NCBI GenBank assembly: GCA_949130485.1
Contig: OX422185.1
Location: 10,452,118-10,516,117 of the forward strand
Direction of reading: 5' to 3'
Length of the DNA stretch: 64,000 nt
Origin: Agelas oroides
Taxonomy: Eukaryota > Porifera > Demospongiae > Agelasida > Agelasidae
Of the stretch, positions 1 through 64,000 are shown piece after piece. The notes beneath the pieces were generated by a model that saw only the letters and a program-made list of their open reading frames with translations, ran no database searches and was not told the origin of the DNA. Position numbers and translations under genes: made by a program. Within the stretch, counting starts at the first letter, position 1, and each line of letters starts with the position of its first letter.

Positions 1-572
1 CTTCTAGTTAATGGTCTGGGTACGAGACTAAGTTGTGGTAGCCAAGGATGTGCAAGTGCTACAGAGGTGTACCCAGCTGCAATCAAATTTCCTTCTGATT
101 GCATTTCAAGATCAAAAATTGAAAAAGAATATGTTACAATCATATCATTTTGAACTCTTGATCATGTACCTAAATCCCAAAATTTTCACATTACCTTCAT
201 GCAGCTCTGGTAATACTAAAAGACCAACTTCATACTAGCTAGATGATTATACGGTAGTTACACTAAGCTTTAGAATTTTATGCACACATAAGCGAGAACT
301 GCTTACATTTATAATTTAGTAATAAACACTTCTGGTAATGACTGGGTACAAAAATTAAGATACAGCTTAAAGTTTAGTGTACAAGCCAATAATCCACTGC
401 TAGTTAAATGGTGTACATAGAGGAATACAAAGACAGGAGCACAAAAGAGCTTAGAGGCTCTGTGGGTAGACTGTAGAAACTCTTCAAGCCAAGGTTTGCG
501 AAGCTGATCAGGTGGAATCATTTAGAGGATTATCCGTTGATGGTTTGCTATACAATTTCTTAAACTCAAAGT
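1..572. other. No gene seen; repeat terminus at the left edge
   Basis: No convincing exon was found on either strand. Bases about 13-35 carry a GGTCTGGG-ACGAGACTA end that recurs at the ends of the palindromic elements near 36568, 37545 and 48090, so a MITE terminus probably lies here. The rest is AT-rich unique-looking sequence, presumably downstream flank of the - strand exon that begins at 573. Confidence 0.4.
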
Positions 573-725
573 TTAGTTAAGGAATCCAAGTCTGTTTCTT
601 AAAGGTCCAGGTTCAGTTTTGGCGTCAGCTTGGTTTCCCATCAGTTGCTGGAACATGTGGTAAACAAGAATCCCAATGAATATCACAAGAGACAGAGATG
701 TACCCAACTGCAAGCTGATCTGCTC
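573..725 (-). CDS. Probable terminal exon of a - strand single-pass membrane protein
   Basis: Reading the - strand, a pyrimidine-ended acceptor (aactttcag) is followed by a 50-codon open exon starting EQISLQLGTSL and ending RNRLGFLN before TAA. It holds one hydrophobic helix (about SLVIFIGILVYHMF) and a short polar tail, as expected of a receptor's last exon. Further upstream on the same strand (about 1135 to 905) one frame contains CYRKC and TSCEHQRW motifs that could be an extracellular exon, but it has an in-frame TGA near 925, so I could not join it. The family is not recognised. It might also be a decayed gene; the splice-site quality and uninterrupted frame favour a real exon. Confidence 0.4.
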   Translation of the reverse strand, partial: EQISLQLGTSLSLVIFIGILVYHMFQQLMGNQADAKTEPGPLRNRLGFLN

Positions 726-812
726 CTGAAAGTTTGATGTATAGCATGGCAAGGGGGAAGGTTTCTTTTTTTGTGCTTTGCAATTGATCACAGTGACAGT
801 GTGGAACCACAC

Positions 813-2498
813 AATTTAGACTGTCACCAGCTAGTGTCCCTCATTATTGCAGCCTGCCTGGAACCAAGGCTACACGGTGGCTAATAATCTGCATGGTATG
901 GAGACACACTCACCATGATATTTTGGCACAGCTATAATTCAACTGATCCTGTCTCTGTTTCTATACAAGGTGCAGTCCCCACCCTTCATGACTAGTTCAC
1001 CCACCACAAGCCTAACTGGTATCCATCTTTGATGCTCACAGCTTGTGGTCAGTAGATACTTCATGTCATTCTCCTCCATTTGACTAGCTACTAGTGTTAT
1101 ACACTTCCTATAGCATGGTCTGACATCCTGCTCACTGGAAATGTTGGGACCTCAGCAGATGTGATCTCACAAGCCAATCTCTCACCATAATGCACAGAGG
1201 AAAGTTACAGTGGAGGAAGAATACAGAGGTAGGTTTAAAGGCAATGACAAAGCCTTCTATGTGATTTAATCTTGATTTTTGCTATGAGACATGTGTCTAT
1301 GTTGATTGGATGTTCACATCAAAGCATGGCTTAAGTTTGTGTTCCCAGTACACATTTGGATGCTAGTAGGACTCATGATTCTTGTTAGCCATTTCTCACA
1401 GAGTTCATTTTCTCTGAACCTGATCATGCTAGGTCTTGCTACGTCATCCTTCACCTCTAGCATCAAACCAAGAGCACATTCCCTCATTTTCTTGGCAAAT
1501 ATGGACCCCCAAGTTATATGACCATTCCAGCCTTCAAGCATTGTTGTAGCTAGTGATATAGTGTTTTGTAAGATGCACTTGTATGTTTCCTGTATATATT
1601 TCTGTGTGTGTTGGAATAATTCAGTCTGTCTATATGGAACCCTAACTCTGGATGCGGGGCAGGATCCAAGTTACCACAGTTGTATAAGTTGTCACTACTT
1701 CATTGATATTCATATTCCTATACTAACAATGGCATGAACTCCATGAGACATCCAATATTCATAACTACATTCCTATAAGTCATGTGATACAAGCCCACTT
1801 ATGTGTTAGTTAACCATCAACAGTGTCGCTAAAAGCCCTGCATGATCCTCAATATACCATAGAACATTAATAATGTAATACTTATTACAAATCCAGTTAT
1901 ATACATGTCCTCATTATCATGGTACCTTCACAAAGAAGACTATACCCACAGCTGACCAGTGTTGAGAAACACAAGCTGAGATCAGAAGAGAAAAGTGGAA
2001 ACTAGAGAAAAGAATGCTCACAAACTGAAAGAAGTGCTTTTTAATGTTCCGTTGTAGAATTTATCTAAGTAACTAGCTAGTTGTAAAACAGTAATTTAAA
2101 GTGGATGCTTTGTTGCCAAACTTTGCTGTGAATTGCGTAGCTGTGCACGCAGATTAGAAATAAATCAAATCTCAAAATGATATCGAAGAAGTACTAGTAG
2201 TCATCAAAACTAGTACTGTGACTGTCTCACAGAAAAAACTACTGGCTGAAATGCATCCTCTGCAATGGGTGATCACACGTTACACACAGTGATTGTTAGC
2301 TAGAATCTGCCATATCAGTTTGCATCCTCGTGGTAGGCATCACTCACTTTCAGGCGTGGGGTTGGGTAAGCGTAAACGTATAACTGCATTCACGAGACTC
2401 TCCACGTTAATTAACCAGTGTCACTGCAGCTTGCCAGCTTGTCTACGTATCCCGCCCGTCGGGTAGCACAGCTGGTGGTGACAACGAAAACTGATGTT
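813..2498. other. Spacer between divergent genes; presumed 5' region of the adhesion GPCR
   Basis: No confident exon apart from the weak - strand trace around 905-1135. The last 100-200 bases should contain the promoter and 5' UTR of the GPCR gene, but no clear TATA box or initiator could be called. Short ORFs here are not supported by splice sites or composition. Confidence 0.35.
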
Positions 2499-5400
2499 AT
2501 GGAGTTGGATTGGAGATTGGGGTTACTGATGGTTGTAGGCTTGCTGTTCGCACCTACATCTGCGCAAACGATCGGTGGCATCGCACCTGGTGAGTTGGTA
2601 ACTAGCTAAAAATAAGCTGGCTCTCTAATGAAGGGCGGATCTCGTTCAATAGCGACCGCAGAAAGGCGGTCTGAAAAAGCTACCTGGCTCAAGCGCGGTA
2701 GATTTCTCACTGTGCTGCGTTTCACGGCACATATAAAACTGATATGGCTAGCTAGATTATGCATTTATATCCTTGAGGGGTGTGGCTCAGTGCAAACAGG
2801 CAAACGTCTACTCTGTGCTTTTGGACACAAGTCACCAATAGGCTGCATGATGTATGTAGCTGATGCTGTATCAGTAGAACCTGTATTACCAAAAAAAAAG
2901 CAGTCAGACTACGCATAATCTGTTGGGTTACGTAGACAAGTTCTTGGACCTGTGAGGAATGGAGCTTTCATTTTTCGCCCCAATCTCAACACAATTTTAT
3001 GCAATCAACAAGCAAACAAGCTAAGAAGATAGTTGACTTTAAGAACATCTTCTACCCCTAGTCATTTTTTAGTGTGGGGAAAAAGATGCCATGGCGGGCT
3101 AGCATTTTTGTTGTCGGTAAATTGCCAACAGGGATGGATAAAATCATGTTTATGTGCACTCACTCAAGTGTCTTAACCATTACTCATCATAATCTCTCCC
3201 AAGGATGCTTCTCCCTCAGCAAAAACCTATCACAGTCATAGTTGTTGCAGTCGGAATAGTACAGAAAGTCTGAGGGCTGGTTAAAGGGGTGTTCTAAGTG
3301 TAGACAGCGATCTACTATCTCCCGCTGCTATAATATATTCATATGTTGGGCTGCCTGTCACTATTATATTACTTTGAACTTTCACCCACTTAACATTTTT
3401 ATAGATTCATGAATATATCATCAGAAAGGAAGCTGTTCCATATCATGAACTGTCAGACTTTTCCTGCATTTTCAGCAGTGTACAACTGTTCATATACCCT
3501 CATTTCTGACAAACTCCAATGAAACTCACTACCACTCTTGTACAATGTAAAGTTCATCGCTTGTTGCCTTTGGAATCGTCTAGAAACTCATACAGGGATG
3601 CGCATATGGCTGTATGAACTTTCCACCAACTTTGCACTTTATTTGATGAACATCACCCATCATTAAGGTGTTCCATGTTAATCTTTACCTACATTATGAT
3701 TGTGTGTTACAAGAGAGTTTCACAAATTATACACTATTAGCTTGCTGAATGAATAAATGTAGTGCTAGAATAATGAATATCATTAGCCTGGCTCTTGGTG
3801 CTGAGTGTGATTGATGCTTTTAAGTTCACCGATTGCCTTGAACAATACAATGCAGACTGTCACCATCAAAGTGGTATCATTTCTGACTTCTAGTTTGTCT
3901 GAATGTTTCTTACATGATGCACAGCTTTGCATTGTAGCCTTTCAGCAGGTAAACTGAAATTGGCCAGAATTTTAGTGTAACAAAGTAGTATGCAGCTTGA
4001 CGCATGCGCATACAGTAGACACTAGGTGGTTCTTTCTTTTTCCTCTCCGTGTTGATAACCAGGCTAGAATAACACTTGAGCTTATTTGAGTATAGTGGCG
4101 ATTAATTGTCAACACCACAAGATATTAATGTAAAGTCTTGTAGAAAAGGAGGGAGGGAGGCCTATTAAACAATTTGGTACGTTTTGACATATGATTAATC
4201 ATTATTATGTTTCAGTTGTGTCTGGCTCTGGGTTTGAACTCTCACCGCTGCCTGCTTCAAGTCAATCACAGACTGCTACAACTACATCACAGACTGCTAC
4301 AACTACATCACAGACTGCTACAACTACATCACAGACTGCTACAACTACATCACTGGATGTACTATTTATGCCATTTTCATCACAGCCTGCTGTGGTCAGT
4401 TCCAGACCCCTGCAGCCTACAAGAGTTGAACCAAGCTCATCACAGCCTGCTGTGGTCAGTTCCAGATCCGTGCAGCCTACAAGAGTTGAACCAAGCTCAT
4501 CACAGCCTGCTGTGGTCAGTTCCAGATCCGTGCAGCCTACAAGAGTTGAACCAAGCTCATCACAGCCTGCTGTGGTCAGTTCCAGACCCCTGCAGCCTAC
4601 AAGAGTTGAACCAAGCTCATCACAGCCTGCTGTGGTCAGTTCCAGATCCGTGCAGCCTACAAGAGTTGAACCAAGCTCATCACAGCCTGCTGTGGTCAGT
4701 TCCAGATCCGTGCAGCCTACAAGAGTTGAACCAAGCTCATCACAGCCTGCTGTGGTCAGTTCCAGATCCGTGCAGCCTACAAGAGTTGAACCAAGCTCAT
4801 CACAGCCTGCTGTAGTCAGTTCCAGATCCGTGCAGCCTACAAGAGTTGAACCAAGCTCATCACAGCCTGCTGTGGTCAGTTCCAGATCCGTGCAGCCTAC
4901 AAGAGTTGAACCAAGCTCATCACAGCCTGCTGTGGTCAGTTCCAGACCCCTGCAGCCTACAAGAGTTGAACCAAGCTCATCACAGCCTGCTGTGGTCAGT
5001 TCCAGATCCGTGCAGCCTACAAGAGTTGAATCAAGCTCATCACAGCCTGCTGTGGTCAGTTCCAGATCCGTGCAGCCTACAAGAGTTGAACCAAGCTCAT
5101 CACAGCCTGCTGTGGTCAGTTCCAGATCCGTGCAGCCTACAAGAGTTGAACCAAGCTCATCACAGCCTGCTGTGGTCAGTTCCAGATCCGTGCAGCCTAC
5201 AAGAGTTGAACCAAGCTCATCACAGCCTGCTGTGGTCAGTTCCAGATCCGTGCAGCCTACAAGAGTTGAACCAAGCTCATCACAGCCTGCTGTGGTCAGT
5301 TCCAGATCCGTGCAGCCTACAAGAGTTGAACCAAGCTCATCACAGCCTGCTGTGGTCAGTTCCAGATCCGTGCAGCCTACAAGAGTTGAACCAAGCTCAT

Positions 5401-8400
5401 CACAGCCTGCTGTGGTCAGTTCCAGATCCGTGCAGCCTACAAGAGTTGAACCAAGCTCATCACAGCCTGCTGTGGTCAGTTCCAGATCCGTGCAGCCTAC
5501 AAGAGTTGAACCAAGCTCATCACTGCCTGATGCAGTTCGTTCGATTACGACACTATTTACTTCAAGTTCACCTGCTGTGGTAGCATCTGGTTTACCACCA
5601 GTCGCCTCGATTTCACCAACACTTGTTGCTTCAATAGCACCTACAGCAGCACCAAGTCCATCTCCTTCACCAGGTACACTTATTAACTTTGGTAACTAGT
5701 ATTGAACCATAACATGTTGATAGTGACCTAGGAGTATAGTACTCAGTTCACTTGGCTGAATTTTTTTTACCAGCAAAATTGTTTCGCCAACAGAAGCCAA
5801 AGGCAAGAGTAAGACATCTATAGAAACTTACACGTTGCCATGAATAACAGGACATACGTACTTCATCCTACTTTACATTTGCAAAGTTAGGGATTTGCTA
5901 CCATTTTAACACCACTTTCCCAGGATTGTTATCACGTTTGTAGTGCAGCCTGGTAATGTATACTGGTAATGCTCAGATTATTATCGCTTCCTTTGGCTTG
6001 ACAACTTCATTACAATGGTTATATGACTACAAGGTTTAAGTTAATCACAAGATGTAACAAATTAACACACATTTGAAGTTACTGCAGATCAGCAAACATC
6101 ACAGCATATAGTTATGCAACAGGTTTCCTTATATAAATACTGATGTTATGTTCATGTTAGTGGTTGTACTATACCGTTCTTCCTAGTAGCTCCTGTGATC
6201 ATTGGTTTTGAGCGGGCTCGTTACAGTGTGAGCGAGGATGCTGGGTCCGTACAGGCTTGCATAACATTCAGTGGACCACCTGGTGTTTCTGTGCCAGTTA
6301 CAGTTACTGCTGAAGATGGTACTGCTCAAGGTACTGAATATGTATGTATGTATGTATGTATGTGTGTATGTATGTATGTATATATTTATGTATGTATGAT
6401 GAAAGTAAGTATGTATGTATGTGCAATGATTATGCACACATTGAGTTGCCTCCTCAACATAGTGAGGCTTAAACCCTCACCATACTTTAAGGTTACGGGA
6501 TATAGTTTATTCATAACGTTCAACTGCGCATGCACACGGACGACTCCCTATGGAGTTTGAACTGATGCAATGGTGCTGTCGAGTGTCTTTTTTGAACCAA
6601 ATATAGCATTCATTATACGGATCCGAAGAGACCTAGTTACCAAAAGTTTGATCGCGTATACATAACCGCTTGTACAAGGTAACCTATTGGTTCTCACTGT
6701 GAAGAATGAGTTGAAGGTCTCTCTTTTCATGTTCCATGTTTTGCAGCTGTAGTCTAGTGCTGTGTAATTGCTTCGCGGTTAGTAAGTCTGAACCGTTGAC
6801 TCCGCCCCATTAAATATCATGTAACCTTAAGTGGATGGACCTTATACTTTATAAGGTGATTTCCAGAGTGCTGACATTACCCTATCTAGAGGTAAATAGA
6901 ATCTTCTGTATTGAGACAGCTATGACAATTTACTCTGTTGCTCTGTGTCACTTTCAAGCTGGCCAAGATTATACATTTCCAATGGCACTGAGACTGCCTT
7001 CACTGAGCTCACGAACCTGCATACAGGATGTTGGGATCTTGAATGATGCTGAAGTGGAGGGCTCTGAGACCTTTACACTCAGCCTTAGCAGCTCCAACAG
7101 CAATGTAGTGTACAGGAACAGAAATACTACTATCACTATTGTGGACGATGATGGTATGCTTTATATACAGTTTTTCTGAATTCGTTATTTAAGTAGGAAT
7201 GGTAGGAAACCTGAGAAATCATTCAGTAAATGAATGATACAGTTGCATACTTGGACCGCAATGTAACATGCCATTGTGTATAACAAACAGGCATGCCTTC
7301 CTTCTCCTCCCATAGCTGTAGGTCTTGGTTGTACAACAGTAAATCATGTAAGTGGTTCTAATGTATAATATTTTCCCCTTAGCCCAGCCTCCCCAGCTCC
7401 AAATCACATCTAATATTGGTGGGGTTGTTGTGGCTGGTGATAGCTACTCAATCAGTTGTGAAGTGACCTTCAATGATGACTTATCACTACCAATACAAAT
7501 CAGATGGATGGATCCCTCAGGTGATTAATGCATACCAGTACATTCAACAGTTGGCTTTCAACTGACTTCATTTGGGTAGCAAGAACATGCTTGTTCCTTA
7601 ACATAAACCCATGCAATGGATATATATGCCATGATTACTGCAATCACTGTAGTGGTTACAGTGTTGAAGGAAATTTAGTGGAACTTGAATGCGTATATAA
7701 ATATAACAAGAGGGTGAACACAGCCGTCTGACTGGGAACTTTATTAATGTTTTTTTTTTTCCTTTTCTCTCATTCATATACACAGGAAATAGTATAGAAA
7801 GTAGCACAAACCTCATCATCCTTGGTACTACAATGCCAGTTCGTAATGGGGCAGTACGAGACCTGAATTTCACTGCAATTCGTTCGTCACAGTCTGGGAG
7901 ATACAGGTGTGAAGCTGATGTCTACACCACAAGATCTGGAAACATCACCCTGTCTGGACAGTTCTCATTTAACGTGAAACGTGAGCTCGGTGAAGTACTT
8001 TGTAGTTTGTCTGTCCAAGATTTTTGGCACATGGGATATACATGCACAACAACAGTTTCAATTAGGACATTTTGCTATTGTGTACAAATACTTAGTTACA
8101 TCTGAGAGAGTATCCTGTAAAGGGTTTTGATTTGAAATCTTTGCTTAATTATATTGTCACTTTGATGGAAGGCTGCTTGTTTTTATTTTTCTTGCAGTTC
8201 CGGCTCCTCTCATTGTACTGACCCACAATGCTGGTGATGACCTGATCATTGCTGGAACTCCACTCACTATCCGCTGCGCAGCAATTGTTAATACTTCATC
8301 AGTAGACACACCCATATCTGCCATGGTATCTTGGCAGCCTTTAAGTGTTTACGAGGATGATGGGATTAGAGTACTTCCTACCACTGCTGTGACATCAGCA

Positions 8401-11400
8401 ATATATCAAACTGGATTAATATTTGACCCAATTCTTCCAGTTTACAGCAGCAATTACTCTTGTCTGGGCTCTTTCTGGCCAACCAACACTAATGCAACAT
8501 CATTCATAGTTGGAGGAGATGTTTCATCAAGGACTATACAGATTTCTGTTGACAGTAAGTGAATGTAATATCAACATTTGTCTCCATGTGAATGACCTGG
8601 AAGTCTAACATTACCTTTTGTGCCAACCTTGCTCCTGTACACTTGTTTCGTATGACTGTGTAATTACTGTCATCATTTTGTATGGTATCTATAAAGTATT
8701 GTATATCTCCTCTTCACTCTAGTACCACAATTTACTGTCACCATTGGCCCTTCCACTGTGACCATCCCGAATGTTGCCCCATACAACATGTATAATATAA
8801 CATGCAATGCAACTTCGCCAAATGCTGTCATGTTATCAGCACAGGTCATGTGGTATGATAGTTCTACTGGAGCCATGTTCTTTAACAATGCATCAGTAAG
8901 CATCACAACTGAACCTCTGGCTGAATCCCAGGGTTTCACCAGTACGCTGAGTGTAACTGAAACCCGAAGTGGTATGTTTTTTCCAAGGTGTGAAATTAGG
9001 GTGTTTGCTGAAGTCTATGATCTCACTACAGCCTTCTCGACACCAGCTGCAGTTATAGTGACAGGTATATTGAATGAAGTTAGCTACATAATGAATCGAA
9101 TGCATGGACTACCATGGCTACATTCTTAGTAGACAAGGACTTAATCAGTCTCGTTTGTTGTTAGAAAATGTGTAGTGAGAGTTCATCCTGATATTTTGTG
9201 CATTACTCAACTTCTGAAACAAGAGCAATCTTGAGTTCACTGGTTATGTGTATAGAGAGGATCCACTGTAATGTATATGTGTATATGCATTAGAGTATGC
9301 TGAGTAATTGTTCCAAAGTGCTGTAAATCAACAGTATCGACGCATACAGAGCATGAGATTGAAAAGCACACAAACACAACCCTCAATAATCTGAACCTCA
9401 CCAAAAGTTGTGATTTTGTGAATAATTATGCATCTTATATTTTGTTATTCAACAGCAAGATCTCTTTGATAGCAATACACTTCCCTTTGAACTTACATAA
9501 CATTGCTAATCAGTATTAATAATTTAATCTTGTGTCCTAAGATTATATGCCATTTTTTCTCTTTACCAGGTCCATCACCTCCCAGTGGTCTAGCTGAAAA
9601 TGTCACTATTGTTGGCGTATCTCATGAGCTTGCAATCATCCAGTGGGTGGTGCAGTATATTGCATACACACCAGAGACATATCGCATTCAGTATCGAAGG
9701 GTGGGAGAGGAAGACATCATCCAAATGAGTACACTCATAATGGGAAGCGCTAACTTTTCAGCAGTGAATGAACAGTTCACATTTACTCTCGATGGATTAG
9801 ATGCAAATGCAACTTACTATGCGACAGTTGTTTCCAGTAATACCATTGGAACAGACAGGACTGCCGAAGTGATGTTCCAAACACTAGCAACAGGTCGGTT
9901 TTCTGAGACTATCAATATTGTACATGATGCTACATGACGCATAGAGGAAAATATTAAATACACTAGTACTTTAACATTTACAAAATTATTTTGTCATTTT
10001 AATTAACATTTTTTACTGTTTCGTTGATGAAGAGTTCAGCAATGAATGTTGGTCATATAGTCTTACCACTGAGTAGATCTTATTATCCTAATACCCCACC
10101 TTGCTGTTTGCAGAGGTGAATTCTTCACTAAATCAACATGCAGAGTAAAATCCTATCCTGCCAGAGAAGTTTTAGAAAATGCTGCACTCCTTTCAGCTAA
10201 CTTGTGTACAGTGTATTACGTAGATACAAGTATGCAGTAATGCAGTTACTCTTATGCTCTTTTCACTCCCTCAGACATATACAACATCTCCGTCGATCTT
10301 TCTACCATTGAAGTTCCACTTGGGGCTCGACTGTCTTTTGTACTATCATTCTCCACTCCACCAATTCGCAATCCAGAGTATATGTTTCATCCTCTCTCCC
10401 ACACTCCCTTCCAACAACCAACTTTTAGCTCTGAAACACTTGAATCCAGAACTGATGTAGAAGTGAGCTACACTCGTGCGAGTCCCTCCCTCACTGGCAC
10501 CTATGTTGTGTGTCGGTCTGAGTCATTTATTCCAGATGGACCTACTCTGTCTGTGTCCAGCGTGCCTGCTCAGTGTGGTAGAAAGATATCGCTCATTGTC
10601 ACAAGTAAGTGTGTAACTGCTGGTGTTTGGAATTGTACGTAGTCTAGCTAATATGTTTGTAACTCTAGAGCTAGTGTACCATTTGTATCACAACCAAGCT
10701 ATACTGATGAACAATGATTAATTTTATTTCTTTATAATCATGCAGTTCCTACTCTCAACATCTCCATGAACCTTCTTGTGCGTCAATACAATGGACCATT
10801 TCTTCTCATGAGGGAAAGTCCCCCAAGGGTCTCCTGCATCCCATCTGACCCGAGAGCTCCTGTCCGGTGGACCACACACATGGGGATGGTCCCAGCAGAT
10901 TATCAGATCACATTCAGCCCCAGAGATCTCTCTCATACTGCAACATTTGCAAGTGTCTACAACCCAACCCCACCCAATCGCACTGAAACGCTGTTTTGTG
11001 ATCTGATTAATGTGGACACACCTGACCAACCTGTCAATCCTCAGAATGTTACTGTCAGATTCATTCAGAGTAAGAAAGAATTACCTCCAGACATGACTGT
11101 TCTTCTAGATCTATTCATAGGCACTACCAAACTTTTATTATTGCTATGACTTGGGACTTCTCATACTAAGCATGTTGTCCATATCTACACCACAAATAGC
11201 GAGGTAACAATAAGAACTCAAACTTTGGCTAAGTTAGAGCAATAGATATGAATGCATGGAAGGATTCTTGTCAGCATTGATCAGTTCCATTATGCTCAAA
11301 GCATCTTCCTCAGCTGGAAATAAAATGTTTCAAGGTGAAAAGAGAGGAAAACAAAACCTACTGAAACACTTGTGCAGTACAGGGGGGGTGCATATAGAAA

Positions 11401-14400
11401 ATTGTGAGGACTGTGGATGTCTGGTTGTCGCAGCTGAGTGGTAGAGCATATGTGGCTCAAAGCCTTGAGTTTGATTTTTCAGTGACTGCTGGCTTTTCAC
11501 CCTCTGTTTTCACCTCATACCATCAAAATGTCTATTTTCAGCTGAGGCAAGGTGCTCTACTGATTTGAAAAAAAGGAAACCAAAAAGCACTCGGCATGGG
11601 TTTTTCAGTTGACCCCTAACAAAGTTACATACTGAGTGGTTGCTTGGTTGTTTAAGTACTACCAGCACTGTGCTTATAGAAAATTGTGAGAGCTAGTGGT
11701 TGTAGTTTAGTAATAATAGAGCAGTGGTGGCTGAAGCTAGGAGCTCTTGGTTTGATTCTCGGCAGTTACAAGCTTTTCACTCTCATCTATTCTAACCCGG
11801 TAACTTCAGGAGTTAACTCTCTAAAACTCCACTGCCTCTAATGCTTACTTATTTATTTGACTCCACTTTATTTTTTTACTCCCTCACTTGTACGACAGCT
11901 CCAGTGGCAATGTTGAATGATGACAGAGAACTGGTCCCTAATGCAGTCATCAACACCTACCGTATGTATTTACCTACTAACCGGTCTGCACTAAATCTAA
12001 GGTGTATTGGAACTATTGGAAATGGAAGGCTGCAGTGGTTCACAAGGGAGGTGGAAACGTTACCACAGATGATCACTTCCACTAACATACCAACAGTTGA
12101 AGGGTTGAACATTACATTTTTGGATCGCATGCAAAGAGATACTAACCTTGTCTACCAACCCGTTAATGTTCAAAGCACCGGGTACTACACTTGCAGATCG
12201 GAGGAGTCTGGCTACATGGTGGAAGTGTACACCACTTTGATTGATCCTCTTTGGGAACTTTTAGTTCCAACTGTAGAAACGATTGAACTTCCCATTGGTG
12301 CTGTTGTTACCATCACAGCTCGCTATGCTGATACCTCTTCTGGTTACATAAACTCAGGTCGTGGTTTCTTCTATGTGCTCATGTTCCTTCCCTGTGTTGA
12401 AACTATGCCTGATGTGGTGTTGGCCTCTGGAATAACCAGTCAGTACAGTAACCAGTTTACATACTCTTTCAGAGCAGCAGTTGGAGGTTCAGGTTTATAC
12501 CAACTTAATGGTGAGTGTTGTTAACTCTACAGGTCAGTTTTATTTTGCACTCACCTTCTCAAAAGCCAATTAAGCTACAATTATTCGACGTGTCAAATTG
12601 GATGCTGGCTAGGAAGAATCAGTGCATTAAAATCAACTGTCCTTTATTAAGATTTCACATTATATATTTGTTCATTCATCTATCAGCCATTCATATTCAT
12701 ACATCTGTCCTCTTGTCCATTCATCCATCCAACTCACTATCCGTTCATCTGTCCTTGTGTCCATCTGTTTGTCTGTTTTTATTCACCCGTCAGTTCATTT
12801 GTCTATCTGTTTGTTTTTTCATCCGTTGGTCCATCCATCCATTTACTCACTCGTTGATTTCAACATATGGCATTATCGTCCTCCACTGCAGCAACACACC
12901 TAATGACAGGGAGGGTGTTCTCCAATGAGACTGATATTGTCATCACAGGTGATTTGCGAGGCATTCATTTACCTTATCGGTCTCTTTCCAATCTTAGCAG
13001 CTATACATTTGTTGTTAGCTACGGAATACTAAGTAAGCTGGTATGTTACGACATAATATTTGTGTACCTATACATTACTAAAGTGTTAATCATCTACTTT
13101 TATCGACATGGCTTACAGTTCCTTATCTGGTGGAGTTTGACAGGACCGTGTATGTTCAGCGAGACCGAAATGTCACCCTCAGATGCATTCCAAATGACAC
13201 ATTGGCTCCAGTTCTGTGGAGAATACAGTGAGTTGTAGTACATACTTACATGTTCGTATACGTATCACTAGAGTATTTGTGGTCCTTTTAGCGTGAGTTG
13301 GATATGATTCAATCTAACACATAATACCTGATTTAATCTTTTTCCTTCAAACGATTGTACATTATAGTAGAAGAAGTAGAAGACATGTTTGTTTGATTGC
13401 AAGTTTTGATAATGATCATTATACCCGCAGGAGTTTTGAAGTTGATCTAGAAAGGGAACCCCAGACATACATTTTATCACCTCCTGGTCTCAACCACACT
13501 GCAATCTTCAATGCAACTGCTGTAGCGCTCATGTACAGCCGTTCCCTGAGTGTAGTTCATCGTCTGTCTCTCCAGTGTGGGTTTATCAATGGAGATAACA
13601 CTGGTACTCCTTACACCCGTCAGTTTACAGATTTATACATCCAACCAGGTAAAAAATAACGAAGACATACATTTGTTGTAATGAGAGGAAATGTAAAGCT
13701 GGCAGTTGTTGAGAATTAATCCCAGGGCTCGAGCTGCCAGGCTTGAGCTGCCAGTGCTCTGACCACTGATCTACAACCACCAGGCAACCATTAACCCTCA
13801 CCAGTTTTAAACCTGATAACAACAAACATGTCTATATTTCTACCTGTTCTGTATAAACATGGAATTTGGAACAGCTTTCATGATGTCTGATGCAGATAGG
13901 TACATGGATAAATAGATGGATATAGTTGCAAGATAGATAATAGTGAATTGCAATAATTATAACAAAGACCGTCTGTATCTAAGTCATTGCTTTTACCATA
14001 ACCATTGCATACATAAGTATGCACAAGCTTTGAGCAGAATGAGGTAGTAGATCTCTAAGACAAGAATAAAACCACCCACTCTGCTATGTAGTCAACTTGT
14101 GGCTGCTGGCTGAATAAAGAGCTAGAGAGTGTCATTCCTTTTGTCTGTTGTTTTGTGGTATCTGCAGAACGTCTGAGGATGCAGTACACAGGTCAAACAC
14201 AACTAAATATATTCAACAATACAGTCATCAACACTTTTGCCAGAGGTTCACCACCACCCAGCAAACGTCAAATCTCACGAACCTTTTCCGTTGACTGCTT
14301 TGGAGCCCAGGGAGACCACAATCCTTTCTGGAGTACCAATAATCCACTCCTTGGTGATGAAAATGGAATTACAGGCTACCAGTCGATAGTACTATCAAAC

Positions 14401-17400
14401 TATTCTGCAAGAGTTCAGTTACTGGCTGTGACTCCTGGTTTGAATGGTACCTTTTCTTGTGTATCCAATAGAAGTGGACTATTCTCACAGTTCTTCCTCA
14501 CTGCAGGTGAACTTAGCATTTATTATACTCCATTTATCCATTGTTGCTTACAGTACATATTGCCGATGTACAGTCACATGGTTGCCATGTTGTAATATTT
14601 TTTTCCTTTTTTGTTACTTTCTCTTTATTAGAGAACCCCTATGTGAGGCGTGTGTCACTTCCGGTTGTTACAGTGCTGGAAGGAGATCCTGTAAGACTTG
14701 AGTTTGTGGTTGCTGTGGATAGTAATGGCAACACTTGGAACCGTGAAGTGGAGGGTTTTACTTTCACCAATACACAACAACAGAGAAGGAGGGCTGATTT
14801 TGAAGTGTACTCTAGCGATTTCCCTCAGAACTATGCACTTGATATTGCCAGTGTGTATCGGTCAGATGAAGGCGTGTACACTGCATCAGTGCAAGGTAAA
14901 ACTTACAGGAGAGAAATAATTTAGTGTGTTAATGTATTCAACTGCAATGATCTCATGTCTTGTATTAGTATCATGCAGAGCTATAATATTGTCATCCATA
15001 GCTAGCAAATGTAGCTGCTATTATGCGAATGTACTTGCATACATTGTGGAGGTGGTAGTGGTGTTATGTAGTACTTGGTTCCAATAACATTTTCATCTAC
15101 GTACAGACTTCTCCTGTGAAGATGAAAGTGGATTGAACTGTATTGTGGAGATGAACATTACCTTGAGTGTGATCAGTGAGTAGCTGTCTCTGTGCACAAT
15201 GTCTGCTCAATGCCAAATCTTCATTGATGTGTAGTTTACTATGATTGTGAAGCCTTGAAATGCAGAGTTAGAATTGAAGCAAGCCCAGCATATCCACTTA
15301 GTCTAGAATATACACTAGAACATTGGCAGAAAAAATATCAGTTTTTCTGACTTGAAGTTAGTTCTGCAGAATGATCTTGTGTTACAGAGATTAAGGCCAC
15401 AATGCACACTAATTACATAGAAGCAGTTTTTATAGTATTGATGCTGCAAAGAAGGTTGATTTTAGTTTCCATGGTTACAGAGTTCTGTCCACGTGAGGTC
15501 AATGGTGGCATCCTGTGGCCGAGGACAGTTCAGGGTACTCCTGCTATGGCTCCCTGCAGAGATGGAGGTGACAGATTCCGAGAGGGACCAATGGTCACAC
15601 GGAGTTGCTTGGGCAATGGAGAATGGGCCGAGGCTGATTTTACCAGATGTACCTTGGACGTGTCTGATGGACCATTCTTACTGTTGTGGTTTGTGATTGA
15701 AGCAGATGAAATCAGTAATGCCCAGAGAACTAACCTGGAGGAAAATGTATGTTGAGCTCAAACTCTGAACTTTGAACTTGTGCATTTTTACTATCAACAT
15801 TGCTATCATTCTTTTCCTTGCTCAGATGAGACAGCTACTGAACATGCATGGCGTGCAATACACAAGAGTGACTCTGCAGTCAGTGTATATTGCAAGTGTG
15901 GCAGTAACCTTTGAAATAACATTGCCCACCAGTACTTCTGCACAAAACAGAGAGCCACTCAGAACATTTGTAAACTTCTTTACCAATGACCTTCAGAGTC
16001 TGGCGGGGTTTGTTGTTCAGAATGGAAGTAGAGGGACCCTGCAAGTTATTCCAACTGGTTAGTACAACTGCATGAAAGTGATATCATATCATCGCTACTA
16101 AAGTAGAGAGGTTGATAACTATTGTCATGTTTCAGCGTAAAGCGTAAGGTTACATATACTTAGCCATGTTTATCAACTACCAATTTTTAGGCTCATGTCC
16201 ATGTGTGAGGGAGACTTCCAGTTCCATTGAGCTCTGTACTGGAGCTGCTGTTAGTCCTTGTGACTGCAGTGGAGGATCAGGATGCCAGGTCTGTGTGTGT
16301 GTGTGTGACCGTTTTTGTCACATGCTACATATGCTACAAATAGCAACATTTGACAAACACTGTAATTGTAGGGAGAAGTATAGCTCAGTAGTTGTAACAT
16401 CTTTGCAATGAAACTATTCTACACGTAGGGTGTCCAGATACCTCTAATTTACACTGTCAGGATGTATTTAATTTGGACTGAGGTAATGCCTTTCTAATGT
16501 AATACATACTGCAAATATAATCGATTGGCATCTGCTTGAATTTGTAACAGTAAAAGTAATAGAGTAGGAGTAGCTAAGTTGTGTAGCAGTTTAGATTGGT
16601 GTAAACTAGTGTGTTTTTATTCACACAGTGTCAAGACCCATTCGTTGGTGATGGAGTGAGGTGCACTTTAGACTCAGATGGGGATGGCTACCCAGACCAA
16701 CCTCTGCAGTCCAGCTCGTGTAGTGTAAGTGAAGGAGAGGAGCTGCCAAGATACTGCCAACAGGTGAGCTTTTTTACTGTCGTTGTATACAACTCTATGT
16801 ATAGCATGATTAGTAAAATTACAGTAACTGTATAATCTAGAGCAATTTACCATAGCTATTTATATAATGATGTCTCCCTCAATAAAATTGCAATGCTCTT
16901 CTTTTAGTGTAATGTCTGAGTGTTCTGAGCTCTCCAGTAGCTATCACACTGGTAGTAGTAATAGAAATACATGCACAGGCTGGCATCCAGGCATTGTAAG
17001 GATCTGATGCTCAAAATTATCTGTACATAGATACACAGTAGCACTATGTCTAGTCTCTTCCTAATGGCTACTTCCCACGAGCATGAGATTGGAGGGATGT
17101 AGATTGGGTGTGTAAATATTGGAGGGATGCATGTTGGAGAGATGCAAATTTGAGGGGCACAGTCTTGTCTTCTCAATTTTTACTGCCTTTGCTATATTAT
17201 GGGTTAATTGACTGCCCACTATTGGAAAATCATATTACTTGTATATTTTATGTTCCCACAGGATGTGTGTGTATCAGTGAATAACCCTAACCAGATGTCC
17301 ATGTCTTGCGTGCCTGATATAACCACAACAGTGCCAAGTAAACTTTTACATTGAGCAAAATAGTACATTAGTACAGAATGCGATTTTGTAGTCATGCGCA

Positions 17401-20400
17401 AAGTTTGTTTCAACATGTTCTTGGGAATACATTACTGTCTCTATGTCATTCAGCGTTCAATGGCTGTCCATATGGTCCGGATTCTCGATGGAATATCGTC
17501 TGGGCTAACACACCAAGGAATACAGTGGACACACAGCGGTGTCCAGGTGGAGTGGAAACCAGAGGTAACATACAAGTATGGTAATTTATGAACGATGTGA
17601 AAACTGTGCTCAATCTGGAGACAGTCTTTCCATCATGAAACTACCATGTGTTTGCAGGCAATGCTACTCGATTGTGCATGGGAGATGGTAACTGGACAGA
17701 ACCAAATGTCTTGGAATGTGAATCACTGCAATTTCTTCGTATTCGTTTGGAGGTATTTTATCTTTGTTACTCCGTTTTTGTTGTATACCACATGTTCCAG
17801 GTTTGGTCTTACCTGTCAGTTCTCCCTTCTCACTTCCTCCTCCCTACTTTTCTCCTCCTACTTTTCTCCTCCTACTTTTTCCTCCCTCCATCCATCACTC
17901 CCTCTATTACTTTGTCCCTTTCCCCATCCTTCTTTCCCTCCTCCCATCCTAATTTCTCCATGCCTCCCACCTTCATTCCCCCTCCCTCCCTCCCTCCCTC
18001 CCTCCCTCCCTCCCTCCCTCCCTCCCTCCCTCCCTCCCTCCCTCCCTCCCTCCCTCCCTCCCTCCCTCCCTCCCTCCCTTCCTCCCTCCCTCCCTCCCTC
18101 CCTTCCTCCCTCCCTCCCTCCCTCCCTCCCTCCCTCCCTCCCTCCCTCCCTTCCTCCCTCCCTCCCTCCCTCCCTCCCTCCCTTTTGCACGTCCTCCTCT
18201 AAGCATAGCTGTGCCATTTTCTCTTCACCCCCTTTACTTGTGTGTGACACTGTTACAATTCTGTCCTACAGGCAGCAGATGTATTTTCTGGTAACAGAAG
18301 TATAGCTCAAGTCTTGGCACAGAGTGCTGCCATCACAAATCAGATAGTGATTGCTACCAATGCTACAGTGGTATCTCTATTACCCTCCGACCTCAATACA
18401 ACTAACAATGTTCTATCAAACGTGATAGGTGCACTGGAAGATGGCTTGTCTAGTGGTGTTGAAGCTCCAGATGAGGTACACTTTTTGTTTGGTCTGTTCA
18501 CAGTGGGTAATGTTACTGTGGGTACTTTTAATTTTGTAGAAAAATGAACATTGTAACTATATATACATCTTCAGAAATTTGTGCATGGACAGTACTGTAG
18601 GCACATGTGTTCCATAAGAATTACGTAATGATGCAACTTTCTAGATACCAGCTACAGCATGGTTGTCATGAATGCTGACTTACATAATTATTGTAATGTG
18701 AAAAATATAGCTAGAGCATAACAATAATTATCCTAGGACCATGAGACTATTGGACGATTACTACGTATAAGCCTCTGCACGTTTGCAGGTCTAACAATTA
18801 TAATATCATTGTATGAGCCATAGTTGACTAATTAAATGTTATCTTCATTGAGCACATGAACACATTGTTGGTGTTGTGCAGTAGTGCATGATTTATGCTT
18901 TTGCACTTTCTCAGAGAGTAGTTGATGTGCTGAATAACATACTGGAGGAGAACAACTTAAATGGATGGATGGATCTGCAGGAGGTAATTTCCCAGGCCAC
19001 TCCCAGATTTTATCTCGCAGCCGTGGAGAAAAATCTTCTCCACGGCTGCGAGTTAAAATCTGGGAGTGGCCTGGGAATGAGGCTAGGAGGTAAATACGTT
19101 GGATTTGAGTGCAGTTTGTGTTGCATGCCATTAGATAAACCACGAATAGAGATTGGTATGTTAATTATCACACACTGAGAATACATCCTTTTAGTCTACC
19201 CACACATACATAAATTGTTCTACCTCTTAGAATCAAGCTCAACTTGTAGCTTACACAGTCTCTGTGTAGGTGTGTGCATGTAATTTTGTGTGATATTCAC
19301 ACATGCAGGCATCACCAGGAAGCCAGTTGGTGTTGGACAATGCTGAACGCTATGGACTCTACCTTGCAAGCTCGTTAAATGGTTCGAACGGAACCCAAGT
19401 ATTATCCAGAGGGAACATAGGTATGCATAATAATTCTGGCTGTAATGCTGCCATAATTATACCAAAAATTTGACATCTCATTTTAAGCACTTTTTGTTAC
19501 CATTTTAAGTATTAAACTGTTGGAGATTTCAACTATTTAATTGTCAGTTTTCTACGATATTCCACCATTTCCTCTTTATAGTGATCAGTGCAAGACAGTT
19601 TGATGATACCAACATGGATATGTCATCACTAGAGAGTGAGGTATTCCCAACAGTGGAGGATTTGGTGAACTACACAAGCCAATTCAATCCAGCACAGATA
19701 ATAATACCTGCACAGGTGTTGCTTGATGCATTGACAAGTGAAGGTAACTCCCACACAACATATACTGCACAATATAACATTGTTAGCATTATTTCAAGCT
19801 TTGGTATACAACTCTATGAATTTAAGAGAAAGGAAGTCTTGAGATCATGTTAATTTATATTACTACATTTATGTGCATAGTTTGCTAATGTGAATTCTCT
19901 TGTATATACTTGATACGTAGGTGTCTGTTAGAAAGTGCAAAATATATGTTACCTACTACTGCTATACATTTACAGGAAGTGTTCCAATTGCTCACATCCT
20001 CTTCCAAAACCTGGAAGACTTTCTTCCCAGCTCTGTAGATGGATTAAAGTAAGTACTCTCTCAGTACACCAAGTATACTCTGTCAGTACATTCCTGAACA
20101 CCAAGTGGATATCTACTTAGAATCACTCAGTCTTCCATATATAGATGAGACGTATAATATTATGACTATGAATATGTCTTCCAGTACAGTATGTATGTAG
20201 ATGATATGTTATGTCAATCTTCTCTTGCCAGCAATAGTCGGGGTGCTTCTGCCGTGGTGTCATCTCAAATAGGACGCCGACAGACATCATTGCTTGTCTC
20301 TTCCAACACTCTGGAGCAGAATCCCGTGTCTTTAATGTTTAATTTCACATCTGTATGTTGCTGTTGATCCTAAACATGAGTATTACTCATATATAGCTAC

Positions 20401-23400
20401 TCTATCTTAGGCATATTGCTTTTTATAAAACAATCACTTGTTACTTAGCTGTGCTGGATGTTGAAGTGTATTTATTTTGTTGTAGATGGATGAAGCACTT
20501 GGGTACAGATGTTCCTACTGGAATTTCTCTGAACCGTAAGTACACGTTTTATTAGTATTACAGGCTCTGGATTATATAGTGATGTCAATGTTTATTTCGG
20601 CCATCTTATGGTACTGACAGCCTGTGCTAACATTACTACAGATGTTCATAGTATCAAAATATCTCACCTGTACAGTGTTGGAAATGGAAGTTGGGAATCA
20701 GAGGGAATCACTATCATCAGCAATATGACTGATGGTAATACAACTTTGGTGCAGTGTCTGAGCACCCATCTCACCAGCTTTGCAGTGCTCATTGATGTGG
20801 GAGGAGGATTACAGGTCTGTTTTGTGACATTGTTGGAAGAGTGAAATCACTGCCAGCATATAACTCTTCCTGTACCTGTGGCACTTAAGCAATATATACT
20901 CTTGATACACTATTACATATGCAGAAGGAAAGATATATAGGGGGTATTTCTTGTATCATGAACTTTAGTGGCTGCTGATCAACTGTGATTTTGTGCATAA
21001 TATAATAAATATGAACCACAGTAGCAATATGTTGCTAAATAGTCTGTTTTCTACAGAACATACCACCACAGGAACGACTGGCTTTGCAGATTGTTTCCTA
21101 CATTGGATGTGCCATTTCTGTAGTGTGCCTTATCATTGCTATAGTTTTCTTCCTTCTACAAGGGTAAGTCAACACAATTTACATTCATATACACTGGCAT
21201 ATAGCACAATGTCAGATAGTGAGTACTTTTTCAGTTGTAGTGCCTACAATCAGTTAAAAACGCTGTTAGTGTCATAATCCTGTCTTCGTAGGAAGAAGCT
21301 CTTCACTGCTGTTCACTTGTTTGTGCACCTGAACCTATCCATCTCCCTGCTGCTGGGATACTTGATATTCATGATTGGTATAGAAACTGCCAGAAGCACC
21401 ACTGTAAGTGTATAGTTACATAAATGAATACAGGATATTGTGGCACAAGTGCAAGGAATTAGACTATTTTGTTGCTGTTTTACTAGCTTTGAACTTGGGT
21501 GATAACTTTGTATACATTATTGTATATTAATTGGGAGGTGTACACTGAATAGAGTGTTGCTTATTGCTATAAGGTGGCAGGGAACCCTGTGTTTTCAAGG
21601 TCAACATACCTGGAATCCAAGCAGATAGAATTCTTTGTGTAAACTTTTAGCGCACAGTCCGTTTTGGGAGTCTTCATCCGTTCACTGTCCATAAAATTGG
21701 GGATTTTCCCCATTTCCTGTCGGCATTGACATCCAATAATCAGTTTATAATTAAGTTAGTTAAGATGTGGCCTGGCGGAACCCCTCATGTGGTGGTCGGA
21801 ACTTTGAAGATAAGCTTAGATCGACTTTAAAAAAAAAAAGGAGTTTAGTAGAGTGCTATGGTGTCAGTAGCTGTGAGTAGTGTGAAGTGCCTGCTTGTGA
21901 AAGCAAGCTTGTGTCTAGAAGCAGCAGAAAGGCCACAGTGGCCAAGACTGTACTCATTGGGCAGGCCCAGGTCTTGCGATCGTATGCCAAGCCTAGTAGG
22001 TGATCGTGGCCTGGTGCTTCGAGTGCTGGGCTGGGCTTTAACTAGAATGCGCAATATATTGTTGGTACTACGTTGGCGTTGACAAGAAAGCTGCAGAGGA
22101 GTTGTGTGTGGAACAGAACCGTGAGTTGTTTAGCGACATAAGGGGGAGAGGTGGGGCTAGTAATGCTTGCTTCCACTCGTGAATGAGCCCCTCCCGTAGA
22201 CAAGCTGTGAATTTTTGGAAATGTGCATTCATTTTGGTGCTGCAGTCAAAGTTGTCCATTCCAAGAGTAGTGACAAACATGAGTCTAGCCTGACTTTGAG
22301 AGTAGCTCTGAACAAAAGCTGGCACAGATTGATTTGAGATACATTGGTGGTTAGGACGCTACCTACAGTGAGTGTGTAGATGCGTCCATCGAGTGGCAAT
22401 TTTGGGTTCATGAATATATTAATGAGCCGCTAAAACCCTTTTTAAAATTAGGCAAAGCAAGATTGCCCTAAAGCAAACCCTAACCCTGAAACTAGGAGTA
22501 ACCCTGGTCCTGACTGTAACCCAAGTTTATGTTTTCGTTAACCTCCGCCGAAAGACTTCACCGCCACCTTAATCCCTGTCTCATCTAGTTTCAAAAAGTG
22601 CTAAAACAAGTGAAAGGCCTGTCATGTGATATCCACATGTCTAGAATGTACTCATTAAAATGCAGTAATACCCTCCAAACAAAGGATGGATCAGAAATGG
22701 ACCTTTTGTCCCTTGTAGAGAGGTTGTCATCTTCTTAGAGGTTTTGTTTTAAAACGATTGCAAAGTCCTTAACGACAAGACACTATACATGATAACATGT
22801 TCTACACACATAATATTGTACTTCATTTTGATGGAATTGCGAGATGACAAGAGCAATATTAATTGTATAAAAAATGTATAATGCTTTGCAGTTATGACTT
22901 TTATAATTATACAGTAAATAAATAAACATTCGATTGTTAATTTTAACCGAACTTTCTCATCATTTATGAGTACAGTGGAAAGGACCACCGCTGCATGTCC
23001 GGAATACGGAGGTATCCGAAGGGCATTCGGTATACTTCCGGTAGGCGTGGTATTAAACGTGTGCTCGGGCTGTTGAGCACGTGGATAAGGTCGCATTTTC
23101 GGACCTCTCCGTTGCTGTACCATGGTGAGAAAGGCTAGCACAATGAGCAGCAGTGCTAATATAATGGCCGGTCTTTGAAGTCAGTAACGTTGGTGCACAA
23201 TCTTACGAAAGCAGTCCGCGGCGACAATCGTCCGCATCAGTATTGGTGGGTGTAGTTTTACTTCTTACTGTCCTTTTTCAGAGGTAATTTTGTACTGGCT
23301 ACGGTACGTCTAGGGCTGACCAGTGTCTGTTGTACGGAGTTGAGGTGTGCCCGCTTTTCGAAGTTTGAAAATGTTTTAGTTCCGTATGGTAATATCAATC

Positions 23401-26400
23401 GGGAGCTGCTGTACAGAGCTACGTAGTCCGCTTTTTGGAGGGTCCGTTTTTACTGTAGTACTCATCACCAACAACTTTTCTGCCTATGGACACTCTGCAT
23501 GGTCTCTAATCCTTGGATGAACACTCCTGTACAAAAAGGCCTTACAATATTGTAGGAACCCCAGGGCAATATGTGAGTTAGAGTTACGTCCGACAACTAT
23601 ATTTATAAATGAATGGCACAAGTAGTAACATATACTTTGATGTTTACTTTGTGCTTCTATCTCTTCAGGGTGGCTGTGCATTTGTGGCAGCCTTGTTGCA
23701 GTACCTATTTCTGGCAGCCTTCTGTTGGATGATGTGTGAGGGTATCATGCTGTACCTGATGTTGGTGGTTGTCTTCAGCACACTGTCAAAGAAATGGTGG
23801 TTCTTTTTATTGCTTGGTTGGGGTGAGTGCATAGACTAGAGCTGCACAGTGTGTGTGTGTTGCTGTCTTGGGAGTTCACTCAAAGAATTGCAAAATTAGT
23901 AATTATTAAGCATCATCAGCACTATACGCTTCCAAAAATAAAGAAGAGGAAACAGACATACTAATTGCAGCTATACTAATGTACAAACATAGCTAGTGCA
24001 TACTAATGCACAAACCAATGCACAAAAGTACGACATACCTTTGTTCAAAGGTACTGATGTACAAAAGTAGTACATACTTATCTACAAAAGTCATGCAGAT
24101 TTCCAGTTAAGGTTGAGCAACGCAGCAGCAGAAATTTGGTCCACAATTGGAAGTTGTGCAACTCCGACGCATTGTCTTTAGTCCTAGCCGTGCAGTATTG
24201 AAATTGCCATTTTTCAAGGTAGCTGGGCGCCCATAGTACACGTGGAAGGCACTGACACAACTCTAGTGATGACTGGCTGTTTGTGAGTCTTGATTATGCA
24301 GCTGTGTGCTAGAACATATATGGTCACAGTTACCAGTGCTTGCAGTGCAGCTCCTTCCGACAGCATACACTCTTTCATATTGAGTTCCTGTTGTGGATGC
24401 CTGGCACACTGCCTGTGCCAAAATCTCCTCAGTAGAGTATGAAGAGCTTTGACGATGATCTCTTTCATGGTCTATCAGCTCATTGGAAACAATTGTCCTG
24501 TAAAAGTCAAACACTGATTATCGAATTCTATGTACTAGCTACATGTGCAGTAACTCACTTGTCAAGTTGGTTAGAGCTTGGAGCTGCTTCAGTAGCAGCA
24601 AATAGAATGCAGGCAGCAAACAGTAAAGCAAGAGCTCCCTTCATGCTGACAGTGCGTGGACTGATCCAAGCTACTATAGTAGCAATACTGCATGGGATCT
24701 TGTTTAAATAGAGCCACTGTGCATTGAGTGGAATGGTAACCAAGCAACTAAAATAACAGCAGGGTCACAGGTTCAAATGTTGAATAGGCCACTGCCCATA
24801 AAAGGCTATTCTATTTTTTAAGATATACTTTTGGTACAGCTTCTAAACACAGAATCATAACATCTGCCCCCACCTTTCTTTTGTAGTCACCCCCACACCA
24901 ATTATAGTGCATTGAGTTGATGATAGCTAACAGGTTGTGGGGTTCCAATGCAAATGGCTTCAATAGGGTGCTGGTGATGCAGTTTCCTGTCTGTGAAAGG
25001 CATTGACCTTTAACTCCTGCTTGGTGGCACTGCTTACATACCAACTACACAACATCATCTTTATCCACTTAGTGTGTTCAAAATCACTCTGCAAAAAAAT
25101 TAAATGTGATGCACTAACTTCTGCTACTCATTCCCATGACAGAAATTATAATGTGCAGCAGCTACATGTGTTTATTATAGTTATAGTTATATGGAATCAT
25201 ATAATACTGCCATCCTATTATGCCAAAAACTCCTCTCTGTAAACACAGGTTGGTTGTTTTAACCAAAGAGTGGTTACCTCGGTTGCATAGCTACAAGCTG
25301 GAGAGACAGTTGTTATGAGAGGTTTTACTTTGGTATGGAAGACTAATTGCATAAGCCAACCTGAAAGGCAGCTTCCCAGTTCATTTTACAACCACAGTAT
25401 CCTCAGAACATCTGTAAGGAGTCATTACAAATGCACTTCAAAGTTGCAAAAGGAACTTCTATGCTCTTAATGCAAGCAGGTGATTCCCTCACAGATGTTC
25501 AGAGGGTTGTCAATGTGTTGTGGTTGTAAGATGAACTGGGCAGCTGCCTCTCAGGTTGCCTTATGCTATTAGTCTCTAATTGTGAGCGGAAGCGAGGCAA
25601 ATAATCGTGCTGTGTGGGATTTGAATCTCAGTTTTGTCTGTAACACTCAGGAATGTAATCTACAGTGGCATGCGTAGGAATGCAACTACAGCGGCGTGCA
25701 TGCATGATCACAAGGTAGAAATGGAGTGGGATGCAGAGAGCAGTGGTCCGCCTAGCGGATGCGGATGTGGAAAGGAGGAGATTAACCAGGGTACAAATGC
25801 AGCCACACCGTCAAGCAGAGGATGATTCCCAGAGGCAGCAATGATGAAAGACTGACCGACATAGGCACAACCTCAGCCGTGCCTAAATCAATCAGCCTCC
25901 CGTCGTTGCTGCCTCCGATGGTGGCGCTGTACTCGTATCCTGGTTGATCAATGAGTGCAGTGGCCGCTTTGAGCAGAGGATGATTCCTTGAGCCAGCAAC
26001 GACGAGAGGCTGACCAACGTAGACACACGTAACTGGTACATATACACAGTAGCCCAATACCTCGCTTCCTGCGAGGCTGTCCTGCATGCATTCACATATG
26101 CCCTAGTATAGAAATAAATATCTCATAACCACCTCTCTCTAGCTAGTCTGTAACCATGGTAACCACTCTGTAGTTGATTTGTTTACTTACCAAGCACACA
26201 TGATTTTTATCCACTTAGTATGTTCAAAACCCTTTGCAGAAACTAAAATGTGATGCACAAACTGCTGCTACTCATTCCCATGACAGAAATCATAACATAC
26301 AGCAGCTACATGTGTTTATTGACACTGATATAGTTATATGGAATCATAATACTGCCATGCATCCTATTATGCCAAAAAATCCTTCCAAAGAATGGAACAT

Positions 26401-29400
26401 GATGTACAAACTGGATTTTGTCAGTACATTTTTAGAAGTCATAATCATAACATTTCTGCCTTTAATTCTTTTGAGGATAGCTACCAGTTGTAGTGCATTG
26501 AGTAGATGGCAACAAACATAACAATACTGTTATGGGGTTGTAAATGGCTTCAATGGGCTCTGGTTGAATGTAGTTTCCTGCATGTAATTACCCCCTCAGA
26601 GCAACCTTTGGCTGTGATTATCACCACCTGTGATCTGCTATACTTTGCCCCCTCATTGTTATATCATTTTGAGGGGGTGGATTATGCTCTGTGCCCACAT
26701 ATTGGCGCATCCCTAGTTGGGGGTTTCAACCTAAATGGTTTCAATAGATCATGCAGCCTCCTGGCTGTAAAAGGCTATATTGATTTCAATCTTTCAGAGC
26801 AATCTTTGGATCATCATAGCATGTGATTTTGCTGTACTTTGCCCTCTGAATGAGAAAGATTACCAGCAATTTTCATAGTTTTGAAGGTTACTTTCATTGT
26901 GAGTCTTTATACTGTGAAACTTACAATCTTATCTGTTTCCATCTTTCTTTGCAGTCACTCCAATACCAATTGTAGTGATTTCATTGGCTTCACGGTACCA
27001 GTACTATGGAATCCTGGATGAACAAGGCAACCTCAGCTTGTATGCAGAAGTAGCATAGTCATGCTTGCATAAGGAGTAATGCAACACCTTTGCAGCTGAC
27101 GAAAGTGTCTCATCTAGCGATACACATCTATTATAAAAACAGATTTTCCTTGATTTGGCACTTCTTTATGGCATCTTCCTTCCCTTCTGCAGATGTTGGC
27201 TCTCAGTTGAAGAGGGAACAATCTATGCTTTTGTAGTGCCAGTGCTGGTGATAATATTGGTGAGTTAAACAACAAAGGGTCTCAGATTGCTTGATGTGAG
27301 TCTTATTTGTTGCGACAATCCCTTCACACCTTAGCCTCCTACCCAGGCCACAAGCCAAAAAAAAGAGAACATGGCCTGGTATCCACTGTTTGCACACGTG
27401 TGATGATCACGGTGCACTTCAGTACAATTGTAAAGTTCACAACTCTATGTGCCGGTGTCATAGCTGATCCAATCTCCCCGAAAACCCGATCTGGGCTGGA
27501 TCAGATATCCTAGCAATTTTGATCCTACCCTAGCAGATTTTGATCCAGGTTATGAACGATGCTATGTATAGGGCTCCCGCTTTTGACTTCTCAGTAAATT
27601 ACCATCTCTTAACAGTGCCCTTACCTTTGCTGGCACTCCATTTGCTATATATTTGCAACATTTGTGAATCATAGTCAAGCTGACCTCCCGATTCTTGTGC
27701 AGCACTCTGTGGTCACTAGGTATTAAATTCACAATTGCTTCTCAGACATATTCTGCCAATGGTTCACACTTACTTTTGGATAATAGAGCATCTGGTACTT
27801 CAGGCCTCTGGTTCTCACAGGTACGTGAGCTTCTGCCAATATAGGATATGTACACATCATGGTGCACGTTTTGTCTTGCAGCAGCAGATTCAATTAGCTG
27901 GTGGAAGGCTGTAGATTTTAGAACAGGCTGGGGAAGGAGGCTAAGTTTCCCTTGATTGACTGTAAGAGAGTTCACTTGTTTCATCTTGGTAATGTACCCC
28001 CTCGTATACATGATGTACAGCCTTCAACTTTTGTGAATTGAGAGTTAACGTTTTCCTTTTCAACTTGCAAAAGTTTGTTGGAAATGCCAACTTTCTCACT
28101 TTGTCATCTTCGACAATATGGAAATGAAACAGATGTATACATAGCGATTATGCAAACCATTTTGAAACATACGCGGTCTATACCAGATCCCCAGGTTTTC
28201 TCTGGGGATAGTCACAAATGCGTGAACAATGGATACCAGGCCACCTTTTTTCCCCCTTTTTTGGTTTGCTAACTGCATCCCAAGTGAAAACAAGACAATG
28301 ACTTGAATGCAGGTGGCTTGAATGCAGGTGGACAAATCAGCTTGTCCTGCAATGAATGAGTCATTAATGTAATCCACTAGGTACACATAGTGTGGAAGCC
28401 TAGCTGCAAAAGTGGAACAGGGAATTGGGAATCAGAGTTAGGTGTACAATCCAGCTTCTAGCAATAAGCATAGCTATTGCATGTAGAGTGAAGCTAACTT
28501 GTCTTGCTACTACATGTACGCTGTATGCCACTCCACTATGTATAGTCAAAGTATTTTGCCGGGTGCAATTTGTAGTACTAAGGGCCATGTAGAGGCAAGA
28601 TAATAAACAAAGCCAGCAAACTTCTATTGACCGGCTGGCCATGCTACTAATTTGTGTATCTATATCTGAGCGGTGTAGCAGCTAAAACACAGCACAAGCC
28701 TTTTGAGAGACGTTGGTCAGTGTTGTAAAGATGCGCTGTTGCCATCAAAAGTGCTGTGTATGCATGGGATGTGCTGTAGTACAGCAAGCCAGTAGTGCGC
28801 ACTTCAGTGAAGTGTCAAACTGACTTGTAGCTCAGTGTGGCTGTGCTGTATTAGTAGTCTGCTACCAGAAAGTTGTAGCTAATAGATCTAGCTTGTTAAC
28901 AATGTACCTACCTTAGCCTTTATACAAGGCTCCAGAGCTGCAAGTTGGGATGAAGTTTGTGTGGTCACTGAAGTTTCAACATTTTTGACCATAACTCAGG
29001 TTAGCAGTGGTTTAAAAAACGTAATCTCATCTTTAGCAAATACCTTCATGTTAAGATAGCTAGTTTGGCCACTGTAAAATCCTGTGTCACCACAGATCCA
29101 ATTCATTGATGGCAAATGTATGGCCCTGTGCAATTGCCGCGGGTTAGCTCTCGACCTTAGTGCTTGCACAGTAGATACTTCAGTGATAACTGTTTCAAGC
29201 TGTGGTGTCAAACTTCAGTATGTCCTCTCAGGCTGGGAAAGAACTTTGGGCATGCACATGGACTTTTGTGGCTTTTCATTCATTCATTACTATATTTGTT
29301 TTTCTTTCCACTTGAGGTGTAATGTTTGGTTTGCATGGTCTGGGTACGAGGCGTTTCCTTACCTATCCCAAGACTATTAAATTTTATTGACTCATTCATT

Positions 29401-31904
29401 GGCAACACACCTAGTGGTATAGAATGTGGTCTGGTACTAGAAATCTAGCTGCGTAAGTAGCTCATTCATTAACTCCTAGATCAATGTGGTGTTCCTGTGT
29501 CTTGCACTGAGAAGTTTGTGGAGGAGCAAGAAGAGGCAGACAAAGGTCAAGAAAATGGAGAAAGATGACAAAATACGAGAGCTAGCCAAGTGAGATACAA
29601 TGATCTGTCTACACAACCTATATATCCTATGTAACTGTATGACTAATCTGACTAGTTTCGTGTATAAGGACTGAGGTAATTAATGTCACAAATTCTTAAG
29701 TTGCCACCACACTACAACTCACAATGATATATCTTAGATTGTCGATTATCTTGCCTTGGCTGTAAATCAATGCTGTAAAGAATACATGTTCAATGGTATG
29801 GTAACATTGCCAACCCTGCATGTACTACCTCCTGTTGCAACTAGAGCATTCAGTACTGCCTGTACAGCTAGTGTATAATGCAAGAGATGGTGGTTTAACA
29901 GCAGTTGTGGCTCAGTGATTGAACACTGGAAGCTCAAGCCAGGGACCCTAGGTTAAATTTCTGGAAAAAATTTCACATACCATCAAACACGTTTATCAAT
30001 AGCATCCTTAATGATATTGTATGTTCAGCCATTATCCTAGTTGTCACTTCTCGCTAATAGGACCACTTTCAGAGCCACTGTTATACTTCTCCCTCTGCTG
30101 GGGCTAACTTGGGTGTTTGGAATTCCTACAGTCATTGTGGCTGCCAATCCAAATGCCACTGTGTTTGCCTGGCTCTTCACCATTTTGAACTCCCTGCAAG
30201 TGAGTGCATGATCGAGACAGTATGGATTTTATATATATGAAATCCAGAAAATAGTGCACTATGTATACGCAATGGTGAGTGCAGTATTGTACATGTTATC
30301 ATTGTGGTGCTATCAATGAATAACAGAATGCAGCATTGTATACTGGATGTGGTCTGCCATAGCCAACTATATAAATGTAGGCAGAACATTATTAGGGTGG
30401 GTCTGAGGGAGAGATCATGCAATCATGTTTTATGTACAGTGTAGTAAACTGGGAGAGGATTCCATAGCTGATTGTATTTTGTTTTTTTATAAAGTGCTTA
30501 ACATCCCCACAGGGTGTTGGAATCCTGTTTTTCCATGTGATACGAAGTGAGAAGGTGTGGAGTACGATTGGTCCACGACTCACTGCCATTCGTGAGAGAA
30601 CACTTCGGTCCACCCTTAGATCCCGAAAGTATGAAGTGGTGAGTTACTTACATGTTTAACAGCAAAATGGCTGTTTGAATACAACTCACGCAGTTAGAGA
30701 TTGGTCCATAATGTAGCCTAAGTGTATGATTTTAGGTGGCAAATGTGGTCACAAGTAGGTAATCTTTGTCAAACATAAACTCCTCTGCTAGATCAGTTGT
30801 ATTCAAAATCTATGCATGTGCTGGACTACATTGTATTCTCTACTTGATCCTTGTTTCTATTTTCATTGCCGTCTAGGACTATACAAATGTTCTAACACTG
30901 ACAATTTATCCAATTTATAGTATACTCTTTAATAACGTGCAAAAATTATTTCTTTGCTAAACTTCCTCCTAATGAATGTAGTTACTGACATCATTAGTAG
31001 TTTGTGTTGACCTGGTGTTGACCTGGTGTGTATTTTCAATAGTCCTCTTCAGCTGCAACTTCCTCTACTCTACTGAAGGGTGGCACCTACAAGGCCAAGA
31101 AGGAGGGAAAAGGTAATCATACATGCCTGGTAGCCTCAACCCAAGGCCCTGATTATTGTTGTTTCAGTCAAACAAAACTCAAGCACTTTAAAAAGACATT
31201 TTCCTTTTTAATTCCACAATTATTATCTTGCATTATGAAATGATACAAGAATGTTAAATTCATAATGGAGAAAGATATAGGAACAGCATGCCAAATATTA
31301 TAGAAATAAGAAAGGGATATCATAAAATAAATGGAGGGAAATAAACAAAACAAAGTCCCATATCAACATTCGAATAAACTGTAGTGCAGAAATAGGGCTT
31401 GTATATTTATAATAAGTAACAGTTTCGTGTTAACCAAAACCAAGCTGATTGCTTGAACCATTATCAAGTTACAGTTGTTGAACAAAGAAAGTCTGAAGAA
31501 AAATAGAGCTATTCAAAAGCATTTTTCAAAGCTCTAAATTTTTCTCCAAGGCTGCAAAACCAAGACTCTGATCATCAATTTTTCACCTTCTATTTTTAGA
31601 ATACGAAATGAGTACACATTCAAAGCACACCACCAGCACTGAAGGGAAAGAGCTTATATCAGTGATAAGTTCAGAAGGAGAACCTGAAACCACATCCTCT
31701 GCAATGCCACCCAAAGAAGAGACTGGTTTTTCAAACCCATTGGTAGAAAAAGTTCCACTGTCTGTGACTGATGATGAGGTCATTGCTAATCCCAGTGCTA
31801 ACAAGGGGCCAGAGGAAGTTGCTCAGACTGAAGTTACAATGGAAGGAATGGCACCAGAAAAGGTGGAAAGTCCTCCGGTCTTAGAAAAAGAAGTGGACCC
31901 ATAG
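2499..31904 (+). CDS. Giant adhesion G-protein-coupled receptor, 43 exons, 2,927 residues
   Basis: Exons: 2499-2589, 4216-5673, 6187-6330, 6959-7153, 7383-7520, 7786-7980, 8198-8554, 8723-9064, 9570-9893, 10275-10604, 10746-11069, 11899-12510, 12892-12948, 13119-13227, 13431-13648, 14168-14506, 14632-14895, 15107-15175, 15481-15746, 15826-16057, 16191-16288, 16629-16763, 17262-17337, 17454-17564, 17658-17752, 18272-18475, 18915-18983, 19309-19420, 19582-19743, 19976-20048, 20232-20352, 20486-20535, 20676-20814, 21057-21163, 21292-21403, 23669-23822, 26955-27039, 27193-27259, 29480-29589, 30061-30199, 30513-30638, 31043-31112, 31600-31904. All junctions are GT-AG and all phases agree, so the frame never breaks. 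Start: the Met at 2499 opens a typical signal peptide (core GLLMVVGLLFA, cleavage near SAQ); an in-frame Met at 2418 would hide it. Domains are given in the block entries. As in other adhesion GPCRs, GAIN/GPS autoproteolysis should leave a long ectodomain bound to the seven-helix part at the cell surface. Ligand and G-protein partner cannot be told. Exon 13 (57 bases) is the least certain exon. Confidence 0.9.
2590..4215 (+). other. Intron 1 of the adhesion GPCR
   Basis: Donor GTGAGT at 2590 and acceptor tttcag at 4215 in phase 1. No additional exon or nested gene is convincing. The open frame at 2628-2918 lacks splice signals and has a non-coding composition. A purine run (gagggagggagg) lies about 60 bases before the acceptor. 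Confidence 0.6.
4216..5673 (+). CDS. GPCR exon 2: Ser/Thr/Pro-rich repeat stalk
   Basis: A single 1,458-base exon encodes residues about 31-516, almost wholly low-complexity Ser, Thr, Pro, Gln and Val. It has four SQTATTT units, nineteen 20-residue units, and a closing stretch rich in SPS and TLVAS. The composition is mucin-like: dense in likely O-glycosylation sites and free of cysteine, so it should form an extended spacer that holds the N-terminus away from the Calx-beta and Ig modules. Both exon ends are phase 1, so the exon could be skipped without a frameshift. Confidence 0.85.
4266..4349 (+). repeat. 21-base tandem repeat, 4 copies, coding
   Basis: Four consecutive units encode SQTATTT each (Thr-rich, potential O-glycosylation). 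The DNA units look identical, which suggests recent expansion. Confidence 0.92.
4381..5520 (+). repeat. 60-base coding minisatellite, 19 tandem copies
   Basis: Nineteen perfectly phased 60-base units (1,140 bases) encode a 20-residue unit running SSQPAVVSSR, then SVQPTRVEPS. Units are nearly identical at DNA level: units 1, 4 and 10 share one variant (RPL for RSV), unit 8 has a silent change (tgtagtc), and unit 11 replaces Pro with Ser. Because 60 is a multiple of three and the unit lacks stops in other frames, long shadow ORFs appear in a second + frame. Such homogeneity implies ongoing unequal exchange and probably length polymorphism. Confidence 0.95.
5674..6186 (+). other. Intron 2 of the adhesion GPCR
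   Basis: Nothing recognisable inside. It ends in a tandem TAGTAG, so the acceptor may be used at 6186 or 6189; both keep the frame and differ by one residue. Confidence 0.6.
6187..7153 (+). CDS. GPCR exons 3-4: Calx-beta domain
   Basis: Exon 3 gives the first half (FERARYSVSEDAGSV, then VTVTAEDGTA) and exon 4 the second (GQDYTF, then ILNDAEVEGSETFTLSL and ITIVDDDG). Order and motifs match Calx-beta: S-V-x-E-x-x-G at the start, T-A-x-x-G before G-x-D-Y, E-G-x-E-x-F in the middle and an acidic terminal loop. In this family the acidic residues of the final loop and the D-Y turn bind calcium, as in Na/Ca exchangers and VLGR1-type adhesion GPCRs. Residues are about 517-629. The intron between the halves carries a TATG microsatellite. 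Confidence 0.85.
6331..6958 (+). other. Intron 3 with a (TATG)n microsatellite
   Basis: About 6338-6425 is an imperfect TATG/TGTA repeat directly behind the donor at 6331. The remainder shows no exon. The short ORFs here run through the repeat and lack splice support. Confidence 0.7.
7383..9064 (+). CDS. GPCR exons 5-8: three Ig-like domains
   Basis: Ig1 is split over exons 5 and 6: YSISCEV, then IRWMD, then SGRYRCEAD. Ig2 is exon 7: TIRCAA, VSWQP, SNYSCLG. Ig3 is exon 8: YNITCNAT, VMWYD, FFPRCEIRV. Each shows the strand-B Cys, strand-C Trp and strand-F Cys of the fold, so each probably has its intradomain disulfide. Exons 5-8 start and end in phase 1, the classic arrangement of shuffled Ig modules. 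Several NxS/T sites suggest N-glycosylation. Residues about 630-973. Confidence 0.8.
9065..9569 (+). other. Intron 8 of the adhesion GPCR
   Basis: No exon, repeat or RNA gene was recognised in this stretch. Confidence 0.5.
9570..9893 (+). CDS. GPCR exon 9: fibronectin type III domain
   Basis: One phase 1-1 exon encodes about 108 residues beginning PSPPSGLAENVTIVG, with the strand-B Trp (IIQWVVQY), the strand-C YRIQYRRVG and the closing L-x-A-x-x-x-Y core (LDGLDANATYYATVVSSN). These are the hallmarks of FN3. It is the only FN3 in the receptor and separates the canonical Ig trio from the second Ig block. It probably acts as a structural spacer or adhesion module; no RGD is present. Confidence 0.85.
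9894..10274 (+). other. Intron 9 of the adhesion GPCR
   Basis: Nothing recognisable; ends in a ccctcag acceptor. Confidence 0.5.
10275..15175 (+). CDS. GPCR exons 10-18: Ig-like superrepeat block
   Basis: Seven Ig-like modules follow. Type A (exon 10; exon 12 second half with exon 13; exons 17-18) opens with a V-P-x-G or V-L-E-G turn and lacks the first Cys. Type B (exon 11; exons 14-15) has SCIPSD or RCIPND, then A-P-V and Trp. Type C (exon 12 first half; exon 16) begins with AVINTY or TVINTF, then Cys, Trp and a final YYTCRS or TFSCVS. The order A-B-C-A-B-C-A indicates a duplicated three-module unit. Exon 12 fuses C and A with no intron between them. Exon 18 adds two extra Cys (FSCEDESGLNCIV). 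Residues about 1082-1855. Sequence divergence makes the A modules the least certain as Ig folds. Confidence 0.7.
11405..11530 (+). repeat. tRNA-derived SINE-like repeat, copy 1
   Basis: An A-box-like stretch (cgcagctgagtggtagagc) is followed about 30 bases later by a B-box-like gagtttgattttt. Spacing and sequence resemble a tRNA-type pol III promoter. Related copies lie at 11640-11800, 13690-13812 (opposite strand) and 29895-29990. Confidence 0.5.
11640..11800 (+). repeat. tRNA-derived SINE-like repeat, copy 2
   Basis: Shares ggttgtagttta and the B-box ggtttgattctcgg with copy 1 and lies 230 bases after it in the same intron and orientation. Confidence 0.5.
12511..12891 (+). other. Intron 12 with a degenerate CCAT/CTGT simple repeat
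   Basis: About 12655-12855 is an imperfect tetranucleotide repeat (catc, tgtc, catt) giving a spurious open frame. The next exon (12892-12948) is short, so splicing here is the least certain part of the gene model. Confidence 0.6.
13649..14167 (+). other. Intron 15 with an antisense SINE-like copy
   Basis: 13690-13812 read on the - strand contains ggttgtagatcagtggtcag (A-box-like) and a later gggattaattctc. A tracked GATA-rich stretch (about 13900-13945) follows. No exon. Confidence 0.45.
14896..15106 (+). other. Intron 17 of the adhesion GPCR
   Basis: Ordinary short intron; together with intron 18 (15176-15480) it shows no recognisable element. Confidence 0.5.
15481..17752 (+). CDS. GPCR exons 19-25: HRM, SEA-like, EGF/TSP3-like, HRM
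   Basis: Exon 19 has a hormone-receptor-type module (CPREVNGGILWPRT, APCRDGG, RSCLGNGEW, RCT). Exons 19-20 continue into a segment with LRTFVNFFTNDLQSLAGF and a GSRGTLQVI strand that resembles an SEA fold. Exons 21-23 are Cys-rich: SPCDCSGGSGCQ, then CQDPFVGDGVRC, then the acidic DSDGDGYPD typical of thrombospondin type-3 calcium repeats. Exons 24-25 form a second HRM (FNGCPYG, WNIVWANTP, RCPGG, LCMGDGNWTEPN). Two HRM-like modules around a calcium-repeat insert is unusual; one HRM before GAIN is the common arrangement. Residues about 1856-2193. The SEA call is the weakest. Confidence 0.72.
16289..17261 (+). other. Introns 21 and 22 around exon 22
   Basis: Intron 21 (16289-16628) starts with a short GT repeat at the donor. 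Intron 22 (16764-17261) has a run of similar short phrases with ggagggatg at about 17090-17140, a small local repeat. No other features seen. Confidence 0.5.
17753..18271 (+). other. Intron 25 with a ~200-base CCCT microsatellite
   Basis: About 17979-18184 is an almost pure CCCT tract with a few TTCC interruptions, preceded by degenerate CTCC sequence. It yields spurious Pro/Ser-rich and Gly/Arg/Glu-rich ORFs on the two strands; these are not genes. A homopurine-homopyrimidine mirror tract of this length can form triplex (H-DNA). Confidence 0.9.
18272..20814 (+). CDS. GPCR exons 26-33: GAIN domain and GPS
   Basis: Exons 26-31 form the helical and beta parts of GAIN (IAQVLAQSAAITNQI, VVDVLNNILEENN, RRQTSLLVSSNTLEQNPVS). 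Exons 32-33 form the GPS: GYRCSYWNFSE, then NGSWESEGI, then LVQCLSTHLTSFAVLID. The Cys/Trp pattern is complete, and HL before TSF is the canonical autocleavage site, predicted between residues about 2489 and 2490. The buried tethered-agonist strand would begin TSFAVLID. All catalytic elements known for GPS self-cleavage (His at -2, Thr nucleophile) are present, so cleavage is expected. Confidence 0.88.
18476..18914 (+). other. Intron 26 of the adhesion GPCR
   Basis: No element recognised, but parts of it (about 18570-18700) recur at about 63190-63370, so the intron was carried in the segmental duplication seen at the right end of the window. Confidence 0.5.
18989..19077. repeat. Palindromic MITE-like hairpin in intron 27
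   Basis: An almost perfect inverted repeat with arms of about 40 bases, beginning ttcccaggccactcccag and ending ctgggagtggcctgggaa, then gaggctag. Its outer ends match the palindromes at 57561-57664 and 35752-35842. It begins five bases after the splice donor of exon 27. Confidence 0.85.
21057..30638 (+). CDS. GPCR exons 34-41: seven-transmembrane domain, secretin/adhesion class
   Basis: TM1 exon 34 (IGCAISVVCLIIAIVFFLL), TM2 exon 35 (HLFVHLNLSISLLLGYLIF), TM3 and most of TM4 exon 36 (FCWMMCEGIMLYLMLVVVF; WWFFLLLGWG), TM4 end exon 37 (VTPIPIVVISLASRY), ECL2 and TM5 exons 38-39 (LCWLSVEEGTIYAFVVP), TM6-TM7 exons 40-41 (LLGLTWVFGIP; AWLFTILNSLQGVGILFF). These are family B2 hallmarks: the Cys pair between TM3 and ECL2, CWLS, G-L-T-W-x-F-G, and N-S-x-Q-G in TM7. 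Basic intracellular loop 3 (RSKKRQTKVKK) suggests G-protein coupling. Two introns of 2.2-3.1 kb interrupt this part, unlike the compact ectodomain. Confidence 0.93.
21404..23668 (+). other. Intron 35, repeat-bearing
   Basis: 2.3 kb without an exon. About 21850-22080 contains gggctgggctttaactagaat, also found in the LINE remnant near 54065-54085 on the other strand, so it may be a retroelement fragment. A pogo/Tc1-style MITE occupies 22971-23457 (separate entry). Low-level gggtaaccctaaccc-like phrases at about 22470-22520 are not a telomere array. Confidence 0.5.
22971..23457. mobile_element. MITE with TACAGT ends, probable TA target site
   Basis: Left end tacagtggaaaggacc, right end ggtccgtttttactgta; reading inward these form imperfect inverted repeats of about 17 bases bounded by TA, as in pogo/Tc1-type elements. 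At 487 bases it has no transposase ORF, so it is a non-autonomous element. GC-richer than the surrounding intron. Confidence 0.5.
24107..24644 (-). CDS. Small secreted cysteine-rich protein, nested antisense in a GPCR intron, in-frame TAG
   Basis: Exon 1 (24644-24559) encodes a textbook signal peptide (MKGALALLFAACILFAATEA) and splits in phase 2 at AA/GTGAGT. Exon 2 begins at 24497 after a tttacag acceptor and stays open to a TAG at 24265-24263, giving about 111 residues. The same frame continues past the TAG to TAA at 24107 and looks just as coding: it has CVSAFHVYYGRPA, LGLKT and a C-x5-C-G-P-N-F-C-C-C cluster, bringing the total to 158 codons. So either the allele is truncated, the TAG is read through, or the base is a sequence error. 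Cys-rich secreted proteins ending GPN-F/Y-CCC are known to me only vaguely from marine invertebrates; function unknown. No sign of transposon origin. Confidence 0.6.
24703..24710 (-). promoter_or_regulatory. TATA-like box of the nested antisense gene
   Basis: TATTTAAA on the - strand, about 60 bases upstream of the start codon at 24644, which leaves room for a short 5' UTR. It supports the nested gene as an independent transcription unit. Confidence 0.5.
24866..24915 (+). pseudogene. Decayed copy of GPCR exon 37 start
   Basis: acctttcttttgtag then tcacccccacaccaattatag matches the acceptor and first 30 bases of the true exon 37 (atctttctttgcag, tcactccaataccaattgtag). It keeps a usable AG but runs into TGA after about nine codons. 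A more worn third copy is at about 26455-26510. Confidence 0.6.
25250..25600. mobile_element. Foldback element in intron 36
   Basis: Two arms of about 85 bases in inverted orientation: gcataagccaacctgaaaggcagc at the left and its complement (gcctctcaggttgccttatgc) at the right, around a short spacer. A solo relative of the left arm with flanking sequence lies at about 39932-40165, where ttggttgttttaacca and cattacaaatgcacttcaaa recur. Confidence 0.7.
27260..29479 (+). other. Intron 38, possible reverse-transcriptase fragment
   Basis: 2.2 kb without a GPCR exon. On the - strand about 28400-28100 one frame includes YLVDYINDSFIAGQ, which resembles the active-site region of DIRS-like reverse transcriptases (normally Y-I-D-D-S), with Asp changed to Asn. 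No wider domain could be assembled, so this is a tentative relic. Nothing else recognised. Confidence 0.3.
29590..30060 (+). repeat. Intron 39 with a SINE-like copy
   Basis: 29895-29990 contains a good A-box-like tggctcagtgattgaacac and a worn B-box (aggttaaatttc), the fourth copy of the tRNA-like repeat family found in introns 11 and 15. Confidence 0.45.
30639..31599 (+). CDS. Introns 41-42 and exon 42 of the GPCR tail
   Basis: Exon 42 (31043-31112) encodes a small Ser/Lys-rich segment (SSSAATSSTLLKGG, then KAKKEGK) directly after the membrane domain. The flanking introns have no recognisable elements, apart from a direct duplication of gacctggtgt just before the exon. Confidence 0.7.
31600..31904 (+). 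CDS. GPCR exon 43: acidic Ser/Thr/Glu-rich cytoplasmic tail
   Basis: Last coding exon, about 101 residues, stop TAG at 31902. It is Glu/Ser/Thr/Pro-rich (PEST-like), as expected of a phosphorylated receptor tail; it ends in EKEVDP, not a canonical PDZ ligand. No AATAAA is present within the next 150 bases, so the polyadenylation signal is probably a variant. Confidence 0.85.
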
Positions 31905-32094
31905 TGGTACCTTTCCTTTTCTAGCTAGTATGAAAAGTTTTGTTGGGTTACTTAAACTTGCTATACAGTTATATAAGATATTATGGTTATAGTTTGTACA
32001 AGCTGATACATATTATGCATATAATATCATGTGTTACTCATTCCTAGCTTCCTGATGCTTGTATGAGGTTGGTGCATGAGATGGGAGACAGATA

Positions 32095-34172
32095 CTAGAA
32101 AATGTAGAACATTGTGGGGGCGAGCCTGAGCAAGCAGCTGTGGCTACATGCACATGAATAGACTAAGCTCCATGCTGAAATGATGAGCTGAATCGCTAGC
32201 GTTTATGAGTAGGCCTTGACACATTACGCTTTTATTTTTGCCTATTATTGTTTTCCCTTATGCTCTCCAGTCATGCCTATTATGCTTTTAAAGTTAACCT
32301 ATTGTTCTCAAATTATGCTCAGAAATTTTTTAGTACACAGACAAAATATCTCATTTTCTATTGTACTGAAGCGTGACAGAAACAGAAATATAATCTTCTA
32401 GAGATGATCGCTGCTCTGAACGGAGGCCCACGCGTAATTATAACGTTCTCACGCGGAGAAGGGTTTGAGGCTAGCCTATTATTCTCACTGGTCTAAAGAT
32501 TTTTGCCTATTATTCCAGCATGGTTCCCTTATGCTTCTCAATGCCTATATTATTCCCAAAATTATGCTAGCATGTGTCAAGGCCTATTTATGAGTGTCAT
32601 TTATGCATGACCCTTACCTGAAGCGATCTCAACCTGGTGGGTATACCAGAGGATGAGGGGAAATGTGCAGCTGGAGAAGATGGGGGAACAGGCTGAGGAA
32701 TGGGCAGGCAAAGTTGAATGGATGGCAAGGGTGGATGGGGAACTAGAGGCAGAGCGAGGTCGATTGATATGGGACCTAGTAGCAAGGCCTGGCCTGGAAC
32801 ATGCAGCAGAGGTGTAGTAGCCAGGGGGGAAGACAGTAGGAAAGAGGTTGGAGGCTGTACAGGATAGGTTGGGAAGAAAACTGTTGGGAGCTAGTAGAAC
32901 AGTGGCAGGGGAGGCAATCCGTGGGCAGATGGGATGGAGAAAGTTAGAAGAAAGAAGAGAGGAGAAGAAGATGTTGTATGGGCGGAGATTCTGGGAGCTA
33001 GGCGAAGAGAGGTTGGTGAAGCTGATAGTAGAAAAACTGAAAGAGTCAGGTGGAGTAGGCTGGAGGGAAGAATATGAGATGTTGCTAAGAAAGTATGGCT
33101 TGGAGGAAGCCGAAGAGGAAGAGTCAGGGTCAGCAGCAGCCTGGAAGAGGAAAATAGAAAAACAGAACTGGGAATACTGGCAAGAAGAGGTGGACAGAAG
33201 AAGTAGCTTGACATGGTATAAGAAGGTTAAAGAAGAGTATGGGCCAGAGAAATACGTAGGTTCATGGGAGGGACATGTGGCAGTACGGTTGAGGTTCTGG
33301 TTGAGGTCAGGGTCTGCAGGGTTGTTTGAAGATAAAAAGAGATGCGGGATGGTGGAAGAGGACAGATGTGTGCTGTGTAATGGAGGGAAGGTGGAAGATG
33401 TTAAGCATTTTGTATTGGAGTGTGAGGAGTTTGACTAGGATAGATGTCGGCTTCTGGAAAGGATCAAGGGAATTGTGGGAGCAGAGGAGTGGGTGAAGGG
33501 ATATGAAGCAGGTGATGATGACAGTCGAGTGAGTTTACTGCTAGGGAGAAGGGTAGATGTGAATAGGGAGGTGATGGATGACATCGACAGGTGCATAATG
33601 AAAGAGATGGTGATGTGGTGGCAGAGGCGTAAGGTGTTGTTAGGTTGGGTTAGCTCTTACTTCCCCTGATTACCTGGGTGCCGGTGCCCCCTCCTCTCTT
33701 TCTCTCTCAGTAAACTGACCCAAATAAACTACATGTCATGGTAGCTGTATTTATTTATTTATCATATCACCCAGTTGTATACGTATGCCACTTAACAATT
33801 TGCCATGTACATGTACTGTGATGGCCCTTACGGGTTCAACTATTCCAATTAGATCATTTGTACGGTCTGCGAGCAGCCTGCCGTTGATGGTTGGTCCGTA
33901 GCTGCTGTGACAAACAAGAAGTAAGGTGCCGTGCGTGCTTAAACTTGAGCCGTCTCCGCTACGGTTGCCAACGCTACACTCTGGCAGTAGCCCAGCATTG
34001 CCCTTCACCAATTGAGGCTACTTAATAAGTGCAAGAAGACATTCAATTTTCGGGAAAAATTTAAACGCGGATTTAAAATTTACGGTATATGGCCGCAAGC
34101 AAACAAGTACGTTACAAACACACTTCCGCAATGCAGTCCCGCTAGTGTGGGGCTCTCTCAGGCTCGCCCCAA
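32095..34172. mobile_element. MITE copy A with GGGGCGAGCC ends, split by a LINE fragment
   Basis: Left end tagaaaatgtagaacattgt then gggggcgagcctgagc; right end gctctctcaggctcgcccc. The ends are complementary and match copies at 34200-34774, 34775-~35460 and 48989-49737. Non-autonomous (no transposase). The inserted LINE piece (about 32630-33745) explains the unusual length. Internal landmarks shared by all copies are cttacctg-agcgacctcaac, gcctgccgttgatgg and acggtatatggccgcaag. Confidence 0.7.
32625..33672 (+). pseudogene. LINE reverse-transcriptase 3' fragment with C-terminal zinc knuckle
   Basis: One frame reads through from about 32640 to 33669 with three TAG stops (a tandem pair at about 32815-32820 and one at about 33436). 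Sequence features are those of a non-LTR retrotransposon C-terminus: LEAVQDRLGRKLLGASRT, MGWRKLEERREEKKMLYGRR and a terminal zinc-finger CVLCNGGKVEDVKHFVLEC. The catalytic fingers and palm are missing, so it is a 5'-truncated copy, the usual fate of LINEs. From memory of the family, Trp is expected at all three stop positions, so each may be TGG to TAG. Confidence 0.75.
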
Positions 34173-34199
34173 TTAAGCTAAACTAGTGTGATGATTCAT

Positions 34200-34774
34200 C
34201 ATCGTGGAGCGAGCCTTAGCAAGCAGCAAACTGATTTGTCATTGCACAAAGCAGGATTTGTCACGCATAAGTAGGTATCTTGATAAGTAGATAGCTAGGT
34301 ATCACACATGCATGCCAACAGCCAGGACAGCTATATACTATCAGTGTGGCTACATGGCTATATGCATGGACTAAGCTTTATACTAAAGTCATGAGCTGAA
34401 TTTCTGGTGTTCAGTATAAGCGTCGTTTATGCATGGCCCTTACCTGGAGCGACCTCAACGTGATCGAAATTTGTACTGCCTGTGGGCAGCCTGCCGTTGA
34501 TGATCTGTAGCAGCAAGAAGTAAGTTGCCATGCGTGCTTCAACGTCAGTCGTCTCCGCTCCCGGTCACCGACGCTAAACTTTAAAACTCTGGCAATAGCC
34601 TTCACCTACTGAGTGCATGCTCTGAGCATGAGCTCGATCTTCGTAATATTAAAATTTAACCGCGCTTATTTGAAAATTACGGTATATGGCCGCAAGCAAA
34701 CAAGCACGTACGTATACACACACACTTTCGCAATGCAGTCACGCTAGTGTGGGGCTCGCTCAGGCTCGCCCCAA
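34200..34774. mobile_element. MITE copy B with GGGGCGAGCC ends
   Basis: Left end cgtggagcgagccttagcaagc (worn), right end gctcgctcaggctcgccccaa. It lies head-to-tail with copies A and C, with copy C starting exactly where B ends. Confidence 0.65.
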
Positions 34775-35460
34775 CTAGAAAATGTAGAACATTGTGGGGG
34801 CGAGCCTGAGCAAGCTGATACAGAATATTATGTCACTGATGAGTGATGTAATACATCAAGTCAATCATCCTGGCCTCCTACATGCACATCCTTTTACCAT
34901 TCACAGGGGGCTTTGAAAGTGCTTTTGCTTGCTGGTTTACTAATTTGTCATGGCATATACAGCAGGATTTGTCACTAAAGCCAAACTTCAAAACGCCCAA
35001 GTAGCTAAGTCCTCACCCGAGATAGCCAAGTATCACATATGCCAGCCATTTCTCCAGCCAGGGCAGCTAATGTAGCTACACATGCATGGACTGAGCTTTA
35101 CGATGAAATCATGAGCTGGATTTCTGGCGTTTTATGAGTGCCGTTCATGCCATGCATGACAGGCTCTTTACCTGAAGCGACCTCAACCACTGTCCATATT
35201 TGTACCGCCTGTGAGCGGCTTGCCGTTGATGGTCAGTAGAAGTACAAACCAGAAGCATAGATAGTACTACTATCTATGCCAGAAGTAAGTTGCCACGCGT
35301 GCTTTAACTTCGCTCTGGGTTGCCGACGCTGCACTCAGGCAGCAGCCCTCAAGACATGTTTCGCGCACGAGATCGATGTTCGTGAAATATTTGTATGCGC
35401 TCATTTAAAATTTACGGTATATGGCCGCAAGCCAACAGGCACGTACGTACGTACGTATGT
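34775..35460. mobile_element. MITE copy C, right end lost
   Basis: Left end intact (ctagaaaatgtagaacattg). The body follows the family to cggtatatggccgcaagcc, then sequence departs before the right inverted repeat. A CGTA microsatellite (about 35440-35458) marks the break. The following gttacaaacagggagg...cacgtgat segment recurs inverted at about 37820-37885. Confidence 0.6.
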
Positions 35461-35687
35461 TACAAACAGGGAGGATGTGTCTTTTCACCTAATCCCATGC
35501 GGATCACGTGATAGGCCTGTAGGACGAAAGGTCGATCATTGAAAAATTATGTGTTGACATTGCGCTTACGAAAGGCAGAAGGTGCGTGTTCCCCTTGACA
35601 GGTAAGATAGCTTTATAGATTTCGTGATATTTAGTCATGTACGTATAAATGAAAGAGGGTAGCTGATTGGATATACTGGGATGGGGA

Positions 35688-35873
35688 CAAGGATGAAAGT
35701 GGTCAGATGTTGTAAGAAGTCTCTTGTGTATGAATACAAGAGACTTCTTACTAGCCTTGTTCCCAGGCCTTCCCACTGTCCAGTTTTTGATCGCTTGCAG
35801 GTGATCATAAAACTGGATGGTGGGAAGGGAACGAAGCTAACTTCTTACCACATCTGGCCACTTTTGTCAGCTC
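35688..35873. repeat. Nested palindromes
   Basis: Outer arms gtggtcagatgttgtaagaag and cttcttaccacatctggccac enclose a perfect 40-base hairpin (35712-35751, gtaagaagtctcttgtgtat and complement) followed by a ctagccttgttcccaggcc...gggaacgaagcta palindrome. It looks like short inverted-repeat elements inserted into each other. Confidence 0.75.
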
Positions 35874-36126
35874 TCCAAACCTCCTGGTAGATTCTGAGTG
35901 TGGCAAGAAGGAAAGCATTTAATAGCACTATTAGAGGGTGACTGGGTGTGCCTTTGTGCTAAAGTGTGTCCTCATCACATCACGTCACACAAGTGGTTTT
36001 AAAAGTAGTCAGAGCAAATGAAAGTAAATTGCAGACAGAAATGTGAACGTAATTAGCATAAGGCCCTTCTAAGGGAACATCTACAAACTATTTTTTTCCA
36101 AAGTAACATCACTGTGACGTGATCCC
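35874..36126. other. Spacer between inverted-repeat elements
   Basis: No exon or repeat recognised. Confidence 0.3.
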
Positions 36127-36568
36127 CTAGTCTCGTGCCCAGACTGCTTTCGGAAAAATCAAGAAGGGGTCTGGCCACACGGCCATATACATTGCTTTGT
36201 TCACGCAGTCTGTACAGTGCGCGCCAATCAGATTGCAGAGTTCAGTTATGTCACGTTAATTGGTGCGTGATCAAATAAAAAGTTGTTGCTGAAGCAAAGG
36301 GAGGTAGTAGAAGCTTTCGCTTCTAGGAGAGGTACATTCATCAGTCTTCCGATCAGCTAGGGTAAGCCACAGTTATGTTTCCATATTGTTGGCGAGAAAC
36401 ACGTTCTACGCTTAAACTGTGGCCGATCAAACTGTTCTATTCCTACAATGGGGAGTAATAATTACGCGTATAGCTCTAGCACTTTCAGCTTCACGATCTC
36501 TTGCCAATCTTATGGTGTTGCCAGACCCCTTCTCGACTTTTCCGAAAAAGGTCTGGGCACGAGACTAG
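36127..36568. mobile_element. MITE with ~47-base terminal inverted repeats
   Basis: Left ctagtctcgtgcccagac, continuing to aagaaggggtctgg; right ccagaccccttctcgac, ending gtctgggcacgagactag. The arms match over about 47 bases. At 442 bases it has no ORF. The ends are close to those of the CCTCGTTCCCAGGCC palindrome family. Confidence 0.8.
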
Positions 36569-38173
36569 TGACCCCCCTCTCCCCCTCCTAATAACATCAT
36601 GCATACTGTTGACTGTTGGTCACACACTGCCCTCAAATAGTAGCCATGGCTAATTATCCATCCACCCAGTTGGAATAACTTAATCCTATGCACATAACTT
36701 TACTACGTTCATTTTGGTATGTATACACAGGTGTCCTGTTATGACAAGTGTCCAGGAGTTGATAGGGAACTGTTTCTGTATTTCTCTTTCGAGAAGTGCA
36801 GAAGCTACATTCAAGATCTGCTTGTTGTATCCTCCCACGTGAAGACAAAATGCTTATATATACATGCAAGAACTCAATGCTGTTGTGTTGTATGTACATG
36901 TAGTCATTTTTGTACCTAGTCAATTTTTGTTAGCCTCAGTCTTTCTTACTCCAGTGCTTGTCGGGCACACTTCAAGAAACTTACACATGATTAGAAGGCC
37001 TGGTTATAAGGATGTTTTTTTGTAAGTATGGTTGATCAAATTTTACAATCAGTTGTGATTTGCAGCAACGTGCATGGTTGAATTATCAGCCTTTAATATC
37101 TGTGCAGGCAGGCTACTTTGATAATTATAACGTCATGTAGCTACTAACGCTAAAAGAAGTCATCTAGCTAGTCCCATGCTGCAAGAGTCTAGCGTAGCAG
37201 TGGCGTAGGAACCGTAGCGGCCGTAGCGGCTTTGGCCGCTACACTTTTTTGGCCGTAAATTAATATTCATAACCTGCTTAGCTAGCTCAAGCTAGCCTCG
37301 TTCTCTTGGAGCGAGGCAGTCTCATATGCAGTTACATGCGTACATTTCCGATTAAAGTACACTATAAGGTGATCGAAATCTTGGCAGTGAGATGGCTCGG
37401 TATGAAGCTAATGCAGATTTTCAAAGAGACTACTACATTGTATAAGCGACGAAAGCTGGGAACGACGACGAAGTCAAGTAGCTACAATCTGTTTTCCACA
37501 TGAATTGAATATTGTGAATTGGTTGGTAAGGTCTGAGAACGAGGCTAGAATATTATACACCGTTGAAAAAAGACTTTATTTTGCAGTCTAAAGGTACACA
37601 CTTTGAAAAAATTCGCCGCCGCGCTACGCGCGGCGAAATTACCTCCATTTTTTTTAGCAGCGCTTCGCGCGGCACAGCATAGCCTCTACACTTCAAATTT
37701 GCTTCCTACGCCTATGCGTAGGTCCACCGTGAGACTGACGTAGCAACTGACAAGATTGCGAGCGAGAGTGACTCGCCCGATCCGACTTGACAGTAGGCCG
37801 TGCAAGTTGCACCGGAAGTCACATGACCAATTAGGGCGGTACCACATGGGATCGGGTGAAAAGACAGCCTCCCGTTACAAACACACTTCGGCTCGCTCAG
37901 GCTCGCCCCAAATTTAACGATCACGTTACATACAAAGTGTTGCTAGACCAGAAGCATTAGTTTTGGAGATTCCTGTCACTAATTCCCAGAGGCACTTTTC
38001 AAGGTTGTAGTCTGATTATGTTACTTGAAAGCATGTACAGAACACATGCATGGACTTGAAACAGCTACGTAGCTACAGCAAAGAAAAGTATAGCTCCATG
38101 TGCATAGCTATACATTACTATCTATTGTTATACAGTCACCAGGTGGTACAACACAGATGTTTCTATATAGTAC
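36569..38173. other. Repeat-rich intergenic DNA, no gene
   Basis: Contains an element end (gtctgagaacgaggctag, 37537-37554), a GC-rich palindromic patch (gccgccgcgctacgcgcggcg at about 37613, then gcgcttcgcgcggc), and a solo MITE right end ctcgctcaggctcgcccc (37891-37908). No exon is supported on either strand. Confidence 0.45.
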
Positions 38174-38572
38174 CAGTGGCGGATTTAGAAATTTAGAAAG
38201 GGGGGTTCAGCCATGCACTGGCGCGCTAAGCGCACCCGAAAATTGTTGGCTTGCCACGCCCACTTCTACGCACACCACATGGTGTTGGGAAAGTCCCGTT
38301 CCAATTAAGTGTACAAAAAAATTTTGAAATGTTTACCTACCTACGAGCTACGTACATAACTACTGACTGGTAGCTAGCTAGTGAGTTGTTTAAAATAGCT
38401 GGAAGTCCGAACTCAATATCTCGAAGCAACTCTAGGCCTAGTCAAACGTCTGGATATCAGTAAGGAACTGATACGTGAGTGTGTAACTGTGCCTGGTTGT
38501 TGTTGCTGCCTGCCACTGCTGCATAATCATTTGATGGACTCGTGCGGTTATGTACGCAAAAATACATAAGTG
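38174..38572. mobile_element. Truncated element with CAGTGGCGGAT end
   Basis: Begins cagtggcggatttagaaattt, continues like the right end of the 60486-61162 element in inverse orientation (shared gttgccacgcc, gcaactctaggcctagtcaaacg, caaatgattatgcag on the opposite strand) and stops about 50 bases short of the other end. Confidence 0.7.
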
Positions 38573-38954
38573 GCCTAAATTACCTTGTGTCCAATACTCA
38601 TGCATCGGCTGCCATCCATCATTATTGATATATAGTTCTGGGAAGAAAATACATATATACTACAGGATGTATAAGCTACCCTCCAAATGGAAAGAAAGGA
38701 TATAAATTGGAGAAGCCAGAAAGTATGTACAGATGCTCATGCATAGGATGCCAATTATGTAATTTCTGGAGCCTGCAAGAGAAGACTTAGACTTGATTTT
38801 GATAACTACATCGGTTTACATGCATAAATTAATTCCTCTGGTAGAAGTTGTCAAATCCTTTTCAAAACCTGTACTCAGAGTCCAAGTAGCTAACCTTTTT
38901 GTGCAAGTTTCCCAGGTTCAACGTCACTCCGATTTACGTCACCCTTAAATTCAG
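38573..38954. other. Spacer, nothing recognised
   Basis: AT-rich sequence without splice-supported frames or repeats matching elsewhere in the window. Confidence 0.3.
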
Positions 38955-39260
38955 CCAAATGACACAGAGATCACAATAGGTGTAGAAGATGATGATGTGA
39001 ATGAGCCAATTGAGTTCTTTGCTGTTGATCTGGTTGGTCAATCAACCAAAGTGCTATGTACACATTTATCCCAATCAAGGACAATAATCATAAGGTCACT
39101 TGATAGGTATACAACAAGTATCTGCAGATTAAATCTTCATCTGTACCTGGAGATTGAAGCTTTGATGGCTGAGTTTATTAAAACACGCAGAGCGGGAAAG
39201 GCCCTTCATTATGAATACACCAAGATAAGAGAACACATTTTGGAGATGTCAGCTGCATAA
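38955..39260 (+). CDS. Unidentified exon-like ORF with a Calx-beta-like start
   Basis: After an aaattcag acceptor the frame is open for 101 codons to TAA. The first part (ITIGVEDDDVNEPIEFFAVDL, then a SRTIII strand) resembles the D-D-D-x-x-E-x-x-E-x-F-x-V-x-L core of Calx-beta modules, like exon 4 of the GPCR upstream. The second part (from about YTTSICRLN) is not recognised. No start codon or neighbouring exon could be joined, so this may be an orphan exon or a decayed copy. Confidence 0.3.
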   Translation, partial: PNDTEITIGVEDDDVNEPIEFFAVDLVGQSTKVLCTHLSQSRTIIIRSLDRYTTSICRLNLHLYLEIEALMAEFIKTRRAGKALHYEYTKIREHILEMSAA

Positions 39261-39931
39261 GAGTGCATAAGATGTCAGCTGCATAAGAGTGGGTGCATTG
39301 GAAGAGCTACATTTGAAGGATGTAGTGTTATAGTGAGAAATGAACACAACCACTCCCCAGTGCCAACCATTCTCCAGAAGGACAAAGCAGTGGCAAAGAT
39401 GAGCAAGAGAGGAATCTACATCAGTTAATCCATTATAATGTGAAACACTGCAGGAAATTTCCACAGCAGGTGGCAGTGATGGAGTCATTTTACAACTACC
39501 TAGCTTCGATTCTATAAAATCCAGCCTCTACTGGTCCAGAAGGGAACACCTACCACCAATGCCTCATTCATGTTCTGATCTTGACCTGCCAGGTTTTCCC
39601 CATGATTTATGCTCTGCTTCCTAACAAGCAACGACAATCATATAACTGTGCTTTCATGCTTTTGAAAGTTGCTGCCTTGAACCTTGGGGCCTAACCCTTG
39701 ATCCTATACACCTCCCTTATGTGTGACTTCGAGCTAGAAGCTTCATCACTCAACTTTTCAAATGCTAGGCATCGAGGTTGCTACTACCACTTCATGCAAG
39801 CAATCTGGCTTAAAGTTCAATCGCTTGGGCTTGCTGAAGAGTACAAGTCCAAGATGAAGATGTAGATGTACAAGACAGGAGCAACTCAGGCACCAAGAAG
39901 AAGCAAAACTATATTAACACTACAAAAACAA
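39261..39931. other. No gene seen
   Basis: A tandem duplication of gatgtcagctgcataagagtg (39246-39290) is present. No exon supported. Confidence 0.35.
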
Positions 39932-40165
39932 GTTTGGTTGTTTTAACCACAGAGTGGTTACTATGGTTGCATACAGCTGAAGAGACAGTGGTTGTGAGAG
40001 GTTAGCTCTTGGTATTGAAGACTTATTGCATAAGGCAACCCAATAGGCAGCTGCCCAGTTCATCTTAAAACCACAATACACTTACAACCCGCAGAACATC
40101 TGTGAAGAAGTCATTACAAATGCACTTCAAAGTTGCAGCAAGAAACTTTCATGCTCTTAATCTGC
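39932..40165 (+). repeat. Solo copy of the foldback-arm repeat
   Basis: Related along its length to about 25245-25480 in GPCR intron 36 (ttggttgttttaacca, agagtggttac, aaggcaaccc, cattacaaatgcacttcaaa). Confidence 0.7.
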
Positions 40166-40189
40166 CTAGTAACTTTGTTGGAGCATCAG

Positions 40190-40930
40190 CGATGTTACGT
40201 GTGGAACCGTTTCTCAAAGAGAATGTTGTGGTGTGGTCCATTTTGCTACCATTAAAGACAGTTGATACACACTTGTTGGGTTTGAGGATTAAATCGAGGT
40301 CAGAGCATTTGTCGATGGTTAGCAAGAGGGATTGGTGATCTTCAGGGGAAGAGGAGAAGACCGAAAGGTCATCAGCAAAAGCTTTAGCTGAGTGGCTGGA
40401 TGAATTGAAGAATTTCGGTTTAGAGGTTTCCTCTCTGATCTTCTTAAGTGGAAACTGGGGTGATTTTGAGTTGCTCGAGAGATACAGTTTTTGTCCTTTT
40501 CTTGTGGGTTCCCACTTGACACTATGGAGATTGACTGTTTCAGTGTCTTTGTTCGCATATTAAATTTTGATGTTTGCTGTGCCATCTGAGGTGTTTTTTC
40601 ACTACTGCATAATGCCATCCAACAGGTTCATCTGAGTTTTCATCCCAGTATACATAGATGGCGGAGTTTACTGGGGAAAGGCCTACAGAGTTGGGAACAG
40701 GTACCTTCAGAGAGAAGCCACTAGCAGTGAGGCGACTACTAAGCTCAATTAGAGGGTTGAACGCAGTGAGGAAAATCACTGGAGACGGAGTGTCACCTTG
40801 AAAGATGCCACGTTTGATCTCAAACACAGGGGTTCTGCAATCTTTGGTTTTCACTGATGCAGTGAGCTTGGAAGAGTCATTGGAGATATATGTGATCAGG
40901 CTGTATGGATCGTGCTAGGTGCGCTGCTCA
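40190..40930 (-). pseudogene. Non-LTR retrotransposon reverse-transcriptase fragment
   Basis: Reading the - strand, one frame gives FEIKRGIFQGDTPSPVIF (the RT motif before the palm), then PLIELSSRLTASGFSLKVP and VPNSVGLSPVNSAIYV. After a frameshift and TAA near 40560 the neighbouring frame continues with KWEPTRKGQKLYL and the catalytic FADDLSVFSS at about 40365-40382. The frame break and stop show it is inactive; endonuclease and 3' regions are absent. The + strand ORFs here are shadows. Confidence 0.75.
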
Positions 40931-41446
40931 AACTGCTAGTGAAAGACAAGCTATTTCACAGCGGAAGAGTACCCATGAACGCGAAAGAACGGCAGCCTAG
41001 ACCACTGAGGAGAGACATGCTCCACTTGTTCAGAAAGACTTCCTGGCCTCCATCTCTACTCAAAGTCTAACGAATGTCTGCGTTATAGCCGCGGCAAGCA
41101 CGTTCCGAAGTTATACTGCTTTGCCAACAACATGAACCACGTCCAACTGTTGACATTTCATTGACAATTATCATTCATGTACACATGAGACAAAACAACA
41201 AACAATACTTTCACAGTTGTGATGTACTGTGTACTGACTACTATTACCCATCCATGTTGTACCCTACCACTAGCTCAGGCTCGCCCCAAGATGCCTTGCA
41301 TCTACAGTAGTCCATTTTGTTAGAATAACATTATTCATAGCAAGTACACTCCTGGAAGCTCAACTGAGCACATGTTTAGGTCTGGCTTACAGTGATTATA
41401 TCAGTGCATGTGTAGTTACAGTTATTCAATTACTACATGACTTCCT
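40931..41446. other. Spacer; weak transposon-protein trace
   Basis: About 40910-41070 on the + strand reads TASERQAIS then STHERERTAA, like the Arg/Glu-rich lead of Helitron-type proteins, but the frame is short and broken. A solo MITE end (ctcaggctcgcccc) is at 41275-41288. Confidence 0.25.
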
Positions 41447-41458
41447 TTTCACTTTAGA

Positions 41459-41766
41459 TGCAGTGTGACATGCAAGAGGAGGTAAGGAAACTGGGGCATG
41501 TTTTCCCCTACATCATTGTGCTTGTAGGGGGCAGCGCAGTGCAGTTGTTCATCGTTGCAGAGCAGCTGATTTTGGCAGACTCTAAAAACTTTATAGATAC
41601 GTTCCTGGCACTAATTGATGCATACTTTGCCTTCAATATAGCGTACCCTAGGCAGCTTTATCCACTCCGCATTTTTATTCAACATTTCATCATTAAGTTA
41701 GTGGATAAACAAAAAGTGCCTCCTGTTGTAACCCATATGCTTTCGTCTGTTGATGCACTACTGTGA
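41459..41766 (+). CDS. Probable terminal exon of an unidentified protein
   Basis: A strong pyrimidine-rich acceptor (ccttttcactttag) is followed immediately by a 102-codon open exon to TGA at 41764. The product has two hydrophobic stretches (HVFPYIIVLVGGSAVQLFI; LIDAYFAFNIAYP). The C-terminal pattern F-x-F-N-x-x-Y-P resembles the conserved end of a widespread, poorly named metazoan protein family. The exon starts with ATG, but because the acceptor sits next to it I regard it as an internal Met. Upstream exons were not found among the repeats, so the gene may be decayed. Confidence 0.45.
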
Positions 41767-41784
41767 ACTTCATCATGTAAAGTA

Positions 41785-42487
41785 TATACCGTAGAATTTC
41801 TATTAATTCGTACACCCTATTAATTCGTACACCCCCCTTTTCCGGGAAAAAAAACGTACTCTAATTAATTCGTACACGTAAAAATGAAATTATTATTCTG
41901 TTGTTCGTACAGCGGAAGCACGTTTGAGCACAAGCACTCTGAGTTGACGCAAATATTGTGGGAGTGTTTCCAACGTCCACAAATGCGAATAAACATGTTC
42001 TTTTGGCTCATGGTTCTGATCGTACGGGCATGCAGGGACAATGTCGAAGTAAGCCGGGGTAGGGTCAGTCCGCGTGTTCCCACAGGTTTATTCGTGTGAA
42101 GCCTCGCGAGACTAACGCTCAGTGAATGCTGTAAGTTCATTCTTCGATGTTGGCTAAGAGTCTTAGTGCGACTGACATGTTTATGTGAAGTGTAAGTTGT
42201 CAAGTTGCTCGCCCAGCGTAGGCATATATAAATGTGTGCACGTAGATCGAAGCCGAAGTTACTTGTTACTAGTTGTTATGCATAATGGCAGCTAACTGAA
42301 GCTAGAAAAGTACCTGCTGATCGGTTCCCTTCGTGTTCAAAACTTGCACTCGTTTTTCTTCTATTCACTTCGTACAAATACTCTATTTATTCGTACACCC
42401 CCCGTTTCTCGGAATATTCGGTAATTTTCGTGTTCTAATCAGTTAAAATTGAAATTATTTAATTTTTGTACGAATTATACGGTAAGT
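41785..42487. mobile_element. MITE with TACCGTA ends and TTCGTAC subrepeats
   Basis: Left end taccgtagaatttctattaa, right end gtacgaattatacggta; both sides carry repeated ttcgtacacc motifs, and the ends are complementary with TA borders, as in Tc1/mariner-type MITEs. No transposase is present. Confidence 0.55.
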
Positions 42488-43103
42488 TAGTATAGTTGGG
42501 TATAGTAGGTCTCTTTAATTTCTGTAATGTTGTATCTGTATAGTATATTCACCTTAATCATTAAAAACAAGTGACATTTGTGAACGAGCACCCCAAAGGG
42601 TGCTAGCCTAACACCATATTTCTGACAGTGTACCCAGTTGTTTACTTCTACTGTAAAGTATGCTAAAAATCAGCTTCATTTTCAATAAAGGAAGTGGAAT
42701 AATCTGTGGCAGTGTCTTCTGTCTCCTGAAATGCACATACCACATGCAATGATTCCACTTCAGCATTTGATTGCTTGTATGTAGCCTGCATGCAAGTGAT
42801 CTGGTGGTTGTGCTCCCATGCACAGCAACCAAATTTAAAGAGGGAACTGTAAAGTGTATCTATGAATATCCCAAACAAGAAAAAATTTAACCAAACTCAA
42901 TCCTGTTTATATAATATGCATCTAGTATAAATCTCTAATAGCAAACTTGTAATGTGGCAGATTTTCTAGCAAGCTAGCACAAGCATTCAGATTTTAGGTC
43001 TTTAACTCAAAAGGGTATGGTACGTAACTATGTTAGACACATAATTATCTTGATGTGTTTGTGTGATGTGAAAAACAGTTATTTTATATAGTGGTAAAGG
43101 AAG
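42488..43103. other. 3' flank of the - strand membrane-protein gene
   Basis: No exon. Probably includes the 3' UTR of the neighbouring gene. A canonical AATAAA on the - strand was not found close to the stop. Confidence 0.4.
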
Positions 43104-45286
43104 TTAGAGTAAATCATCTTCTGATGTAGATCCATCCATCTTAATAACGATATGTTCATTAAGATGCTTGAATACTAGTGCTCCAACTATGTTGCCAAGT
43201 TTTTGTACTTCATCACTCCTTGGTGGCGTATGAGTTGCTGTTTCAGCTGATGTTTGTTGTCGTCCATGTAGTACCGGTGTTCTTTCAGTAACTGGTTGTC
43301 TATTGGCTGATTGTGGTTGTACTACAATTGCTGGTGGTGGCACTCCAGCTGGTGGTGGTGGTGGTGGTTGTGGCACTCCAGCTGGTGGTGGTGGTACATG
43401 ATTTTGTGCTTTCTGAAAGTAGTAGTCAAAGTTTCGTACCACATTTTTTAATAACTCTCTTTCAACTGACTCCTCAGCAGTAAGGATTGTGTACGTTATG
43501 ACTGCCGTCAGCAAAAATACTGCAACTTGGAAAAGACTGAGGATGTAATTTGGGGTATCTTCAATTACTCCAAGTAATGGAAGCTGGACAAGAGATGCGA
43601 TCGCGTAAATCTGAACGACTGCCAGTACTACACCAAAGATACAAGTCATGAAAATTGCCCAAAATGAAATATGTGAGTTTAGAAGATACTTTTCGTGTGC
43701 TTCTATCTCCTTTTCAGGGCTCTCCAGTGGAGAAGTTAATTCATACAAAGTTTCATGTTGATGGTTGAACTTAAGGAGACAGCTACAACAACAAGAAAAG
43801 AAGCAATAATTTGGTACCTCATTCTTACCCCAGAGGGGTACTGCTAAGCAACTAGTTTTCCCATCTATTAAGAGCTGGTAGAATGCCTTAAGTGTCACAT
43901 AGTAGAAGAAGAACATAAACATGTAAATCACCGATACAGCCCCAGCATGTTTTGGGTCTGCAAGCCAAGCTAACACTACGAAGCCGATATGACTCCCAAA
44001 GCATATGATTGGAGCAATGGATGTTGCAGCTAAGATCCAATTCATTTTCTCTCTAGGTTGCTTTGTGTCCAAAGTATCTAGTTTAGAGCCACAAAAAATT
44101 GGAAAAAGCAAGACTGTAAAACCCCAATTTAGACATTTATCAATGTCTACTTTAGAACAGAAGAGTTTGCGTTCTAGCACAAGCCCAAATGCAAATACAA
44201 TGTAAGACAACAGAGTAGCCATTACATCCACAACTAAGGTACCAACAGCAACATTGTGGCTTTCAACCGTTGAGTTCAATCCACTTCGCTTCAGCACATT
44301 TTGCTGCTCACCAACATCAAATGCCCAAATGAGTGCACAAATATCTAGAGCTACTACAAAGAGAGAAAATAGCATTCCCACAGTCACTAGAGCAGCAAAC
44401 GAAGAAGAGTATTTGGGATTGCTTAGCTTGACCCTCAGCTGGAGACGTGCACCTTTGAAACAGACCACAATGAACATAGTAATAATTGTTAAGGGGAAAA
44501 TGATAACGAAGCTGAAGACTTGTAGTAGATTTTGTCGATGTTCTGGACAGGTACTGCCTTAACTGCATATGCATTCTCATCAGATAGTACTGCAACATTT
44601 TCCAGGCTGTTGTATTGCGAATACAGCTTCAGCTATAAAGAATAGGAAAAAATTTTTTTATGTTCATCTATGTAGTACAGTATATGATCAGGAACCCACA
44701 CCACTTTTACAAAACTGCATGTACACTCTTCTAAGACCATTTGCTGCTTTATACTAGTTATTTAACTAACCCTTTGAGTGAGGAGTTCCAGCATTTTGGC
44801 TTCTATTGTATTATATTCTCTAGTGCATCGACCTGCAAGATCAGCACATTCAGCTGGTAGCATCAGTGTAACATTGTGTACTCGAGTTTCTGGATACACA
44901 AACAGAAGTGATGTGAATTGGAAAACATCTGGAGATTGTATTAGGTAGAAGGTACCGGTAGTCCATATCCAGTTTTCACAAATATCTATCTTGTTATCAT
45001 CAGGAGTGCTGAAATTGTACCTCACATTTACAAAAAGTGAAGCACCTTCTGCATCTGGATGAAATGCAGAGATAAGGTTAAATCGGTTGTTTCCAGTTTC
45101 AAACAAGGCTCTTTCCAATGTTGTAAAGTTGGTACTGCAATCATTGTATTGGCTAGCCTCTTCAGATGCACGTGAAAAAGTGTAATGTACAATATCATTG
45201 CTTGTGGCACACTTGAAGCAACCAACAGAAATCACCAGGAACAAAATGCGATACAACTTCCAATTTGTGTCATTGGTAGCAGCCAT
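43104..45286 (-). CDS. Extracellular domain plus multi-pass membrane protein, proline-rich tail; apparent frameshift
   Basis: Exon 1 (45286-44771) has a signal peptide (WKLYRILFLVISVGCFKC) and an N-glycosylated ectodomain with several Cys (ICENWIWTTGTFYL, ECADLAGRCTREY). Exon 2 starts at 44632 after ttctttatag in phase 0 (LKLYSQYNSLENVAV, then PVQNIDKIYY). It then runs to TAA by about 44495, while the overlapping frame carries FSFVIIFPLTIITMFIVVCF and about seven more helices to 43104. A single-base change near 44512-44525 would join them. The tail has PPPPAG repeats. The upstream Met at 45367 would bury the signal peptide; an acceptor-like ttttttctccag just before the chosen ATG suggests a 5' UTR intron. 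Function and family unknown. Either an assembly error or a recently disabled gene. Confidence 0.65.
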
Positions 45287-45998
45287 AGCTGTATCCCTGG
45301 AGAAAAAAGTTGATATTGTTTTTATGGAGTGGTAATCAAGATACTTGTGCCTATTCTTCTGCCCCAATAGTTTTTTCCTTTCTTGCCATCTTGGAGTATA
45401 ATTTGTTTAGCTATTTAATCTAAAGTGCAAAATATTTGTTACCTAGCACCATGTGAACTCACCAACAATCCTGGTTGTGCTAGACAGCAAAATTTAATGA
45501 AACCTGTTTTCTCCCATTTAATAGAATGGAGTATATATTCATTGTATATGAATAGCTACTGCACTCATTGTAGAGTAGGACCACCAAAGAAGATCATCAA
45601 CCCTTTGCAATTTTGAAGGGTAGGAGGTGGGGCGAAGGCCTGGGCAAGATGATGCCAAGACCAAGCTGCAAATGAGTCATCTTTGATTAACCAACCTCCA
45701 ATACTTGGTTGCATTGAAATTGCATCACCATGCAAAAACAACAATTAACATCACTAAATAAATCAGCGGTTCGAAGATGAGCTGTATACAGCTTAGAGAT
45801 TGGCTTCATGCATTTATGTACAGTTTTTGACCCACTCATGTAATTCGTTAGTAAAATTTAGGCAGTGTCTAGTCTCGGTTGGTCTGGTGTGGGGTACATA
45901 CTGATTTGGCGCTAACATCTGTCACGTTTGTCTGTTTTGTACAGAGTGTCCAGCACTGTATGCCTGAAGAAGGTCCTACGGGACCGAAACGTTGCATA
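45287..45998. other. 5' flank of the membrane-protein gene; no other gene
   Basis: Apart from the hammerhead-like motif at its end, nothing was recognised. Confidence 0.4.
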
Positions 45999-46000
45999 CA
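45953..46000 (+). ncRNA. Hammerhead-ribozyme-like relic, possibly from a Penelope-like element
   Basis: tgtatgc pairs perfectly with gcataca around a core of ctgaaga, a ggtcc/ggacc stem with a tacg loop, and gaaac. The order matches a hammerhead (ctgatga - stem II - gaaa), with one core base changed (A for T), which should abolish cleavage. The known hammerhead motifs of Penelope-like retroelements have this compact form. No element body is visible beside it. Confidence 0.4.
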
Positions 46001-46199
46001 GTGGCGGATCTAGAATTTTTAAAAGGGAGGTTCCAGTGTGCACTTGCTCGCTATACTTGGGGAAGGGTAATAAAGCGCGCGAAGCGCGCCCGCTAGGGGG
46101 GTCTGGGGGCACGCCTCCCCAGGAACAATTTTGACTTCAGACCTTCTGAGATCGTTTCTGGTGCCGTTTTGGGGTGAAATAGCAAGAGTTGGATGACCT

Positions 46200-48830
46200 A
46201 CTGCCAAATCTAGTCATTGTGTTTGAAGCCTTTAAATGCTCGCAGAATTTAAAGGCGTGCCGCTTCGCTCCGCAGAGGCTGCAAAGCAGTCGTGAAGCGC
46301 GGGAAAAAAAAAAAGAAGAAAATTTTAGCTAGCTACCGTACTCGTTCAGTCGTTGCTCTGTGGAGCTGAGAGATACAAATACTAATTGTGTGTGTGTGTA
46401 TCTGTGTGTCGTCTGTGTATCTCCAGTGTGGGCCGTATAGTGTGCGTATAGTTACGTTTGCGCAGACTTGTTCATATTGGGATCAGCAGAGCGTAGCCAG
46501 CGCGTGCCAGCGCAAATAAAACGAAGGTAGAGAGCTAGACAGAGTAGAGCGAAAAACAGAAACTCGAGGAAGTGAAGTCTGAGGGGCTAGAAGAACGCAG
46601 TCAACGCCTTGTAACACTAAGGGAGCGAAGGCAAAGAGGCAACCAGAGTGAAGCGAAAAGACAGTGATAGTGAAGTTACTACGCCATGCATTTTTGGCAA
46701 TAGGCTGCAACTCCTCGCTAATGTCTGCTAACTCCTCACAAGCATGGTTTGCCATTTTTGTTCAGGACTCGAGCTCCTTCCTCAGTCTGTGACTCGACTT
46801 TGACCACGCCTAGTATGCGCCTTGCGTGATTGATTGACAACCGTCCCCAGAAGGGATTGCAGATGCATACATAAACAGTAGGACAATGATGCAAGAAATC
46901 TATATACAGTCCATTTAGAAATTGCACACAAGTAGAAACATTAAAAAAATTAGCGTACATCCAGGGCAAGATTCTGGCACTATCAGAGGCACTGACAGCC
47001 ATAAGAGGAAGACCCCATGCACCTTCACCAGCACACATCTACACCAAACATATACATACAGATTCAGATTAGTACTAACGAAAGTGTTGCATAGAGGTTC
47101 AGTCTCTTTGAAAAAAAATGCCCAAGGAGGCAAAGAGAATCATTGAGGTAGTTTTCATGCTTGACATCTTCACACAAACAGGTATTAAATGTCCTTTTCA
47201 GGTAGCTAGCTAACATGAGTCCAAACCTGATAAGAGATGAGATGCCAGGACTGACAGCACTGTGAAGGACCAGGAGTGTCCTCAATATATACACATCCAA
47301 ATCAGAAATAAACCATGTACACTCTCGAACATGATATGTTGTGTTGTGTTGATTGTCTTTTACCGGATGATGCCCAATGACTGTGTGAGTTCAGACTGAA
47401 TTCATGCAGTCCTTGCTGACTGAAGACACAAGACACCAACAACTCCACAAGAGAGAAGTGGACAGACAATCAGCAAAAGGAACATAGACAGCATGAGCCC
47501 ACACCTTAGAAAGACAGACAACATTTTCAGTCAGTGTCAGGAGCTCTGTGGTAGCCGAAACTGCATGCATGCGCATGCACGTGCACAAGGCTTACTCTGC
47601 GGATGCATACACCTAGTATTATATAGTATAGTTAAAAGCTGCTTGACTTTGCATTTGTGTTTTGTTTTAGTATAAGGTTTATGCTGTTAGTTTAGTTATA
47701 GTTAGTTTTTGGATTTAGAAAATATACTTATGGTTTAGTTTAGTACCATAGGCTCCCGAAAATACGCCCCCCCTTTTTGCAAGCTACTTTGAGCCAAAAG
47801 TGGGGAGGGGGCGTTTGCTCCAATATTCAATTCGTCTCGTGGATACGCCCCTCCCTTCGTTCCTCGCAATCTTTAATACGCACGCGGTCGACTATCAAGA
47901 CGACTGCCACGGCTTTCTGGAAGAACGGCAGCTTTGATGAACATGTACTACAGGAAATAAGCGGCGCTTGTGTTCGTACTAAGCCAAGAGGCATCGAAGC
48001 AACTTGCATCGCCAATGGTGACAGGGGACGACCCCGCGTAAGTTCACGTTCCCTGTGCAAGCAACATAAAACTTAGCGGTGGCCAGAGAACGAGGCTATG
48101 TATAGTAATTTGTGCGTACGTGTTTCCGAATACAGTCGACGACGGAGCTGAACAAAAAGCTAACTAAAATAGTTTCCCGATTTCATTATTTTTTGTTAGT
48201 TAGGGTTTCAATGACTAAATCTCCAAAACCCCTTACTAAAAGGTATTTAGTTATAGTTATTAGTATAATTAATAGCATGGTTTCGAGTGCAATTTGGGAT
48301 TAATAACGAGTGAATGGCTATTAATTGCACGAGGCGAAGCCGAGTGCAATTATGCCATTCACGAGTGATATTAATCTCAAATTGTATGAGAAAACATGCT
48401 ATTGATTGCTAATCTTAAACCTTGCCAAGTTGACAGTAGACTCTACACTACAATAAGTATGAGAGATAGGCAAGTTTACAGTACACTGCATAGTTTACAG
48501 CAAATTGTTGTTGCTTACAAGTTTACAAGTTTATAGTACATCAGATAGTTTACAGCAAATTGTTTGTACTTACAAGTCACTGACCAATCAGTGAGCTATT
48601 ACACTAACCATAACCATAGAGACAATGAGCTAAGCGAGCGAGCGAATTAAAGCTTATTCATGCATTGTTCCCTCTGCAGCTAGGGATAGTGATATGCTAT
48701 CAGTCATGGTGAGAGTGCTTATTTTCCTGCGCCTTACGCGGATAACCAGCTGCTTTGCAGCCTCTGCGGCCCGAAGGGGAGTCACGCCTTTAATTCTGCG
48801 GGCTTCAAATACAACCAGGTTTAGCAGTAG
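46200..48830. other. Interior of the inverted-repeat element, no intact gene
   Basis: Contains GC-rich patches, short simple repeats and, at about 47850-48075 (+), an open stretch with DEHVLQEISGACVRTKPRG that might be a fragment of a transposon protein but is not identifiable. A 130-base hairpin is at 48271-48403. Confidence 0.35.
48271..48403. repeat. Hairpin repeat with GTGCAATT arms
   Basis: aatagcatggtttcgagtgc and its imperfect complement ending aaacatgctatt enclose a second pair (gagtgaatggctattaat against attatgccattcacgagtg). The 133-base foldback has no coding potential. Confidence 0.8.
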
Positions 48831-48944
48831 GTCGTCCAGCTTTTGCAATTTCACCCCAAGAATACACCAGAAACAATCTCTGAAGGTCAGAAATCCAACA
48901 TTTTCCAGGGGGCACATGCCCCCAGACCCCACCAGTAGGCGCCC

Positions 48945-49855
48945 TGTTGTGAATATAATTAGACTGAGGTTTATCCATTTATGTAATACTAGAAAATGTA
49001 GAACATTGTGGGGGCGAGCCTGAGCAAGCTGATACAGGATATTATGTCACTGATGAGTGATGTAATACATCATGTCAATTATCCATTCACAGGGGGCTTT
49101 AAAATGGTTTTTGATTTGCTTTAAATGTCGCATTAACTTTTCATGGCACACAGCAGGATTTGTCACTGTCTACTGTTACATGAGCGTAATAAGCCAAACC
49201 TGATGACGTATATGCCAACAAGTTACAGCAATTTCTCCATCCTGGGCTACACATGCATGGACCAAGCTTTATACTGAAATCATGAGCTGGATTTCATGGC
49301 GTTTATGAGTACCGTTTTAATATGCATGGCCCTGACCTGAAACCGACCTGCCAGGGCTGCTAACGTGGCTACACATGCATGGAATAAGCTTTACACCGAC
49401 TAAACTACTGGTTTCTGAGTAGTCAACAACCGTCCATATTAAATTTGCACCGCCTGTGAGCGGCCTGCCGTCGTCGGTAGAAGCACAAACCAGTGCCACG
49501 CGTGCTTCAACTTCAGTCGTCTTCGCTCCGGGTCCATGACGCTGCACTCTGACAGTAGCCCTCCACTGGCCTTCGCATGCTTTACGATATCGCGATATCG
49601 ATCTTCGTGAAATATTTGAATGCGCTCATTTAAAATTTCCGGTAAGTGGTCGGTCCAAGCAAGCATATGCGCATAGATACACACACGCGTGCGCAATGCA
49701 GTCACGCTAGTGTGGGGCTCGCTCAGGCTCGCCCCAATTACATCGTTATTATATTACGTGCTCTGGAACATTCCTTATGCTTTATTTAACCGATTTTGTA
49801 AAATCGAGAGTTCTGTTCTTGGCCATGTGATCAGATTGAAGGTTATTGATCAACA
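48945..49855 (+). repeat. 5' LTR, split by a MITE
   Basis: Homologous to 53764-53954 in two pieces, up to about 48988 and from about 49738. A small part of the LTR (about 20 bases present in the 3' copy) is missing at the right junction. Confidence 0.88.
48989..49737. mobile_element. MITE copy D, full length, inside the copia 5' LTR
   Basis: About 749 bases with both ends (gggggcgagcctgagcaagc and gctcgctcaggctcgcccc). It is the best full-length reference for the family. Its position proves it moved after the copia element inserted. Confidence 0.88.
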
Positions 49856-49966
49856 GGTTATGGGCGCAGAAGGCGCCTTTGAGCCGCTGCTAGATTAAAC
49901 CACTTGTGTATTGAGACTGTGTTTGACTGGTACGTAGTTTAACAGTGCATTGAGAGTTGAGAGAGA

Positions 49967-52900
49967 ATGGAAACCGACAAGTGGTCAATCGACAAGCTTG
50001 GTAGCTCCAATTGGATTACCTGGAAGTTTCAGATGCGACACTACTTATTGTCCAAGGGACTCTGGAAATACGTTGATGGAACTGAAGTTCTAGCGGAAGG
50101 GGCCACAGACGCCGCCCAGAGAACATTTCGTGACAATCGTAATGGCCATCAGTACCCCTCAACTGTACCTCGTCACCTCCTGTGAGTCTCCCAGAGATGT
50201 TTGGGACACGCTTCGCAGCCATTTCGAGCGCGGGACACTCGCTAACAAGCTGTTCCTGAAGAAGTACTTTCGTAAGGAAATGAAGGAAGATACGTCTATG
50301 GAGGCACATCTGAAAGAGATGAAAGAGCTAACAGACAAATTGGCATCAATTGGAGCAGCTATATCAGGTGGTAACCCTTCTAGGCAGCCTGCCACCCACC
50401 TATTCGACTATCGTGACTGCATTAGAAGCTCGTGTCGATGATGTCAGCCTGGACTTCGTACAGCACGCACTTGTTCATGAAGAACAAAAACAGAAGGATG
50501 CCTTGAAGCCTTATTCCTCACCTGACTCTGCTCTCTATAGTAAAGGAGGATACAGACCCTGAAGACAACCAGTATGCTGGGATTGCCAAGAGGTCGGTCA
50601 CATTCGTCGTTTTTGTCCAAAGAATAGACCCGCTGACAAATCCCACAAGGCCTCTGCGGCCGAGCAATGTACTGAGGAAGATGAGTATGAATACGCATTC
50701 CCTATGTCTGGAACCACACATAATCGAGAGAAGTGGATCATAGACTCAGGTGCAACTAGTCACATGACATTCCAGAAGCATTTACTTCATGACTATCGAG
50801 AGTTTGACACACCAGAGAAAGTTGGGCTTGGGGACGGGAGAGTGGTTGACGCCGTCAGAACTGGAAGTGTCTGCTTAACCATGCAGTTCAAAGTGAGTGA
50901 CCCGAAGCGAGCAAAAATGCACAAGGTGCTTTACGTACCCAAGCTGGCGTGTAATTTATTCTCAGTCAGAGCTGCAGCACAACAGGGAAACCTAGTCAAG
51001 TTTGGCTCTTCGAAATGTTAGATAAGGAACAGGGAGGGTAACCTTCTTGGCATGGGATCGTTGAATGGAAGCTTGTATCATCTCAACTGTGAGCCTGTAC
51101 TACCGGTAACAGAACAAGCAAGTGCAGCCTGTGAACACAGCGCTGATTTGTGGCATCAGCGTCTTGGACATGTGAATGCCAAATATCTGATTGACCTCTC
51201 TCAGAAGGAAATGGTCACTGGAATGAAGTTGCCCAAAGAAGCACAACTGTCCTTCTGTGAGGGGTGTGTGGAGGGTAAAATGCATCGTCAACCATTCAAG
51301 TCAGTGAGAGAAAGTCACCGCTCGAGCAGGAAGCTTCAGCTAGTTCACAGTGATGTGTGTGGACCCATGGACGAATTGCTCGGGGGAAAACGCTATTTTG
51401 TCTCGTTCATAGATGACTACTCCCGGTGTTGTGCTGTCTACTTCATGTATAGCAAATCTGAAGTGTTTGAGAAGTTCAAAGAATTTGAAGCTAGTACCAC
51501 TAATGCATTGGAACTCTGAGGACGGACAACGGCGGCGAGTATGTATCTAAGGAGTTTGAAGCTTACCTGAAGTCCAAAGGGATCAAGCATCAACTCACCA
51601 TCCCATACACTCCAGAGCAGAACGGAGTTGCTGAGCGTATGAACAGGACCATTATGGAATCTGCTCGAGCCATGATGTCACATGCGAATCTTCCAAGCAG
51701 TTACTGGGCTGAGGCTGTGGCTACAGCTGTGTATGTCAGAAACAGATCTACATCATCTGCCCTCAGAGAAGACATGACACCATATGAAAAATGGTATAGT
51801 AGGAAACCTGGTGTTAGTCATCTCAGGGTATTTGGGTGCATAGCCTACGCACATATTCCGGACTCGCAACGTCGGAAACTAGACAAGAAGGTACAGAAGT
51901 ACCGATTCGTCGGCTACTGCAGGGACTCAAAGGGATATAGACTGCTTGATGAGGAAACACGGAGGGTTGTCAAGAGAAGAGATGTTGTATTTAATGAAAT
52001 GAGCTTCAACATCAACAATCCGAGTCAGCAAGCAACCATAGATCTGGATTCTGAGGGTGAACCAGAACAGAACCCAAGCATCAGTGAAGATGCTCAGCGA
52101 CAACATGTGCGTCAATCCTCACGAACGAGGAGGCAACCAGTCCGATTTGGGTTTGATGAGTACGTGGACGTAGCAACAGTTGATCACTTGGCCTGTAGGG
52201 CAGCTCAAGTTCTTGAGCCCAAAACGATCGAAGAAGCTCTCTCAAGTGACGAAGCAGACAAATAGAAGGCTGCTGCTGACTCAGAGTACAGCTCGTTGCT
52301 GCAAAACCACACTTGGGACCTGGTGGAGTTGCCCCCCGACAGAGAAGCCATTCCCTGCAAGTGGGTATTCAAGGTGAAGTACGGGGAGAATGGACATATT
52401 GAGCGTTTCAAGGCTCGCTTAGTGGCCAAAGGATATGCCCAAACGCATGGAATTGACTATGATGAAACATTCTCTCCCGTTGTCCGTTTCTCCTCTATAA
52501 GAATGCTTCCGTCATTCGCTCTACAGCATGGCATGCACATACATCAGATGGATGTGGTGTCAGCCTTCCTGCATGGAAGATTGGAGGAGGAAATCTACAT
52601 GATGCAACCCAGTGGTTACTCTGTGAAGGGTAAAGAAAACCTGGTGTGCCGACTCAAGAAGTCATTATATGGCTTAAAACAGTCCTCCCGCTGTTGGGCT
52701 AAAGCCCTTCAGCAGTATGTGGAAACTCTGGGATTCTCTCAGAGTGCAGCGGACCCTTGTGTCTTTATCCGAGTGGGCGATTCGATCACGATCATTGCAG
52801 TATATGTGGACGATCTCATTCTGATAACCTCTGAGTTGGATCAAATGAGACAACTGAAACAACATCTGGCTGACCAATTCAAGATGAAGGACATGGGACC

Positions 52901-53756
52901 GCTGCACTACCTGTTAGGAATCACTGTAGTGCAAGGTGAAGACCACATTGCTGTTCACCAGAAGCAGTACATCCTCAGGCTGCTCAAACGTTTCAACATG
53001 GAAGATGCCAAACCTGTGTCCACACCAGCCGATATCAGTGTCAAGCTCACTAAGGATGATGGTGTGAGCAAAGATGTGGACGCAGCTGAGTACCAGTCAC
53101 TTGTTGGAAGTCTCCTCTACGTTGCTATAGCAACTCGGCCAGACATATCACAAGCAGTGGGAGCTGTTTCCAAGTTTTGCTCAGGTCCTACACAGGCACA
53201 CCTTACTGCTGCCAAGAGAATACTTCGGTATCTCAAGTGCACTGTGGACACTGCTCTGACGTACAGCAGATCACCCAGTGTGTCACTTGTTGGCTACAGT
53301 GATGCAGATAGGGCAGGTGATCTTGACACTAGACGATCCACATCTGGTACCTTGTTTCTAATGGGTGATGGTGCTGTCAGCTGGACAAGCAAAGCTCAAC
53401 CTGTAGTTGCCTTGTCGTCCTCTGAAGCTGAGTATATTGCTCTGAGTATGGCTACTCAGGAAGCAGCTTGGATGCAGAAGATGCTTAATGATCTCCAGGC
53501 CTGTGTAAGTCCATTGAAGATAATGGAGGACAACCAGGGTGCAATTGCTATTGCGAAAAACCCTGTCGCCCATGCCCGTACCAAGCACATCGACATACGA
53601 TTTCACTATGTTCGGGAAGCAATTGAAGAAGGTATCATTGAAATTGAGTACTGTCCAACTGACGTAATTATAGCCGATCTATTGACGAAACCACTGAGCA
53701 AGGAACGCTTTGAGAGACTGAGACAGATGATGGGACTGATCAACCTCACTAATTAA
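49967..53756 (+). pseudogene. Copia gag-pol polyprotein with about six lesions
   Basis: Order: gag (METDKWSIDKLGSSNW), zinc knuckle CWDCQEVGHIRRFC (~50577), protease DSGATSHM, integrase (HQRLGHVN, CEGC, HSDVCGP, RTDNGGEY, EQNGVAERMNR), reverse transcriptase (FKARLVAKGYAQ, YVDDLIL), RNase H (SDADRAGD, SSSEAEY), ending LINLTN. Pol order integrase before RT confirms copia. Lesions: frameshifts near 50130, 50365 and 51515; TGA near 50560; TAG near 51019 and 52265. RT and RNase H (52269-53756) are intact for 486 codons. From family knowledge, both TAG codons replace Trp. The element cannot move on its own as sequenced. Confidence 0.9.
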
Positions 53757-53763
53757 GTGGGAG

Positions 53764-53954
53764 TGTTGTGAATATAATTAGAATGAGGTTTATCCATTTA
53801 TGTAGCTAATATTACATCATAGTTATTATATATGTTATTATCCATCATTATATTACGTATTCTGGAACATTCCTTATGCTTTATTTAACCGATTTTGTAA
53901 AATCCAGAGTTCTGTTCTTGGCCATGTGATCAGATTGAAGGTTATTGATCAACA
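53764..53954 (+). repeat. 3' LTR
   Basis: 191 bases, TG...CA ends. Internal tattacgta and tatttaaccg could act as promoter elements; not verified. Confidence 0.9.
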
Positions 53955-54066
53955 CGCCCTACGTGCACTTAAATCGCATACTGGAAACCCCCTTTCAAAA
54001 TTCTAGATCCGCCACTGCAGTGCCTTATGTACTGCAGTGTAGCACAAAGATAAAGTGTGTATTCTA

Positions 54067-56949
54067 GTTAAAGCCCAGCCAGCTGTCTGCAGCATCAGTG
54101 TTGTTAGGGTGGTGAGATGCTGATCGATAAGTGTTGGGTTTTTCAGACACTCTTCCAGGGTTGGGCACTATATTTTGCTGAGTTGTTCCTCTATGGGTAA
54201 TGTGTAGAGAGCTTCTATCTCCATGGGTGAAGTTTGTCCCAGTTTGGCTTAGAATGTGTCTGGTTCTGTGGCTCTACAGGGCTGGGTGCTGCGTATGGGT
54301 GGAAGCAAAGCTCCATCTGTGCCAGGATTGGAAGATGGTCCGAGGTGTTAATAGGGTCTTCTTCAGCCACTACACACTTGGAGATGGAAGAGAGCATGTG
54401 TGATGGACCAAGGAAGTGGTCAATGGTGGACAGGGAGCCATGTGCCTCACTCTCATATGTGTGGGTGGACTGAGAGGGACTAAGATGAAGGTGATAAGAT
54501 AAGTACTTCCATCTGCGTAGATATCGGAGTAAGATGCGGCCGTGCTCGTTGGCAAGTGTACATGCTTGAGAGCCCCCTTCTGTCCCCAGGTCTGCGTTAA
54601 GGTCTCCAAGAATATACACATCATTGTCAATACCGTAGAGGCCAAGAGTTGCATCCAGGAGTTATAGTGCCTCCTTAAATTCGTCGGTGGCTCCAGATCT
54701 TGTGGGAAGGTAAACAGACAAAAGGCACGTTGGGCAACCTGCAGTTAGTGGTTGGATGCCGACAATTCTGTGGGAGATTTGAGGGAGCTTGCAGATAAGG
54801 TGGTTCAGGGATTTTTGCCAGGCAATTGCAACCCCTCCCTTGCCTCTGATGACACGTGGGATACAGTAAGTTGTGTCTTCGTCAGTGGGATGGGATGCAG
54901 CATGGAAGCTGAATTCAGGATGAAAAGCAGCAAGTTGGTTGAGTTCGAAGGAATGGAGCCAGTGTTCAGAAATTGCAAAGATGTCTAAGTTGGAGATACA
55001 AGCATGGGTGTATGCAGTGTTGGTTTTGAGACCTCTCACATTATGACACCCTACTCTGATAAGGGTTTTACGTCCGTCCATGCCTGTGGAGGGTGCAGAG
55101 GTATGTTGCAAATTGTTGGTTGTTACAGAGGCATGGGGGGATGGAAGGGTGGCTAGTGGTGTCCCACCTGGGCCTCCTGTTCTGGAGGCCTCAGGGGGGG
55201 CAGTCCTCCTAAAAAAGAATTGGAGGTGGGCAGGGGAGTATTGGGTAGGAGGAGTGAGTCTAGTTGGGAGCTTCTAGGGTTGTCTGGGGTGAGTGAGGGG
55301 TCACTTTTTTCCTCTAAGGTTGTGATGGGAGAGTTGGCAGTGACTGGTGTAGCTACATCTGATGGGGTGTCGTTGGTAGGAGAAGCATGGGAGCTGGTTG
55401 GATAAGAGGTAGCCCTTGTAGTGGTGATCAGCTGCACCTGGTCACTGTTGGCAAGCTGCTGGTTGGCTGGGTCATAGGGCGTTTGGGGAGGGTGGAGACT
55501 CTGCGCTATAGAGACTGGGATTTGTTGGTTAGAGTGGTCACAGATTTCAGAAGGGCTAACCATGCAGGCTGGGGGCTTTAGAGAGGACTACAGCCTCCAG
55601 GATGTCTTCTTCTCAAGGCTTGGCCATACTCCTTCAATTGGTGCCATAGTGGCTTGTGGAGCGATGATGGTAAACCACCATTTGTGCTTGTTGTTGCGTG
55701 TCTTGAACAATCTCCTTATTGTGACCTGTGCTGAGTCCCCTGCCTGGAGTAGTGGGAGCAATGCTTTTTCCAACATTTCTGGCGTGCAGCTTCTGGGCGT
55801 TCCCCAGACAATACGAAAGGTGGTGTTTGTCCCTCCTACGTGTCTGGGGTTTTGGGCTTTCTGTTCAGTGGTACTGGCCTTCTGTTCCCTGGCCGGGGGG
55901 GTTGTAACGGGTGCTGATTTTTCACGTGTCACTAGAGCCACTGCCTTGGTATCTTTAGCTGTTTGGGAGGGTTTACGATTGTAGGCAGGCTTGTCACCTC
56001 GCTGGGATTTGTGATATTGGGTTTTGGTTGGCTGGTTAGATCGGTTAGAACCAGGTGTAGCCTGCTTCATCTTGAGGATTTCTCCTTCTAGGCGAAACAC
56101 CTGCTCTTCCAGGGCAACTATTTGCAATCGTAGGGCTTTGTTATCATTTTTAAGACGGACCTCAATATCACGTAACTGCTGCTCAAGGGTGGTGTAATCA
56201 CAGGGGGGTTGGTTAGTTACTGGCTGTGATCCAGAGCATTTGGGGCAGGACTGACCCTCTATGCACAAGCAGGGGGGGGGGGGGGGGGGCCAGCAGAGCT
56301 CCCCCTACTGTTCCTGGGCTCACATATATGGCATTTAAAATTCAAATCCTTGGCAGCCCCCTCAGACAGGTTGTGACATTCCATATGTGACCATTTATGA
56401 CAGGAGTCACACTGGAGCCAGTTCCCACCATTATCCTCTGTTGCCCCACAAATACAAAGTATTGGGTCCTCACCTCTGTCTTCAGCTCGGTTAGCTTGGT
56501 TAGGTGGCTCGGGGGGTTGGCCTTCATCACTGGAACGGCAGTCACTGGAAAGGTAAGGGGGCTAAAGCAGGACCGGTCAACCCTTTTGGTGTTCTGCACA
56601 TCTTCTGTTCTGTCTGCGTTTCTACTGACGTCGTTGTCTTCACCTTCCAACTCTGTGCCTGCAGGTTCAAGTTCTGTCATAGGGAGGGGCTCCTTTTCTG
56701 CTTCCAGGATGGTATCCAGTTTCCTTCCAGCAGTTGTCCTTCTGGAGCGACGAAGGGCGAGGGGCCCACCATGTGTGGTTGCGTCCACGGTTTAGGTGGC
56801 TAGGGGTACCTTCCTAGGTTTGAGGACGACCGGCGTCCTTACTCTCTCGGGAGTCACAGTGCTTTCGCCTGTAGTAGACACTCCTCTCGAGGGAGGGGCG
56901 GAAGGAAGGGCTGAGTTAGTAACTTCTGTCTTACAGGAACGACCTGGCA
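54067..56949 (-). pseudogene. LINE 5' part: PHD-finger ORF1 and endonuclease, RT missing
   Basis: On the - strand ORF1 begins at about 56949 (MPGRSCKTEV) and passes a TAA near 56790. After a frameshift comes a PHD zinc finger (ILCICGATEDNGGNWLQCD, CHKWSHMECHN, CHIC; about 56490-56290), then a coiled coil (LRDIEVRLKNDNKALRLQIV) and an RNA-binding-like C-terminal part (FRIVWGTPRSCTPEMLEKAL). A Ser/Thr/Pro linker leads to an APE-type endonuclease (GCHNVRGLK, ISEHWL, GDLNADLG, TSDHLPI; 55060-54215), broken by a TAA near 54664. No RT follows, so the copy is 3'-truncated, unusual since LINEs normally lose the 5' end. PHD-bearing ORF1 is known from CR1/L2-type elements. The + strand ORFs here are shadows. 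Confidence 0.8.
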
Positions 56950-57560
56950 TCTTCTTTCACCACCATACCACGTGTCAATGCCAGTGTAAAAGGTGCCGAA
57001 GCATCAATGCATCATGGAAGGGACTGAGAAGGACGTCTGATTTACATACAGGTGGCATTTTGCTTGTAGCATGACTACTTATAGGGCGTCGGTTTCGAAG
57101 AGCCGCATGATAATCGTAAGGACGAGAAGCTGCGAAAACGAACTAGTTTTCCTAGCTGTTGTTTGTATTCAGTTATGGCATGCATTGCAAATTTCATTGT
57201 GTTCTTGCAATTCTATTTTCATTTACACTTTTGTATTTCTACACTCATACCTACCTTACCATGTGCAGTAATAGCCCGTCCACCGTGCATGCATGATAGC
57301 TGTTTAATTAATATCAAGTACTGCGGCACCTACTTTGCCCATCTTAGACTACCAGTAGTATACTTAGCTAGCTAGGTGCTTAGCCTTAGTTATCGACATC
57401 GTGTGAACAAAAGTGGAATACAGATATTAGTAGGTCCACTTGATCCTCTGTCTCTTCGCTTCCACACCTCGATCCTCGGTGACTCAGCCTCTATCCTCGG
57501 TCTCTCTACTATGGTAAGGGCCCCCATTGCATGGAGTTTAATCTAGAAGCAGCCTATATC
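56950..57560. other. No gene seen
   Basis: Presumed 5' UTR of the LINE on the - strand, then unremarkable AT-rich DNA. Confidence 0.35.
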
Positions 57561-57664
57561 TAGCCTCGTTCCCAGGCCCTCGCCCAGCTTCCCGTCGCTT
57601 GCAGTACGGTAAAGCCGTACTGCAAGCGACGGGAAGCTGGGCGAGGGCCTCGGAACGAGGCTAG
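57561..57664. repeat. Near-perfect 104-base palindrome
   Basis: tagcctcgttcccaggccct at the left and its complement ending gaacgaggcta at the right, with arms of about 48 bases and a central tacggtaaagccgta. Same ends as the hairpin at 18989. Confidence 0.92.
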
Positions 57665-57698
57665 CCTATATCACCAGAAGTATGTAGGCAGTTTGATA

Positions 57699-58735
57699 TC
57701 AGAGGGGGGCCCCATTCTCACGAAGGGGGCCCCATCTTACCGGTAAAATGGGGCCGGGGAGCCCCGAATAAGGGGGGGCCTCATTTTACCGTGACACCGG
57801 TGTCATAAAATTTTGGGGCCCCATATTATTAACATTATGGGGCTCCCATTGGGATTTTGAGGCCCCCTTTGAACTTGCGCTTTTGGCGAGGTGGGAAGTA
57901 GCGTTTGGTACCGCTATCTATCCCATGCAATCATGTCAGAGTCTGCCAAGCATAGTATAGAAGGAAGAAGGGTAGAGCAGTGTTTCTACTCAGGAACTCA
58001 CTATGGAAAGTGTTACCACGAACAAGCCAGATGCGTCACGCGCTTCCGACGACGAGCATCTAGGATCATCATCGACTGCAAACGGTTTCAGCGTTATCCA
58101 CAGCTACCTTAGCAAGCGGAGCTATCCGAGGTGTCTGTGTGTGACAGCCTTTCAGTTGGTTCACTTTCAGATAGCCTATCATAGCAGCTGGTGAAGTTAT
58201 ATCACCCAGCCATACAAAATGGGATGCTGATGGTGACCTTACTTCCAGTACAGCAACAGGAAGGAACTCGAGACTGTGGACTCTTCCGGATTGCAACTGC
58301 ATATAGTGTGGCAATGGGTTAGAACCCCCGCAACATTGACTATATATATGACCAAAGCGCAGTGTGAAGGTTGTAGCACTTAGTTCCATTTTAGTGTGTA
58401 GGTTTATGTAGTAACTCTGACACTGATAACTGGAAGCGTTCCACTTGTTCTATGTACTGATGTCATAAGATTCTGTTCCTTGTTAGATTTAGCCATTTCA
58501 TATAGGTCAACACACTCTACATAACTTCTACTTACAGTTAACTGCCATTAGAGTCACCGACTATAACATGATGTATGGGGTCACAAGGGGGGCCTCAAAA
58601 TGTTAAAATATTAGGGCCCCATGGGGCCCCAAATTTTTTTACATTTTGGGACCCCAGGGCTCTAGAATTTTAAAATTTTTGGGCCCTGGGGGCCCCAAAA
58701 TGGGGAGGGGGGGGCTATTTTCACATGACACCGGT
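57699..58735. mobile_element. Element with GGGGCCCC-rich inverted flanks
   Basis: Both ends (about 57699-57875 and 58578-58735) carry many ggggccccat and aaaatttt blocks plus a tgacaccggt motif, in roughly inverted order, around an ordinary 700-base centre. ORFs in the centre are short and unrecognised. The nature of the element is unknown. Confidence 0.5.
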
Positions 58736-60329
58736 CTATGCAGAACTAGCAACTACTAACTATATAGCTACTTGAAAGCAAGAACTATTGTTGATTTTCG
58801 AGTGGTTGGGCCTAGGCCTAGGCCGCCTATTCCTGGCTACACCACTGGGTTCAGGTAAGTTGACCTCACATGATTTACCAGGGCACTCAGAAATTCACCA
58901 GGGCCTGGGCCCGTATTGGCCTGGGTGTATAGCTACGCCACTGATCAAAGCCACTGCAGACACTAGTATTGTCTTACTGAAACTATGTGGCATGAAACGG
59001 TAATGCACTGTATGGCTGATGCATAAGATCAAATAAGTGATATCGGGATGATGGGGCGTACTCGGCGGGTCCTCGTCGGTACAGCATTTAAGGACAGATA
59101 TGCCAACTACATTCAACACCTCCTGTATATTATTACAGAAATGGCTTGAGGTCTTCGTCCTAAGGCCGACTAGTGTTCCGCATAAACCGCCAAAGACGAT
59201 TGGTCAGTCGTCGCTCAAAGTTTGTCTCCTGCTTCCAGAAACACGGGAGTCGGTAAAACGAATACGGAATAACGGAATAGCAGAATAACTTTTTTAATTG
59301 TCCGGAAATGTTGAACTTTGCCGCGGGGCGGGGGGGTAGTCTCGCAGGCCCGACCCACTTCCGCAAAGAGGTCTGGCGACGTAACCAGATTTCAATAAGG
59401 TTTTCGTAAAGTGCAGACAGAATGTCGCTAATAAATTATTCATAAGTCGTTATTTTAACCCCGTACATCCTTGTATACGGTCTTGCAATATTAAAACTGA
59501 CAGTGCTGAACGGCTAAGTCTCTCTGTGGAGGTACAGAATCTACATACAGTACTGTTGTAGTGGATGTTGGTCCATTTGGAAGTGTTGGTTGTGTGGCAC
59601 GAGTTCCAAGTAGACTATGACCCGTCTTTGATAGCTCAGTCCAACTGATCAACTAGCCTTGTCCCCAGGCTCTCCTGCAAGACCATCAAATTCTGGTGAC
59701 GAGGTTAGATTTGTCTTGCATGGGAGTAGTCTTGCCTGATAGTGCTACAGTGTTGTGTGTGTAGAAGCAAAAGCAGTTTCAGATACGACAAGTCTGCATG
59801 CCAGTAAGCCTATTGGTGCTGGGAGAAGCCATGGTCTGGCAGGCAAGACTAGTTTTAGGATTTTAGTAATGGCAAGGTTACATTGAGCTGACAAACGTGA
59901 CATAATCATTACCAACAGTGCATGAAGTCAATGACAGCTTGATATGCCCTTATATGATTGATATGTCATTGATGCATTAAAGTTTTTGTTTTGTGTTCAT
60001 GGGAGTCTCTCAGTGGTGATCCTCAGTTAGACTCATGTCCAGATCCCACCCTCACACTAGTCTTGCGAACCAGCCGTATTTTTCTTTATTTCCGTTAGGA
60101 AGAAAGAAAAATATGGCTGGCTTGCGAGAATACCCTAGTAGGGACTAGTAGTCCAGAACCAAGCGAGCCAGTAGCTCTCTCTCTCTTCTTTCTGATCCAC
60201 CATGTACAGTTATTGGATGCCAATGCCGACAGGAAACGGGCCCAATTTTACGGACAGTGAACGGATGAAGACTCCCAAAACTGACAAGTTTAAGAAGACA
60301 AAGATGTCTATCAGCTTGGATTCCAGGTT
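58736..60329. other. Repeat-bearing intergenic DNA, no gene
   Basis: 59640-59720 contains ctagccttgtccccaggctct, a worn end of the palindrome family. 60055-60120 is a hairpin (cttgcgaaccagccgtattttt with its complement). About 59705-59880 is bounded by tcttgc..tg and aggcaagacta, another possible short element. Confidence 0.4.
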
Positions 60330-60408
60330 TGCTACCAATGCTACAGTGGTATCTCTATTGCACTCCGATAATACAACTAACAATTGTTCTTGCAGATGTG
60401 ATAAGTAT
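60330..60408 (+). pseudogene. Duplicate of GPCR exon 26 (fragment)
   Basis: gctaccaatgctacagtggt and acaactaacaat match 18355-18412 (exon 26, GAIN) almost exactly; a short deletion after ctccga and a changed 3' part disable it. Its neighbours at 63375-64000 match exons 27-29 in order. Confidence 0.85.
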
Positions 60409-60485
60409 GGGGTACCATATGTCAAAATATTCAATTGAGATACATGCACGGCACCGGGAATTCGGGTTAGTTAGCGCACCGGTAG

Positions 60486-61162
60486 CAGTGGCGGATTTAG
60501 GGGGGGTAAGGGGGGTGCATTTGCACCCCCCTTTGACGGCTAGTAATGTATTTTGCGTACATAACTGCACGAGTCCATCAAATGATTATGCAGCAGTGGC
60601 ATGCAGCAACAACTACCAGGCACAGTTACACACTCACGTATCAGTTCCTTACTGATCTCCAGACGTTTGACTAGGCCTAGAGTTGCTTCGAGATATTCAG
60701 TTCGGCCCGAGGGGTCCGCCACGGTGCGCCTCGGCGTACGAGATTTCGAAATCCACTGGATTTCACGTGGATTTCGGATTTCAGAGTGGATTTCTGGATT
60801 TCACAGTGGATTTCTAGATTTCAGTTTGGATTTCTGCCGACAGGTTTCTTCTTGTATGTTCTTGGATATTTTAGTTATAGTTCCCAGCTTAGCAAAATTT
60901 TTTTAGTTAGTTGTAGTTTTGGTTAACTAAATTTAAAAAAAAGGCCATACTAAAATGTATTTAGCTAAAGTTATAGTTAACTAAAAACAACACTGTCGGA
61001 CAGTGTACGAGATTTCTTTTGTGACGGATCCCTTGGTTCGGCCTTCCAGCTATATTTTGTATGAATGCGTTCACGTGACCGAAAGTTGGCGTGGCAACCC
61101 AAAAAATTTTGCGGCGCGCCGGTGACTAACCCCCCCTTTCAAAATTTCTACATCTGCCACTG
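60486..61162. mobile_element. Non-autonomous element with CAGTGGCGGAT ends and GGTAG duplication
   Basis: Left cagtggcggatttagggg, right ttctacatctgccactg. Immediate flanks are GGTAG on both sides (60481-60485, 61163-61167), a clear 5-base target duplication. About 677 bases, no transposase. Relatives at 38174 and, with longer ends, 45999-54017. Confidence 0.8.
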
Positions 61163-61189
61163 GGTAGGGTAAGGGTTAGGGTTGGGCAG

Positions 61190-63050
61190 GTGAACAGGAT
61201 CTCCAGTGCCGTTTCTGGTGCCGTATATTCCAACTGGTCGCAAGATGCAATTGTTCTACAGCTATATTATATATCATGATGTTTAGCTATATATCATGAT
61301 ATTTAGCTATATATCATGATATTTCTTAAACAAAGCTTTACCCTCAAGGGAGGAGCCAGACATCAGTTGATCAAATCGTGAATAGCGAGGCACCCCTTCA
61401 CCTACTTTATACTCGCGCGCATTACGCGCGCGTAATACCAGCCCGAAGCACGGTAGCGCGTTCAATACATGCACGCAATGATTTTATACGTCGGTATATT
61501 GAACGTGTGACGTCACGTAAGCGGAAAAATCGCTTCGGGAGTCGCTGTGAGGGGTGACGGTGGTGTAGCTGGTGAAGGGAGAGTTGTTGGTGTGCCAAAG
61601 TTTCATTCCTGGGGTAAGTGCACCATACCCGAATATCAACTCAGGTTGGAAGTTCAACGATTCCTCTGGCCTGTGTATTATATTAGTTATATTAGTTATA
61701 TTAGTTACGAGCAAAGTAACCGCACCCCAAGATGCTCATAGGAGGTTAGTGCTGCAGGTTTACCTTTGCTGAACACTCTAGAGTTCAGTGCTATACATAG
61801 GTGAAAAAAATCTTTGTTAGTAGGCTTTAGGAAAACGAAGTGCACTGCTACTTAGCTACAAGACCTGAAGTAGAATGCCTTAGAGTTCAGAGTTTTGTGG
61901 TTTCTTAAAAAACCTTTACCCTCAAGGGAGGAGCCAGACATCAGTCTATCAATCGTGAATAGCAAGGCACGCCTTCACCTGCTTTATACTCGCGCTTTGC
62001 GTGCGTAATATTAGTCCGTAGCGCGCTCAATACACGCAATGATTTTATACGTCAGTATATTGAACGTGTGACGTGCGTAAGCGGAAAAATCGCTTCGAGA
62101 GTCGCTGTGAGGGGTGACGGTGGTGTAGCTGGTGAAGGGAGAGTTGTTGGTCTACCAAAGGTTCATTCATGGGGTATAAGTGCACCATGACATTAACAAA
62201 TATCAACTCAGATTGGATGTCCAATGCTTCCTCTGGCCTGCGTATTATATTATGTTATATTATATTACGAGCAAAGTAACCGCACCCCAAGATGCTCACG
62301 GGAGATTAGTGCTGCAGGTTTACCTTGGCTCGAACACTTTAGAGTTCAGTGCTATACGTAGGTTAAATCTTTGTTAGGCTTTAGGGGAAAAAAAGTTCAC
62401 TGCTACTTAGCCACAAGACCTGAAGTAGGTTTTAGAGATCAGGGTTTTGTGCTGCAAATTTACCTGGAGTAGAAAGCCTTAGAGTTCATAGTTTTGTAGC
62501 TTCTTAAAAAATCTTTACCCTCAAGGGAGAAGCCAGACATCAGTTTATCAATCGTGAATAGCGAGGCACGCCTTCGCCTGCTTCATACCCGCGCGTTACG
62601 CGCACAATATTAGCCCGAAGCACGTTAGCGCGCTCAATACACGCAATGATTTTATACGTAGTATATTGAACGTGTGACGTCACGTAAGCGGAAAAATCCT
62701 CTCTGTGAGGGGTGACGGTGGTGTAGCTGGTGAAGGGAGAGTTGCTGGTATACCAAAGTTTCATTCGCGGGGTAAGTGCATCATGCCATTAACGATTATC
62801 AACTCAGATTGGATGTCCAACCCTTCCTCTGACCTACATGTGTATTATTTATTTAATTATTTATTTATTTATTTATTTACGCGGGTCCTTTAAGTTGCAT
62901 CTTGGGGTGTAATATTAGCTATATTATTTATATTATTTATTTACTTGGGTCCTTTAAGTTACATCTTGGGGTGTAATTATCATGTTTAGCTATATATCAT
63001 GATATTTAGCTATTGTTCTATTAATTTATTATATATCATGGCCAGATGAG
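61190..63050. repeat. Tandem array of ~580-600-base units, three copies
   Basis: The landmark ccctcaaggga-gagccagacatcag occurs at 61341, 61919 and 62518 (periods 578 and 599). Each unit also has tatattgaacgtgtgacg, agcggaaaaatc, gaggggtgacggtggtgtag and, in two units, caccccaagatgctca. The third is cut short and followed by ATTT and TATC simple repeats. Small ORFs repeat with the unit and are not considered genes. Confidence 0.9.
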
Positions 63051-63189
63051 GTACTACATATTTCTAGCTTCATTCACATTTGCTTATTCTCTTCTCCACT
63101 AAACAGCCTAGGTAGCTACAGTATTAATACATTTATTGCTCTGTTTACCATGCATGGATAATTCTATTATGGGTGTTCTAAATATAGTT

Positions 63190-64000
63190 GCAAGAGTACT
63201 CAAGGAATATTATACAACAATTTTGTGTTAGCAATTTGTGCATTAGTACTGTAGGTGTATGTATTCAAATTTTGTATTACATAAGGTTTCTGTAATGATA
63301 CACTGTTAGAAAGTTTCCATGATGCTAGCGCAATTCTCATGGATGTTGACTTACATTCATAACTACTCACTTAGGTTCCATTGTGTGTACTCAATAATGT
63401 ACTGGAGGAAAACAACTTGAATAGATGGATGGATCAATGCAGGAAGTAAGTATGATATATGTGCATGTTTGTGCTGATTTGGCACACTGCTACACACTGT
63501 GCATACACACCATTTGATTAGTTCTACCGACACATACACAAACAACAAAACTCTTGATGCAGAAATCAAGCACAACTTGTAGTTTGCAGAGACTACATAT
63601 GTGTGGGCTTGTGCATACATGCAGGCATCACCACGAAGCCAGGTGCTGTTGGACAATGCCGAACCCATGGAGTCCATACTGTGCAAGTTCTTTGAAATAC
63701 TAACTGAACTGAAATATTATCAAGTGGAAACATAATAGTTTTGTCTAACTCACTGTCATGTAGCTACCATACATACATTTGACCTTTGTTAGGATACTTT
63801 CTCTTATGCCATGAAGTATGCATATGAAGGAGTAGCTATAATTACAAATTAGGAGAGCTCTCTGCAGTGCACATTACTTTAATTTTCACCATTTCGTCTT
63901 TATAGTAATCAGTGCAAGACAGTTTGGTGCTACCAACATGGATACGTCATCAAGGTATTCCCAACAGTGGAGGAGTTGGTGAACTACACAAGCCAGTTCA
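63190..64000 (+). pseudogene. Duplicate of GPCR exons 27-29, degenerate, continues past the window
   Basis: 63375-63450 matches exon 27 (gtactggaggaaaacaactt) but lacks a base near its start. 63623-63735 matches exon 28 (gcatcaccacgaagccag, ttggacaatgccgaac) and ends in tandem stops after a shift. 63906-64000 matches exon 29 (cagtgcaagacagttt, accaacatggata) and lacks ten bases (the ctagagagtg present in the original). Intron sequence is shared too. It is a segmental copy of the GAIN region, not a retrocopy, and at least three lesions make it a pseudogene. Confidence 0.88.

Follow-up and report, generated by a model that had tools for sequence, protein, structure and literature searches.

A sponge adhesion GPCR with two HRM domains in its core and a tandem neighbor that carries a different outer end

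We analyzed a stretch of 64,000 nucleotides from the sponge Agelas oroides (hereafter, the window), which spans positions 10452118 to 10516117 of contig C3 in an assembly of 259 Mb and 141 contigs. On its forward (+) strand, between positions 2499 and 31904, lies a gene of 44 exons that join in frame to encode an adhesion GPCR of 2929 amino acids; all features of this gene described below are on the same strand. An automatic splice model with 85 exons was over-split and was discarded, and a stricter automatic model of 27 exons, from which exons were missing, was completed manually with reading frames and splice sites as guides. The hand-corrected model has AG/GT at every junction, begins with an ATG at 2499, and contains a single stop, the terminal one at 31902 to 31904. 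It thus bears out the start at 2499 and the end at 31904 that had been proposed in an earlier note made from the sequence, as well as that note's single frame free of internal stops, but the number of exons is 44 and not 43. The Pfam scan of the protein covered amino acids 517 to 2929; amino acids 1 to 516 consist of the signal peptide and a repeat.

Exon 1 (2499 to 2589), placed by its frame and donor site, encodes what by eye is a signal peptide (MELDWRLGLLMVVGLLFAPTSA), and the homologous exon of a neighboring gene, P1, is 73% identical over 26 amino acids. Exon 2 (4216 to 5673), an open frame with phase 1-1 ends, is rich in S, T, and P and carries a 60-bp (20-amino-acid) tandem repeat that Tandem Repeats Finder counted at 19.2 copies. 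Since this mucin-like repeat directly follows the signal peptide, it forms the distal N-terminal tip of the protein, and the word "stalk" used for it in the earlier note was the wrong one. Exons 3 and 4 (6190 to 7153) encode the Calx-beta domain that had been predicted (Pfam, 5.1e-15), which has no match in P1. Exons 5 to 8 (7383 to 9064) encode three Ig-like domains, the first recognized by Pfam (Ig_3, 6.8e-8) and the other two by pattern; exon 9 (9570 to 9893) encodes an FN3 module (Pfam fn3, 7.8e-5) whose 23.3 bits fall under the cut-off of 25; and exons 10 to 18 (10275 to 15175) encode seven more Ig-like domains, two of them recognized by Pfam (ig, 4.1e-5; V-set, 2.5e-7) and the rest by pattern. 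The predicted order of three Ig domains, FN3, and seven Ig-like domains was therefore recovered, with three of the ten Ig-like modules over a Pfam cut-off (Ig_3, ig, and V-set), seven recognized by pattern, and fn3 just under its cut-off. Four Ig-like modules scanned singly gave no Ig match in Pfam, and a PDB search with a 676-residue piece reaching into the Ig-like array returned no match; because three of ten reach a Pfam cut-off and the PDB search with the array piece was empty, the count of ten is a count by pattern. Exons 2 to 13 and 16 to 18 all have phase 1-1 ends, as do 3 of the 26 exons from exon 19 on, in a model whose exon choice was partly guided by phase. Such a run would be the usual sign of shuffled modules.

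Between the Ig-like array and the GAIN domain lies a core of four units. The first part of exon 19 (15481 to 15665) encodes an HRM domain, HRM1, and all four genes of alignment A1 match HRM. The end of exon 19 together with exon 20 (15666 to 16057) encodes a module of a family with no Pfam or PDB match, alpha/beta by eye, that was aligned in the paralogs P2, P4, and P5 at 28 to 33% identity. Exons 21 to 23 (16191 to 17337) encode a Cys-rich EGF and thrombospondin type-3-like calcium unit, here EGF/TSP3, and exons 24 and 25 (17454 to 17752) encode a second HRM domain, HRM2. Pfam finds HRM in two stretches of the protein at 3.3e-17, and HRM1 (42.4 bits) and HRM2 (33.6 bits) each pass the cut-off of 26.2 when scanned alone, which upholds the proposal of two HRM domains flanking a calcium-type insert. 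Evidence for the insert itself is of two kinds: it falls under the Pfam cut-offs (EGF_3, 0.024; TSP_3, 0.84, in one of four genes), but a four-gene profile of the insert between the HRM domains matched the EGF/type-3 junction of thrombospondin-2 in the PDB (residues 130 to 181, 8.5e-5), whereas chance-like matches of the same list begin at 0.024 (SPOP, positions 44 to 104). The CTLDSDGDGYPD-type motif of the unit is found in four of the four genes aligned. The module after HRM1 had been called SEA-like. When two modules were scanned separately, Pfam gave no SEA match and listed only unrelated families under cut-off, and a three-gene profile of the post-HRM1 module had no PDB match at E values up to 10. 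The SEA label is therefore not confirmed, and the note's own yardstick, failure of such scans, counts against this part of its reading. In the alignment of the core, P5 was edited manually (a tblastn match supplied its first exon, and a short insertion judged to be a false exon was omitted), and the P2 row may contain misjoined pieces in the post-HRM1 module.

The signaling end of the receptor follows. Exons 26 to 33 (18272 to 20814) encode GAIN and GPS (Pfam, 1.3e-17 and 6.4e-10), exons 34 to 41 (21057 to 30638) encode the 7TM (Pfam 7tm_2, 2.1e-52), and exons 42 to 44 (30736 to 31904), placed by the gene model and lifted to P1, encode a cytoplasmic tail. Adhesion GPCRs characteristically have a cleavage site of the form HL/S or HL/T followed by a hydrophobic tethered agonist. 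A putative site of this kind, HL/T, lies at amino acids 2487 to 2489 (T codon at 20773) and leads into TSFAVLIDV. We compared this region across eight genes: the window gene, six paralogs (P1 to P6), and a member on contig C16. HLTS is kept in seven of the eight, P3 and P6 included, and the C16 member has HFTS; HLTSFAVL is likewise conserved in seven of eight. A GPS usually has four cysteines; here the second and fourth are missing in all eight genes, and the presence of the first in P6 depends on the splice model. GAIN and GPS of the window gene nonetheless both exceed their Pfam cut-offs. Among the matches listed in a phmmer search of the PDB, the solved structures nearest to the GAIN-7TM part were ADGRL3 (6.7e-58) and ADGRD1 (1.1e-49). 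With a 7tm_2-type 7TM, a GAIN domain whose GPS adjoins TM1, HL/T followed by the hydrophobic TSFAVLIDV, and a signal peptide (by eye) ahead of an ectodomain of about 2500 amino acids with adhesion modules (Pfam), the window gene is, as judged from its sequence, an adhesion GPCR.

Elsewhere in the window, positions 50094 to 53756 contain Copia-type retrotransposon frames (RVT_2, 2.4e-79, and integrase pieces), and positions 54215 to 56304 contain, on the reverse (-) strand, a LINE-like endonuclease fragment (Exo_endo_phos, 0.0011, under cut-off). Also on the reverse (-) strand, at 43104 to 45406, lies a gene with a 484-amino-acid frame that has several hydrophobic stretches, a proline-rich part, and no Pfam match. 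An Rfam scan of the window gave nothing over gathering score.

Downstream of the window gene, in C3:10516001-10566000, lies P1, another gene of this kind, and comparison of the two is the best evidence that the model is coding. The P1 model was lifted from the window gene in 47 pieces, some of them spurious in the part without Calx-beta. Over the shared body, exons are 97.3% identical (6890 bases) and the aligned bases of 35 introns are 94.4% identical, and dN/dS, calculated with the lifted model, is 0.30 over 2296 codons; the body is under purifying selection. By part, dN/dS is 0.31 for the first three Ig domains and FN3, 0.26 for the Ig-like array, 0.16 from HRM1 to HRM2, 0.45 for GAIN, 0.08 for the 7TM, and 0.79 for the tail, the last figure covering all exons beyond amino acid 2775. 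We also carried out a split-half test, in which each half of the gene was searched with a coding model trained on the opposite half and six other GPCR frames. With the threshold set at 2, the search found 35 modules, of which 31 overlapped exons of the gene model; of the 42 exons in range, 12 were recovered exactly (12/12 in the phase of the model), and adjacent pairs were compatible in 5/5 cases; at threshold 4, 20 modules were found, 17 overlapping exons and 6 exact, again all (6/6) in the phase of the model. Exact recovery was 10/26 in the 3' half and 2/16 in the 5' half, so the test is weak in the 5' half. A coding model built from the six single-exon GPCR frames alone was weak, finding five modules, of which three overlapped exons and one was exact. 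Another version of the test, which had given 33/33 phases and 26/26 adjacent pairs, was set aside as circular because it had been trained on the gene model itself.

P1 has the same body as the window gene and a different tip. From 12 bases upstream of exon 5 (window positions 7371 to 30860), the two genes are 91.6 to 96.7% identical in DNA over matches of at least 120 bases, and from 30860 to 32093 they are 84.6 to 87.9% identical. Pieces of window 31 to 5703 that match P1 are only 69.8 to 86.2% identical, the highest figure being that of an inverted piece, and by the same DNA comparison (matches of at least 120 bases) window 5704 to 7370, which includes the Calx-beta domain, has no match in P1. 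Synonymous divergence is 0.42 in exon 1 (29 codons only) and 0.06 in the body. In place of Calx-beta, P1 has five whole Sushi exons with phase 1 ends and one half exon; the two that were scanned match Pfam at 1.3e-18. The best Calx-beta hit in P1 has an E value of only 0.87, and a search for Sushi in the window at E values up to 1 found none. The 20-amino-acid tip unit occurs in one copy in P1 (by eye) versus 19.2 in the window gene. P1 11509 to 20226 has no match in the window except for one shared repeat, an insert in the intron between the TM2 and TM3 exons of the window gene (21570 to 22572) that is 90% identical to P1 15555 to 16527 beside the half Sushi exon. The earlier note had left this difference between the tips unforeseen, and the comparison of paralogs is a stronger point than the odd mix of domains on which that note was built.

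Introns that are 94.4% identical are what would be expected if the two genes were alleles of one locus placed in tandem by the assembly. We consider this very improbable, since the 5' pieces are only 69.8 to 86.2% identical, the stretch between these pieces and exon 5 cannot be aligned, and a spacer of about 39 kb from the stop of the window gene to the start codon of P1 contains only a few short pieces that match P1. Between the two genes, at 63902 to 64098 (the last approximately 100 bases lying past the end of the window), there is an isolated fragment resembling GAIN exon 29, with 88% DNA identity, which perhaps is what remains of a third copy.

We searched the genome for relatives of the outer modules of both genes. 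Outside P1, the closest matches to its last Sushi exon (17310 to 17489) are at C1:17.1-18.9 Mb and C2:20.4-20.7 Mb, with up to 81% protein identity among the best 150 of 678 matches. For the P1 exon at 14973 to 15149, DNA likeness to places on C1 and C2 is 80 to 88%, extends over roughly the exon only, and leaves the introns unlike (among the best 40 of 105 matches). Synonymous divergence of this exon is 0.25 to 0.49 to six places on C1 and C2 and 0.05 to 0.79 to the four remaining Sushi exons of P1, so that the first range falls inside the second. C1:15.7-19.8 Mb and C2:20.4-20.7 Mb together hold more than 100 P1-like Sushi modules (among the best 150 of 678 matches); these stretches look like a large receptor cluster, and none of the 7tm_2 matches listed (the best 150 of 382) falls within them. 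The Calx-beta domain of the window gene has no close relative among the best 150 of 394 matches (best E value, 1.1e-6; 42% identity). On C13, at 8.365 to 8.415 Mb, seven Calx-beta matches form a tandem array with a spacing of exactly 1032 bases, an arrangement reminiscent of sponge aggregation factors.

The TM3-4 exon of the receptor matches at least 19 places at E values up to 1e-6, on contigs C3, C16, C14, C12, and C22 (counted by eye among the best 150 of 181 matches). The block HRM1, post-HRM1 module, EGF/TSP3, HRM2, GAIN, and 7TM was found again on contig C3 in P1, P2, P4, and P5, with 31 to 34% identity to the window gene from HRM1 to HRM2 in the last three. The C16 member and the window gene form a group that excludes P2, P4, and P5, with a support of 0.945 for HRM2-GAIN-7TM and 0.970 for the 7TM alone; in the C16 member, neither HRM1 nor EGF/TSP3 was seen in the 5.5 kb that precede HRM2, and HRM1 failed to align in P3 and P6. 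The two-HRM core, as read from these sequences, is thus common to five of the eight genes and either absent or undetected in the other three, and because no HRM1 was detected in the C16 member, P3, and P6, it may not be universal in the family. The N-terminal side was traced as far as the signal peptide in the window gene and P1 and in part in P2, P4, and P5. On the 5' side of the core, both P4 and P5 show an EGF exon (EGF, 7.1e-7 in P4) and what by eye is a signal peptide, neither of them joined to the core by a full model, and a module scan of these upstream stretches at threshold 8 found no exon; P2 has Ig-like exons there.

These genes also bear on whether the composition of the window gene is real. 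The earlier note had argued from in-frame joining that it could not be an artefact of the gene model. Joining in frame is by itself no proof of a single transcript, because exon choice was partly guided by phase; the order from HRM1 to 7TM recurs, however, in four further genes of contig C3 and is therefore no accident of modeling. As for the boundary at exon 19, two transcription units could share the locus: a secreted Calx-beta/Ig protein that stops short of exon 19, followed by a shorter receptor that begins at HRM1, for example, at an ATG at 15402. The HRM1 frame is indeed open from 15375, the in-frame ATG at 15402 is followed by a hydrophobic stretch and might serve as an internal start, and the stretches of P4 and P5 examined ahead of the core contain no Ig array. 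Yet this stretch just upstream of HRM1 scores as noncoding (-9.9 over 105 bases versus +16.9 for the exon), exon 18 joins exon 19 phase 1 to phase 1, and in P2 HRM1 is preceded, at a distance of about 90 bases, by a phase 1 exon that reads like the last part of an Ig domain. No AATAAA or ATTAAA occurs at 14896 to 15106 or 15176 to 15480, which says nothing about an end before exon 19 because none occurs in the 496 bases past the stop at 31904 either. On these signals, the case for separate transcripts appears weakened, and we regard two units as improbable.

We favor, as fairly probable, a single gene in which a conserved core of HRM1, post-HRM1 module, EGF/TSP3, HRM2, GAIN, GPS, and 7TM is combined with replaceable phase 1 outer cassettes. 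The domains, the frame, the purifying selection, the core of five genes, and the differing outer modules of near-identical neighbors can all be read from the DNA, and they suggest that receptors of this kind may exchange the outer end while the signaling end stays fixed. The receptor would cleave itself at HL/T within GAIN, and the long N-terminal fragment that carries the Calx-beta/Ig tip would bind a ligand on a cell surface or in the matrix. Pull on this fragment, or its release, would expose TSFAVLIDV as a tethered agonist, and the 7TM would then signal through G proteins; exchange of the tip would change what is recognized and leave the same signaling end. The window gene is thus probably a recognition receptor, for which a role in contact or in the recognition of non-self would be most likely.

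The tip difference is one case, that of the window gene and P1, and it could also be a single accident in an ordinary lineage-specific adhesion GPCR assembled by old domain shuffling, an accident that contributes nothing to diversification. The comparison covers a single pair of near-identical copies, a dN/dS of 0.30 in the body is plain purifying selection, and new N-terminal combinations are called general for adhesion GPCRs (PMC12716839). A single accident accounts less well for the finding that the number of repeats, the module lying between tip and body, and the degree of divergence all shift just upstream of exon 5, or for the yet other N-terminal sides of other family members, and we regard it as possible but doubtful. 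A broader form of our favored reading would be a family with a constant core and a variable tip, in which at least 19 loci keep the signaling end, phase 1 cassettes are captured from other clusters (such as Sushi exons of the kind found on C1 and C2), repeat tips grow and shrink, and near-identical bodies spread between neighbors. We put this forward speculatively and think it rather unlikely as a whole; if true, such a family would amount to genome-encoded diversification of contact or non-self recognition through GPCR signaling. To our knowledge, how animals without antibodies discriminate self, non-self, and partners is open in many lineages, and few adhesion GPCRs outside vertebrates have a known ligand. 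Two neighbors with one body and two tips amount to a domain swap already made by nature. Should the two tips prove to have different ligands but the same output, what the outer modules do would become directly testable. The HRM-EGF/TSP3-HRM core of five genes also offers a defined module.

Latrophilins are the first known system to consider. Like ADGRL3, the window gene has the order HRM-GAIN-GPS-7TM, an HL/T site, and a TSFAVL-type tethered agonist; unlike latrophilins, it has a second HRM, an EGF/TSP3 unit, Calx-beta, ten Ig-like modules, and FN3. Latrophilins carry lectin and olfactomedin domains, and the Pfam scan of amino acids 517 to 2929 found neither, which sets the window gene apart from ADGRL. 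The ectodomain of ADGRV1 (VLGR1) contains Calx-beta, and a review legend names Calx-beta among the domains. Where ADGRV1 has many Calx-beta repeats, Pfam finds one stretch in the window gene, accompanied by the Ig array and the HRM domains, and ADGRV1 was absent from the PDB matches listed for the GAIN-7TM part (60 of 91). The SEA domain upstream of GAIN that marks ADGRF-type receptors does not appear to be present by the Pfam and PDB sequence searches given above. The insert between the HRM domains aligns to residues 130 to 181 of thrombospondin-2, as given above, but unlike in thrombospondins, it is a single unit within a receptor, and other thrombospondin parts were unseen in the scan of amino acids 517 to 2929.

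In the literature searched, mostly outside subscription journals and available in part (including PMC4302439, PMC12716839, PMC6208332, PMC13197933, PMC2396169, and PMC5450542), we found neither this architecture described, nor two HRM domains around EGF/TSP3, nor neighbors with swapped tips, in agreement with the earlier note's view that the combination is unlike any described subfamily. That note under-weighted how usual odd N termini are in adhesion GPCRs; according to the parts of the sources consulted, unusual combinations are the rule and shuffled N termini are known (PMC12716839, PMC4302439). In the sponge Amphimedon queenslandica, the N termini of adhesion GPCRs include Ig, fn3, EGF, HRM, and GPS, and at least eight have HRM (Krishnan et al. 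2014, PMC4302439); within the text and figure legend consulted, the legend to the domain figure does not name Calx-beta or Sushi, "calx" occurs 0 times in the main text, and no two-HRM order is described. In another sponge, Aplysina aerophoba, a different adhesion GPCR gene is reportedly up on exposure to microbial patterns (PMC6208332).

The domain order and the single reading frame of the window gene, through Pfam domains and a frame of 44 exons, stand as first proposed, apart from the SEA label. Protocadherins and Dscam likewise have a constant membrane end and variable outer modules; in the sponge genes described here, the variation observed is between tandem genes.
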